Positions 1 through 45,000 of a DNA stretch of 45,000 nucleotides are shown here, piece after piece. The translations under genes were made by a program, and so were the position numbers. Source of the DNA: Rhodobacterales bacterium HKCCSP123 (lineage in GTDB: Bacteria > Pseudomonadota > Alphaproteobacteria > Rhodobacterales > Rhodobacteraceae); NCBI GenBank assembly GCA_015689745.1, contig WVSO01000001.1:1-45000 (forward strand). The letters are read 5' to 3'. The notes below the pieces were generated by a model that was not told the DNA's origin, searched no databases, and saw only the letters and a program-made list of their open reading frames with translations. How positions within the stretch are numbered: position 1 is the first letter of the stretch; the number at the start of each line of letters is the position of its first letter.

Positions 1-581
1 CTCAGGACCGCCTGATCGGCGGTGGCGGCGGCCAGTTCGGCGGTCTCGACGGCGGCGGCGCTGCCGACGCCACGTTCCAGCAGGTCCTGCTGACGGGTCA
101 GCGCGCGCTGCCGCAGCTCGGCCTGGGCCCGTGCAGCGGCGACATCGTCCCGTGCGAGGTCGAGGGCACGGGTCGCCTCGGCCAGCTCGTTCTCGGCATC
201 GCGGAGGTCGGCAGCGGCGGTGTCCCGCGCCGATTGCGCCTCGGCCGGGTCGATCCTGAGGAGGGTCTGGCCCGCGGTCACGGCACCGCCATCCTCGAAC
301 CCCTCGGCCAGCTCGATCACCGTGCCCTCCGCCGGCGCGCGCAACTCCAGGGTCCGACGCGAGCGAACCTCGCCGAAGGCTGTCAGGACGGGCGTTTCGG
401 TGCCGAACTCCAGTACCGCCACCTCGGCCGAGAAGACGCGTTCCCGCGCGGGGCGCGAACCGCCCTCTTCCGCCCAGCTGTCCTGAAGCGCCCCGTAGAT
501 CGTGTTGCCCGCCATGGCGAGCAGGCCGACGGTCAGCGCCAGAAGGAACAGGCCGACAAGGGCGCGGCGGAAAAAACGCAT
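1..581 (-). CDS. HlyD-family efflux adaptor (membrane fusion protein), C-terminus cut off
   Basis: The frame is open from an ATG at 581 to the window edge, giving 193 codons of a longer protein. It begins with MRFFRRALVGLFLLAL, a basic N-terminus and one membrane segment that anchors the protein in the inner membrane. A lipoyl-like half follows (EGTVIEL ... GGAVTAGQTLLRIDP, about residues 90-120), then an Ala/Glu/Arg-rich stretch typical of the coiled-coil hairpin. Such adaptors link an inner-membrane RND or ABC pump to the outer-membrane channel; the pump gene should lie beyond base 1. It follows moaB on the same strand after 94 bases, so it may have its own promoter. Substrate unknown. The family assignment is firm. 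Confidence 0.85.
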   Translation of the reverse strand, partial: MRFFRRALVGLFLLALTVGLLAMAGNTIYGALQDSWAEEGGSRPARERVFSAEVAVLEFGTETPVLTAFGEVRSRRTLELRAPAEGTVIELAEGFEDGGAVTAGQTLLRIDPAEAQSARDTAAADLRDAENELAEATRALDLARDDVAAARAQAELRQRALTRQQDLLERGVGSAAAVETAELAAATADQAVL

Positions 582-675
582 GGGGTCAGTGCCTCAATGG
601 GTGCCTGCGCGTAACGTAGGCGTGGCGCGCGAAAGGTCCAAGTGACTAAGTCGGAGGGTTCCACGCAGAGCGCGA

Positions 676-1218
676 TCATTTCCGTCGCAGATGTTCGTCG
701 AGCCGGGGCAGGATCTCCACGAAATTGCAGGGACGGTGCCGGTAATCGAGCTGCCAGCGCAGGATTTCGTCCCAGGCATCCTTGCAGGCGCCGCTGCTTC
801 CGGGCAGGGCAAAGAGGTACGTGCCGTTCGCCACGCCGCCTGTCGCCCGCGACTGCACGGCGGAGGTGCCGATCTTCTGCATTGAAATCATCGTGAAGAC
901 CGTGGCGAAGGCCTCGATCTCCTTCTCGTAGACGTCTCGATGCGCCTCGACGGTCACGTCGCGCCCCGTCAGCCCGGTGCCGCCCGTGGTCAGGATCACG
1001 TCGATGCCCGGGTCATCACACCATTCGCGCAGCTGCGCCGCGATCTCGGCGCGCTCGTCGCGCAGGATGTGCCGCGCGGCAAGGATGTGGCCCGCGCCGG
1101 TCAGCCGCTCGGCCAGCACGTCGCCCGATTTGTCCTCGGACAGGCTGCGGGTGTCGGACACGGCCAGCACGGCGATGCGGACCGGGTGGAAGGGGCGGGT
1201 TTCGTCGATGCGGCTCAT
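676..1218 (-). CDS. moaB: Molybdenum cofactor biosynthesis protein B
   Basis: A 180-residue cytoplasmic protein of the MoaB/MogA/MoeA-N fold, involved in adenylating molybdopterin before molybdenum insertion. The molybdopterin-binding motif TTGGTGLTGRDVTVEA lies near residues 85-100, and ALPGSSGACKDAWDEIL near the C-terminus is typical of MoaB. The ATG at 1218 overlaps the stop of the upstream lysE-like gene (ATGA), so the two are translationally coupled in the order uracil-DNA glycosylase, LysE-type exporter, moaB. The moaD and moaE genes are about 14 kb away at 14445-15164, so cofactor genes are dispersed. Length is normal for the family. Confidence 0.93.
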   Translation of the reverse strand: MSRIDETRPFHPVRIAVLAVSDTRSLSEDKSGDVLAERLTGAGHILAARHILRDERAEIAAQLREWCDDPGIDVILTTGGTGLTGRDVTVEAHRDVYEKEIEAFATVFTMISMQKIGTSAVQSRATGGVANGTYLFALPGSSGACKDAWDEILRWQLDYRHRPCNFVEILPRLDEHLRRK

Positions 1219-1832
1219 GCGCGAAGGGCCTCCCAGCCGATACGGGCGGCGAGTGCCGCGAAGATGCCCGAACTGGCTGCGCGCAATCCGCGCTCGGCCC
1301 GGGGCGATTCCAGCAGGATGCGGCCGATCCGGCCCGAGAAGACGCCCACCAGCCCGTTGACGACGAAGCCGCCCGCGGCCAGCACGGTCCCGCAGGCCAG
1401 GAACTGCGGCAAGACCGGGCGCGCGGGGTCGATGAACTGCGGCACGAGGGCGAGGATGAACAGGATCACCTTGGGATTCGACAGGTTCACGATCAGCCCG
1501 TCCCGGAACGCGCGAGAGGAGGCGCGGACCGGCCCGGACGCCATGAGCGGGGTCCGCCACGTCTTCCATGCGAGCCACAGCAGGTAAGCCGCGCCGACCC
1601 AGCGGATCGCGCCAAAGAGCGGCGGAAAGGCTGCAACCAGCGCGCCAAGGCCGAGGCCCGCGAGCAGCACATGGACGAATGACCCGGCAGAAATGCCGGC
1701 AGAGGCGGCAAGCGCCGCACGCGGGCCGCTGCGCACACCTTGCGCGAAACAGAACATCATGTCGGCCCCCGGCGTCAGGTTCAGCGCCAGCGCGGCAGGA
1801 ACAAAGGCGAGGAACAGGACGGGGTCGATCAC
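1215..1832 (-). CDS. LysE/RhtB-family amino-acid exporter
   Basis: A 205-residue inner-membrane protein with about six hydrophobic segments. The N-terminus (FVPAALALNLTPGADMMFC) carries the family's NLxPGxD signature, and NLSNPKVILFILALVPQFI is the second conserved block. The family exports amino acids or related metabolites by proton antiport; the substrate cannot be read from sequence. I chose the GTG at 1832 because it overlaps the upstream uracil-DNA glycosylase stop (GTGA) and places the signature at the usual distance; a longer frame to 1877 would add an atypical N-terminal tail. The stop overlaps the moaB start. Confidence 0.88.
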   Translation of the reverse strand: MIDPVLFLAFVPAALALNLTPGADMMFCFAQGVRSGPRAALAASAGISAGSFVHVLLAGLGLGALVAAFPPLFGAIRWVGAAYLLWLAWKTWRTPLMASGPVRASSRAFRDGLIVNLSNPKVILFILALVPQFIDPARPVLPQFLACGTVLAAGGFVVNGLVGVFSGRIGRILLESPRAERGLRAASSGIFAALAARIGWEALRA

Positions 1833-2635
1833 GGAATGCTCCGAAGCCGGGCTTGCAGGGACAGGAGATCCTGCCATGCCTTCGCCTTGTCATGCGGCTT
1901 GCGCAGCAGGTAGGCGGGGTGGAACATCGGGATGGCGGGGCGACCCATGACCTCGACCCAACCGCCGCGAAGACGGGTGATGCCACGCGTGCCCATCATC
2001 CCCTGGCACGCCCAGTTGCCCATCAGCACGAGAATATCCGGATCGGCCAGCTCGATATGGCGGCGGATGAAGGGGCCGAGCATCGCCAGCTCCTCCGGCG
2101 TGGGGTCACGGTTCTGCGGTGGCCGCCAGGGCAGCATGTTGGTGATGTAGACGGCATGGGCGGGGTCCTCGGCCCTTCGGTCCATGCCGATGGCCGCAAG
2201 CATCCGGTCGAGAAGCTGGCCGGCCCGACCGACGAAGGGCTTGCCCTGGAGGTCCTCCTCGCGGCCCGGCGCCTCGCCCACGATCATCACGCGCGCCGAC
2301 GGGTTGCCGTCGGCGAAGACCAGCTGTTTCGCCGTCTCGCGCAGGGGGCAATACGCGAAGGCCTCGATCGCCGCGCGGAGCGAGGCCAGGTCGGTCGCAG
2401 CGGATGCGGCGGCGCGGGCGACTTCGGCCGCATCGACAGCCACGGGTTGCGGAACGGAGGGTTGCGCCGTCGGGGTCGAGGCAGGGGCGGCGGCGGGAAC
2501 GGAGGCGGCGGCTTGCCTGGGCTGGTCCTCCAGCGCGAAGCGGTCGACCGGCGCGTCGAGGATCGCCTCGTCGGCGCCAAGCTCGATCTGCCAGTCGAGC
2601 ATCGCCAGTGCGTCGTGGTACCCAAGCTCGTCCAT
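1829..2635 (-). CDS. Uracil-DNA glycosylase, family-4-like, lacking most Fe-S cysteines
   Basis: A 268-residue DNA repair enzyme that removes uracil from DNA. The sequence shows the water-activating block GEAPGREEDLQGKPFVGRAG (about residue 119), the RPPQNRDPTPEE loop and the HPAYLLR motif near the C-terminus, as in family-4 UDGs. An Ala/Pro-rich stretch of some 40 residues precedes the domain. Family-4 enzymes normally carry four cysteines for a 4Fe-4S cluster. Here only the CPLRETA cysteine is in register: KCRPPQNR has become PWRPPQNR, and the last cysteine position is methionine. The ATG at 2635 starts MDELGYHDALAMLDW, a usual N-terminus; a longer frame to 2692 is less likely. First gene of an operon with lysE-like and moaB. 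Confidence 0.88.
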   Translation of the reverse strand: MDELGYHDALAMLDWQIELGADEAILDAPVDRFALEDQPRQAAASVPAAAPASTPTAQPSVPQPVAVDAAEVARAAASAATDLASLRAAIEAFAYCPLRETAKQLVFADGNPSARVMIVGEAPGREEDLQGKPFVGRAGQLLDRMLAAIGMDRRAEDPAHAVYITNMLPWRPPQNRDPTPEELAMLGPFIRRHIELADPDILVLMGNWACQGMMGTRGITRLRGGWVEVMGRPAIPMFHPAYLLRKPHDKAKAWQDLLSLQARLRSIP

Positions 2636-2767
2636 GGGCGCAAAGCTATGCCTGCGGCGCGCGGAGGAAAAGGCCCAACGCGCCCGGTGCATCTCTGCCT
2701 CTGACGCCTTGCCGCCCCGCCCCGCCCCCTCCTATAAGCGGGAAACGCGCGAGACCGGGGCGGGACG

Positions 2768-3718
2768 ATGAAATTCAGCCAGACGCACCTCTTGGGGATC
2801 GAGGATCTGCACCCGCTGGAGATCAAGATCCTGCTCGATCGCGCCAACACCCATGCCGAGGCCGAGCGCGGCAGCCGCCAGCATGGCGAACCGCTGAGGG
2901 GCCTCACCCAGATCAACATGTTCTTCGAGGCCTCCACGCGCACGCAGGCCAGCTTCGAGATCGCGGGCAAGCGGTTGGGCGCGGACGTGATGAACATGGC
3001 GATGGCGGCAAGCTCGCTGAAGAAGGGCGAGACGCTGATCGACACGGCGCTGACGCTGAACGCGATGCATCCCGACCTGCTGGTGGTGCGTCACCCGCAT
3101 TCGGGCGCGGTGAAGCTTCTGGCCGACAAGGTCAATTGCGCCGTTCTGAACGCGGGCGACGGGCGGCACGAGCATCCGACGCAGGCCCTTCTCGACGCGT
3201 TGACGATCAAGCGGGCCAAGGGGCGCATCCACCGCCTGAACATCGCGATCTGCGGGGATATCGCGCATAGCCGCGTGGCGCGGTCCAACATCTTCCTCTT
3301 GGGCAAGATGGAGAACCGCGTGCGGCTGGTCGGGCCGCCCACGCTGATCCCGGCAGGCGCCGCCGACTGGGGCGTCGAGGTCTACGGCGACATGGAGGAG
3401 GGGCTGCGCGACGTCGATGTCGTGATGATGCTGCGGCTCCAGAAGGAGCGGATGGACGGCGCCTTCATCCCCTCCGAGCGGGAGTATTTCCACCGCTTCG
3501 GGCTGAACGCCGAGAAGCTGTCCTTCGCCAAGCCCGACGCCATCGTGATGCACCCCGGCCCGATGAACCGGGGGGTCGAGATCGACGGGACCATCGCGGA
3601 CGACATCAACCGCTCGGTGATCCAGGAACAGGTCGAGATGGGCGTCGCGGTCCGGATGGCCGCGATGGAGCTGCTGGCCGAGAACCTGCGGGAACGGCGG
3701 GAGAAGGGCGCGGCATGA
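2768..3718 (+). CDS. pyrB: Aspartate carbamoyltransferase catalytic subunit
   Basis: A 316-residue cytoplasmic enzyme condensing carbamoyl phosphate with aspartate, the first committed step of pyrimidine synthesis. The carbamoyl-phosphate loop [13 protein letters not shown] (about residues 54-66), [18 protein letters not shown] and HPGPMNRG are all present, so it should be active. The gene diverges from the uracil-DNA glycosylase gene; 132 bases lie between the two starts and must hold both promoters. The stop overlaps the next start (ATGA), beginning a tightly packed six-gene operon to plsY. No regulatory pyrI gene is visible. Confidence 0.95.
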
Positions 3719-4218
3719 GCGACACGCTCCACATCCTCGCCGTCAACGCGGTGACCGGGGTGCGGCACACGCATCTGACCCGCGCGCGGGGCGAGGTGCC
3801 GGTTCTGCCGCCCCTGACCGAGTGGCTGGGCGCCGAGGTGGATGAGGGTGAGGTGGAACTGTTCCCCGTGAAGGACCTCGGTGACATGTCGCTGTCGGAG
3901 TATGTCACCATGGCCTTCGCCCCCGAGAGCATCCCGCCGGAGGCCGCGCGGCGGATGGATGCCTTGAAGGGGCATGTCTTGCTGGTGCCCGAGCGCGCGC
4001 TGTGGGAAGAACCCGCGCCGGGGAAAGAGGCGACGCTGATCGCCTCCCTGCCGCTTGCGGGGGCGGATCACGGCGGCAGCCTGCCCAAGGCCGATGTCAG
4101 CCCGATGCCACGCCAGGCCCCTGATCTGCCGCCACCTGAAACGCGCAACGGCTCGGCGGTCTGGGTGGCGGCGGGGCTGATCGTGCTGGCCCTTGTCATC
4201 GGCTTCATGGTGGCCTGA
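3715..4218 (+). CDS. Small tail-anchored protein in the pyrimidine operon, function unknown
   Basis: A 167-residue protein I cannot assign to a family. It is mostly soluble and acidic to neutral, with one C-terminal hydrophobic helix ([19 protein letters not shown]) at the very end, which suggests a tail-anchored inner-membrane protein facing the cytoplasm. It overlaps pyrB by ATGA and the next gene by TGATG, so its translation is coupled to both. The tight packing between pyrB and the pyrC-like gene suggests co-expression with pyrimidine synthesis, but nothing in the sequence shows a catalytic role. Confidence 0.75.
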
Positions 4219-4676
4219 TGGACGATCCTGTCACCACGCGCACGCCCTTCACGCCTTCGACCGGGCGAGAGCCGGGGGAGCATCTCCTGGCGCAGTTCCC
4301 CGCAGACCGCGCGACCTACTGGCGCGAGAACGCATGGCTTGCCGCCATCGCCATGGCGGGGGGCATGGGCATCCTCTGGGGGATCGGGAACGAGCATGTC
4401 TGGACCGGGGCGGTCGGCGGGCTATTCGCCATCGCGGTGCGCGCGCTCTACCTCGCCTCGGACGAGACGAAGATGCGCTGGGACCTGACCGACCGGCGGC
4501 TGCTCGGTCCGGGCACGCGGGCCATCGCGCTGGAGAACATCGCCCAGGTCAACTCGATCTTCTCGGCGGTGCAGGTCGTGACCGTGACGGGCGACAAGCA
4601 CCTGCTGAAGTACCAGCCCGACGCGAAGGCGACGAAGGCCCGGATCGAGGCGGCAAGGACCGGGGGCGGCGCATGA
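4218..4676 (+). CDS. Bacterial PH-like domain membrane protein
   Basis: A 152-residue protein. Residues about 38-78 form one or two hydrophobic segments (AWLAAIAMAGGMGILWGI and AVGGLFAIAVRALYLA). The C-terminal half reads MRWDLTDRRLLGPGTRAIALENIAQV, which resembles the YxLTxxR opening of bacterial PH-like (bPH2, DUF304-type) domains. Such proteins are membrane-associated and mostly of unknown function. It is coupled to its upstream neighbour (TGATG) and to the next gene (ATGA). The following gene has a similar PH-like half, so the two may be a duplicated pair forming a heteromer; that is inference. Confidence 0.75.
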   Translation: MDDPVTTRTPFTPSTGREPGEHLLAQFPADRATYWRENAWLAAIAMAGGMGILWGIGNEHVWTGAVGGLFAIAVRALYLASDETKMRWDLTDRRLLGPGTRAIALENIAQVNSIFSAVQVVTVTGDKHLLKYQPDAKATKARIEAARTGGGA

Positions 4677-5287
4677 CGACAGGCAGCGGGTGGGACGGCA
4701 TCCTCGAGCAGGGCGAGACGATCCTCTGGCAGGGGCAGCCCGAGCGCGGGATCGTCTGGCGCGATGCGCTCTCGCCCGTCGGCCTGTTCGGCGTGGTCTT
4801 CACCGGCTTCTCGCTGTTCTGGATCATCGGTGCCGCCACCATGATCGGCAACGGCCCGGGGTTTCCCTTCACGCTCTTCCCGCTGTTCGGGCTTCCCTTC
4901 CTGCTGGTGGGGCTGTTCATGATGGGCGGACATGTGATCGTGGACGCCTACGTCCGCTCGACCACGTGGTACACGCTGACCGACCGCACCGCCTTCGTCG
5001 CGCGGGAGGCGTTCGGCAAGCGCACGCTGGAAAGCTACCCGATCGCCGGAATGGACCGGCTGGAGCTGGCCGACGGGGTGCCCGGCGACGTGATCTTCGG
5101 GATGGCGCATGGCGCCTACCCCAGGCGGGTGGCGCAGCAGCGGCGCTCGCGCAACAGGCTGGTGACGGGCTCGACAGTGCAGATTGGCTTTCGCCGGATC
5201 GCCGAGGCGCGCAAGGTCTGGCGGCTTCTGCGCGACCGCCGCGCGGCGCTGCGGCAGGCGGACAGGGACGGGGACATGACGGAATGA
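4673..5287 (+). CDS. Second PH-like domain membrane protein
   Basis: A 204-residue protein starting MTTGSGWDGILEQGETILWQ. The first part (LEQGETILWQGQPERG) is the usual lead-in of bPH2 proteins, with two hydrophobic segments next (LFGVVFTGFSLFWIIGAATM and FPLFGLPFLLVGLFMMGGH). A PH-like half follows, with WYTLTDRTAFV about residue 101. The C-terminus is strongly basic. The start at 4673 overlaps the previous stop (ATGA) and the stop overlaps the pyrC-like start (ATGA). Function unknown; the position suggests co-expression with pyrimidine genes. A frame extending upstream to 4193 is open but would overlap the previous gene completely. Confidence 0.72.
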   Translation: MTTGSGWDGILEQGETILWQGQPERGIVWRDALSPVGLFGVVFTGFSLFWIIGAATMIGNGPGFPFTLFPLFGLPFLLVGLFMMGGHVIVDAYVRSTTWYTLTDRTAFVAREAFGKRTLESYPIAGMDRLELADGVPGDVIFGMAHGAYPRRVAQQRRSRNRLVTGSTVQIGFRRIAEARKVWRLLRDRRAALRQADRDGDMTE

Positions 5288-6567
5288 CCAACGCACTTCT
5301 GCGGAACGCGCGGCTGATCGACCCCGAGGCGGGCACCGTCACGGAGGGGTGGCTGCGCATCGAGGGCGGGCGCATCGCCGAGACGGGCGAGGGCCCGCGC
5401 GCGGGCGGTATCGACTGCAACGGCGCCTGCCTTGCGCCGGGGATCGTGGATATCGGCGTGAAGGTCGGCGAGCCGGGCGAGCGGCACAAGGAAAGCCTGC
5501 GCACCGCGGGGCGCGCGGCGGCGGCGGGGGGCGTGACAACGATGGTCACGCGGCCCGACACGGCCACGCCCATCGACACGCCGGAGGTGCTGGAGTTCGT
5601 CATCCGCCGCGCGCGAGACGCCTCGCCGGTCAAGGTCCGGCCCATGGCGGCACTGACCCGCGCGCGGCAGGGCCGCGAGATGACCGAGATCGGCTTCCTG
5701 ATGGATGCGGGCGCGGTGGCCTTCGGCGACGGCGACGCGGTGACGGCAGACACCAAGGTCCTGTCGCGCTGCATGACCTATGCCCGTTCGCTGGGGGCCC
5801 TGATCGTCGGCCACCCGCAGGAGCCGGGCCTGTCGTCGGGTGCCGCCGTGACCAGCGGAAAGTTCGCCAGCCTTCGCGGCCTGCCCGCGGTCTCGCCCAT
5901 GGCCGAGCGGATGGGGCTCGAGCGGGACCTCGCGCTCGTGGAGATGACGGGCGTGCGCTACCATGCCGACCAGATCACCACCGCCGCGTCGCTGCCCGCC
6001 CTCGAACGGGCGCGCAAGGCAGGGCTGGACGTCACGGCGGGCATCTCGATCCACCACCTTACCCTGAACGCGCTGGATGTCGGCGACTACCGCACCTTCT
6101 TCAAGGTGAAGCCGCCGCTCAGGGACGAGGACGATCGTCTTGCCATGGTCGAGGCGGTCAGGACCGGGTTGATCGACGTGATCTGTTCCATGCACACACC
6201 GCAGGACGAGGAAAGCAAGCGCCTTCCCTTCGAGGCAGCGGCCAGCGGCGCGGTGGGTCTGGAAACGCTCCTGCCCGCCGCCCTGCGCCTCTACCACGCC
6301 GAGGCGTTGAGCCTGCCGGAACTGTTCCGCGCGATGGCGCTGAACCCGGCGAAGCGGCTGGGCCTCGACGCGGGCAGGCTCAGCGAGGGGGCGCCGGCCG
6401 ATCTGGTCCTCTTCGACCCGGACGTACCCTACATCCTCGACCGGTTCGGGCTGCATTCGAAGTCGAAGAACACCCCCTTCGACGGGCAGCGGATGCAAGG
6501 GCGCGTGCTGCGCAGCTGGGTCGACGGCGCCGTCGTCTACGACCGCGCGGCGGAGACCAACGCGTGA
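5284..6567 (+). CDS. Dihydroorotase-like protein, probably non-catalytic (PyrC'/PyrX type)
   Basis: A 427-residue amidohydrolase-fold protein aligned end to end with class I dihydroorotases (PGIVDIGVKVGEPGERHKES at 53-72, IHHLTLNALD about 257, final GAPADLVLFDPD). The metal-binding HxH of DLHVHLREPG is replaced by DIGVKVGEPG (residues 56-65), and the catalytic region usually reading TDHAPH is SMHTPQ (302-307). With ligands and the catalytic Asp missing, hydrolysis is unlikely. Non-catalytic PyrC' subunits are known to support aspartate carbamoyltransferase in Pseudomonas, and this gene shares an operon with pyrB, so a structural role is my inference. An active dihydroorotase should be encoded elsewhere. 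Start overlaps the previous stop (ATGA). Confidence 0.85.
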   Translation: MTNALLRNARLIDPEAGTVTEGWLRIEGGRIAETGEGPRAGGIDCNGACLAPGIVDIGVKVGEPGERHKESLRTAGRAAAAGGVTTMVTRPDTATPIDTPEVLEFVIRRARDASPVKVRPMAALTRARQGREMTEIGFLMDAGAVAFGDGDAVTADTKVLSRCMTYARSLGALIVGHPQEPGLSSGAAVTSGKFASLRGLPAVSPMAERMGLERDLALVEMTGVRYHADQITTAASLPALERARKAGLDVTAGISIHHLTLNALDVGDYRTFFKVKPPLRDEDDRLAMVEAVRTGLIDVICSMHTPQDEESKRLPFEAAASGAVGLETLLPAALRLYHAEALSLPELFRAMALNPAKRLGLDAGRLSEGAPADLVLFDPDVPYILDRFGLHSKSKNTPFDGQRMQGRVLRSWVDGAVVYDRAAETNA

Positions 6568-7175
6568 TCCCCGCGCTGGAAACGGCGCCCGCGCTGCTCG
6601 CGGTGACGGCGGCCCTCGCCTACCTGCTGGGATCGGTGCCCTTCGGCATCGTGATGGCGCGGCTCTTCGGCCTCGGCGACCTGCGCAAGATCGGCTCGGG
6701 CAACATCGGGGCCACGAACGTGCTGCGCACGGGCAACAAGCTGGCGGCCTTCCTGACGCTGGTGCTGGACGCCGGGAAGGGCGCGATCGCGGTGCTGGCG
6801 GCGCGGGCCATTCTCGGCGAGGACGCGGCGCAACTGGCGGGATTCTTCGCCTTCCTCGGGCATTGCTACCCGGTGTTCCTGCGTTTCAGGGGCGGCAAGG
6901 GGGTGGCGACCTTCCTCGGCACGCTGATCGCGCTGGCCTGGCCCGTGGGGCTGGCGGCCTGCGCGCTCTGGGCGGTGACGGCGGCGGTGACGCGCATCTC
7001 CTCGCTCTCGGCGCTGGTCGCGGCGGCGCTCAGCCCGGTTGCCGCCATCCTGCTGGGGCAAGGGGTGGTGGGTGTCCTTACCATTTGCTTGGCGGCGTTG
7101 ATTTTTGCCCGCCACCACGAGAACATCAGGCGTCTTCTGAACGGAACCGAACCTAGGATCGGTCGCAAAAGCTGA
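6564..7175 (+). CDS. plsY: Acyl-phosphate:glycerol-3-phosphate acyltransferase
   Basis: A 203-residue inner-membrane enzyme that acylates glycerol-3-phosphate with acyl-phosphate, the first step of phospholipid synthesis. The three signature loops are clear: GSVPFGIVMARLFG (about residues 23-36), KIGSGNIGATNVLR, and the GGKGVAT phosphate loop with the preceding GHCYPVFLRF. The family's five or so membrane helices are visible. The GTG at 6564 overlaps the stop of the dihydroorotase-like gene (GTGA), making plsY the last member of the pyrB operon. The initiator is GTG, which fits coupled translation. Confidence 0.93.
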   Translation: MIPALETAPALLAVTAALAYLLGSVPFGIVMARLFGLGDLRKIGSGNIGATNVLRTGNKLAAFLTLVLDAGKGAIAVLAARAILGEDAAQLAGFFAFLGHCYPVFLRFRGGKGVATFLGTLIALAWPVGLAACALWAVTAAVTRISSLSALVAAALSPVAAILLGQGVVGVLTICLAALIFARHHENIRRLLNGTEPRIGRKS

Positions 7176-7221
7176 GACCCGTGGCTCGCGTTGGCGCCAC
7201 GAACCAACGGAGGGTGCCAGG

Positions 7222-7599
7222 ATGGATTTCATGACCGCGATCCGGACCTGTTTCGGAAAATACCTCGACTTCTCGGATCGGGCCCAGCGTTCGGAGTTCT
7301 GGTGGTTCGCCCTGTTCAGCGTCGCGGGAAGTTTCATCCTGCGGTTCATCGACGGCATCCTTTTCGGGTGGATGGTGATGGGTCACGACATCAGCGTCCT
7401 GTCGGCGCTCTTCGGTCTGATCATGATCATCCCGAGCATCGCGGTGGCGGTCCGGCGCCTGCATGACCTCGACATGTCGGGGTGGTGGTATCTCCTGGTC
7501 TTCATTCCGTTCGTGGGGGCGCTTGTGCTGATCTATTTCTTCGTGCAGCGGGGAACGGTCGGCCCGAACCGGTTCGGACGCGATCCGCTCGGCGGCTGA
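7222..7599 (+). CDS. DUF805 membrane protein (short)
   Basis: A 125-residue inner-membrane protein of the DUF805 family, function unknown. It shows the N-terminal signature CFGKYLDFSDRAQRSEFWWF (residues 8-27) and the second signature VRRLHDLDMSGWWYLL, with about three to four hydrophobic segments. A good ribosome site (GGAGGG) sits nine bases before the ATG. It lies 46 bases after plsY and is followed by a longer DUF805 paralogue, so the two are a tandem pair. No partner suggests a job. Confidence 0.85.
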   Translation: MDFMTAIRTCFGKYLDFSDRAQRSEFWWFALFSVAGSFILRFIDGILFGWMVMGHDISVLSALFGLIMIIPSIAVAVRRLHDLDMSGWWYLLVFIPFVGALVLIYFFVQRGTVGPNRFGRDPLGG

Positions 7600-7704
7600 A
7601 GACCGGATCGCTCTCCAAGTTTTCCCAGTCGCGCCACACCGGGGCCACAGTCGAGCCCGACCCTGCCGCGGTGAATTGCACCAACGAGGCACAGCGCGAG
7701 ACCC

Positions 7705-8376
7705 ATGGGACCGATCAAGGCCGTCGCATCCTGTTACATGAAGATGCTGAATTTCTCCGGCCGCGCCCGGCGGGCGGAATACTGGTGGTTCGCCCTGTTC
7801 CTCGTCCTTGCCGGGGTCGCGGTGCAGGTCGCGCTGGCGATGAACGTGATGAGCGACGCAGACTTCGCGGCCGCCATGACCTCGCCCGGTGCCGCGCAGA
7901 CCTGGATCAAGCAGAACCCGGAGGCCCTCCATCTCGCGGGCTATGCCCTTGCCGGCTACATCGTTCTCGGTTGGCTGCCCCAGCTCACCGTCACGGTCCG
8001 GCGGCTGCATGACACCAACCGCAGCGGGTGGTACATCTTCATGCCCTTCCTGGCATATCTCGCCGCTGTCGGGGGTGCGATCCTCCTCACCATGACAATG
8101 GCGGGGAACGGAGCACAGCTCGGGGTGATCGGGGTCATGATCATCCCGATGGTGGCCAGCATCCGGTTCCTGATCGTCCTGTGCCTTCCCGGGACCCGGG
8201 GCAACAATCGCTTCGGACCCGACCCCGTGCCGAACCGCAAGCGCAGGGCACCCGCGCACCCGGCCTTCGCGCCCCAGCTTCCTGCCGACGAGCGCGCGCA
8301 GATGGCGGCCGAACGCCAGTCGGAGATCCGCGCGTATTACCAGACGCACGTGCTGGGCAGCATCCAGAAGGCCTGA
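7705..8376 (+). CDS. DUF805 membrane protein (long)
   Basis: A 223-residue paralogue of the preceding gene. It carries CYMKMLNFSGRARRAEYWWF at residues 9-28 and VRRLHDTNRSGWYIF, with a longer loop between helices and a basic Pro/Arg-rich cytoplasmic tail of about 55 residues (VPNRKRRAPAHPAF ...) absent from the short form. Four hydrophobic segments are likely. The gap to the previous gene is 105 bases, enough for a separate promoter. It converges on gshA, with 18 bases between the stops. Function unknown. Confidence 0.85.
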   Translation: MGPIKAVASCYMKMLNFSGRARRAEYWWFALFLVLAGVAVQVALAMNVMSDADFAAAMTSPGAAQTWIKQNPEALHLAGYALAGYIVLGWLPQLTVTVRRLHDTNRSGWYIFMPFLAYLAAVGGAILLTMTMAGNGAQLGVIGVMIIPMVASIRFLIVLCLPGTRGNNRFGPDPVPNRKRRAPAHPAFAPQLPADERAQMAAERQSEIRAYYQTHVLGSIQKA

Positions 8377-8394
8377 TCGGGGCCTTCGGCGCCC

Positions 8395-9765
8395 TCAGTA
8401 GCTGTAGTCGGCGTAGATCCGCGTCAGGTCGCCGCCCCAATCGCCGTTGTAATGCGCGAGCAGTTCGTCGGCGGGCACCATGCCCGTCTCGACGCTCTCC
8501 CTGAGCGCATTGAGGAAATGCGTCTCGTCGGAGATCAGGCCACCGGCGCCGGGACGGGCGCGCGCCTTCAGCCCGGCCTCGGAGATCGCCACCACCTCGC
8601 GGGCGAGGTCGTGCATCCGGATCGACCCGACCTCGGCTTGCAGCGCATGGATGGAGGCCTCGACGCGCAGCGCGTCGCGGGTCTCGGCATCCCAGCCCTT
8701 CACGAGGTCCCAGGCCGCGTCGAGTGCCGTGTCGTCATACATCAGCCCGACCCAGAAGGCCGGAAGCGCGCAAAGCCTCCGCCACGGCCCGCCATCGGCA
8801 CCGCGCATCTCGATGAACTTCTTGATCCGCGCCTCGGGGAACAGCGTCGTGAGGTGATCGGCCCAGTCCGACAGCGTCGGCTTCTCGCCCGGCAGGGCGG
8901 GCAATTCGCCCTTCAGGAAATCGCGGAAGGACTGGCCGAGCGCATCGATGTAGCGACCGTCGCGGTAGACGAAATACATCGGCACATCGAGCGCGTACTC
9001 GACCCAGCGCTCGAAGCCGAACCCGTCCTCGAAGACGAAGGGCAGCATGCCCGTGCGCGCCGGATCGAGGTCGCGCCAGACGCGGCTGCGCCAGGACTTG
9101 TGCCCGTTCGGGGCACCGTCGATGAAGGGGGAATTGGCGAAGAGCGCGGTGGCGACCGGCTGCAGGGCCAGCGCAACGCGCAGCTTCTTGACCATGTCGG
9201 TCTCGGACCCGAAATCGAGGTTCACCTGCACGGTGCAGGTCCGGCGCATCATGGTGGTGCCCATGGTGCCGACGCGCTGCATGTAGCCGTCCATCAGCTT
9301 GTAGCGCCCCTTGGGCATCAGCGGCATGTCCTCGTGCCGCCAGATCGGCGCGGCACCCAGGCCGATGAACTCCACCCCAAGGCGGTCGGCGACCTCGCGC
9401 ACCTGGCGGAGATGTTCGTTCACCTCGTCGCAGGTCTGGTGGATCGTCTCGAGCGGGGCGCCCGACAATTCCAGCTGGCCGCCCGGCTCGAGGCTGATGT
9501 TCGCCCCGTCCTTCTCCAGCCCGATGATGGTGCCGCCCTCGGAAATCGGCGCCCAGCCGAATTTCTGCTGCAACCCCTCGAGCAGCGCCTTGATCGAGCG
9601 CGGCCCGTCGTAGGGCAGCGGGTTCAGCGTGTCCCGGCAATAGCCGAATTTCTCGTGCTCGGTGCCGATGCGCCACTGGTCGCGGGGCTTGCAGCCCGAG
9701 GCGAGGTACTCGGCCATCTGCTCGTGCCGCTCGATGGGGCCGCCGCCGGACTGGGGGATGGACAT
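8395..9765 (-). CDS. gshA: Glutamate-cysteine ligase, plant/alphaproteobacterial type
   Basis: A 456-residue cytoplasmic enzyme joining glutamate and cysteine, the first step of glutathione synthesis. The block IGTEHEKFGY (about residues 32-41), LEPGGQLELSGAPLETIH, and TCTVQVNLDFGSETDMVKK are characteristic of the GCS2-related group found in plants and alphaproteobacteria rather than the E. coli type. Length matches the family. It is the last gene of the rsmE operon, 58 bases after a small membrane-protein gene. The ATG at 9765 gives MSIPQSGGGPIERHEQM, a normal start. Confidence 0.93.
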   Translation of the reverse strand: MSIPQSGGGPIERHEQMAEYLASGCKPRDQWRIGTEHEKFGYCRDTLNPLPYDGPRSIKALLEGLQQKFGWAPISEGGTIIGLEKDGANISLEPGGQLELSGAPLETIHQTCDEVNEHLRQVREVADRLGVEFIGLGAAPIWRHEDMPLMPKGRYKLMDGYMQRVGTMGTTMMRRTCTVQVNLDFGSETDMVKKLRVALALQPVATALFANSPFIDGAPNGHKSWRSRVWRDLDPARTGMLPFVFEDGFGFERWVEYALDVPMYFVYRDGRYIDALGQSFRDFLKGELPALPGEKPTLSDWADHLTTLFPEARIKKFIEMRGADGGPWRRLCALPAFWVGLMYDDTALDAAWDLVKGWDAETRDALRVEASIHALQAEVGSIRMHDLAREVVAISEAGLKARARPGAGGLISDETHFLNALRESVETGMVPADELLAHYNGDWGGDLTRIYADYSY

Positions 9766-9823
9766 GGGGCTGGCCTCTTCGCGTGCTCGGGTCGTGACAG
9801 GGGGGACAGGTGGCCCGAGGGGG

Positions 9824-10345
9824 TCACTCTGTCAAGGCCGGAAGATCTGCGCGTCGCCACAGGGTCTGTGTGCCCTGGCGCGCGCCCTGCCGGGCCGCGA
9901 GAAGGCGCTGAGAACCAAGGCCTGGCAGGGCGGTGAACGCGTCGAAGAGCGCCTCGGCCCCAGCCGCATCGACGGGGATCACGAGCATCTGCCCGGGCTC
10001 GTGAAGCAGCCAGGCAGCGTTGCCCTCGAGGTCCCGACGAAGCGACAGGCTCGTCAGTTCGCGGATCGACACCGCCCCGCCGGTCTGGGGACCCATGTAG
10101 ACGATGCGCCCCTCGACCACCTGCACCACGCCTGGCCCCTGCCCGTCGGCGGCGAAGCGCGCGCGGCGGATTGCGGGGACGAGGGCGATGGCCGCCGCGA
10201 GGATCAGGGCATAGCCCGCGCCCTGAAGGATCAGGCCGGGGCGCGCGGCGATCCAGAAGCCCGCGCCCATGACCGCGAGGGCCGCCAGAACCTCGCGCCA
10301 GCGGGTGAGGGTCGCCGCGGCCTCGGGGCGGAGAAAGCCGCTCAT
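9824..10345 (-). CDS. Conserved-looking small membrane protein between rsmE and gshA
   Basis: A 173-residue protein of unknown function. Residues about 19-58 form two close hydrophobic segments (VLAALAVMGAGFWIAA and GAGYALILAAAIALVPAI); the rest is soluble and may be cytoplasmic (VVQVVEGRIVYMGPQTGGAVSIRELTSL is beta-rich). This resembles a two-helix hairpin followed by a PH-like beta domain, but the match is too loose to name. The ATG at 10345 overlaps the rsmE stop (ATGA), so the two are coupled. The gene ends 58 bases before gshA. Confidence 0.75.
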   Translation of the reverse strand: MSGFLRPEAAATLTRWREVLAALAVMGAGFWIAARPGLILQGAGYALILAAAIALVPAIRRARFAADGQGPGVVQVVEGRIVYMGPQTGGAVSIRELTSLSLRRDLEGNAAWLLHEPGQMLVIPVDAAGAEALFDAFTALPGLGSQRLLAARQGARQGTQTLWRRADLPALTE

Positions 10346-11073
10346 GTCCAATCGCCCCGCGTGGTCTGGAACAGCGTCAGCGCCGCCACGGCGGCGGTAT
10401 CGGCGCGCAGAATGCGCGGGCCCAGCGATATGGGCGTGACGAAGGGCAGGCCGCGCAACCGCGCGCGCTCGGCTTCGGAAAAGCCGCCCTCGGGGCCGAT
10501 CAGGATCGCCCATTTCTCCGACGAAGGGGCCTCGGCCAATGTTTGCGCCGCACCGGCAAGCCCCTCGTCGGCGTAGATCAATCGACGGTCCCCGGACCAG
10601 TCCGACAGAAGGTTGTCGAGTCTCTGCAGATCGTCCACCCCCGGCACGAAGGTACCGCCGCATTGCTCGGCGGCCTCGATGGCGTGGGCTTGCAGGCGAT
10701 CCTGCCGGATGCGCTCGGCATTGGTGAACTCGGTCTGCACGGGCAGGATGCGCGCCGCGCCCATCTCGGTGGCCTTCTCGACGATGAAATCGGTGCGCGC
10801 CTTCTTGATCGGCGCGAAGAGGAGCCAAAGGTCCGGCGGCATCAGAAGCGGCGCGGTCTGAGCGACACAGGCCAGCGTTCCGCCGCGCTTGCCCGCCGTC
10901 TCGACCACGGCGCGCCATTCGCCGTCCTGCCCGTTGAACAGCGCCACCTCGGCCCCTTGCGACAGGCGCATCACGTTGAACAGGTAATTCGCCTGCTCCC
11001 GCGACAGGTCGACCGTTTGCCCCGGCCCCAAAGGGTGCTCTACATACAGGCGTATCTTGGGGCGGTCCGACAT
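10342..11073 (-). CDS. rsmE: 16S rRNA (uracil-1498-N3)-methyltransferase
   Basis: A 243-residue SPOUT methyltransferase that methylates N3 of U1498 in 16S rRNA. An N-terminal PUA-like part (IRLYVEHPLGPGQTVDLS) precedes the SPOUT domain. The SAM-binding trefoil-knot motifs IGPEGGFSEAE (about 190-200) and SLGPRILRADTAA near the C-terminus are intact. The ATG at 11073 is only 12 bases from the divergent ubiA start. The frame continues open far upstream, but that stretch is antisense to ubiA and shows no family similarity. Confidence 0.93.
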   Translation of the reverse strand: MSDRPKIRLYVEHPLGPGQTVDLSREQANYLFNVMRLSQGAEVALFNGQDGEWRAVVETAGKRGGTLACVAQTAPLLMPPDLWLLFAPIKKARTDFIVEKATEMGAARILPVQTEFTNAERIRQDRLQAHAIEAAEQCGGTFVPGVDDLQRLDNLLSDWSGDRRLIYADEGLAGAAQTLAEAPSSEKWAILIGPEGGFSEAERARLRGLPFVTPISLGPRILRADTAAVAALTLFQTTRGDWT

Positions 11074-11085
11074 GAGGCGGAGACT

Positions 11086-12048
11086 ATGAGCGAGGCGGGA
11101 GAAACGCCAGAGGGTCAGGTCGCGGATGCGGTAAAGGGCAACTGGGTCGACCGGCTGGCACCAGCACCCGCGCGGCCCTATCTGCGCCTGTCGCGCGCGG
11201 ACCGGCCGATCGGCACCTGGCTTCTGCTGTTGCCGTGCTGGTGGGGTGTGTTCCTGGCCGCGGCCTCGGGTGGGGCGGGCCTTGGTCTGCAGGAGCTCTG
11301 GCTCTTGGTGGGCTGCGCCTTGGGGGCCTTCCTGATGCGCGGGGCGGGCTGCACCTGGAACGACATCACCGACCGGGATATCGACGCGGCGGTCACGCGG
11401 ACGCGGTCGCGTCCGATCCCCTCGGGGCAGGTCACGGTGCGGCAGGCGCTGGTCTGGCTGGTGGTGCAGTCGCTGGCGGCCTTCCTGATCCTTCTGACCT
11501 TCAACCTGAACGCCATCCTCCTCGGCATCGCGTCGCTGGCGACGGTCGCGGTTTATCCCTTCGCCAAGCGATTCACCTGGTGGCCGCAGGTGTTTCTCGG
11601 CCTCGCCTTCAACTGGGGTGCGCTGCTGCTCTGGACAGCCCAGGCTGGGAGCCTCGGCTGGCCGGCGGTTGCCCTCTATCTCGGCGGCATCGCCTGGACG
11701 CTCTTCTACGACACGATCTACGCCCACCAGGACCGCGAGGACGATGCGCTCATCGGGGTGAAATCCACCGCGCGGCTCTTTGCCGAGAATACCGGCCTCT
11801 GGCTGCGCGGGTTCCTCGTGGCGACGGTGACGCTTCTGGGGCTTGCGGCCTTGCTGGCGCTCGGCCAGGCCTCGATCCTTGCGCTGGTTCTGGCGCTTGC
11901 AGGCGTCTGGGGGATGGGGTGGCACATGTTGTGGCAGATGCAGCGCCTCGACATCGACGATCCGGGCGTGTGCTTGCGGTTGTTTCGGTCCAACCGGGAC
12001 GCGGGCCTGATCCCCGCGCTGTTTTTCGCCGTCGCTGCACTGGTTTGA
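11086..12048 (+). CDS. ubiA: 4-hydroxybenzoate octaprenyltransferase
   Basis: A 320-residue polytopic inner-membrane prenyltransferase that attaches the polyprenyl chain to 4-hydroxybenzoate in ubiquinone synthesis. Both Asp-rich motifs are present: NDITDRDID at residues 92-100 and YDTIYAHQDREDD at 208-220. RPIPSG follows the first, as in UbiA. Eight or so membrane helices are visible. It diverges from rsmE with a 12-base gap, so each promoter must overlap the other gene's 5' coding region or lie within it. The 68 bases after it show no obvious terminator. Confidence 0.93.
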   Translation: MSEAGETPEGQVADAVKGNWVDRLAPAPARPYLRLSRADRPIGTWLLLLPCWWGVFLAAASGGAGLGLQELWLLVGCALGAFLMRGAGCTWNDITDRDIDAAVTRTRSRPIPSGQVTVRQALVWLVVQSLAAFLILLTFNLNAILLGIASLATVAVYPFAKRFTWWPQVFLGLAFNWGALLLWTAQAGSLGWPAVALYLGGIAWTLFYDTIYAHQDREDDALIGVKSTARLFAENTGLWLRGFLVATVTLLGLAALLALGQASILALVLALAGVWGMGWHMLWQMQRLDIDDPGVCLRLFRSNRDAGLIPALFFAVAALV

Positions 12049-12116
12049 TTGAACCCCGTGGCGCGAGGCTGTAACCCCGTCGGCATCCCAGTGCGGCAGC
12101 GTGGCCGAAGCAACTC

Positions 12117-14090
12117 ATGATCCGTTCCCAGACGTTCCTGACCATCGCGGCCTTCGCCCTTGCGGGCGTCCTGGCCGTGGTCACGTCGATCCTGTTGGCC
12201 ATCGCGACCGAGCGTCGGTCGGTCGAACTGGTGGAGGCGGCGCTGAACGACGGCGGCATGACCTGGGCCGAGGTCTCGGCCAACGGATTGCGCGTCTACC
12301 TGGACGGCACGGCCCCGAGCGAGGCCTCGGCCTTCCGCGCCAGTTCGCGCGCCGGGGCAATCGTGGACGCGGATCGTCTGATCACCCGGATCGAGGTCGC
12401 CCGCCGCGAGGACGTGGCACCGCCCCGCTTCTCGGTCGACATCCTGCGCGGCGCGGATGGTATCCAGGTGATCGGGCTGGTCCCGGCCGAGACCGGCATC
12501 GCCCGGATCGACGCCGCGATGGCCGTGGTCGCGGACGGGCTCGAGGTGACCAACCTGGTCGAGACGGCCGACTACCCCGTGCCGGAGAGCTGGACCGCCG
12601 CGCTGGACTACGGGTTGCGCGCGCTGCAGGAACTGCCGCGGTCCAAGGTCACGGTCTACGCCGATGCGGTCGAGGTGCAGGCCATCGCCGAAAGTGCCGA
12701 GGAGCGGACGGCGTTCCTCCGGTCGCTCGAAACCGGGCAGCCCGAGGGGGTCGAGGTCATGCTCGACATCTCTGCGCCGCGCCCGGTCATCACGCCCTTC
12801 ACGCTGCGCTTCGTGATCGACGCGGCAGGCGCCCGGTTCGAGACCTGCGCCGCGGACACCGAAGCGGCTCGCACCCGCATCCTCGCCGCGGCCGAGGCGG
12901 CGGGGGCCGAGGGGCCGCTGACCTGTCAGATCGGCCTCGGCGTGCCGTCGCCGCAATGGGGTCAGGCCGTCGTCGCGGGGATCGGCGGGCTTTCGCAACT
13001 GGGCGGCGGCACGGTGGCCTTTTCCGACGCCGACGTCACGTTGATCGCCGCCCCGGGCACGGAGCAGGACAGGTTCGACCGGGTGATCGGCGAGCTGTCC
13101 GGTGTGCTGCCCGATGTCTTCTCGCTCGACGGGGTGCTGCCGGAACCCTCCGACGACACCATCAGCGCGGGCCCTGCCCGGTTGATCGCGACGCTGAACG
13201 AAGAGGGCGTGCTGACCATGCGCGGTCGCCTGCCGGATGGGCCCGTGGGCCGCTCGGTCGAGGCCTATGCCCGCGCACTTTTCGGGATGCAGACCGCGGA
13301 CATTGCCACCCGCGCCGTGACCGACCTGCCGGGCGGCTGGTCGATGCGGGCGATGGCCGGGCTCGACGCCCTGTCGCAGCTCAGCGACGGAACGATGGTG
13401 CTGGAGCCGGAGACGCTGATCCTGCGCGGCCGGACGGGCAATCGCGATGCGGTCTCGGACCTGACACGGCTTCTCGCCGAGGCGCTCGGGCAGACCGCCT
13501 CGTTCGAGCTGGACGTCAACTATGTCGAGGCGCTTGATCCGGTCGCCTCGCAACCGACGCCCGAGCAATGCGTGGAGCGCATTCGCGCGATCCAGGCCGA
13601 GGGCAAGATCACTTTCGACCCCGGCTCGGTCGAGATCAACGAAAGCGCCGGCGCGATCCTCGACCGGATCGCCGGGGTGCTGCCGGACTGCCGCCATGTG
13701 CGGATGGAGATTTCCGGCCACACCGACAGCCAGGGCCGCGAAGAGATGAACCTGAACCTGAGCCAGTCGCGCGCGGATGCCGTGCTGAACGGGCTCCTGG
13801 CGCGCAACGTGCTGGTTTCCAACCTGACCGCGCAGGGCTATGGCGAAAGCCAGCCCATCGCCTCGAACGAGACCGAGGACGGGCGCGAGCAGAACCGCCG
13901 GATCGAGTTCCGGCTGCTGGCGGCCGCCGGCGACGGCATCGCGGCCGACGGGAACGAGCCCGGCGCGGGCGACGATGGGGCACAGGCAACGGGCGATGGC
14001 GGCCCCCAGCGGCCCGGGATCAACCCCGTCCCGCGGCCCGACAGCGTCGTTGAAAGAGCAGAAGCCGCGGCGGAGGCCGCACAGGAGTAG
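12117..14090 (+). CDS. OmpA-family cell-envelope protein
   Basis: A 657-residue envelope protein. The N-terminus (FLTIAAFALAGVLAVVTSILLAIA) is a single membrane segment or uncleaved signal. A long periplasmic part contains alternating acidic alpha/beta stretches reminiscent of repeated BON-type modules, for example NDGGMTWAEVSANGLRVYLDG near the start. The C-terminal OmpA domain carries the peptidoglycan-binding motif ISGHTDSQG ... LSQSRADAVLNGLL and ends NRRIEFRL; a Gly/Asp/Pro-rich tail of about 55 residues follows. It may tether inner membrane to peptidoglycan. A small coiled-coil membrane protein gene begins five bases later, so the two are probably co-transcribed. Confidence 0.85.
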   Translation: MIRSQTFLTIAAFALAGVLAVVTSILLAIATERRSVELVEAALNDGGMTWAEVSANGLRVYLDGTAPSEASAFRASSRAGAIVDADRLITRIEVARREDVAPPRFSVDILRGADGIQVIGLVPAETGIARIDAAMAVVADGLEVTNLVETADYPVPESWTAALDYGLRALQELPRSKVTVYADAVEVQAIAESAEERTAFLRSLETGQPEGVEVMLDISAPRPVITPFTLRFVIDAAGARFETCAADTEAARTRILAAAEAAGAEGPLTCQIGLGVPSPQWGQAVVAGIGGLSQLGGGTVAFSDADVTLIAAPGTEQDRFDRVIGELSGVLPDVFSLDGVLPEPSDDTISAGPARLIATLNEEGVLTMRGRLPDGPVGRSVEAYARALFGMQTADIATRAVTDLPGGWSMRAMAGLDALSQLSDGTMVLEPETLILRGRTGNRDAVSDLTRLLAEALGQTASFELDVNYVEALDPVASQPTPEQCVERIRAIQAEGKITFDPGSVEINESAGAILDRIAGVLPDCRHVRMEISGHTDSQGREEMNLNLSQSRADAVLNGLLARNVLVSNLTAQGYGESQPIASNETEDGREQNRRIEFRLLAAAGDGIAADGNEPGAGDDGAQATGDGGPQRPGINPVPRPDSVVERAEAAAEAAQE

Positions 14091-14095
14091 GTGCC

Positions 14096-14419
14096 ATGAA
14101 CCGGTTCGAATTCGTCTTCGCGATCGCGATCATCCTCTTCGTGGCCTTCGCCCTCGGATGGTTGGCGCACTGGCTCCTAGCGCGCTTCAACCAGGTGTCG
14201 AGCGCCGATCTCGACGAGATGGACGCCCTGGCCAAGGCGCTGCACGACGCCGAGGAGACACGCGACCAGGCCATCGCCTACCTGCAACAACGCGAAGCGG
14301 AATTGACCGGGCAGCTGAGCCAGACCGAGGCAGAACTGCGCGCCGCGATGGATGGCCTGCGCGAAGCGCGGCACGAAACGGAAGACCTGCGCCGCTACAT
14401 CGAGGCCGAAGGCTTGTGA
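14096..14419 (+). CDS. Small membrane-anchored coiled-coil protein
   Basis: A 107-residue protein with an N-terminal membrane helix (EFVFAIAIILFVAFALGWLA) followed by an almost continuous heptad-rich region full of Glu, Gln, Arg and Leu, from about residue 35 to the end, predicted coiled coil. It starts five bases after the OmpA-family gene, with GGAGG-like bases in the end of that gene as ribosome site. A partner or scaffold of the OmpA-family protein is plausible but not shown. It converges with moaE over 25 bases. Confidence 0.75.
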   Translation: MNRFEFVFAIAIILFVAFALGWLAHWLLARFNQVSSADLDEMDALAKALHDAEETRDQAIAYLQQREAELTGQLSQTEAELRAAMDGLREARHETEDLRRYIEAEGL

Positions 14420-14444
14420 CACGCCGGACAGGCCTGGTGGCAGG

Positions 14445-14906
14445 TCAGCCGCGCCGTGTCCAGCGCGCCAGCGCGTCCTCGTCCTCGGGCCGCGCCTCGA
14501 CCCAGGCAGCGCCGGAGGCGGTGACCTCCTTCTTCCAGAAGGGCGCACGGGATTTCAGGTAATCCATCAGGAACTCGGCCCCGGCGAAGGCATCGCCCCG
14601 ATGCCGGGCAGCGGTGGCGACCATCATGATCGGATCGGCTGGCTTCAAGGGCCCGTAGCGGTGCAGGATCATCGCATCCGCGAGGTTGAACCGCTCCATC
14701 GCCTGCGCGCGGATCGCGGCCAGGGCCTTTTCCGTCATGCCGGGGAAATGCTCGATCTCCATCACCTCGAGATCCCCGGTGGCGATGTCGCGGGTGATGC
14801 CCGAGAAACTGACCACGGCCCCCGCCCCTGTCACGCTCGCCGCGAAGGCGTTGAGCTCGGCCCCCATGTCGAAGGGCGCGGTCTGGACACGCACGGGCTC
14901 GGACAT
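14445..14906 (-). CDS. moaE: Molybdopterin synthase catalytic subunit
   Basis: A 153-residue cytoplasmic subunit that transfers sulfur from thiocarboxylated MoaD to precursor Z to make molybdopterin. The sequence shows VVSFSGITRD (about residues 32-41), LEVMEIEHFPGMTEKAL and the C-terminal KSRAPFWKKE containing the conserved catalytic lysine region. It lies six bases after moaD, which encodes its small partner subunit, as usual. Length is normal. Confidence 0.94.
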   Translation of the reverse strand: MSEPVRVQTAPFDMGAELNAFAASVTGAGAVVSFSGITRDIATGDLEVMEIEHFPGMTEKALAAIRAQAMERFNLADAMILHRYGPLKPADPIMMVATAARHRGDAFAGAEFLMDYLKSRAPFWKKEVTASGAAWVEARPEDEDALARWTRRG

Positions 14907-14912
14907 GGCGGA

Positions 14913-15164
14913 TCAGCCCCCGGTCATTGGCGGGAAGAAGGCGACCTCGCGTGCGCCATCCAGGGGCGCGTCCATCTCGACCAGGTCCTGGTCGATCGCC
15001 GCGCGGATCGATCCGGTGTCGGAGAAGGCATAGGCATAGCCTTCGTCGCGCGCGCGAAGCTCTGCGATCAGATCGGCGACGGTGGCGGCCTCGGTCTCGA
15101 TCTGTTCCGAGGCGGTTCCGACACGCTCGCGCAGCCAGGCGAAGTAGCGGATGTCGAGTTTCAT
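14913..15164 (-). CDS. moaD: Molybdopterin synthase sulfur-carrier subunit
   Basis: An 83-residue ubiquitin-like protein ending in the required Gly-Gly (FFPPMTGG), whose C-terminal glycine is thiocarboxylated and inserted into MoaE. MKLDIRYFAWLRERVG is the expected first strand. Two starts are possible: the ATG at 15164, sharing a base with the pgsA stop (TGATG), or a GTG directly before it at 15167 overlapping that stop (GTGA). Both imply translation coupled to pgsA; I chose the ATG. Confidence 0.92.
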   Translation of the reverse strand: MKLDIRYFAWLRERVGTASEQIETEAATVADLIAELRARDEGYAYAFSDTGSIRAAIDQDLVEMDAPLDGAREVAFFPPMTGG

Positions 15165-15826
15165 CACGTCTCCCTCAGATGCGGCAGGGCCTTGCGGAAG
15201 TAATCGTAGCCCGTGACCAGCGTCAGCGCCGCCGCGAGCCAGAGCAGCACGAGGCCCCCGTAGGAGGTGAGCATGAGCGCGTTGTATTTCCAGATCAGCC
15301 CGACATCATCGGCGATCTCGCCCGACAGGATGCCAGACACGATCTCGCCGTTCATGCCGAAGGTCTGCACGATGAAGTAATGGTCGAAGAGGCCCCAGGC
15401 GAAGAGCATCGTGATGGCGACCATCTGGACCATGGTCTTCCATTTCGCGAGTGGCGTGACCTTGAGCGTTCCGGCCGCGTGGCCAAGGTATTCGCGCAGG
15501 CCCGAGACGAAGACCTCGCGGAAGAGAATGGCGGTGACCGGGACCAGCAGCCAGGCGGTGACGCCGTGGATGCCCAGCAGCACCGCCAGCGCGATCACCA
15601 CGACGGCCTTGTCGGCGATCGGGTCGAGCATGGCACCGAAGCGGCTGATCTGGTTCCACGCGCGGGCAAGGTAGCCATCGACGTAATCGGTGAGCGAGGC
15701 ACCGAGGAACAGGATCATCGCCACCCAATCGGCCCAGGGCCGCGGCAAAAGCAGGAACACCAGCGCCACCATGGGCGCGGCGATCATTCGTGCGACGGTC
15801 AGGATATTGGGCAGGGTCCAGCGCAT
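15164..15826 (-). CDS. pgsA: CDP-diacylglycerol-glycerol-3-phosphate phosphatidyltransferase
   Basis: A 220-residue inner-membrane enzyme making phosphatidylglycerol phosphate. The CDP-alcohol phosphotransferase signature D-x2-DG-x2-AR-x8-G-x3-D-x3-D is complete at residues 47-72 (D47, D50, R55, G64, D68, D72). PNILTVARMIAAPMV at the N-terminus is typical. It is followed by moaD with overlapping stop and start; uvrC lies 141 bases upstream on the same strand, a conserved-looking order. Confidence 0.94.
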   Translation of the reverse strand: MRWTLPNILTVARMIAAPMVALVFLLLPRPWADWVAMILFLGASLTDYVDGYLARAWNQISRFGAMLDPIADKAVVVIALAVLLGIHGVTAWLLVPVTAILFREVFVSGLREYLGHAAGTLKVTPLAKWKTMVQMVAITMLFAWGLFDHYFIVQTFGMNGEIVSGILSGEIADDVGLIWKYNALMLTSYGGLVLLWLAAALTLVTGYDYFRKALPHLRET

Positions 15827-15890
15827 GTGCCACGTGTAGCGCGGGCGCGCGGCAGAGGGAAGCGGGAGGCGGCAGGCCGGGCGGGGGGCA

Positions 15891-15908
15891 CGCCCTTTCG
15901 AAAGGGCG
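15891..15908. repeat. Perfect 18-bp palindrome between uvrC and pgsA
   Basis: CGCCCTTTCGAAAGGGCG is its own reverse complement. It sits in the 141-base gap after the uvrC stop and before pgsA. It could form a nine-pair cruciform-like stem or RNA hairpin in either direction, but no U-run follows on the minus strand, so it is not a standard intrinsic terminator. It may be a processing site, a factor-binding site or a copy of a dispersed intergenic repeat. Confidence 0.6.
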
Positions 15909-15967
15909 CTTGGACGCGATGTCGAAATCGCGCGGAAAAACGCGCTTCGCAGCGCCGTCGCCCTACC

Positions 15968-17836
15968 CTACCCGCGGTCATGGAAGAAGTCGTAGATCTT
16001 CTGCGCCATGGCCTCGCTTACGCCCTCCACCGCCTTCAGATCGGCGAGGTTGGCGCGAGAAACGGCCTTGGCGCTTCCGAAATGTGCCAGAAGCGCACGC
16101 TTGCGCGTCGCGCCCACGCCCGGAATGTCGTCGAGCGGCGTGGCCGACACCGCCTTGGCGCGTTTGGCGCGGTGGGCGCCGATGGCGAAGCGATGCGCCT
16201 CGTCGCGCAGGCGCTGGACGAAATAGAGCACCGGGTCGTTGCGCTTCAGCGCCATGACCGGCTGGCCGGGGCGGTGGAACTCTTCCTTGCCCTGGTCGCG
16301 GTCGATGCCCTTGGCGACCCCGACGAAAGGCACGTCGTCGAGGCCCAGCTCGTCCATGATCTCCTGAACGGCGCTGACCTGCCCCGCGCCGCCGTCGATC
16401 AGCAGCAGGTCCGGCCAGGCCTCGGTCTCGCGGTCGGGGTCTTCCTTGAGCAGGCGCTGGAAGCGGCGGGTCAGCACCTCCTTCATCATGCCGAAATCGT
16501 CGCCGGGTGTCAGGCTGTCGCCGCGGATGTTGAACTTGCGGTACTGCGATTTCAGGAAACCGTCGGGGCCCGCCACGATCATCGCGCCCACCGCATGCGC
16601 GCCCTGGATGTGGGAGTTGTCGTAGACCTCGACCCGGCGGGGCGGCGCATCGAGGTCGAAGGCCTCGGCCAGCCCGCCGAGCAGCTTGGTCTGCGCCTGC
16701 CCCTCGGCCATGCTGCGTGCAAGGCTTTCGCGCGCGTTCCTCAGTGCGCTGTCGACCAGCTCGGCCTTTTCGCCGCGCCGGGGGACGAGAAGCTCGACCT
16801 TGCGGCCGAGTTTCTGGGACAGGGCATCGGCCATCAGGTCGGGGTTCTCGACCGGGTGCGACAGCAGGATCTGCCGCGGCGGGTCCTTCTGGTCGTAGAA
16901 CTGGCCGAGGAAGGCCTCGAGCACCTCGGGCTCGTCGATGTCGGCGCCGACGCGGGGGTAGTAATCCTTGTTGCCCCAGTTCTGGTTGGCGCGGATGAAG
17001 AAGACCTGCACGCAGGCCTGCCCGCCCTCCATGTGCAAGGCGATCACGTCGGCCTCGGTCACGCCGCGGGGGTTGATCCCCTGCGTCGACTGCACGTTGG
17101 TCAGCGCGCGGATGCGGTCGCGCAGCGCGGCGGCGCGTTCGAATTCCATCGCCTCCGACGCCTCGGCCATGTCGCGCGCAAGCTGCGCCTGCAGGTCGGT
17201 CGTGTCGCCCTTGAGGAAACGCACGGCGTCAGCGACGGACGCGGCATAGTCGCTTTCGGAGATGTAGCCGACGCAAGGCGCCGAGCAGCGCTTGATCTGG
17301 TAGAGCAGGCAGGGCCGCGTGCGGCTTTCGAAGGTCGCATCGGTGCAATTGCGCAGCAGGAACACCTTCTGAAGCTGGTTCAGGGTGCGGTTGACAGCGC
17401 CCGCGCTGGCGAAGGGACCGAAATACGCGCCCTTTTCCTTTTTCGCGCCCCGGTGCTTCTTGAGCTGGGGAAAGGGATGCTCGCCGCTGACGAGGATGTT
17501 GGGAAAGCTCTTGTCGTCGCGCAGAAGCACGTTGTAGCGCGGCTTGAGCTGCTTGATGAGGTTCTGCTCGAGCAGCAGCGCCTCTGTCTCGGTCCGCGTC
17601 GTGAGGAACATCATCGAAGCGGTTTCGCGGATCATCCGCGCGATGCGCGGCGCGTGCCCGGTCGGCTTCGCGTAATTCGAGACACGCTTCTTCAGCGCGC
17701 GTGCCTTGCCGACGTAGAGAACACGGGATTGGGCATCGAGCATGCGATAGACGCCCGGCGAATTGTCGAGCGTGCGGAGGTAGCCATGGATGACGTCGTG
17801 GCCTGTCCGGGGGGACGATTCAGTGGTCTCGGGCAT
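15968..17836 (-). CDS. uvrC: Excinuclease ABC subunit C
   Basis: A 622-residue nucleotide-excision repair nuclease that cuts both sides of a lesion with UvrA and UvrB. Domains in order: GIY-YIG nuclease near residues 27-100 (GVYRML and LYVGKA), a Cys-rich patch ([17 protein letters not shown]), the UvrB-contacting UVR motif ([16 protein letters not shown], about 225), the RNase-H-like nuclease ([16 protein letters not shown], then [13 protein letters not shown]) and two helix-hairpin-helix elements at the C-terminus ([33 protein letters not shown]). All look intact. An unusually AT-rich 302-base gap lies upstream. Confidence 0.95.
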
Positions 17837-17916
17837 GGTGTCGGCGGGCTCCGCGATTCCCTTGTTGGCTGCAACGGAAATCGGGTTTGATCAAGAGGCC
17901 AGCTTTCCACGGATCC

Positions 17917-17925
17917 TGTGGATAA
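17917..17925 (-). promoter_or_regulatory. Consensus DnaA box
   Basis: TGTGGATAA on the plus strand is TTATCCACA on the minus strand, an exact match to the bacterial DnaA box. It is 81 bases before the uvrC start. A weaker relative, GGTGGAAAA at 18104-18112 (two differences), is in the same gap. A single perfect nine-mer can occur by chance, but the AT-rich setting makes it worth marking. Confidence 0.4.
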
Positions 17926-17931
17926 GCTTGC

Positions 17932-17961
17932 GGAAAAATCCGGGGGCATCGGGATTTTTCC
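17932..17961. repeat. Inverted repeat with 10-bp arms in the uvrC upstream gap
   Basis: GGAAAAATCC (17932-17941) and GGATTTTTCC (17952-17961) are exact reverse complements around a ten-base, G-rich loop. The stem is AT-rich in the middle and no U-run follows it, so it is a weak terminator candidate on either strand. It could end the SDR/uvrC-upstream transcript, form a structured 5' leader of uvrC, or bind a regulator. Confidence 0.55.
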
Positions 17962-18138
17962 TTGTCTTGAGGCCGGTTCTGCGAATTGCCTAATTTTTGG
18001 GCGATATCTCAAGTCACTGGAATTGCTCAATGTTTTTTTCGTTTCTAAGATCTGTCGCGGAGCTGTTACCCAACGTTTACAAAAGCTTCGCGAAACGTGG
18101 TCCGGTGGAAAAGTTAATTCTCGCCCGGGAATGACGCC

Positions 18139-18915
18139 TCACTCGACGCCGAGGACGTCCGGCGTTTCCCAGGCCAGATGCTGCCCCCCGTCCACGCAGA
18201 TCAGCTGCCCCGTGACAGCCCTTGCGGTCAGCAGGTAGCGGAGTGCATCGCAGATCCCTTCGGCGTCGGCCCCCCGCCCCAGAACCGTTGCGGCCCTCTG
18301 GCGCGCGAAGTGGCTGTCGGACTGGCGCGCGCCCTGCAGGGTCGGCCCAGGGCCGATCGCGTTCACCCGGACATGCGGGGCAAGGGCCTGCGCCGCGGTG
18401 CGGGTAAAGGCCCAGAGGCCCATCTTGGCGATGGTGTAGGTCATGAACTCGGGCGTCAGCTTGCGGACGCGCTGGTCGATCATGTTGACGACAAGGCCCC
18501 GCGCCAGCGGCTCGCCCTTCTCGTCCGCATCGGCCTGCGGCACCTGTGCTGCCAGCGCCTGCGTCAGGACGAAGGGCGCGCGCAGGTTCGACTCGAGGTG
18601 GCGGTCCCAGCTTTCGCGGGTGGCGCTTGCGATGGTGTCGTATTCGAAGATCGAGGCGTTGTTGACAAGCACGGTGAGTGGCTGGCCCAGCGCCTCGGCC
18701 GCGCGGGGCAGAAGCGTCTGCGTCTCGGCCTCGACCGTCAGGTCGGCCTGAAGCGTCACCGCGGCGCGGCCCAGCGCGCGGATCTCGGTCGCGGTCTCTT
18801 CGGCGGCGTCGGCACTGCCGGCGTAATGGACGGCGACATCATGGCCCTGCCGCGCCAGTTCCAGCGCCATGGCACGGCCGAGGCGCTTTGCGGCGCCGGT
18901 CACGAGTGCGGTCAT
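18139..18915 (-). CDS. Short-chain dehydrogenase, FolM/pteridine-reductase-like
   Basis: A 258-residue NAD(P)-dependent SDR. The cofactor motif is TGAAKRLGRAMALEL (residues 6-20); the TGxxxRLG variant is characteristic of pteridine reductases and FolM dihydromonapterin reductases rather than TGxxxGxG SDRs. VLVNNASIFEYD (about 82-93) and the catalytic YTIAK are present. A role in reducing dihydropterin or folate is likely but not certain. It is the last gene of the S49 peptidase-zinc ribbon-exchanger operon, 12 bases after the exchanger. Confidence 0.8.
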   Translation of the reverse strand: MTALVTGAAKRLGRAMALELARQGHDVAVHYAGSADAAEETATEIRALGRAAVTLQADLTVEAETQTLLPRAAEALGQPLTVLVNNASIFEYDTIASATRESWDRHLESNLRAPFVLTQALAAQVPQADADEKGEPLARGLVVNMIDQRVRKLTPEFMTYTIAKMGLWAFTRTAAQALAPHVRVNAIGPGPTLQGARQSDSHFARQRAATVLGRGADAEGICDALRYLLTARAVTGQLICVDGGQHLAWETPDVLGVE

Positions 18916-18927
18916 CGGGATCGATCC

Positions 18928-19884
18928 TCAGGCAAGCACGAGCAGGAGATAGGCGAGATAGAGCGCGGTGAAGATCACGCCAACCAACCGGCCCATCGAC
19001 CAGCGCAGGAAGACGAAGGGCGCCAGCGCGAGCGAGGCGGCGAGCATGACCCAGATATCGAAATGAAGGATCTCGGGATCGACCGGGATCGGACCGACAA
19101 GGGCCGCGATCCCGATGATGGCGAGCAGGTTGAACATGTTCGACCCGATCACGTTGCCCAGCGCCACGTCGGAATGACGGCGCAGCGCGGCCATGACCGT
19201 GGTCGCCAGTTCCGGCAGCGAGGTGCCGATGGCGACCAGCGTCAGGCCGATGACCGTGTCGCTGACACCATAGGCCTGGGCGATGGCGACGGAACTGTCG
19301 ACAAGAAGGTCGGCCCCGAGCGGCAGGCCGATCAGGCCCAGCGCGAGGTAAAGGCCGATCTTCCACCAGGGCATCTCGGGGTCGGCCTCTTCCAGCGCCT
19401 CCTCCTCGGGCACGGGGGCGCCGTTGGTTGCCTTGCGATGGGCATGCGCGGCGCGCGCGGCGTCGAAGAGGATCGCGCCCAGGACGGCCAGCAGGACAAG
19501 GCCACTGACCCAGGTGAAGGGGCCGGTGAAGGCGAGAAGCGTGAACAGCAGCGAGCCGCCGATCATGAAGAGGTAGGTCCGGCGCGTGTCGCTTCCCGCG
19601 GCAAGACCGAACAACAGGGCAGGCACGCCAAGGATCAGGAACACGTTCGCGGTGTTCGATCCGACCACGTTGCCGAGCGCCAGGCCCGGAACACCGTCGA
19701 GCACCGCCTTGATCGAGATGAGCAGCTCCGGCGCGGAGGTGCCGAAGGCCACGATCGTCAGGCTGACGATGAGCGCGGGGATGCCGAGGCGAAGGCTGAG
19801 GGTGACCGCGCCCTTGACCAGAACATCGCCGGCCAGAAGCAGGATGATCAGCCCGAGGCTGGCGTAAAGAAATTCCGCGATCAC
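18928..19884 (-). CDS. Calcium/sodium antiporter (CaCA family, YrbG-like)
   Basis: A 318-residue inner-membrane exchanger with two homologous halves of about five helices. Each half carries the alpha-repeat: FGTSAPELLISIKA with GNVVGSNTANVFLILG in the first, and IGTSLPELATTV with GNVIGSNMFNLLAIIG in the second. These hold the ion-binding acidic and Ser/Asn residues. A short acidic cytoplasmic loop (PEEEALEEADPEMPW) separates the halves. It extrudes Ca2+ in exchange for Na+ or H+. It starts four bases after a small zinc-ribbon gene. Confidence 0.92.
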   Translation of the reverse strand: MIAEFLYASLGLIILLLAGDVLVKGAVTLSLRLGIPALIVSLTIVAFGTSAPELLISIKAVLDGVPGLALGNVVGSNTANVFLILGVPALLFGLAAGSDTRRTYLFMIGGSLLFTLLAFTGPFTWVSGLVLLAVLGAILFDAARAAHAHRKATNGAPVPEEEALEEADPEMPWWKIGLYLALGLIGLPLGADLLVDSSVAIAQAYGVSDTVIGLTLVAIGTSLPELATTVMAALRRHSDVALGNVIGSNMFNLLAIIGIAALVGPIPVDPEILHFDIWVMLAASLALAPFVFLRWSMGRLVGVIFTALYLAYLLLVLA

Positions 19885-19888
19885 GCCG

Positions 19889-20080
19889 TCAGCCCTGCCT
19901 GTCCCTGCACGTCCGGCAGGGGCCGCCCCGCAGGTTGTAGCGCCCGCATTCGGGGCAGAGGCTCGGTTTCGGCAAGTTGCCCTTGCGATCCGACCGCTTG
20001 CCGATGCCGGGGATGCGCAGGCGCCCGAACATGGCGAGCACCGCCATGAAGACCAGGAAAAGGGTGACGACCTTCAGCAT
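19889..20080 (-). CDS. Small membrane-anchored zinc-ribbon protein
   Basis: A 63-residue protein: an N-terminal membrane helix (VVTLFLVFMAVLAMFG) followed by a basic linker and a treble-cysteine-pair knuckle CPECGRYNLRGGPCRTC, which should bind one zinc on the cytoplasmic side. The ATG at 20080 shares a base with the peptidase stop (TGATG), and the stop is four bases before the exchanger start, so it is translated as part of this operon. A GTG at 20083 is an alternative start. Function unknown. Confidence 0.75.
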   Translation of the reverse strand: MLKVVTLFLVFMAVLAMFGRLRIPGIGKRSDRKGNLPKPSLCPECGRYNLRGGPCRTCRDRQG

Positions 20081-20883
20081 CACGACAGACCGAACCGCGA
20101 CCAGTGGGCGCGGTCCTCGATCCCGGCGGTCAGTTCCGCGCCAAGGCTGGCGCCGAACCTCTGGAAAAGACTGCGCCTGGGACCGTAGCTGGCGAAGCGT
20201 GCCTTGTCGCCATAGAGCGCCTTCATCTTCGGCACGATATGGGCGATGCCGTCGGCGAGGCCGAGGTCGATGCCGCGCTGGCACACCCAGAACTCGCCGG
20301 AAAAGAGGTCTTCGCCCTGCGCGAGGCGCGCGCCGCGGCGGGCCTTCACATGGGCGATGAAACTTTCGTGGATCTGGGCCTGGATGCCCTTCAGCCGCTC
20401 GACATCCTCGGGCCGCTCGGGGCGGAACGGGTCGAGCATCGACTTGTCCTTGCCCGCGGTATGCACGCGCCGCTCGATTCCGAGCCGCGCGATGGCCTCG
20501 TGCAGGCCGAAGCTGGCCGATATGACGCCGATCGATCCGACGATGGAACTGTCGTCGAGCCAGATGTCGTCCGCGGCGCAGGCGAGCCAGTAGCCGCCCG
20601 AGGCGGCCACGTCCTCGACGAAGGCATGGACGGGCAGCTTCTTCTCCTCGGCCAGGCGCCGGATGCGCGCGGCGATGAGCGAGGATTGCGCGGGGCTGCC
20701 GCCCGGGGAATTGATGACAAGGGCCACAGCGGCGGGCTTGCCGCGGGAAAACGCGCGTTCGATCACCGGGGCCAGCGACACGTCGGAGAGGGTTCCGCCC
20801 CGGACGGAGGCGGCGATCACGCCGTTCAGGCGAATGACCGCGACGGTCGGGTCCTTGGCGATGAAGGGGATGAAACGCTTCAT
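20080..20883 (-). CDS. S49-family (SppA/SohB-like) serine peptidase
   Basis: A 267-residue signal-peptide-peptidase-type protease. The catalytic Ser lies in DVAASGGYWLA (S95) and the general-base Lys in TAGKDKSMLDPFR (K147), the Ser-Lys dyad of family S49. INSPGGSPAQSSLI at 58-71 is the oxyanion-loop region. There is no clear signal peptide or membrane helix, so it may be cytoplasmic or peripheral, unlike classical SppA. The ATG at 20883 was preferred over one 45 bases upstream because MKRFIPFIAK matches the family start. First gene of the operon. Confidence 0.9.
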   Translation of the reverse strand: MKRFIPFIAKDPTVAVIRLNGVIAASVRGGTLSDVSLAPVIERAFSRGKPAAVALVINSPGGSPAQSSLIAARIRRLAEEKKLPVHAFVEDVAASGGYWLACAADDIWLDDSSIVGSIGVISASFGLHEAIARLGIERRVHTAGKDKSMLDPFRPERPEDVERLKGIQAQIHESFIAHVKARRGARLAQGEDLFSGEFWVCQRGIDLGLADGIAHIVPKMKALYGDKARFASYGPRRSLFQRFGASLGAELTAGIEDRAHWSRFGLS

Positions 20884-21028
20884 GGGGCGCGATGTAGAGT
20901 GCGGCTTGGCCGGGAACAAGGCGGGCACCGTTTATTCGCGGCCCTGTGCCCTCGCGGCATCGCGGGCCGGAAACGGGAGTGCGCCGACGTCGTCGTCGCC
21001 CCGGGCGCGCCGCTGACGCGGCGCTGGG

Positions 21029-21085
21029 CGAATTTTCATGCGAAAATTCGGGGGGCTCTGCCTCCGTCGCGTCCCGCGACTCCCC
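21029..21085. repeat. Composite intergenic inverted repeat, repeat-like
   Basis: Between the S49 peptidase start and the hydroxybutyrate dehydrogenase stop. CGAATTTTC (21029-21037) and GAAAATTCG (21042-21050) form a nine-base stem around ATGC. Next to it GTCGCG and CGCGAC around 21067-21080 form a second small stem, flanked by GGGGGG and CCCCC runs that can pair. The compact multi-stem structure looks like a dispersed intergenic element or a terminator of the dehydrogenase transcript. The remaining 20884-21117 holds nothing I can identify beyond the peptidase promoter. Confidence 0.5.
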
Positions 21086-21117
21086 CAAGGCTGTATCGGC
21101 GAGGATGACGCACCGGC

Positions 21118-21921
21118 CTATTGCGCGGTCCAGCCGCCATCGACCGGGATGGCCGTGCCGGTGACGTTATGGGCGATGGGGGCGCAGAGCCAGAGGGCGA
21201 GCGCCCCGATCTCGGAGGGGTCGGACATGCGGCGGGAGGGCTGCTTCTCGGACAGCAGGTCGGCGATCCCCGCGGCGCGATCCCCACCGTGGTCCCGCGC
21301 GCGGGCCTCGACCTGGGGGGTGAGGATGGCGGTTTCGGTCCAGCCGGGGCAGATGCAGTTGACGGTGACGCCGCCCTTTTCGCGGTCGCCGGCAGAGGCG
21401 TATTCGAGGGCGGCGACCTTCGAGAGGCCGATCAGCCCATGCTTCGCGGCGACATATGGCGCCTTGTCCTTCGAGGCGACGAGCCCGTGGACCGAGGCGA
21501 TGTTGACGACACGGCCATAGCCGCGCTCTGCCATCAGCGGCATGGCCGCCTGCATCGTGTGGAAGGCGGCGGACAGGTTGATCGCGATGATCCGGTCCCA
21601 AGCCTCGCGCGGCATGTCCCTGAGGGGTGCGGTGTGCTGGATGCCCGCGTTGTTGACGAGTATGTCGGCCCCACCCCAGGCGGCGACGGCCTGCATCAGC
21701 CCGGCGATGCGCTCGGGCGTCTCGAGGTTGCCGGGGAAGAACTCGGCTTGCGGGCTGCCCATGTCCCTGAGCCGTGTACAGACCTCCTCGATCTGCGCGT
21801 CACCTGCAAGGCCGTGAACCGCGATGCGGGCGCCGGCACGGGCAAGCGCCTCGGCGATCGCGAGGCCGATGCCCTGCACGGAGCCGGTGACGAGAGCGGT
21901 CCTGCCGGTCAGGTCGGTCAT
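21118..21921 (-). CDS. bdhA: 3-hydroxybutyrate dehydrogenase (SDR)
   Basis: A 267-residue NAD-dependent SDR interconverting 3-hydroxybutyrate and acetoacetate, used in polyhydroxybutyrate turnover. TGSVQGIGLAIAEALA (13-28) binds NAD; NNAGIQHTAPL, NIASVHGLVASKDKAPYVAAK (Ser, Tyr, Lys catalytic set) and the ending IPVDGGWTAQ closely follow known D-3-hydroxybutyrate dehydrogenases. It overlaps the stop of the split acyl-CoA synthetase (ATGA). With that gene it could convert acetoacetate to acetoacetyl-CoA, which is inference. Confidence 0.85.
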   Translation of the reverse strand: MTDLTGRTALVTGSVQGIGLAIAEALARAGARIAVHGLAGDAQIEEVCTRLRDMGSPQAEFFPGNLETPERIAGLMQAVAAWGGADILVNNAGIQHTAPLRDMPREAWDRIIAINLSAAFHTMQAAMPLMAERGYGRVVNIASVHGLVASKDKAPYVAAKHGLIGLSKVAALEYASAGDREKGGVTVNCICPGWTETAILTPQVEARARDHGGDRAAGIADLLSEKQPSRRMSDPSEIGALALWLCAPIAHNVTGTAIPVDGGWTAQ

Positions 21922-23434
21922 GGCCTGTCCTCCTTCAGCATCTGGCGCAGCTCGGTCTTCAGGACCTTGCCGTAGTTGTTCTTGGGCAGCTCGGGCAGCG
22001 CGACATAGGACTTGGGCCGCTTGAAGCGGGCGAGTTCGGACAGAACATGCGCGTCGAGGGCTGCGGGGTCGAGTGTGTGTCCGGGGGCGGCGACGACGAA
22101 GGCCACGACATCCTCGCCCCATTCCGCCGATGGGCGACCGACGACGGAGACCTCGTGGACGGACGCGTGGGTCAGCAACACCTCCTCGACCTCGCGGGGG
22201 TAGATGTTGGTGCCGCCCGAGATGATCACGTCCTTGGAGCGGTCGGCAAGGGTGAGATAGCCGTCGGGGTCGAGATGGCCCATGTCGCCGGTCATGAGCC
22301 AGCCGTCCCTGAGGGTCTTCTCGGTCGCTTCTGGGTTTCGCCAATAGCCGGGCATGACCGGTGCGCCGCGCACCATGATCTCGCCGATCTCGCCGGGAGG
22401 ACCTGGACGGCCCTCGGTGTCGCCGATTGCGACCTCGACGAGGGACTGGGCCCGCCCGACCGAGGCGAGCCGCGCGCGCCAGTTCGGGTGGGCGCGATCC
22501 GCCACATCGGCGCGGGAGAGTGCCGTTATGGCCATGGGGCACTCGCCCTGCCCGTAGATCTGGACGAATTTCGGGCCGAACCAGTCCACGGCCTCCTCGA
22601 TGTCGGCGCGGTACATGGGACCGCCGCCGTAGACGATGGTCTTGATCCCGTCGCCCCGGCTGCCCCCGGCCTTGGCAGCATCGGTCAGGCGGCGGACCAT
22701 GGTGGGGGCCATGAACATCGAGGTGGGTCCCAGACCGGCCGAGAGCGCCAGCACTTCGGCGGCGTCGAACCCGCCCGACGGGGGCACGAGGTGACGCGCG
22801 GCCATGCGGACATGGATCGGCGCGTAGATGCCGGCGCCGTGGCTCATGGGCGCGGCATAGAGGGCGGCGTCTGCGGGGCGACCGGATCGACGTCGATGGG
22901 GTAGCAGGCCGAGGTGGCCGCGATCATGCCATGGGTGATCTGGACGCCCTTGGGCTTTCCGGTCGTGCCGGAGGTGTAGAAGAGCCAGGCGAGATCGGTG
23001 GCGCGGCGGTCAGCGACCGGCATGGGCGGGACGTCGGCAAGGGCGGCGAAGGTGTCGGAATGCAGCTCGGTCAGAGGAAGGTGCGTCTGCGCGGTCAGCG
23101 CGGCCGTCAGGTCGGCACTGGCAAAGGCGCGGGTGGCTCCGCTGTTCTCGAGGATGAAGGCCGCCTCCCTCGGGTGCAGCTTGGCGTTGATCGGAACGGC
23201 GACGGCACCCGCGGTCCAGATGCCGAACAGGGCGACCAGGTAGTCGGGGCAGTTCCTGGCGAAGATGGCGATGCGGTCGCCGGGTGCGATGCCCAGCCCC
23301 GCGAGCGAGGCCGCAAGGCCCGCTGCACGGGCGTGGAAGCCGGCGTAATCGGCCACGACCTCGGCACCCAGCATGAGGGCGGGGCTGTCGCCTGCGACAC
23401 GGGCGGTGCGGGCCAGCCAATGGGCGATGTTCAT
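21918..23434 (-). pseudogene. Acyl-CoA synthetase (AMP-binding), split by a -1 frameshift
   Basis: Together the two frames encode a complete ANL-superfamily ligase of about 505 residues. The N-terminal frame (23434 to 22844) starts MNIAHWLARTARV behind a GGGAGG ribosome site and includes the ATP loop LFYTSGTTGKPKGVQITH. Near 22868-22875 one base appears missing: adding one base after CCGCAG restores QDAALYAAPMSHGAG and continues into the second frame. That frame (to 21918) contains YGQGECPMAIT, DGWLMTGDMGHLDPDGY and the catalytic-lysine tail PKNNYGKVLKTELR. All motifs are intact, so the break is recent, a sequencing error, or tolerated: the first stop overlaps an ATG of the second part (ATGA at 22844-22847). 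Confidence 0.85.
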
Positions 23435-23555
23435 GACCAATGCCTCCCTTTCCCGAAGCAGTGTTCCGCGCCGATCGCCCAGGCGCAAGGGGGCGCTGGT
23501 CGTCGGTCGGAGGGGACGCTAGTCTCGTTCGAAGCGACGTGAGCGGGAGGCGGGC

Positions 23556-24479
23556 ATGGCCCATGACATCGTGATCCTCGGGGTGTTCGTGGCCGATGCG
23601 GCCTTCCGCTGCACGCGGCTGCCGAAGCTGGGCGAAACCCTGATCGGCACGGGCTTCACGCTGGGACCGGGCGGCAAGGGCTCGAACCAGGCCGTCGCGG
23701 CGGCAAGGGTGGGCGGCGATGTGGGCTTTCTCGCGCGGATCGGGGCCGACACCTTCGGCGACATGGGGATGGCGACCTGGGCCGAGGCGGGGGTCATCCC
23801 CCTGGTGATCCGGGACGAGCGGCGCGCGACCGGCGCGGCGGGCATCTTCATCGAGGAGACCGAAGGGAAGAACGCGATCATCATAAGCCCCGGCGCGGCT
23901 GCGGCGATCACCATTGCGGACGTCGAGGCACGGGCGGAGGAGATCGCCGGGGCCAAGGTTGCGGTGACGCAGCTGGAGCAGCCGGTGGAGGTCGCGGAGC
24001 GGTTCCTGCGCATCGCCTCGGGGGCCGGGGTCACGACGGTGTTCAACCCGGCGCCGGCAGCGGCGCTGCCCGAAGGGACGCTGGCGCTTTGCGACTATGT
24101 CACACCGAACGAGGCGGAGGCGGAGGCGCTGACCGGGATCGCGGTGACGGATCGGCAAAGCGCGACACGCGCCGCAGAGGCGCTTCTGGCGCTCGGAGTG
24201 CGACAGGGCGCGATCGTGACGCTGGGGGGCGACGGGGCGCTTGTGCTCGACGCGGACGGCGCGCGGCATGTCCCGGCGATGGCGGCGGGGCCGGTCATCG
24301 ACACGACGGGCGCGGGCGATGCCTTCAACGGCGGCTTTGCCTGTGCCCTTGCCGAGGGACGGGCCATCGATGATGCGCTGCGCTTCGCGACGGCGGTTGC
24401 GGCCCTCTCGGTCACGAAGCATGGCACGGCGGCCTCGATGCCGACCCGGACCGAGGTCGAGGCGCTTCTGGCGCGTTAG
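23556..24479 (+). CDS. rbsK: Ribokinase (PfkB family)
   Basis: A 307-residue sugar kinase. The N-terminal GPGGKGSNQAVAAARVGG (38-55) is the ribokinase sugar-binding signature and DTTGAGDAFNGGF (about 249) carries the catalytic aspartate and the anion hole. Both PfkB signatures are intact and the length is usual. It would phosphorylate ribose or a related pentose at O5. It stands alone, divergent from the acyl-CoA synthetase over 121 bases and convergent with the glycosyltransferase-like gene. No ribose transporter is adjacent, so exact substrate is uncertain. Confidence 0.85.
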   Translation: MAHDIVILGVFVADAAFRCTRLPKLGETLIGTGFTLGPGGKGSNQAVAAARVGGDVGFLARIGADTFGDMGMATWAEAGVIPLVIRDERRATGAAGIFIEETEGKNAIIISPGAAAAITIADVEARAEEIAGAKVAVTQLEQPVEVAERFLRIASGAGVTTVFNPAPAAALPEGTLALCDYVTPNEAEAEALTGIAVTDRQSATRAAEALLALGVRQGAIVTLGGDGALVLDADGARHVPAMAAGPVIDTTGAGDAFNGGFACALAEGRAIDDALRFATAVAALSVTKHGTAASMPTRTEVEALLAR

Positions 24480-24549
24480 CCAGACCGGGCGAGGGACGGT
24501 CGGCTCAGGCCATGCGTATTTGGGGAAAGATGAAGGGCTGACGGCCGGG

Positions 24550-25440
24550 TCAGAGGGCGCTCAGCCCGAGGTTGGCAAGGCCCTTGCGCGCGGCCGCGTG
24601 GTGAGACTTCGGCAGGAGATCGAAGAAGCGGTCGCGGATACCGGGCCATTGCGGCGCGGCCTCGAGGAAGCGGCAGCGGTGGTAATGAAGGATCCGGGCG
24701 TCCGGCGTCTGCTCGATGCTGCTGCCTCGGTGCGACAGGGAATAGTTCCAGCTCTCGTCGAGGACATGCGCCGTATAACCGAAGCGCGCCATGGTCAGCG
24801 GGAGGGTGATCTGGTCCAGCCAGGGGCGCTTGTTGGCGATGGCGCAATTGTGGTCGAAGTCGAGCGCGGTCTCGAGCCAGTGGTCGGCGAAGCGCTTGCC
24901 GTCGGGGCCCGGCGTATCCGACATCGCCACGAGGCCTGCATTGAAATACGGGACATGCTCGGGCCGTTTGCCGCGCAGAAGGGTCACGCGTGCGTCCGGC
25001 ATGGGAAGGCCGAAATGGGCATAGGCGCGTACCCAGCGTTCGTCGGGACCCCAGGTTGGGCGGCCCTCCGGCGCGGCCGCGACATGATCCCCGGGCAAAT
25101 CCGAAAGCGCTGTCAACGGGTTAAGGCAGATCATGTCGGTGTCGAGGAAGATCTGACGCCCGGGGCCGCGGCAGTCGGTGGCGGCCACGATCTTGTTGCC
25201 GTGGGGGTAGGGCTTGGCCCAGGCAGGCGGCTCGGGCAGGGGGCGGAGATCGACGCCGGCGGCCCGGTAGATGGACTTCGTGACCTTTCCGACCCGGGGA
25301 AGCCAGTCGGCCGCCGCGTAGGCATAGAGATGGACACCCTCCTGTCCCGCGTGGGCCTGCGCGAGACTCGCGGCGAGGAGCCAGGATTGCCACTCGAGCC
25401 GTTCGCCGTCGGCGACAAAGAAGATATGCGTGTCACTCAT
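24550..25440 (-). CDS. Glycosyltransferase-like protein with DxD motif
   Basis: A 296-residue cytoplasmic protein. The centre reads RQIFLDTDMICLNPL, a DxD (residues 100-102) in the setting of GT-A nucleotide-sugar transferases such as family 8 relatives. FNAGLVAMSD and a late FDHNCAIANKRPWLDQITLPL also fit that fold. I used the ATG at 25440 (MSDTHIFFVADGERLEW); the frame extends 45 bases further without homology. It lies 63 bases after the Dabb gene on the same strand, so it may be the tail of the block A transcript or independent. Donor and acceptor unknown. Confidence 0.65.
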   Translation of the reverse strand: MSDTHIFFVADGERLEWQSWLLAASLAQAHAGQEGVHLYAYAAADWLPRVGKVTKSIYRAAGVDLRPLPEPPAWAKPYPHGNKIVAATDCRGPGRQIFLDTDMICLNPLTALSDLPGDHVAAAPEGRPTWGPDERWVRAYAHFGLPMPDARVTLLRGKRPEHVPYFNAGLVAMSDTPGPDGKRFADHWLETALDFDHNCAIANKRPWLDQITLPLTMARFGYTAHVLDESWNYSLSHRGSSIEQTPDARILHYHRCRFLEAAPQWPGIRDRFFDLLPKSHHAAARKGLANLGLSAL

Positions 25441-25503
25441 TACTACCGGAACCGTAACCTGGTCTTTCGGGAAGGATGCCCGCAATCGCGCGGCCTGGCC
25501 AGA

Positions 25504-25812
25504 TCAGACCTCGAGATCGGCGACGAATATCCCCGCGTGACCGCCCTTGCAGGACGCCACCAGCATTGCGCCCGCGCGGAGGTGTTCCGGATGGCGTTCA
25601 TAGGCGAGATGCGCCTCGCGATCGGTGAAGCTGACCTCGAAGCCATAGGCATAGCGCTGGGATTTGCCCTCGAAATCGCGGTTCGGGCCGTGGGCGAAGC
25701 CCGAAGCGCCGGGAAGGGACGCGCAGACCTCGGCGAGGATCGGCATGGCGGCCTGAACCTGTTCGAGGCCCGCCTGGCCGTCGGGCTCCATCAGGACGAC
25801 GTGGATCAGCAT
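25504..25812 (-). CDS. Dabb-family (dimeric alpha/beta barrel) protein
   Basis: A 102-residue protein starting MLIHVVLMEPDG, with GPNRDFEGKSQRYAYGFEVSFTDREAHLAYERHPEHL in the middle (the Dabb hallmark of D/N-x-S ... F.s.eal..Y..HP.H). Members dimerise; some are stress-responsive, some are enzymes or cofactor-less oxygenase relatives. It sits four bases after the glycerate kinase gene, so it belongs to block A. Its role in the pathway is unknown. Confidence 0.8.
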   Translation of the reverse strand: MLIHVVLMEPDGQAGLEQVQAAMPILAEVCASLPGASGFAHGPNRDFEGKSQRYAYGFEVSFTDREAHLAYERHPEHLRAGAMLVASCKGGHAGIFVADLEV

Positions 25813-25816
25813 GACC

Positions 25817-27049
25817 TTACCCTTCGATTAGGATGGCGCGGAAGTCGTTGACATTTGTGAGCGTCGGACCGGGCACCACCTGCCGGTTGATCTTGTAGAA
25901 GAAAGTGTGGGCATCGTTGGTGGCAAGCGCCTGTGCCGGATCGACGCCCGCCTCCTTCGCGCGGGGCAGCGTATCCGGGCCGATGACCGCACCTGCGACC
26001 TCGGCCGCGCCATCGACGCCGTCGGTGTCGCAGGCGATGGCATGGATACCCGGCGCAGCCTCAAGCGCGAGGGCGAGGGCAAGCGCGTATTCCGCATTGG
26101 GGCCGCCCACGCCGTCGCCGCGGCGGGTCACGGTCAGCTCTCCGCCCGACAGGATGACGCGCGGTCCGGTGGCGATGCGGGCCATTGCGGCATGATCGGC
26201 GGCGACCTCGCGTGCCTCGCCCTCGATCGCGTCTCCGAGGATGTCGACGTTGTAGCCATGCGCCCGCGCCAGCTCCGCGGCGGCGGCGAGCGATTGGGCG
26301 GGAGCCGCGTAGATCACGTTTTCCACCCGCGACAGGCGCGGGTCATCGGGGCGGACGGGATCACCGCCGGCGTCCAGGAAGGCCTTGATCGAGGCCGGTG
26401 GCGTGACACGCCACTTGTCGAGCGCGGCCAATGCGCGGGCGGCGCTGCCGTCATGGCCGACGGTGGGTCCGGAAGCGATGTCGCCCGGATCGTCGCCCGG
26501 TACGTCCGAGATGAGCAGCGCGAGCATCCGCGCCGGGTAGGCGGCGGCGGCAAGACGGCCGCCCTTGACCGCCGAGATTTCCTTGCGGATACCGTTGATC
26601 GTTCCGATGGGCGCCCCCGAGGAAAGCAAGGCCTGGGTCAACGCCTGCTTCTCGTCCAGCGTGATGCCGTCCGCCGGCGCACAGAGCAGCGCCGAGCCGC
26701 CGCCCGAGATCAGCGCAAGGACGAAATCCCCCTCGTCCAGCGTTGCGAGCAGGTCGAGCATGCGGCGCGTCGCCCGGACGCCTGCCATGTCGGGAACGGG
26801 ATGCGCCGCCTCGACGATCTCTATGCCGCGGCAAGGCCGGGCATACCCGTAGCGCGTGATGACAAGCCCCTCGCAGGGGCCCCATGCGGCCTCGACCGCC
26901 TCGGCCATGCGGGCGCTGGCCTTTCCGGCCCCGATCACGACGACACGGCCGGCGGGCTTCGGTGGAAGAGCCGCGGCGAGGCTTTGCATCGGGTCGGCAA
27001 CGGCCACGGCTCGGTCGAACATCGCGCGGAGCAAGTCGGGTGGTGTCAC
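25817..27049 (-). CDS. Glycerate 2-kinase (MOFRL/TtuD type)
   Basis: A 410-residue enzyme of the glycerate kinase type-2 family, which phosphorylates D-glycerate to 2-phosphoglycerate; older annotations call it hydroxypyruvate reductase TtuD. VVVIGAGKASARMAEAVE (34-51), LISGGGSALLCAPADGITL and the MOFRL block GGPNAEYALALALAL ... ACDTDGVDGAAEVAGAV are present. The GTG at 27049 overlaps the LacI-type gene stop (GTGA). In this operon it would feed a C3 acid from sugar oxidation into lower glycolysis. Confidence 0.88.
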   Translation of the reverse strand: MTPPDLLRAMFDRAVAVADPMQSLAAALPPKPAGRVVVIGAGKASARMAEAVEAAWGPCEGLVITRYGYARPCRGIEIVEAAHPVPDMAGVRATRRMLDLLATLDEGDFVLALISGGGSALLCAPADGITLDEKQALTQALLSSGAPIGTINGIRKEISAVKGGRLAAAAYPARMLALLISDVPGDDPGDIASGPTVGHDGSAARALAALDKWRVTPPASIKAFLDAGGDPVRPDDPRLSRVENVIYAAPAQSLAAAAELARAHGYNVDILGDAIEGEAREVAADHAAMARIATGPRVILSGGELTVTRRGDGVGGPNAEYALALALALEAAPGIHAIACDTDGVDGAAEVAGAVIGPDTLPRAKEAGVDPAQALATNDAHTFFYKINRQVVPGPTLTNVNDFRAILIEG

Positions 27050-28059
27050 GTGGCTTCCCCGGTGCTGGAGGTGCGGGCGATCAGGCGAACAGGCATGCGC
27101 ATTTCGGGCTCCGGGCGCTTTCCCTCGACCATCCAGGCCAGGAGCCGGGTGGCGGTGTCCTGCGCGAACTGCGCGATATCGCAGGAGACGGAGGAAAGCT
27201 GAGGCCAGCTTTGCGCGGCCTCTTCGATATCGTCGAAGCCGACGACTCGGAACTCGGTGCCAACCGGGCGCCCGGCGCGCGCGAAACCCGCGATCAGGCC
27301 AAGCGCCACGAGGTCGTTGAAACAGACGGCGGCGTCGATCTCCGGGTGCTCGGCGATCAGGGTCTCGGCCATTTCCATGCCGAAGGCACGGGAGGATTTG
27401 CCGTGTAGCGCGACTTGCTCGAGGCCCTCCTTCCTGAGGACCTCGCGCCAGCCGGACTTGCGCTCACGCGTGATGGCGCGGCCAGGCAAGCCGCCGACGA
27501 AGGCGACATTCTGCGCGCCCTTCTGAAGAAGGTGTTGCGTGGCCCTGGCGCTGCCGGTGGCATAGTCGAAGCTCGAGAAGGGGAAGAGGTCGGTGCGCTC
27601 ATCACCCTGCCTCAACACCTGCATCACGGGCAGCCCGCGGCGCGCCAGTTGGTCGAAGGTGTCGCGCGCCTCGCCATAGGCGGGCGAGATGACCATTGCA
27701 GAGACGCCGTGCTCGATCATGGAGCCGACAAGCTTCGCCTGCAATTCGACATCCTCGTCGGAATTGGCGATCACGGTTGCATAGCCCTCGGCCGCCAGCG
27801 CCATCTGCAGCGAGGTCGCGAACTCGGTGAAGAACGGGTTGCGCAGGTCGTTGATGACAAGGCCGACAAGCCCGACCGAGGACGAGCGCAGGTTCGCCGC
27901 GGCGCGGTTGTAGATATAGCCGATCTCGCCCATCGCCTTTTCCACGGCGGCGCGCGTTTCGTCCCGGACCTGCCTCGATCCCTGAAGGACGAGGGACACG
28001 GTGGATTTCGACACGCCCGCGCGGGCGGCGACATCCATGATGGTCGGACGACGGTTCAT
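27046..28059 (-). CDS. LacI-family repressor of block A (probable local regulator)
   Basis: A 337-residue repressor. The helix-turn-helix TIMDVAARAGVSKSTVSLVL (6-25) and hinge NRAAANLRSS are followed by a periplasmic-binding-protein-like sensor domain (GLVINDLRNPFF ... VVGFDDIEEAAQSWP). It lies inside the operon it probably controls, after the DUF993 gene and before glycerate kinase. The best target is the palindrome ATTGGATCGTTCCAAT, found upstream of both block A and block C, with the central CG expected for this family. The pairing is inference; the second LacI gene has its own differing operators. I chose the ATG at 28059; the upstream extension lacks homology. Confidence 0.9.
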   Translation of the reverse strand: MNRRPTIMDVAARAGVSKSTVSLVLQGSRQVRDETRAAVEKAMGEIGYIYNRAAANLRSSSVGLVGLVINDLRNPFFTEFATSLQMALAAEGYATVIANSDEDVELQAKLVGSMIEHGVSAMVISPAYGEARDTFDQLARRGLPVMQVLRQGDERTDLFPFSSFDYATGSARATQHLLQKGAQNVAFVGGLPGRAITRERKSGWREVLRKEGLEQVALHGKSSRAFGMEMAETLIAEHPEIDAAVCFNDLVALGLIAGFARAGRPVGTEFRVVGFDDIEEAAQSWPQLSSVSCDIAQFAQDTATRLLAWMVEGKRPEPEMRMPVRLIARTSSTGEAT

Positions 28060-28069
28060 GGCGACCTTG

Positions 28070-29248
28070 TTAGCCGCCGATCCCGTGCATGGCCAGAAGG
28101 CTCCGCATCCGCGCCTCGGCAAGATCGGGGCGTGTCAGAAGCCGGGCCTTGTCGGCGAGGCGGTAGACCTCGGCGTAATGGCTGATCTCGCGCGAGGACT
28201 GGAATCCGCCCGGCATGATGAAATGCGTCTGCGTTCCGTTCAGCCAGCTCAGGAAGGCGATGCCCGCCTTGTAGTACTGCGTGGGCGCCTTGAAGATCTC
28301 GCGGCTGAGCGGGACGGTCGGGGCCAAGAGCGCGTGATAGGTGTCGCTCTCGCCCTTCGCCAGCGCCTCGAGGGCCTGGGCAGCGGCGGGAGCTATGGCG
28401 GCGAAGATGCCGAGAAGCGCGTGGGAATGGTGGGTGCCGTCACCCTCGATCAGGGCGGCGTAGTTGAAATCGTCGCCTGTATAAAGGCGAACGCCCTCGG
28501 GCAGCTTCGCGCGGAACCCTTCCTCGTGCGACTGGTCGAGCAGGCTGATCTTGATGCCGTCGACCTGTGCCGCGTGACGCGTGATCAGGTCGAGGACGAT
28601 GCCATTCGCCGCCTCGACATCCCTTGCACCCCAGTATCCCGTAAGGGCGGGGTCGAACATGGCGCCAAGCCAGTGCAGGATCACGGGCTCGCGAGATTCT
28701 TCTATAAGAGTGTCGTAGACGCGGGCGTAGTCCTCCGGCCCGGCGCCGATCGCGGGAAGGGCGCGGGTCGCCATGAGGATGATCTGCCCGCCCGCGGCCT
28801 CGATCGCCTGCATCTGGGTGCGGTAGGCGTCGATGATCGCCTCGACACTGGTCAACTCGTCGAGGGCTTTGTGATCGGTCCCCGCCCCGCAGGCGACGCG
28901 GGGCTTCATCGGGTGGGCCTTTGCCTCGCGCATGGTGCGCTCGATCAGTTCCTTCGCGGTCGCCCAATCCACCCCCATGCCGCGCTGCGCGGTGTCCATC
29001 GCCTCGGCGAGGCCAAGGCCCTGGTCCCAGAGCGTGTGGCGGAAGGCGAGCGTCGCGTCCCAATCGACGGCGGGGCGACCCTGCCACGGGTCGCGCTCGG
29101 CCAGAGGGTCGGAAATGACATGGGCGGCGGCAAAGGCCGTGCGGGTCAGTGGCACGGCGGGCGCGCGCGGGGTCAGGGGATCGCCCGCAAGGCGGTAGTC
29201 TTGAAGCGTTCCGGCGTAAGTCGGCAGCAGCACGTCAGGCCCTCGCAT
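28070..29248 (-). CDS. DUF993 protein, dihydrodipicolinate-synthase-like lyase
   Basis: A 392-residue TIM-barrel protein of the DUF993 group, remote from DapA/NanA class I aldolases. VDGIKISLLDQ places Lys233 where DapA has its Schiff-base lysine (IKEATGD), and LYTGDDFNYAALIEGDGTHHSHALLGI matches the DapA GDD/G-rich segment. The DapA tyrosine block YNVPxRT is replaced by LHWLGAMFD. A retro-aldol or dehydratase on a keto sugar acid is likely; no defined reaction is known to me. It overlaps the GMC stop by 14 bases and precedes the LacI gene by 10. Confidence 0.78.
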   Translation of the reverse strand: MRGPDVLLPTYAGTLQDYRLAGDPLTPRAPAVPLTRTAFAAAHVISDPLAERDPWQGRPAVDWDATLAFRHTLWDQGLGLAEAMDTAQRGMGVDWATAKELIERTMREAKAHPMKPRVACGAGTDHKALDELTSVEAIIDAYRTQMQAIEAAGGQIILMATRALPAIGAGPEDYARVYDTLIEESREPVILHWLGAMFDPALTGYWGARDVEAANGIVLDLITRHAAQVDGIKISLLDQSHEEGFRAKLPEGVRLYTGDDFNYAALIEGDGTHHSHALLGIFAAIAPAAAQALEALAKGESDTYHALLAPTVPLSREIFKAPTQYYKAGIAFLSWLNGTQTHFIMPGGFQSSREISHYAEVYRLADKARLLTRPDLAEARMRSLLAMHGIGG

Positions 29249-30821
29249 CTTCGCGGATCATGTCGGCGGCTTTCTCGCCGATCATGATCGCCGCGGCATT
29301 GGTGTTGGACGAAATCACCTTCGGCATGATCGAGTTGTCCACGACGCGCAGGCGCTCGATGCCGTTCAGGCGCAGGCGCGTATCCACCACCGCGGCCGGG
29401 TCGCTGCCCATCTGGCAGGTGCCCGCGCAATGGTGCGACGTCTTCGAGTGTTCGCAGATGAAGTCGTAATATTCCTCGTCGGTCTTCACGTCCGGACCCG
29501 GCAGGCGCTCGGCCAGCACGTATTTTGACAGCGGCCCCTGCGCCATGATCTCCTGCGTCAACTTCAGGCCGCGGATCGACATCTCGCGGTCTTGTGGATC
29601 GGACAGGTAGTTCGGGTCGATCAGCGGGGCCGCGGCGGGGTCGGAGGAGGCGAGCCGCACCGTCCCCCGCGACCGCGGGCGCAAGTAGCAGGAATTCAGC
29701 GTCACCCCGCCCTGCGGCATGACCGCGACGCCCTTCTCGATCCCGGTGCCCAGCCCGAGGTGGAACTGGATATCGGGCGAACGCGCGTTCGGGTCGGCGT
29801 ACCAGAATCCACCCGTCTCGAAGAGCGACGAGGCAACCGGCCCCTTCCGCGTCAGCAGGTATTGGAGGCCGGCCAGCACGGCCATGTGAGGCTTGGCATA
29901 GCGGTCGTAGCTGTAGGGACCCCTCAGTTCGGAGATGCAGTAGAGGTCGAGGTGATCCTGCAGGTTCTCGCCCACCTGCGGCTGGTCTAGAACCACGTCG
30001 ATGCCGAGCGCGTGCAGATGATCCGCAGGGCCGATGCCCGACAGCTGCAACAGCCGTGGCGAGCCGATGGCACCGCCACTGAGCAACACCTCCTGCGCGG
30101 CGGTCAGGCGGGTGCCGTCGGTCAGCTCCACCCCGGTAGCGCGCCCGCCTTCGACCGTGATCCGCCGCACCTGCGCGCCGGTGCGGACGGTCAGGTTCGG
30201 GCGGCCCTCGTTCGGGGCGACATAGGCCATCGCGGCGGACGACCGACGCGCATTGCGCTGCGTCAGCTGGTAGTAGCAGACGCCGTCCTGCATCTCGCCG
30301 TTGATGTCCATATTGCGGGGGATGCCGAGCTGTGCCGCAGCCTCGAAATAGGCCTCGCAGATCGGCAGGGGTGCGATGGGCTGCGAGACGCCGAGCGGGC
30401 CGCCCTTGCCGTGGTAGCGGTTGTCGTAAGTGTCGTTGTCCTCGGCCTTGCGGAACCAGGGCAGCACATCCTCGTAGGACCAGCCGTCGCAGCCCATCTG
30501 CCGCCATTCGTCGTAATCCTGCGCGTTCCCGCGCGTGTAGATCTGCGCGTTCAGGGACGAGCCGCCGCCGATCACCTTGCCTTGCGTGTAGTTGAAGACG
30601 CGGTTCTTCATGTGGCGTTGGGGCACGGTCTCCCACCCCCAGGACCCCAGCCCCTTGGTCATCTTCGCAAAACCCGCGGGCAGGTGGTAAAGCGGGTTGC
30701 GGTCGCGGCCCCCGGCCTCGAGCAGGAGAACGGTGGCCGCCGGGTCTTCGCTGAGGCGCCCGGCCAGCACGCACCCGGCGCTGCCGCCGCCGATGATGAT
30801 GTAGTCGAAACCTTCGGCCAT
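29235..30821 (-). CDS. GMC-family oxidoreductase (choline-dehydrogenase-like subgroup)
   Basis: A 528-residue flavoprotein. FDYIIIGGGSAGCVLAGRL (5-23) binds FAD; GKVIGGGSSLNAQIYTRG (81-98) is the first GMC signature and LLSGGAIGSPRLLQLSGIG the second. Catalytic-region SHHCAGTCQMG and NTNAAAIMIGEKAADMI lie at the C-terminus. Relatives oxidise choline, PEG or long-chain alcohols; substrate here is unknown, and the carbohydrate operon suggests a polyol or sugar. No signal peptide, so cytoplasmic or membrane-peripheral, probably passing electrons to quinone. Confidence 0.88.
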   Translation of the reverse strand: MAEGFDYIIIGGGSAGCVLAGRLSEDPAATVLLLEAGGRDRNPLYHLPAGFAKMTKGLGSWGWETVPQRHMKNRVFNYTQGKVIGGGSSLNAQIYTRGNAQDYDEWRQMGCDGWSYEDVLPWFRKAEDNDTYDNRYHGKGGPLGVSQPIAPLPICEAYFEAAAQLGIPRNMDINGEMQDGVCYYQLTQRNARRSSAAMAYVAPNEGRPNLTVRTGAQVRRITVEGGRATGVELTDGTRLTAAQEVLLSGGAIGSPRLLQLSGIGPADHLHALGIDVVLDQPQVGENLQDHLDLYCISELRGPYSYDRYAKPHMAVLAGLQYLLTRKGPVASSLFETGGFWYADPNARSPDIQFHLGLGTGIEKGVAVMPQGGVTLNSCYLRPRSRGTVRLASSDPAAAPLIDPNYLSDPQDREMSIRGLKLTQEIMAQGPLSKYVLAERLPGPDVKTDEEYYDFICEHSKTSHHCAGTCQMGSDPAAVVDTRLRLNGIERLRVVDNSIMPKVISSNTNAAAIMIGEKAADMIREDARA

Positions 30822-30830
30822 GGTTGTCCC

Positions 30831-31571
30831 CTAAAGCCGGTGGATGGAAAGCCCGCCATCGACGGGGATCACGGCCCCGGTGGCAAAGGCGAAATCGCCG
30901 CTGGCGAGCGGCAGGATGGTTCTTGCGATATCGTCAGGCGTGCCCCAGCGGCGCGCGGGCACAAGGCCGTCGGCGATGCGTTGGTCGTAGCGATCGGCGA
31001 CGGGGGCCGTCATGGGCGTTTCGATGATGCCGGGGCGGATGTCGTACACACCGATGTTCTCTGCGGCGAGGCGGGCGGCGAAGGCCTGTGCCATCATCGC
31101 GGCCCCGGCCTTGGAGATGCAGTATTCCGCGCGGTCGGGCGAGACCATCGTGGCGCTGACCGAGGTGATGAAGCTGATCGAGCGGTAGGGAGCGGGTGGA
31201 AGGGCAAGCATCCGGCGGGCGACTTCTTGTGCAAGAAAGAACGCGCCGCGCAGGTTCACGTCGATGCAGCGGTCGAAGCTGTCGGGCGACATTTCGAGCA
31301 GGTCGCCGCGCCGCATCGCGGGGACGCCCGCGTTGGAAATGAGCGTGGTGACGGGGCCTGTCGCGTCCAGCAACGCGGGGATGCCGGACAGGTCGGACAG
31401 GTCGTGCCGGTGGTAGGTCGCGCCGGGCATCGCGGCCAGGGCCGCCTCGACGGCGGGGGCCTCGGGCGGCTGTTCGGCGGCCAGCACCACCTGCCAGCCC
31501 GCACCATGCAACGCCTGCGCGATGCCAAGGCCGATGCCCTGTTGCCCGCCAGTGATCAGAGCGCGGTTCAT
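30831..31571 (-). CDS. Short-chain dehydrogenase in block A
   Basis: A 246-residue NAD(P)-dependent SDR. TGGQQGIGLGIAQAL (7-21) binds the cofactor, ISNAGVP replaces NNAG, and the catalytic set is SVSATMVSPDRAEYCISKAG (Ser, Tyr, Lys as YCISK). The C-terminus IPVDGGLSIHRL is typical of sugar-polyol SDRs. The ATG at 31571 overlaps the stop of the upstream GMC gene (ATGA); nine bases separate it from the next GMC gene. Likely oxidises or reduces a sugar or sugar acid intermediate. Confidence 0.85.
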   Translation of the reverse strand: MNRALITGGQQGIGLGIAQALHGAGWQVVLAAEQPPEAPAVEAALAAMPGATYHRHDLSDLSGIPALLDATGPVTTLISNAGVPAMRRGDLLEMSPDSFDRCIDVNLRGAFFLAQEVARRMLALPPAPYRSISFITSVSATMVSPDRAEYCISKAGAAMMAQAFAARLAAENIGVYDIRPGIIETPMTAPVADRYDQRIADGLVPARRWGTPDDIARTILPLASGDFAFATGAVIPVDGGLSIHRL

Positions 31572-33043
31572 GCCACCTCCTGCGCGATGCGGTCGGCCTG
31601 CCTCAGCGCCAGCGCCGCGATGGTGAGCGACGGGTTCACCGCAGCCGAGGTCGGCAGAAGCGAGGCGTCGCAGATCCAGAGATTCGGGTGATCGTGGCAG
31701 CGCCCGAACGGGTCGGTGACGCTGGTCGCGGGGTTCTCGCCCAGCCGCGCCGTGCCGCATTGATGCGAGGGCGTGGACCGGTCGAAGGCTTTCGACAAGA
31801 GCACAGGGAAGCCCGCCCGGCGCAGCGCGCCCTTGAGCCTGGCGACAAGCGCCAGGTGCGCCTCCCAATTCGAGCGGCGCCAGTCCAGCACGATGTCGTC
31901 GCCGCGAAGGGTCACGCGGCTGTCGGGCTGCGGCAGGTCCTCGGACATGACGTAGAAGTCGATGGCGCGACCCGCGATCAGCCTTGCCACCGGCCCCGGC
32001 AGCCCCGTTTGCGCGGCAAGGATCGGGGCCGAGACGCGGCCGAGAAGCTGGATGTTGCCCAAGGGCTCGCCCTGCGGCCCGCCGGTCAGGTACCAGTCGT
32101 TCAGCATCAGGGTTTTCTGGTAGACCGATCCGTTCCGCCGCGGCGACAGCGCCAGCAAGGCCGAGGCGTTGTGGTTCATGAAGTTCCGCCCCACCTGGTC
32201 GGAGCGGTTGGCAAGGCCGTTGGGGTGCGCCTCATCCGCCGAGCGCAGCAACAGCGCGGCGGTGTGGACCGCCCCCGCGGCCAGCACGATGCGCGGCGCG
32301 GTGAACCGGCCCTTGTCGGTCGACACGCCGGTCACGCGGTCGCCCTCGGCCTCGAGCCGCTGGACCCTCACGCCGGTTTGAAGCCGCACGTTCGGGTGCT
32401 GCAACGCGAGCGTCAGCGCGGCGGTTTCGGCATCCAGCTTGCCGCCCGTGGTATCCGGGAAGGCATCCCAAGGCGTTTGCGCACGGGCGAGCCAACGGTC
32501 GATGTCCACGGCGAGCGGCAGCGGCGCGGGGTGGAGGCCCGCAGCGCGCAAGCGGCGGTCGAGATCGGCGATGGCGGGTTCGTGCGGCACGGGCGGAAAG
32601 GGGAAGTTCGCCGCGCGCGGCGGATCGGTCGGGTCGACGCCCCCCTGCCCCCGGACCTGGTAGAGCGCCTCGGCGCGGTCATACCAGGGCGCGAGCGTAT
32701 CATAGGGAAAGGGCCAGCCGGGGGTGGTGCCGCCGATGTGGCGGATCGGGGCGAAATCGGCCTCGCGGTAACGGATCATCACCGCGCCGTAGAACTTGGA
32801 ATTGCCGCCGACGAAGGCGTAATTGCCGGGGTTGAAGCGGGTGCCCTCGGGTGTCAGCCATGTCTCGGCGGGGCGGAAATGGCCGCGGGCGAAGATGGCG
32901 GAGGGGTCGCGCGCCTCCGCGCAATCCTCCAGCCGCTGCCCTCGTTCGAGGATCAGGATGCGCAGCCCCGTGGGCGCAAGCCCAGCGGCCAGCGTCGCGC
33001 CCCCCATGCCGGAGCCGACAATGATGACATCGGCGTCGCTCAT
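31568..33043 (-). CDS. GMC-family oxidoreductase (sugar/glucoside dehydrogenase subgroup)
   Basis: A 491-residue flavoprotein and first gene of block A. DVIIVGSGMGGATLAAGL (5-22) binds FAD. The C-terminus PSHQCGTARLG ... NPSLTIAALALRQADRI contains the catalytic His-Asn pair of the subgroup including fructose, gluconate and glucoside-3 dehydrogenases; these act on sugars. It lacks a signal peptide. The ATG at 33043 follows a GGGAGGAT ribosome site, and an operator sits 29 bases upstream. It differs strongly from the other GMC protein two genes downstream, so they likely act on different steps. Confidence 0.87.
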   Translation of the reverse strand: MSDADVIIVGSGMGGATLAAGLAPTGLRILILERGQRLEDCAEARDPSAIFARGHFRPAETWLTPEGTRFNPGNYAFVGGNSKFYGAVMIRYREADFAPIRHIGGTTPGWPFPYDTLAPWYDRAEALYQVRGQGGVDPTDPPRAANFPFPPVPHEPAIADLDRRLRAAGLHPAPLPLAVDIDRWLARAQTPWDAFPDTTGGKLDAETAALTLALQHPNVRLQTGVRVQRLEAEGDRVTGVSTDKGRFTAPRIVLAAGAVHTAALLLRSADEAHPNGLANRSDQVGRNFMNHNASALLALSPRRNGSVYQKTLMLNDWYLTGGPQGEPLGNIQLLGRVSAPILAAQTGLPGPVARLIAGRAIDFYVMSEDLPQPDSRVTLRGDDIVLDWRRSNWEAHLALVARLKGALRRAGFPVLLSKAFDRSTPSHQCGTARLGENPATSVTDPFGRCHDHPNLWICDASLLPTSAAVNPSLTIAALALRQADRIAQEVA

Positions 33044-33063
33044 CCGATCCTCCCTTGGTGGAA

Positions 33064-33087
33064 CAATAGCTATTGGATCGTTCCAAA
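33064..33087. promoter_or_regulatory. LacI-type operator of block A, overlapping a perfect palindrome
   Basis: ATTGGATCGTTCCAA at 33072-33086 is a near-perfect palindrome centred on CG, repeated exactly at 43579-43593 before block C. It sits 29 bases before the GMC start, where it would block promoter or early transcription. The same stretch overlaps a perfect 12-base palindrome CAATAGCTATTG at 33064-33075, specific to this site. The block-internal LacI protein is the likely binder. Confidence 0.7.
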
Positions 33088-33100
33088 TCCAGCCCGAAAA

Positions 33101-33132
33101 GAAACCCGCGACCATGCCGGGGCGCGGGTTTC
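33101..33132 (-). terminator. Intrinsic terminator of the ABC transporter operon
   Basis: GAAACCCGCG (33101-33110) and CGCGGGTTTC (33123-33132) are exact reverse complements around a 12-base loop. Read on the minus strand, the hairpin is followed by TTTTC, a short U-rich tract. It starts four bases after the ATPase gene stop and separates the transporter operon from block A. Confidence 0.75.
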
Positions 33133-33136
33133 CGTG

Positions 33137-34252
33137 TCAGCCGATCCGCTCTTCCGTCTTCGGGTCGAAGAGCACGGCCTTGTCCATGTTCACCGCGAAC
33201 TCGAAGGGCTGTCCCGGGTGCACGTCGGCGTCGGCCCGCATCCGCGCGATGCAATCCTTGCCCGACAGCGTCATGGTCACGAACGTGTCCGCGCCCGCCG
33301 GCTCGGTGACGGTCACGCCATTGGTGAAGCCCTGGATGTTGCGCGCGTTGCGGTCCGCCCCTTCCGGGTCGGTGATCGCCTCGGGACGGATGCCGAGGAA
33401 CACGTCCGCGTCCTTGTAGGACTGGTAGGCCGCGGGCGCGTTCTCGATCCGAAGCGCGATCTCCTGCCCCTCGGCGCCCGTCAGCACCGCATGGAGCGCG
33501 CCGTTCCGCTCGACCAGCTTCGCGGGCAGGACGTTCATCGCGGGGCTGCCCATGAAGGTCGCCACGAACAGGTTCGCGGGGCTGTCGTAGATTTCCTTGG
33601 GCGTGCCGAGTTGCTGCACGTAGCCGTCATACATCACCGCGATCCGGGTCGAGAGGGTCATCGCCTCGATCTGGTCGTGGGTCACGTAAACGATGGTGGT
33701 GCCAAGCCGCTGGTGCAGCTTCTTGATCTCGGTCCGCATGTCGACGCGCAGCTTCGCGTCGAGGTTCGAGAGCGGCTCGTCGAACAGGAACACGTCGGGA
33801 TTGCGTACCAGCGCGCGCCCCATCGCGACCCGCTGGCGCTGGCCGCCCGACAACTGGCCGGGCTTGCGCGTCAGCAAAGGCTCGATCTGGAGGAGCTGCG
33901 CCACCTCCTTCATTGCCTTGTCGCGCTCCTCCTTCGGGGTGCCGTGCATCTCGAGGCCGAAGGTGATGTTCTGGCCCACCGTCATGTTCGGATAGAGCGC
34001 GTAGGACTGGAACACCATGGCGATGTTGCGCTTCGACGGGTGGACCCCGTTCATCACGCGGTCCTTGATCTTGATCTCGCCCGAGGTGATCCCCTCGAGC
34101 CCCGCGATCATGTTGAGAAGCGTGGACTTGCCACAGCCCGAGGGGCCGACAAGGACGAGGAATTCCCCCTCCTCCACCGAGATATCGACCCGGTGCAGCA
34201 CCTCGACGGCGCCGTAGGACTTGGTGACGTTGTCGATGTCGAGGAAGCCCAT
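33137..34252 (-). CDS. CUT1 sugar ABC transporter ATPase (MalK/UgpC type)
   Basis: A 371-residue cytoplasmic ATPase. Walker A GPSGCGKST (36-44), signature LSGGQRQRV, Walker B VFLFDEPLSNLD and the switch His in YVTHDQIEAM are intact. A C-terminal OB-type regulatory domain of about 130 residues follows, as in MalK/UgpC, which may contact regulators. It is five bases after a permease gene and ends the transporter operon at a terminator. Powers import through the two adjacent permeases; substrate read from the binding protein is a gluco-type sugar. Confidence 0.93.
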   Translation of the reverse strand: MGFLDIDNVTKSYGAVEVLHRVDISVEEGEFLVLVGPSGCGKSTLLNMIAGLEGITSGEIKIKDRVMNGVHPSKRNIAMVFQSYALYPNMTVGQNITFGLEMHGTPKEERDKAMKEVAQLLQIEPLLTRKPGQLSGGQRQRVAMGRALVRNPDVFLFDEPLSNLDAKLRVDMRTEIKKLHQRLGTTIVYVTHDQIEAMTLSTRIAVMYDGYVQQLGTPKEIYDSPANLFVATFMGSPAMNVLPAKLVERNGALHAVLTGAEGQEIALRIENAPAAYQSYKDADVFLGIRPEAITDPEGADRNARNIQGFTNGVTVTEPAGADTFVTMTLSGKDCIARMRADADVHPGQPFEFAVNMDKAVLFDPKTEERIG

Positions 34253-34257
34253 GGTGT

Positions 34258-35139
34258 TTATCCTTTCACGGAGCCAGCCATGAGACCGCGCACGAAGTAG
34301 CGGCCGGCGACGATGTAGACGAGGAGCGTGGGGGCGGCGGCCATGATGGCACCGGCGAAATGCACGTTGTATTCGCGCACCCCCGTGGACGAGTTGACGA
34401 GGTTGTTGAGCGCGACGGTCATCGGCGCGGCATCGCCAGAGGCGAAGCTGGCGCCGAAGAGGAAGTCGTTCCAGATGTTCGTGAACTGCCAGATGAAGCT
34501 GACCGCGATGATCGGGCCGGAGCTGGGCAGCATGATACGCCAGAAGATCTGGAAGAAGCCCGCCCCGTCGATCTGCGCCGCCCGGACCAGCTCGGTCGGG
34601 AAGGCGGCATAATAGTTACGGAAATAGAGCGTGGTGAAACCGATCCCGTAGACGAAATGCACCATGATCAGCCCCGGTGTCGTGCCGGCGATCTGCAGGA
34701 TGCCAAGGATGCGCGCCATCGGGATCAGCACGATCTGGAACGGGATGAAGCAGGAGAACAGCAGCATCCCGAAGATGATCGTATCGCCGCGGAAGCGCCA
34801 CTTGGTCAGGACATAGCCGTTCAGCGCACCGACGACCGTCGACAGGATCACCGCCGGAATGGCCATCATCAGGGAGTTGATGAAATAGGGGCGCAGGCCC
34901 GTGGGCTGAACCCCGATCTGCGCCGTGGACCAGGCCGAAAGCCAGGGCTCGATCGTCCACTCGCGCGGCAGCGCGATCATGTTTCCGCCGGTGATCTCGC
35001 TGAGCGGCTTCAACGAGTTCACCAGCATGATCCCGAAGGGCAGCAGGTAGAACAAGGCGAACAGCAGCAGGAACAGGTAGATGAAGGCCCGCGTGATGCG
35101 CGAGGTGCGGATCGCGGTATCGGAGGAGGCGACGGCCAT
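34258..35139 (-). CDS. CUT1 sugar ABC transporter permease (MalG type)
   Basis: A 293-residue inner-membrane permease with six hydrophobic segments. The EAA coupling loop is ELVRAAQIDGAGFFQIFWRI (start about residue 190), contacting the ATPase. The ending RYFVRGLMAGSVKG is the conserved MalG-type tail. The ATG at 35139 shares a base with the preceding permease stop (TGATG); a GTG at 35142 is an alternative. Pairs with the other permease to form the channel. Confidence 0.93.
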   Translation of the reverse strand: MAVASSDTAIRTSRITRAFIYLFLLLFALFYLLPFGIMLVNSLKPLSEITGGNMIALPREWTIEPWLSAWSTAQIGVQPTGLRPYFINSLMMAIPAVILSTVVGALNGYVLTKWRFRGDTIIFGMLLFSCFIPFQIVLIPMARILGILQIAGTTPGLIMVHFVYGIGFTTLYFRNYYAAFPTELVRAAQIDGAGFFQIFWRIMLPSSGPIIAVSFIWQFTNIWNDFLFGASFASGDAAPMTVALNNLVNSSTGVREYNVHFAGAIMAAAPTLLVYIVAGRYFVRGLMAGSVKG

Positions 35140-36038
35140 CACTTCTTCTCCTTCAGCTCGGCATAGAGGTAGGGCACCATGATCGCCGCGATGGTCATCA
35201 GCATGATCACCGCCGACGAGGCGCCGATCCCCATCTGGTTGCGGGTGAAGGTGTAGGAATACATGAATGTCGCGGGCAGCGCGGTGGCGTTGCCGGGCCC
35301 GCCCCCCGTCAGCGCGATGACAAGGTCATAGGACTTGATCGCGAGGTGCGACAGGATCACGAAGGCCGACAGGAAGGCGGGACGCAGCTGTGGCAGGATG
35401 ATCCGGCGATAAAGGTTCCAGTTCGACGCGCCATCGATCTGCGCGGCCTTCAGGATCTCGTTGTCGATGCCCCGCAGGCCCGCCAGGAACATCGCCATGA
35501 CGAAGCCCGAGCTTTGCCAGACCGCGGCGATGACGACGGTGTAGATCGCCATTTCGCGGTCCTTGATCCAGTCGAAGGTGAAGCTTTCCCAGCCCCAGAG
35601 ATGCATGGTGTTCTCGATCCCGATCGCCGGGTCGAGGAACCATTTCCACGCCGTCCCCGTCACGATGAAGGACAGTGCCATCGGGTAGAGGAAGATGGGC
35701 CGAAGGATCCCCTCGCCGCGGATCTTCTGATCGAGGAAGATCGCCAGCGACAGGCCGATCACCGTCGAGATCGCGATGTAGAGCGAGGCGAAGATCGCCA
35801 GGTTCGTGATCGCGATGTCCCATTCGCGGATGCGGAACAGGCGGTCGTAGTTCTGCCAGCCCACCCAACCGTAGGAGGGCAGCATCCGGCTGTCGGTGAA
35901 GGACAGGTAGATCGTGAAGGCGATGAAGCCGTAGACGAAGATCACCATCACGGCGAGCGACGGGGACAGTACCAGTTTCGGCAACCAGCCCTGAAGACGC
36001 GTTCGGAAATCCGCGCCCGTGTCGGTCGATGCGGCCAT
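35139..36038 (-). CDS. CUT1 sugar ABC transporter permease (MalF type)
   Basis: A 299-residue inner-membrane permease with six hydrophobic segments. SPSLAVMVIFVYGFIAFTIY near the N-terminus is the first helix, and the EAA loop is EILKAAQIDGASNWNLYRRI (about 193-212). It is 95 bases after the binding protein gene, a gap holding a strong hairpin, and shares stop and start bases with the second permease. Confidence 0.93.
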   Translation of the reverse strand: MAASTDTGADFRTRLQGWLPKLVLSPSLAVMVIFVYGFIAFTIYLSFTDSRMLPSYGWVGWQNYDRLFRIREWDIAITNLAIFASLYIAISTVIGLSLAIFLDQKIRGEGILRPIFLYPMALSFIVTGTAWKWFLDPAIGIENTMHLWGWESFTFDWIKDREMAIYTVVIAAVWQSSGFVMAMFLAGLRGIDNEILKAAQIDGASNWNLYRRIILPQLRPAFLSAFVILSHLAIKSYDLVIALTGGGPGNATALPATFMYSYTFTRNQMGIGASSAVIMLMTIAAIMVPYLYAELKEKK

Positions 36039-36094
36039 CGGCCCCCCTCCCCTTCGTGTTGCGTGATGGGTCGGCCCGCGGATGGGCCGGGTGC

Positions 36095-36121
36095 GGGCCG
36101 GCCCCGCGCGGGGGCCGGCCC
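36095..36121 (-). promoter_or_regulatory. Strong hairpin between binding protein and permease genes
   Basis: GGGCCGGCCCC (36095-36105) and GGGGCCGGCCC (36111-36121) form an exact 11-base-pair, all-GC stem around GCGCG. No U-run follows. In other sugar ABC operons such intergenic hairpins protect the upstream binding-protein mRNA and cause partial termination, giving more binding protein than permease. That function is inference from position. Confidence 0.65.
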
Positions 36122-36133
36122 TGGTGCGCAGGA

Positions 36134-37384
36134 TTACTGCGCGATCTCGACGGCGGTGACGAGTTCCGCGGCTGCGGTCTCGGCGTCGTACTCGCCGTTG
36201 AAGTGCGCCGTGATCACGTCATACATCGCGTTCTGCACGGAGGGCGGGTTGGCATGGCCGTGGGCCATCGAGCCGAACAGGCCACCGCTTGCCGCCGCTT
36301 CCGCCAGCTGCGCCATGCCCATCTGGCCACAGGCGTCGAACTGGTCGGAGGGGATGTCGGTCCGCGCGGGAACCGAGCCCTTCACGAGGTTGAAGGCGAC
36401 CTGGAACTCGGGGCTCATCACGGCCGAGGCCATGGCAAGCTGCGCTTCCTGTGCCGAGGCGTCCGTCACATTGAACATGGCGAACTGGTCCGAGTTGAAG
36501 GTCACGGTGCCTTCGGTGCCCGGCACGCGGAAGCACTGGAACTCGTTGCCGGCCGTCAGGCCCGCGTTGACGAATTCACCCTTCGCCCAGTCACCCATGA
36601 TCTGGAACAGCGCTTCGCCGTTGATGACCATCGCGGTCGCGAGGTTCCAGTCGCGACCCGAGAAGTTGTCATCGACGAAGCCACGCAGCGTTTCCATGCG
36701 CTGGAACGCCTCGACCATGGTGGCCGAGCCGAGCGCCTCGGGGTCGAGATCGACCATCGACGCCTGGTAGAAGTCGGGGCCGCCGACGCCCATCACCATC
36801 GAGTCGAAGATGGTTGCGTCCTGCCAGGCCTGACCGCCGTGGGCGAGCGCCACGTAACCGGCTGCTTCGGCCGCTTCCATCGCCGCGACGAACTCGTCCC
36901 AGCTGGTCGGCTGCTCGATGCCAAGCTCGGCCATCAGCGCCGTGTTCGCCCAGACCCAGTTGGTCGAGTGGACGTTCACGGGTGCTGCGACCCAGTGGCC
37001 GTCATAGGTCGAGAAGGCCTGCAGCGCCGCCGGCACCACGTCGCCCCAGCCCTGTTCGGCGGCCAGCGCATCGAGGTTGGCAAGCGCGCCTTCGGCGGCC
37101 CAGTCCTGGATCGAGAAGCCGAGCATCTGCACGGCAGTCGGCGGGTCGCCGGCGGTGACGCGTGCACGCAGAACGGTCATGGCGTCCGAGCCGCCGCCAC
37201 CGGCGACCGGCATGTCAAGCCAGCTGACGCCGCCCGCGGCGAGCGTGTCGCGGAGCGTGCCCACGGCCGCGGCTTCGCCGCCGGAGGTCCACCAGTGCAG
37301 AACTTCCACCTCCTGGGCTGCGACCGCGGTGGTCGACAGCGCCACGACGGCAGCCGTCATGTGCAGTTTCTTCATCATGGTCAT
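36134..37384 (-). CDS. Carbohydrate ABC transporter substrate-binding protein
   Basis: A 416-residue periplasmic protein with signal peptide [20 protein letters not shown], cleaved about residue 23. The mature start [17 protein letters not shown] and [13 protein letters not shown]-like region ([19 protein letters not shown]) closely resemble glucose/mannose-type binding proteins of the CUT1 class, such as pseudomonad GtsA. A ribosome site AGGGAGG lies nine bases before the ATG at 37384. It starts the transporter operon, divergent from the second LacI gene. Glucose or a gluco-type derivative is the likeliest ligand. Confidence 0.88.
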
Positions 37385-37432
37385 TCGTCGGTTCCTCCCT
37401 TGCTGACCATCGCCCTTGTCGGGCTTGTGGGT

Positions 37433-37449
37433 ATTGAAACGTTATAAAT
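37433..37449. promoter_or_regulatory. LacI-type operator, transporter side
   Basis: ATTGAAACGTTATAAAT, centred on AACGTT, about 50 bases before the binding-protein start. One half-site (TTGAAAC) is a classic LacI-family half-site; the other is degenerate. The same TTGAAACGTT core recurs at 37563-37572 next to the divergent repressor gene. Confidence 0.6.
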
Positions 37450-37562
37450 CTATCGTTCGTCAACCATAAATTGCGCCTCGGCATATCGAAGATTCTGCAG
37501 AACTTACAGTTTCAAAACGGATTTTCTGCAGCGCAGCGCCGCCTGAGAGTTCATCTTTCGTG

Positions 37563-37577
37563 TTGAAACGTTTGAAA
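37563..37577. promoter_or_regulatory. LacI-type operator, repressor side
   Basis: TTGAAACGTTTGAAA shares its ten-base TTGAAACGTT core with the site at 37433-37449. It ends 11 bases before the first possible start of the divergent LacI-type gene, so binding would give autorepression. The two sites are about 130 bases apart, which would allow looping between them. Confidence 0.6.
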
Positions 37578-37588
37578 TTCACGGCATT

Positions 37589-38653
37589 ATGGAGCGAGAT
37601 GCAACCCTTGGGCGAGCTGCGAAGATGGGCAACGACCTCGACGCCACCACACCGACGGACACGGGAGAAAGGCCGACTCTGCGCACCGTTGCGCAAGCGA
37701 CAGGCTTTGCCGTGGCCACGGTTTCGCGCGCGTTGTCGGGCGATCCGCGAATCGCGGAAGGCACCCGGACCAAGGTCGCCGAGGCCGCCAGGAGGCTCGG
37801 CTATGTTCCCGACCGTGCCGCACGACGTCTGCGCACAGGACGCACCCAGGTCATCAGCCTGCTTCTGAACACCGAGCACGAATTTCTCGGATTCACCCAT
37901 GAATTCCTGACCGGAATCATCGAGGCGCTGGCCGGCACAGGCTATGCCGTGACGGTCGTTCCCGACAGCCCGGGCGAGGACCGCCTGGGCCCGGTGCGCA
38001 CGATCCTGCGCAACAACCTCGCGGATGGACTGCTCTTCACCCGGACCGAGGCCTTCGACCCGCGCGTCCGCCTTCTGATGGAGGCAGATTTCCCCTTTGT
38101 CAGTCATGGCAGGACCGAGTTCACCACACCCCATCCCTGGGTCGATTTCGACAACGAGGCCTTCGCCCGCGCCGCGGTCGAGCGACTGGTCGCCAAGGGG
38201 CGAAGCCGCCTGAGCCTGGTGCTTCCGGGCGAGCAGTTCACCTTCACCCAGCATCTGCGCTATGGGTTCGTGTCGGCGGCCCGTGCCGCCGGGATCGAGT
38301 ACGAAATCGTCGCGGGCGTCACGCTCGACAGCCCGACGCGCGACATCGCCGAGGCGCTGATGCGCGCGCGGCGCGGCCCGACCCCGCCTGACGGCTATGT
38401 CTGCGTGGGCGAGGTGACGGCCATGGTCGCGCTGGCCGCGCTGGCCGATACCGGGGCCGTTCACGGCGTCGATGCGGATATCGTGGCCAAGCGCGCCTCG
38501 CCGATCTTCGACAACATCCGTCCGCGAATCGACACCGTGTTCGAGGACCTGCGCGCGACGGGACGGTCGATGGCCGAGATGCTGCTGCGCCGCATGGCGG
38601 GGGAACCGCCCGAGAACCTGCACCGGCTCTTTCACCCCGATCCGCCGCGCTAG
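37589..38653 (+). CDS. LacI-family repressor of the ABC transporter
   Basis: A 354-residue repressor. The helix-turn-helix is TLRTVAQATGFAVATVSRAL and the hinge RAARRLRTG; the sensor domain follows (VISLLLNTEHEFLGFTHEF). The first ATG at 37589 has no visible ribosome site; an in-frame ATG at 37625 (MGNDLDATTP) would shorten the leader by 12 residues and is equally plausible. It is transcribed divergently from the transporter operon with operators in between. Its stop lies two bases from the stop of the convergent aldehyde dehydrogenase gene. The sugar effector is unknown. Confidence 0.9.
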   Translation: MERDATLGRAAKMGNDLDATTPTDTGERPTLRTVAQATGFAVATVSRALSGDPRIAEGTRTKVAEAARRLGYVPDRAARRLRTGRTQVISLLLNTEHEFLGFTHEFLTGIIEALAGTGYAVTVVPDSPGEDRLGPVRTILRNNLADGLLFTRTEAFDPRVRLLMEADFPFVSHGRTEFTTPHPWVDFDNEAFARAAVERLVAKGRSRLSLVLPGEQFTFTQHLRYGFVSAARAAGIEYEIVAGVTLDSPTRDIAEALMRARRGPTPPDGYVCVGEVTAMVALAALADTGAVHGVDADIVAKRASPIFDNIRPRIDTVFEDLRATGRSMAEMLLRRMAGEPPENLHRLFHPDPPR

Positions 38654-38655
38654 GG

Positions 38656-40179
38656 TCATGCCACCCAGGCCCCCCGCGTCCGGCCGATGCGCATCTGGAC
38701 GGTCTTCACCTCAAGGAATTCCTCGAGGCCGTAGCGCCCAAGCTCCCGGCCCTGTCCGCTCTCCTTGAACCCGCCGAAGGGCAGTTCGGCGAAGCCGTCC
38801 ATCCAGGTGTTCGTCCAGACCGTCCCGGCCTGCACCCGCCGCGCGAAATCGAGACAGGTCGAGACATCGCGGCTCCAGACGCCCGCCGAAAGCCCATAGG
38901 TGGCGCCGTTCGCCAGCGCGATGGCCTCGTCGAAATCTCGGAAGGTCAGGACCGATAGCACCGGGCCAAAGACCTCCTCGGTCGCGATGGGCATCTCGGG
39001 GCGCACAGCCGTCACGATGGTCGGCTGGTAGAATTGCGCGCCAAGGCCGCCGACATCCAGCGCCGCACCGCCCAGCGCGACACGCGCGCCCGCGGCGACG
39101 GCGCCACGCACGTAGCCGTCGATCTTGGCGAGATGCTCGGGCGAAATGATCGCGCCCACCTGCGTGCGCGCGTCGAGCGGGTCGCCGAAGGGCACCCGGC
39201 GGCTCAGCGCCACGACCTTCTCGGTCAGCGCCTCGGCCACGTCCTCGTGCACGATGATCCTGCTACCGGAATTGCAGCATTCGCCCGCGTTGAAATAGAC
39301 GCCGAACGCGATCGCGTCAGCGGCCTGGTCGAGATCGGCATCCGGAAAGATCACCTGCGGATTCTTGCCGCCGAGCTCGAGGCTGACCTTCTTCAGCGTC
39401 GCACTGGCCGCCGCGGTGATGCGCTTGCCCACGCCAGTCGACCCGGTGAACGAGACCATGTCGATACGGGGATCGGTCGACAGGGTCTCGCCCACCGGGT
39501 CACCGTAGCCCAGCACGATGTTGCACACACCGCCGGGCAGCCCCGCTTCCTCCAGGATCCTGCCCAGCATCACCGTGGTGCCCGGGGTCAGCTCCGAGGG
39601 TTTGACAACCGCAGTACAGCCGGCGGCCAGCGCGAAAGGCAGTTTTTGCGAGACGATGAGGAACGGAAAGTTCCAGGGCGTGATGAGCGAGACGACCCCG
39701 ATTGGTTCCTTCAGCACCAGGCCCAGCATGTCGGGGCCAAGGCTGTTGTGGCTGTCGCCATGCATCGTGCGCGCCAGGGCAGCGGCATAGCGCCAGAGGT
39801 CGGCTGCCCCCTCGCTCTCGGCAAGCGCCTGGCTGATCGGCTTGCCCGATTCCAGCACCTCCTGCCGCGCGATCGCCTGCTGGTCACGGTCGATCAGGTC
39901 GGCGACCCTGAGCAGCAGCGTGGCCCGGTCCTTGCCCGAGGCGCGGCTCCATTCGCCCGCGTCAAAGGCCGCCCGCGCGGCGGCGATGGCGGCCTCCGCC
40001 TCGGCCCGGGCTCCCTTGGCGGCGATCGACACGGGCACGCCATGCGCAGGCGAACGTCGCTCGCTGGTGGCGCCGTCGGCGCTGTCGCGCCAAGCGCCGC
40101 CGATCCAGTGGCGGAGCGTCATGGGCTCGGCCGGAAGCGCGGCGGTGTTCGAGGCAGGGATGACGGTCAGGTCTTGCAT
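38656..40179 (-). CDS. NAD(P)-dependent aldehyde dehydrogenase
   Basis: A 507-residue aldehyde dehydrogenase oxidising an aldehyde to an acid. Visible are ITPWNFPFLI (166-175), FTGSTGVGKRI (244-254), the base Glu in SLELGGKNP (E268) and the nucleophile in FNAGECCNSGSR (C302 by alignment to the GQxCT motif). It belongs to the betaine-aldehyde/succinate-semialdehyde-type ALDHs; the substrate is not evident. Last gene of block C, three bases after the enoyl-CoA hydratase gene. It converges with the LacI gene at a two-base gap with no room for a terminator. Confidence 0.9.
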   Translation of the reverse strand: MQDLTVIPASNTAALPAEPMTLRHWIGGAWRDSADGATSERRSPAHGVPVSIAAKGARAEAEAAIAAARAAFDAGEWSRASGKDRATLLLRVADLIDRDQQAIARQEVLESGKPISQALAESEGAADLWRYAAALARTMHGDSHNSLGPDMLGLVLKEPIGVVSLITPWNFPFLIVSQKLPFALAAGCTAVVKPSELTPGTTVMLGRILEEAGLPGGVCNIVLGYGDPVGETLSTDPRIDMVSFTGSTGVGKRITAAASATLKKVSLELGGKNPQVIFPDADLDQAADAIAFGVYFNAGECCNSGSRIIVHEDVAEALTEKVVALSRRVPFGDPLDARTQVGAIISPEHLAKIDGYVRGAVAAGARVALGGAALDVGGLGAQFYQPTIVTAVRPEMPIATEEVFGPVLSVLTFRDFDEAIALANGATYGLSAGVWSRDVSTCLDFARRVQAGTVWTNTWMDGFAELPFGGFKESGQGRELGRYGLEEFLEVKTVQMRIGRTRGAWVA

Positions 40180-40182
40180 GGG

Positions 40183-40950
40183 TCAGGCTCCCGGAAACTC
40201 GGGTTTGCGTTTCTCGGCGAAGGCTGCGACGCCCTCGGCCTTGTCGGCGCTGGCGCCGATCATGCCGCCGCCAAGCGCCTCGATCATCGCGGAGGTGTCT
40301 TCGCCGGCAGCGGCGTGGATCTGGTACTTCGCCACTTCCGTGGCGCGCGGCGAGGCCTTCAGCACCCCCGCGGCGATGGTTTCGGCCACGGCAAGCGGGT
40401 CCTCGACCACCTCGGCCACGAAGCCGAGCGCATGGGCGCGTGGCGCTTCGATGCGCCGCCCGAAGAGCGCCATCTCTTTCACCACCGGCTCCGGCAGCAA
40501 CCGCAACAGGCGCTGCGTGCCCGACCAGCCCGGCACGATGCCGACCTGCGCCTCGGGCAGGGCGAGCGTTGCGCCGGGGGCCATCACGCGGATGTCGCAG
40601 CAGGCGGCCAGTTCCAGCCCGCCGCCGAAGGCATGCGCCTGCAGTACCCCGATTGTGGGTTTCGAGAGCCGCGCCAGCCGGTCGAAGATGCGATGCCCCT
40701 CGCGCACCCAGTGACGCGCGAAATCGAAGGGCGACAGCGGCGCCCAGGCCTTGATGTCGGCCCCGGCGCAAAACGCCCTCTCCCCCTCGGATCGCAGGAT
40801 CACGCAGCGGATCGCCGCCGCGCGCTCCAGCGTGGCGCAATGCGCCTCGAGCTGCGCCAGCATCTCGGGCGTGAAGGCATTGAGCTTGGCCGGGTTGTCC
40901 AGCACAACATGGGCGATGGGCCCGTCGGTCTGCAGGTGAACCGCGCTCAC
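40183..40950 (-). CDS. Enoyl-CoA hydratase/isomerase
   Basis: A 255-residue crotonase-fold enzyme. Oxyanion-hole regions are AFCAGADIKAW (59-69) and AFGGGLELAACCD (107-119). Both catalytic glutamates are present: E113 (GGGLELA) and E133 (LALPEAQVG), 20 residues apart as in active hydratases. The GTG at 40950 overlaps the CoA-transferase stop (GTGA). With the CoA-transferase it suggests a CoA-ester branch in block C. Confidence 0.88.
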   Translation of the reverse strand: MSAVHLQTDGPIAHVVLDNPAKLNAFTPEMLAQLEAHCATLERAAAIRCVILRSEGERAFCAGADIKAWAPLSPFDFARHWVREGHRIFDRLARLSKPTIGVLQAHAFGGGLELAACCDIRVMAPGATLALPEAQVGIVPGWSGTQRLLRLLPEPVVKEMALFGRRIEAPRAHALGFVAEVVEDPLAVAETIAAGVLKASPRATEVAKYQIHAAAGEDTSAMIEALGGGMIGASADKAEGVAAFAEKRKPEFPGA

Positions 40951-42518
40951 AGTCTCAGCCCCATCGGTGCGTCGCGCAGAAGCGACAGGGGCAGGGTCAC
41001 CGCATCGGGGGCCACGCGCACGCGCCCGCCGCTTGCCGCCTCGATGTCGCGGGCAGGATCGATGCCCGGCATGATCTCGGTTGCGATGAGCCCCTCGGCG
41101 GTCAGGCGGATGACGCAACGTTCGGTGACGTAGATCACGTCCTGCCCCTGGGCCACGGCGCGGGCACCCGAGAAGGTGACATGCTCCACGGCCTCGACCA
41201 TCTTGGTGAACTTGCCGGGGCGGGCGACGCGCAGACCGGTGTCGGTCAGCTCCAGCTCGGCCCCGGCCTCGAAATAGCCCGAGAAGACGATCTTCCTCGC
41301 ATGGGCCGTGATATCGACGAAGCCACCGCAGCCCGCGGTCAGGTACGGTTTTTTTCCCAGCTTCGAGACGTTCACGTTCCCCTCCACGTCCACCTCGAGG
41401 AAGGACAGGAAACTCACGTCGAAGCCGCCGCCCTGGAAAAAGGTGAACTGGTTGGGGCTCGGCACGAAGGCATCGGCATTGGACGCGCAGCCGAAGGCGA
41501 AACCGGTCAGGGGCATCCCCCCGACCGCGCCCTGTTCGATGGCCCATGTCACCGCCTGCGCATAGCCTTCTTCCAGAAGAATGCGGGGGACCATGGCCGA
41601 GATGCCGAAGCCCAGGTTCGCGGTCTGACCGCGCTTCAGTTCCATCGCGGCACGGCGGGCGATGACCTTTTCGACGCCATGCTCGGCCAGACTGAAACTG
41701 TCCCAGGGTCGCATGATTTCGCCCGAGATGGCAGGATCATAGGGTGTTTCGGTGGTCTGCTTCTGGTCGGGTGCCACCACGACCAGATCGACGAGATGCC
41801 CCGGGACATGCACGTCATGGGGCCTCAGACTGCCCGCCGCGGTCATCCGCTTGACCTGCGCGATCACGAGACCGCCGTGGTTGCGCACGGCGATGGCCTG
41901 GTCGAGCGCACCGAGATAGGCACCCTCGTGCTCGTAGGTCAGGTTGCCTTTCTCATCCGCGGTGGTCGCGCGGATGATCGCGACGTCCGGCACGATGTTC
42001 GGGAAATGCAGCCATGTCTCGCCTGCGAAGTCGACGCGACCCACGATGGGCGCCGCCGCGCCGCGTGCGTTCATTGCGCAGCCCTCGCGGATAGGGTCCA
42101 CGAAGGTCTGAAGCCCGACCTTCGTCAGTACGCCGGGCCTGCGGGCGGCCACGTCCCGGTGCATGTCGAACATGATCCCGGAGGGCACGTTATAGGCCGC
42201 GACGCGGTCCTCGACGACCATCTTCCAGATCTCGGGCATCGGCAGCGACGACGGCCCGGAGGGGTAACTGCCTGCGATGATCCGGTCGAGCAGACCGTCC
42301 TTCGCGATGTGGTCCACGCCCTTCACGCCATACATGTCGCCCGCGGCGATCGGGTGCAGCGTGGTGAGGCCGCGGGGATGCCCTTCGGCCTCGAACCGGT
42401 CGCCGAGCGCCTTGAGCACCGCGTCGGGGCAGCCGAGGGCAGAGGAGGAGGAGACGGTTACCACGGCCCCATCGGCGATGCGGGCGACGGCCTCGGTGGC
42501 GGTGACGTGCTTTCCCAT
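40947..42518 (-). CDS. Family I acyl-CoA transferase (fused alpha-beta)
   Basis: A 523-residue CoA-transferase with both domains in one chain, like propionate/acetate CoA-transferases (YdiF type). The catalytic glutamate lies in AIEQGAVGGMPLTG (E328), the typical ExGxIGG motif. The N-terminal half starts VTATEAVARIADGAVVTVSS. It moves CoA between acyl-CoA donors and an organic acid, activating it for the next enzyme, the enoyl-CoA hydratase. It begins three bases after the reductase gene and overlaps the hydratase start. Confidence 0.85.
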   Translation of the reverse strand: MGKHVTATEAVARIADGAVVTVSSSSALGCPDAVLKALGDRFEAEGHPRGLTTLHPIAAGDMYGVKGVDHIAKDGLLDRIIAGSYPSGPSSLPMPEIWKMVVEDRVAAYNVPSGIMFDMHRDVAARRPGVLTKVGLQTFVDPIREGCAMNARGAAAPIVGRVDFAGETWLHFPNIVPDVAIIRATTADEKGNLTYEHEGAYLGALDQAIAVRNHGGLVIAQVKRMTAAGSLRPHDVHVPGHLVDLVVVAPDQKQTTETPYDPAISGEIMRPWDSFSLAEHGVEKVIARRAAMELKRGQTANLGFGISAMVPRILLEEGYAQAVTWAIEQGAVGGMPLTGFAFGCASNADAFVPSPNQFTFFQGGGFDVSFLSFLEVDVEGNVNVSKLGKKPYLTAGCGGFVDITAHARKIVFSGYFEAGAELELTDTGLRVARPGKFTKMVEAVEHVTFSGARAVAQGQDVIYVTERCVIRLTAEGLIATEIMPGIDPARDIEAASGGRVRVAPDAVTLPLSLLRDAPMGLRL

Positions 42519-42521
42519 GGC

Positions 42522-43520
42522 TCAGATCCCGCCGTAATCGACTGCGACGCGGCGTCCGGTTTGCGCGGCTTCGGCGACGGCCGCGGCCACGGCCAGAGAC
42601 TTCACGCCATCCACGCCGTCGGCAGACGGGCGATCCTGGCCCCGTACCGCCTCGACGAAAAGGCCGACGGAACGGACGTATAGGTTGTGATCGGAGAAGG
42701 TCAGCGCCTCCTTTCCGCTCGCCGTGCGCAGGGTGATCTGACCCACCGGGTCCTGCGTCATGACATTGCGGGCGATGATCGACCCTTCGGTTCCGTGGAT
42801 TTCGAAGCCGGTGGGCGCATGCGCATGGGTAAAGCTTTCGTGGGTCTGCACCATCACCCCGGACGGCATGGTCCAGACGGACATGCAACTGTCTTCGACC
42901 CCCCTGCCGAGACCTGAGGCCGCCGCCATCGCCACCACCTCGGCGGGGTCCTCGGCCAGGTGAAACCGCACGGTGTCGGCATCATGCACGACGATATCGG
43001 GGATCACGCCGCCACCCGCCGCGGGGTTGTCGATACGCCAGCCCTGCAGGACGGGCGGCAGGTGGACGGCATGGAACACCCTGACCGAAAGAACCTGCCC
43101 GATCCTCCCCTGCCGCACTGCCTCGCGCATGGCGATGTGGCTGCCGGCGTTGCGCAGGTGATGATTGGTAGCAAAGACGACACCCGCGCGCTCGGCTGCA
43201 CGCACCATCGTCACCGCATCACCAACGGTCATCGCGAGGGGCTTTTCGCAAAGCACGTGCTTCCCGGCCGCGATGGCTGCCATCGCCTGGTCGAAATGCT
43301 TTTCGTTTGTGGTCGAGATGTAGACGGCATCCAGCCCGGTCTCCTCGAGAAAGGGAGCGAGATCGCTGGAACTGTGCGGGATGCCATGTTCGCCCGCGTA
43401 GCTGGCGGCGCGCGCTGCACTTGAACTCAGAACCGAGACGACCTCGCCATCCGCGGCCCTGAAGGCGTCGATCATGCGCGTTGCCGCGATATGGCTTGCG
43501 CCGATGAGACCCCACCGCAT
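42522..43520 (-). CDS. Gfo/Idh/MocA oxidoreductase, 1,5-anhydro-D-fructose-reductase-like
   Basis: A 332-residue NADP/NAD sugar oxidoreductase. WGLIGASHIAATRMI (3-17) binds the nucleotide and EKPLAM (92-97) carries the catalytic lysine. The middle (TNHHLRNAGSHIAMREAV, then VFHAVHLPPVLQGWR, VHDADTVRFHL and GTEGSIIARNVMTQDPVG) closely follows, from memory, the 1,5-anhydro-D-fructose reductase of Sinorhizobium morelense. It may reduce that keto sugar or a related one. First gene of block C, with an operator 59 bases upstream. Other family members oxidise myo-inositol or glucosides, so substrate is uncertain. Confidence 0.82.
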   Translation of the reverse strand: MRWGLIGASHIAATRMIDAFRAADGEVVSVLSSSAARAASYAGEHGIPHSSSDLAPFLEETGLDAVYISTTNEKHFDQAMAAIAAGKHVLCEKPLAMTVGDAVTMVRAAERAGVVFATNHHLRNAGSHIAMREAVRQGRIGQVLSVRVFHAVHLPPVLQGWRIDNPAAGGGVIPDIVVHDADTVRFHLAEDPAEVVAMAAASGLGRGVEDSCMSVWTMPSGVMVQTHESFTHAHAPTGFEIHGTEGSIIARNVMTQDPVGQITLRTASGKEALTFSDHNLYVRSVGLFVEAVRGQDRPSADGVDGVKSLAVAAAVAEAAQTGRRVAVDYGGI

Positions 43521-43578
43521 CGGATACCCTCCCTTGGCCGACCATGCGGCTGGCTGTTCCGCCTCGCCGCAGGATGAT

Positions 43579-43594
43579 TATTGGATCGTTCCAA
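43579..43594. promoter_or_regulatory. LacI-type operator of block C
   Basis: ATTGGATCGTTCCAAT is palindromic except for the two bases flanking the central CG, and its first 15 bases are identical to 33072-33086 before block A. It lies 59 bases upstream of the first gene of block C. The exact repeat in front of two catabolic operons argues for one shared regulator. Confidence 0.72.
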
Positions 43595-43821
43595 TTGAGA
43601 TGTCAACGGGGTTTGCCCCCTTGAGACCGCATCCTGCGGGATGCCCCTTTTGAGCGTCATGCGCTGCCTCTCGGGTCCCGAGAGAAGAGTCCGGAAGGCC
43701 GGAGGATGAGCCGCGTCGCATGTCGCGATCCGGGAAGGCTCGAACCGGCTGCGGCGCGCCGACATCATCGGAGAGGTGGGAAGCCAGGGCAATCCGCTGC
43801 CCGGCGGAGGCTGCAACTGAC
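43595..43821. other. Non-coding stretch between block C promoter and the tRNA-fMet terminator
   Basis: No convincing gene. Two overlapping short frames on the minus strand (starts near 43823 and 43834) are Arg/Pro-rich and show no family similarity. GCATCC-TGCG-GGATGC at 43629-43644 makes a small hairpin. The part nearest 43595 probably holds the block C promoter. No attachment-site repeat or integrase is visible beside the tRNA gene. Confidence 0.5.
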
Positions 43822-43849
43822 AAAGCCCGCGCAATCGACGCGGGCTTTT
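43822..43849 (-). terminator. Terminator hairpin after tRNA-fMet
   Basis: AAAGCCCGCG (43822-43831) and CGCGGGCTTT (43839-43848) are exact reverse complements around CAATCGA. The hairpin begins nine bases past the tRNA 3' end on the minus strand. Its only U-run there is three bases (GGGCTTTG), and on the plus strand four. It most likely ends the rRNA operon. Confidence 0.7.
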
Positions 43850-43857
43850 CGAAGGTT

Positions 43858-43934
<77 letters not shown>

Positions 43935-44016
43935 CCAATGGCCTCGGAGATGCCAATAGGGAATGACCGAGGCTGAATGTCATCGTCAGAGAGATACGGA
44001 CCGTGTTTCTTACTAG

Positions 44017-44133
44017 GTTTGGCGGTGACCTACTCTCCCACGCCTTAAGACGCAGTACCATCGGCGCAGTAGCACTTAACGGCCGGGTTCGGAATGGAGC
44101 CGGGTGTTTTGCTTACGCTATGACCACCAAACC
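44017..44133 (-). rRNA. rrf: 5S ribosomal RNA
   Basis: About 117 bases on the minus strand. The ends GTTTGGTGGTC and GGTCACCGCCAAAC pair to form helix I, and the centre has CCCGGCTCCATTCCGAACCC, the conserved 5S loop B-C segment, with GTGGGAGAGTAGG near the 3' end. Ends are approximate by a few bases. Short open frames over this region are spurious. Confidence 0.93.
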
Positions 44134-44219
44134 GAGAAAGAAACACGATGTCCAAGTCAGGCACACCTGATGGTGATGCTTGCTGGTCCGTTCGAGCCAA
44201 ACCTGGCTTTCACTGGATC

Positions 44220-45000
<781 letters not shown>

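Follow-up and report, generated by a model that had tools for sequence, protein, structure and literature searches.

The sixteen genes at positions 25504-43520 of the window, a 45,000-nucleotide stretch of the genome of Rhodobacterales bacterium HKCCSP123, form one unit. We tentatively propose that this unit is an inducible regulon for the aerobic catabolism of 1,5-anhydrohexitols, that is, 1,5-anhydro-D-fructose (AF), 1,5-anhydro-D-glucitol (AG) and 1,5-anhydro-D-mannitol (AM), although as a whole the scheme falls somewhat short of being probable. The families listed in an initial annotation of this DNA were all found by Pfam with matches above the curated cut-offs. They include a DUF993 protein (582 bits), two distant GMC flavoproteins, two LacI regulators, a CUT1 transporter set and a CoA-transferase. 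Fifteen of the genes lie on the minus strand, with ends that overlap or lie close to one another; the exception is the second LacI gene, which is on the plus strand.

Evidence for joint control comes from the operators. The palindrome TTGGAWCGWTCCAA occurs at just two places in the 3.97-Mb genome, one before block A and one before block C, while a control search with the reversed pattern gave 0 matches in the whole genome. The two sites read TATTGGATCGTTCCAA and lie at 33071..33086 and 43579..43594. Blocks A and C are therefore one regulon. The proposed regulator of both is LacI_A (27046..28059; PF00356/PF00532), with TTGGATCGTTCCAA as candidate target; its start at 28059 was preferred to the open reading frame start at 28122 because of its position just after the DUF993 stop. 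LacI_A is kept in 25 of 26 clusters, the 26th being cut by the fetched range. The palindrome precedes the same genes in relatives. In the fetched loci, which total about 2 Mb, there are 66 sites with at most one mismatch; 61 of them fall no more than 300 bases ahead of a cluster gene, and of the remaining five, two are the window's own. These counts come from overlapping loci and are hence non-independent. No operator was found at the cut-off used in 18 of the 41 named loci, where the operon leader is often beyond the fetched flank. Transporter block B carries a second, different operator, TTGAAACGTTNNAA, which occurs twice (37434-37447 and 37563-37576) and is proposed to bind LacI_C (37589..38653, plus strand; PF00356/PF00532), the divergent regulator of this block. 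The block encodes the CUT1 ATPase (33137..34252; PF00005, PF17912), two permeases (34258..35142 and 35139..36038; both PF00528) and a sugar-binding protein (36134..37384).

Conservation across genomes points the same way. Among 149 Rhodobacterales genomes, the Gfo/Idh/MocA oxidoreductase of the window type, the CoA-transferase (CoAT) and the GMC protein of the GMC2 type were present in all 17 genomes with DUF993 of this type; CoAT was present in 19 of 19 Gfo genomes and GMC2 in 26 of 26 CoAT genomes. The identity cut-offs (at least 72% for DUF993, at least 78% for CoAT) were placed at identity gaps after viewing the match lists, and the Fisher p-values for gene co-occurrence ignore shared ancestry; gene distances for G202 and G239, which span different contigs, were set aside. 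The gene order GMC2-SDR-GMC1-DUF993 is kept in 31 of 41 loci fetched with DUF993, a set that overlaps the 149-genome sample by at least six pairs. Together with the co-occurrence, this goes beyond chance. The initial annotation had held that rare co-occurrence of blocks A and C would speak against a single route. The opposite was found, with both blocks in all 17 DUF993 clusters, the operator unique to A and C, and the genes of A, B and C together in a single co-directional run in locus L101, from a genome outside the Rhodobacterales. In Microvirga, Mesorhizobium and Aminobacter, DUF993 adjoins the transporter, ALDH, ECH, CoAT and Gfo genes in five of five loci. The co-occurrence and the operator common to A and C lead us to reject unrelated neighbouring operons; almost certainly the sixteen genes serve one pathway. 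The earlier idea of a single oxidative unit that degrades a derivative of a gluco-type sugar, with DUF993 as the likely C-C lyase and a glycerate 2-kinase for recovery, is supported in part. The gene set is conserved in marine and soil bacteria.

Individual members differ in constancy. No enzymes of the set are more constant than CoAT and the enoyl-CoA hydratase (ECH), both present in 26 of 26 clusters. The initial annotation had placed the CoA-ester genes on a separate side branch; this is disfavoured by their constancy, and their position inside the same regulon makes CoA-ester chemistry a likely step within the pathway itself. In the clusters tabulated, the SDR always accompanies DUF993. 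Of the 17 DUF993 clusters, 11 showed the glycerate kinase GK2 in the fetched sequence; of the six that did not, at least two are cut by the fetched range. The small Dabb-domain gene (25504..25812; 102 aa; PF07876, 33.9 bits) usually belongs to the unit, with 23 of 26 clusters carrying it, often at low identity. In 4 of the 26 clusters as fetched no ALDH was seen; this and the GK2 misses count against the scheme.

The proposed substrate class comes from the Gfo/Idh/MocA oxidoreductase (42522..43520). The initial annotation had the family right and missed the type: the protein is 57% identical (188 of 330 aligned residues) to the crystallised 1,5-anhydro-D-fructose reductase (AFR) 2glx, and only 2glx and 4koa match it in the PDB at E≤1e-50. 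Its match to the NCBIfam levoglucosan dehydrogenase model (LevoglcsnDh) is 90 bits against a cut-off of 650. Lys93, Asp175 and His179, which we take to be the active-site residues, are kept in 16 of 16 AFR-type proteins. AFR has been known since 2006, and 1,5-anhydro sugars resemble glucose without its usual reactive carbon. The AFR-type enzyme would reduce AF to AM, and, judging from this one protein, the regulon's substrate is probably, by a modest measure, a 1,5-anhydrohexitol. The binding protein matches PDB entries 4r2b (552 bits), 5dvf (391 bits) and the glucose-binding protein 2b3b (139 bits). On the other side, 7 of the 26 CoAT clusters lack the AFR-type gene, which is also found outside the set (L102 in genome G058; L103). 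In favour of an anhydrosugar, in six sister clusters it is replaced by Gfo2, for which levoglucosan dehydrogenase is the best NCBIfam model (290 bits, cut-off 650). Levoglucosan dehydrogenase is another anhydrosugar enzyme.

The chemistry of the pathway is deduced from the enzyme families. The CUT1 transporter would import the sugar. GMC2 (31568..33043), the first gene product of block A, would form AF by oxidising C2 of AG, and reduction of AF to AM by the AFR-type enzyme would leave C2 inverted. The best PDB matches of GMC2 are glucose dehydrogenase 8hdd and fructose dehydrogenase 7w2j. GMC1 (29235..30821; PF00732/PF05199) and ALDH (38656..40179; PF00171) would then take the C6 primary alcohol to the carboxylate. 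GMC1 is a flavoprotein of the choline-dehydrogenase type, with NCBIfam choline dehydrogenase models matching below cut-off, and its His464 and Asn508 are kept in 57 of 57 sequences; ALDH matches the NAD-dependent aldehyde dehydrogenase 3u4j and L-sorbosone dehydrogenase 7w5l, with the catalytic Cys in 29 of 29. CoAT (40947..42518; PF01144) would form the CoA thioester and thereby acidify H5. It aligns with YdiF (2ahu) over residues 6-521 at 323 bits, and E328, presumably the catalytic Glu of a single-chain family I CoA-transferase, is kept in 26 of 26. ECH (40183..40950; PF00378), a crotonase-fold protein whose best PDB match is 3-hydroxypropionyl-CoA dehydratase 5zai, keeps E113 and E133, which we take to be both catalytic glutamates, in 26 of 26, and would eliminate H5 and the C4 hydroxyl to give an enol ether. 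Hydration at C5, a step assigned to no cluster gene, would yield a hemiketal that opens to a 2-keto-3-deoxy acid. On paper, the manno compound would give exactly D-2-keto-3-deoxygluconate (D-KDG) and the gluco compound the C5 epimer of D-KDG, a difference that would account for the inversion of C2 by the reductase. DUF993, with the SDR (30831..31571; PF13561), would split the product, releasing pyruvate and a C3 fragment destined for D-glycerate, and GK2 (25817..27049; PF13660 and PF05161) would convert D-glycerate to 2-phosphoglycerate. The SDR is above cut-off for NF009386 (3-ketoacyl-ACP reductase) and keeps its Tyr and Lys in 44 of 44; for the MOFRL-type GK2 the NCBIfam glycerate 2-kinase model ranks first, at 170 bits against a cut-off of 550. 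CoA-dependent ring opening to KDG is a possibility that we favour without calling it probable. Neither such a pathway nor any sugar-acyl-CoA name was found in the literature searched; the initial annotation likewise knew of no described pathway with the whole set.

The predicted model of DUF993 (28070..29248; PF06187) has a pLDDT of 87.6. Foldseek placed 4dnh first, and by title all entries from 2 to 50 among the best 50 listed belong to the DHDPS/NAL family, with E values from about 1e-8 and target-normalised TM scores of about 0.7-0.8 among the matches listed. The modelled fold is that of the class I aldolases (DHDPS). K233, H192 and R89 are kept in 73 of 73 sequences. In hhalign, K233 falls on the lysine of a DHDPS-family protein from the same genome, the Schiff-base position of that family, at a probability of 1.8, and the DUF993 profile gave no significant match to the genome's own DHDPS profiles. 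DUF993 is the likely C-C lyase, a class I candidate with K233 as its putative lysine, and cleavage by it followed by recovery as 2-phosphoglycerate may be how the carbon is used. Neither DUF993 nor PF06187 is named in the literature searched. A second DUF993 type, at 50-58% identity, stands with a Gfo protein and a PF01261 TIM barrel in other clusters; constant pairing with these two holds for that type and not for the window type.

The sister clusters suggest a different exit from KDG. A probable KDG kinase is present in four of the eight clusters that lack DUF993, SDR and GK2, and in none of the 17 with DUF993. It resembles KDG kinase by model rank (NCBIfam, 230 bits; next model 104, cut-off 400). 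In these clusters KDG would be phosphorylated instead of cleaved by DUF993, and the description of the route as non-phosphorylative in the initial annotation would hold for the DUF993 form only. In L103 the kinase is under the same operator, beside a second AFR-type gene and a transporter. With the kinase in only four of eight clusters, it is not a universal stand-in for DUF993, SDR and GK2; against the scheme, genome G199 has no KDG kinase anywhere at E≤1e-40, and one of six closely related kinases is at an unrelated place (L110). The sister clusters also encode an SdhA-like flavoprotein. Five related clusters (L074-L076, L060 and L073) carry CoAT, ECH, SDR and DUF993 but no AFR, GMC2 or operator, three of them (L074-L076) with an acyl-CoA dehydrogenase, and the enzyme kit is therefore not tied to a 1,5-anhydrohexitol. 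The full proposal, in which a sugar-acid CoA thioester lets a crotonase open the 1,5-anhydrohexitol ether ring to D-KDG, DUF993 serves as the lyase for a second way out of KDG, one without phosphorylation, and C2 inversion by AFR sets the D-KDG stereochemistry, is slightly less secure than ring opening taken by itself.

An anhydrosugar could also be opened without CoA. GMC2, the SDR or Gfo may form a 3-keto derivative whose ring opens by beta-elimination before cleavage by DUF993, with the CoA genes treating a short acid that is set free at a later step. Levoglucosan catabolism is an established case of beta-elimination from a ketosugar (PMC10066097, in the portion available to us), Gfo2 resembles levoglucosan dehydrogenase, and the other DUF993 type accompanies Gfo and the PF01261 barrel. 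However, Pfam found no PF01261 eliminase among the sixteen window proteins and none was recognised in AFR-type clusters, and the constancy of CoAT and ECH is unlike that of a side branch. We consider this route unlikely. A little harder to accept is that the CoA logic is correct and the substrate is another: glucose or a 2-keto-aldose (osone) would be oxidised to an aldonate, CoAT and ECH would together dehydrate the aldonate as its CoA ester (aldonyl-CoA to KDG-CoA) and the AFR-type enzyme would act on an osone. The glucose-type binding protein, the likeness of GMC2 to FAD-glucose dehydrogenase and of ALDH to L-sorbosone dehydrogenase, and the L060 cluster, which adjoins glucokinase- and Edd-like genes as read by eye, all agree with it. 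AFR is also able to reduce osones, and smc04396 is, we assume, the binding protein of the S. meliloti AFR locus. In the part of PMC4960864 at hand, smc04396 is induced by dextrin, which again counts for this reading. Yet CoA-free aldonate dehydratases are well known and CoA would be wasteful, and a C2-inverting reductase with a levoglucosan-dehydrogenase-like replacement would be left unexplained.

The scheme published for Sinorhizobium morelense, of which Kuhn 2006 is reportedly the original report, would leave CoAT, ECH, ALDH and DUF993 to process something else that is co-induced. According to the accessible text of PMC12441222, AF is reduced to AM and AM is converted to mannose by a P450-like C1 hydroxylation, the enzyme for which is still unidentified. 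The window genome does match the P450 family at five places, spread over four contigs, but none is on the window's contig. A scan of 83 cluster loci with what we take to be the P450 haem motif was empty (0 of 83), and a P450 inside the cluster was rejected. With the conserved partners of the reductase being the CoA genes, C1 oxygenation is improbable here. Equally improbable is the initial version, in which a gluco-type sugar is degraded oxidatively and without phosphorylation while the CoA esters form a branch of their own. It accommodates the enzyme families, including a DHDPS-fold DUF993 and a glycerate kinase, but not the single regulon of A and C, nor a window cluster without a sugar-acid dehydratase of known kind. 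Pfam assigned none of the sixteen proteins to IlvD/Edd, the enolase superfamily or PF00701, where known-type sugar-acid dehydratases and KDG aldolases would be expected.

If the CoA-dependent route is correct, carbohydrate catabolism would gain a new principle, in which CoA activates an intact acid derived from a hexose so that its ring can be opened, with a job for a family of unknown function and an enzyme source for 1,5-anhydro sugars. DUF993 gains a predicted reaction along with a fold and an operon, and the conserved regulon around AFR opens the next step in the degradation of 1,5-anhydro sugars to direct testing. Such a sugar is degraded to no appreciable extent by the human body. 1,5-Anhydroglucitol is the precursor of a toxic metabolite in two inherited neutropenias, and its microbial lowering in the gut would need an aerobically working enzyme (PMC12441222, available portion). 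GMC2 and its neighbours are concrete candidates for such aerobic removal.

Several known systems share parts of this design. Oxidative deoxyribonate catabolism is the subject of Price 2019 (PMC6365646). That single pathway reportedly unites the oxidation of a sugar acid, intermediates in the form of CoA thioesters and a glycerate kinase, with a DUF849 beta-keto acid cleavage enzyme rather than DUF993 and without AFR. The non-phosphorylative Entner-Doudoroff pathway has in common a DHDPS-fold aldolase candidate, ALDH and glycerate 2-kinase; here DUF993 stands in place of a known KDG aldolase, no known gluconate dehydratase is present, and a CoA-transferase and a crotonase are. The anaerobic glycyl-radical pathway for 1,5-anhydroglucitol 6-phosphate (YbiW/PflD; Ma 2024, as described in the available part of PMC12441222) deals with the same substrate class, but with a phosphorylated substrate, oxygen-sensitive radical chemistry and families unmatched in the window cluster by Pfam. 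The levoglucosan pathway (LgdA, LgdB1, LgdB2, LgdC) is alike in Gfo-family entry and ABC uptake, and the sister clusters have the LgdA-like Gfo2, whereas the window cluster lacks the PF01261 eliminase and has the CoA genes, the GMC enzymes and DUF993 in addition. In S. meliloti, AFR is presumably SMc04400, near SMc04390-SMc04392. The latter three are listed as L-sorbose dehydrogenase, an SDR and a dehydrogenase, respectively, in the accessible part of PMC12542648. AF catabolism in Sinorhizobium (PDB 2glx and 4koa) shares the AFR-type reductase, 57% identical to 2glx with its catalytic residues kept; the published route there is C1 oxygenation of AM to mannose, whereas the route proposed here would proceed by CoA-dependent conversion to KDG, with DUF993, CoAT, ECH and ALDH as members of the same regulon.

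Sixteen genes fill positions 25504-43520 of the window, and the family names given for this stretch in the initial annotation match their Pfam assignments. On the minus strand, from upstream to downstream, the blocks run C, B and A. Block C holds the 1,5-anhydro-D-fructose reductase (AFR)-type Gfo/Idh/MocA oxidoreductase (Gfo), the YdiF-type CoA-transferase (CoAT), the crotonase-fold enoyl-CoA hydratase (ECH) and ALDH; block B the binding protein, two permeases and the ATPase, with the regulator LacI_C divergent on the plus strand; and block A the flavoprotein GMC2, SDR, the flavoprotein GMC1, DUF993, the regulator LacI_A, glycerate kinase and Dabb. Block C begins right after the end of an rRNA operon, the 3' part of the 23S (LSU) rRNA gene, 5S and a tRNA occupying 43861-45000 (minus strand) directly upstream of it. 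At 21918-23488 (minus strand), two abutting ORFs in different frames resemble, by eye, the halves of one AMP-dependent synthetase and look as if a frameshift or an error in sequencing had split them.

Blocks A and C share an operator. TATTGGATCGTTCCAA sits 28-43 bases 5' of the GMC2 start and 59-74 bases 5' of the Gfo start, and TTGGAWCGWTCCAA occurs in the whole genome in exactly two places, before GMC2 and before Gfo, its control pattern giving 0 genome-wide matches. Of the 66 sites that the fetched loci contain when up to one mismatch is allowed, 61 precede a cluster gene by no more than 300 bases. There the operator precedes Gfo or CoAT where either heads the cluster, GMC2 where block A is separate, DUF993 in Microvirga, Mesorhizobium and Aminobacter, and another Gfo (Gfo2) in sister clusters. 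Thirteen further loci had sites in 12, all sites but one preceding Gfo or GMC2. At the same tolerance, 18 of the 41 named loci showed no site, and neither did loci L060 and L073-L076. LacI_A is the likely regulator acting at this operator, since it is the LacI retained in 25 of 26 CoAT clusters. Block B carries two sites of a different operator, TTGAAACGTTNNAA, beside LacI_C. Close to block A, on the other strand (23556-24479, plus), lies a ribokinase-like PfkB kinase, and the genome-wide site search placed no operator upstream of it.

The set is conserved as a unit. Among 41 loci fetched by DUF993 (two too short to judge), the order GMC2-SDR-GMC1-DUF993 is kept in 31, in 30 of which block B adjoins it; the nearest named relatives are Roseicyclus, with DUF993 identity up to 90%. 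Shimia ponticola (L024) is without block B and has Gfo-CoAT-ECH directly upstream of the same four genes. The Microvirga, Mesorhizobium and Aminobacter loci (5/5) combine DUF993 with block B and C genes, GMC1, GMC2 and SDR not being nearby, and the three actinobacterial DUF993 loci hold no gene of the set. Record JAHVJD010000006.1 (L031), titled Nocardioides marinus, holds the Rhodobacterales cluster and is probably mislabelled. In 149 Rhodobacterales genomes the gene sets are nested: DUF993 (at least 72% identity) in 17, within the 19 with AFR-type Gfo, within the 26 with CoAT (at least 78%), within the 28 with GMC2 (at least 57%). The CoAT and DUF993 starts lie 6.1-14.2 kb apart in the 14 other genomes having both on one contig. 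At 51-58% identity, DUF993 is present in a further eleven genomes, and in four of these it adjoins a CoAT with 61-62% identity. Across the class (192 genomes), DUF993 is found in 20 and AFR-type Gfo in three: the window's own, G138, where genes of blocks A, B and C form one run (L101), and G058, where the AFR-type gene is present without the rest (L102).

The predicted DUF993 model (pLDDT 87.6) has 4dnh, an uncharacterised structure from S. meliloti, as its first match, followed by DHDPS-family entries; at the level of sequence profiles, DUF993 showed no significant match to the DHDPS proteins encoded in this genome. K233, H192 and R89 are kept in 73/73. Another DUF993 type, sharing about 53-57% identity with that of the window, occurs together with a separate kind of Gfo (GfoDUF) and with a TIM barrel of PF01261 (L043-L047, L049, L050, L052-L057, L059, L061, L082), a separate uncharacterised conserved set; many of these loci also hold an MR_MLE_C enolase-superfamily protein.

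Composition varies among the 26 CoAT clusters found in the 149 genomes. Seventeen have SDR and DUF993; G210 has SDR and glycerate kinase without DUF993; seven have a 689-aa SdhA-like flavoprotein and are without SDR, DUF993 and glycerate kinase; G276 is without all four. The SdhA-like protein is an FAD_binding_2 flavoprotein occupying the place of SDR and DUF993 (L063-L066, L068-L070, L083-L088). In 6/7 of these clusters Gfo2, closest to levoglucosan dehydrogenase, replaces the AFR-type gene. Four of the eight clusters without SDR, DUF993 and glycerate kinase carry a PfkB kinase that scores best with the NCBIfam model for 2-keto-3-deoxygluconate (KDG) kinase (230 bits, under the cut-off of 400; next model 104), a kinase type found in 0/17 of the SDR and DUF993 clusters themselves, though G332 has it in L103, where it is preceded by the block A/C operator and adjoins another AFR-type gene and another transporter. 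L060, from another family, has CoAT, ECH, SDR, DUF993, GMC1 and glycerate kinase plus a hydrolase closest to 2,4-didehydro-3-deoxy-L-rhamnonate hydrolase (366 bits, under the cut-off of 500). That family converts a diketo-deoxy acid to pyruvate and a hydroxy acid, which suggests pyruvate and glycerate as the products here. L060, L073 and L074-L076 have CoAT, ECH, SDR and DUF993 without the AFR-type gene, GMC2 or operator, and L074-L076 hold an extra acyl-CoA dehydrogenase together with two aldo-keto reductases (names assigned by eye), so this kit may serve another substrate.

As for the substrate, Gfo is 57% identical over 330 residues to 1,5-anhydro-D-fructose reductase, and levoglucosan and inositol dehydrogenase models scored it far below their cut-offs. 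Nearest to the binding protein are 4r2b and 5dvf, both glucose-binding, and 2b3b, which bears that name. GMC2 is closest to FAD-glucose and fructose dehydrogenases, GMC1 to choline-dehydrogenase-type oxidases, and ALDH to 3u4j and to L-sorbosone dehydrogenase. Rhodophyticola porphyridii (L015), isolated from a red alga, is among the sources of related loci. In red algae and fungi, according to PMC12441222, alpha-1,4-glucan lyase converts starch to 1,5-anhydro-D-fructose.

Reasoning from the protein families, 1,5-anhydro-D-mannitol would be oxidised at C6 and then linked to CoA, which would put H5 in the alpha and OH4 in the beta position relative to the thioester. Both would lie on the same face, as the syn-elimination of crotonases needs. 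Elimination would give an enol ether, and hydration at C5 would open the ring. Numbered from C6, the product would carry a keto group on C2' and lack oxygen at C3', with the two hydroxyls that remain both on the right, i.e. D-KDG; 1,5-anhydro-D-glucitol without C2 inversion would give the C5' epimer instead. The KDG-type kinase in half of the clusters without SDR, DUF993 and glycerate kinase is consistent with this route; the other half, which has no such kinase, is not.

No paper in the openly licensed literature searched names DUF993 or PF06187. Judged by titles and the starts of abstracts, together with passages of PMC12441222, none of the papers that this literature yielded on anhydrofructose, anhydroglucitol, anhydromannitol or sugar-acyl-CoA describes this gene set, and one outside the openly licensed literature may do so. 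The published scheme, as given in PMC12441222, is one of C1 oxygenation, and it conflicts with the D-KDG route.
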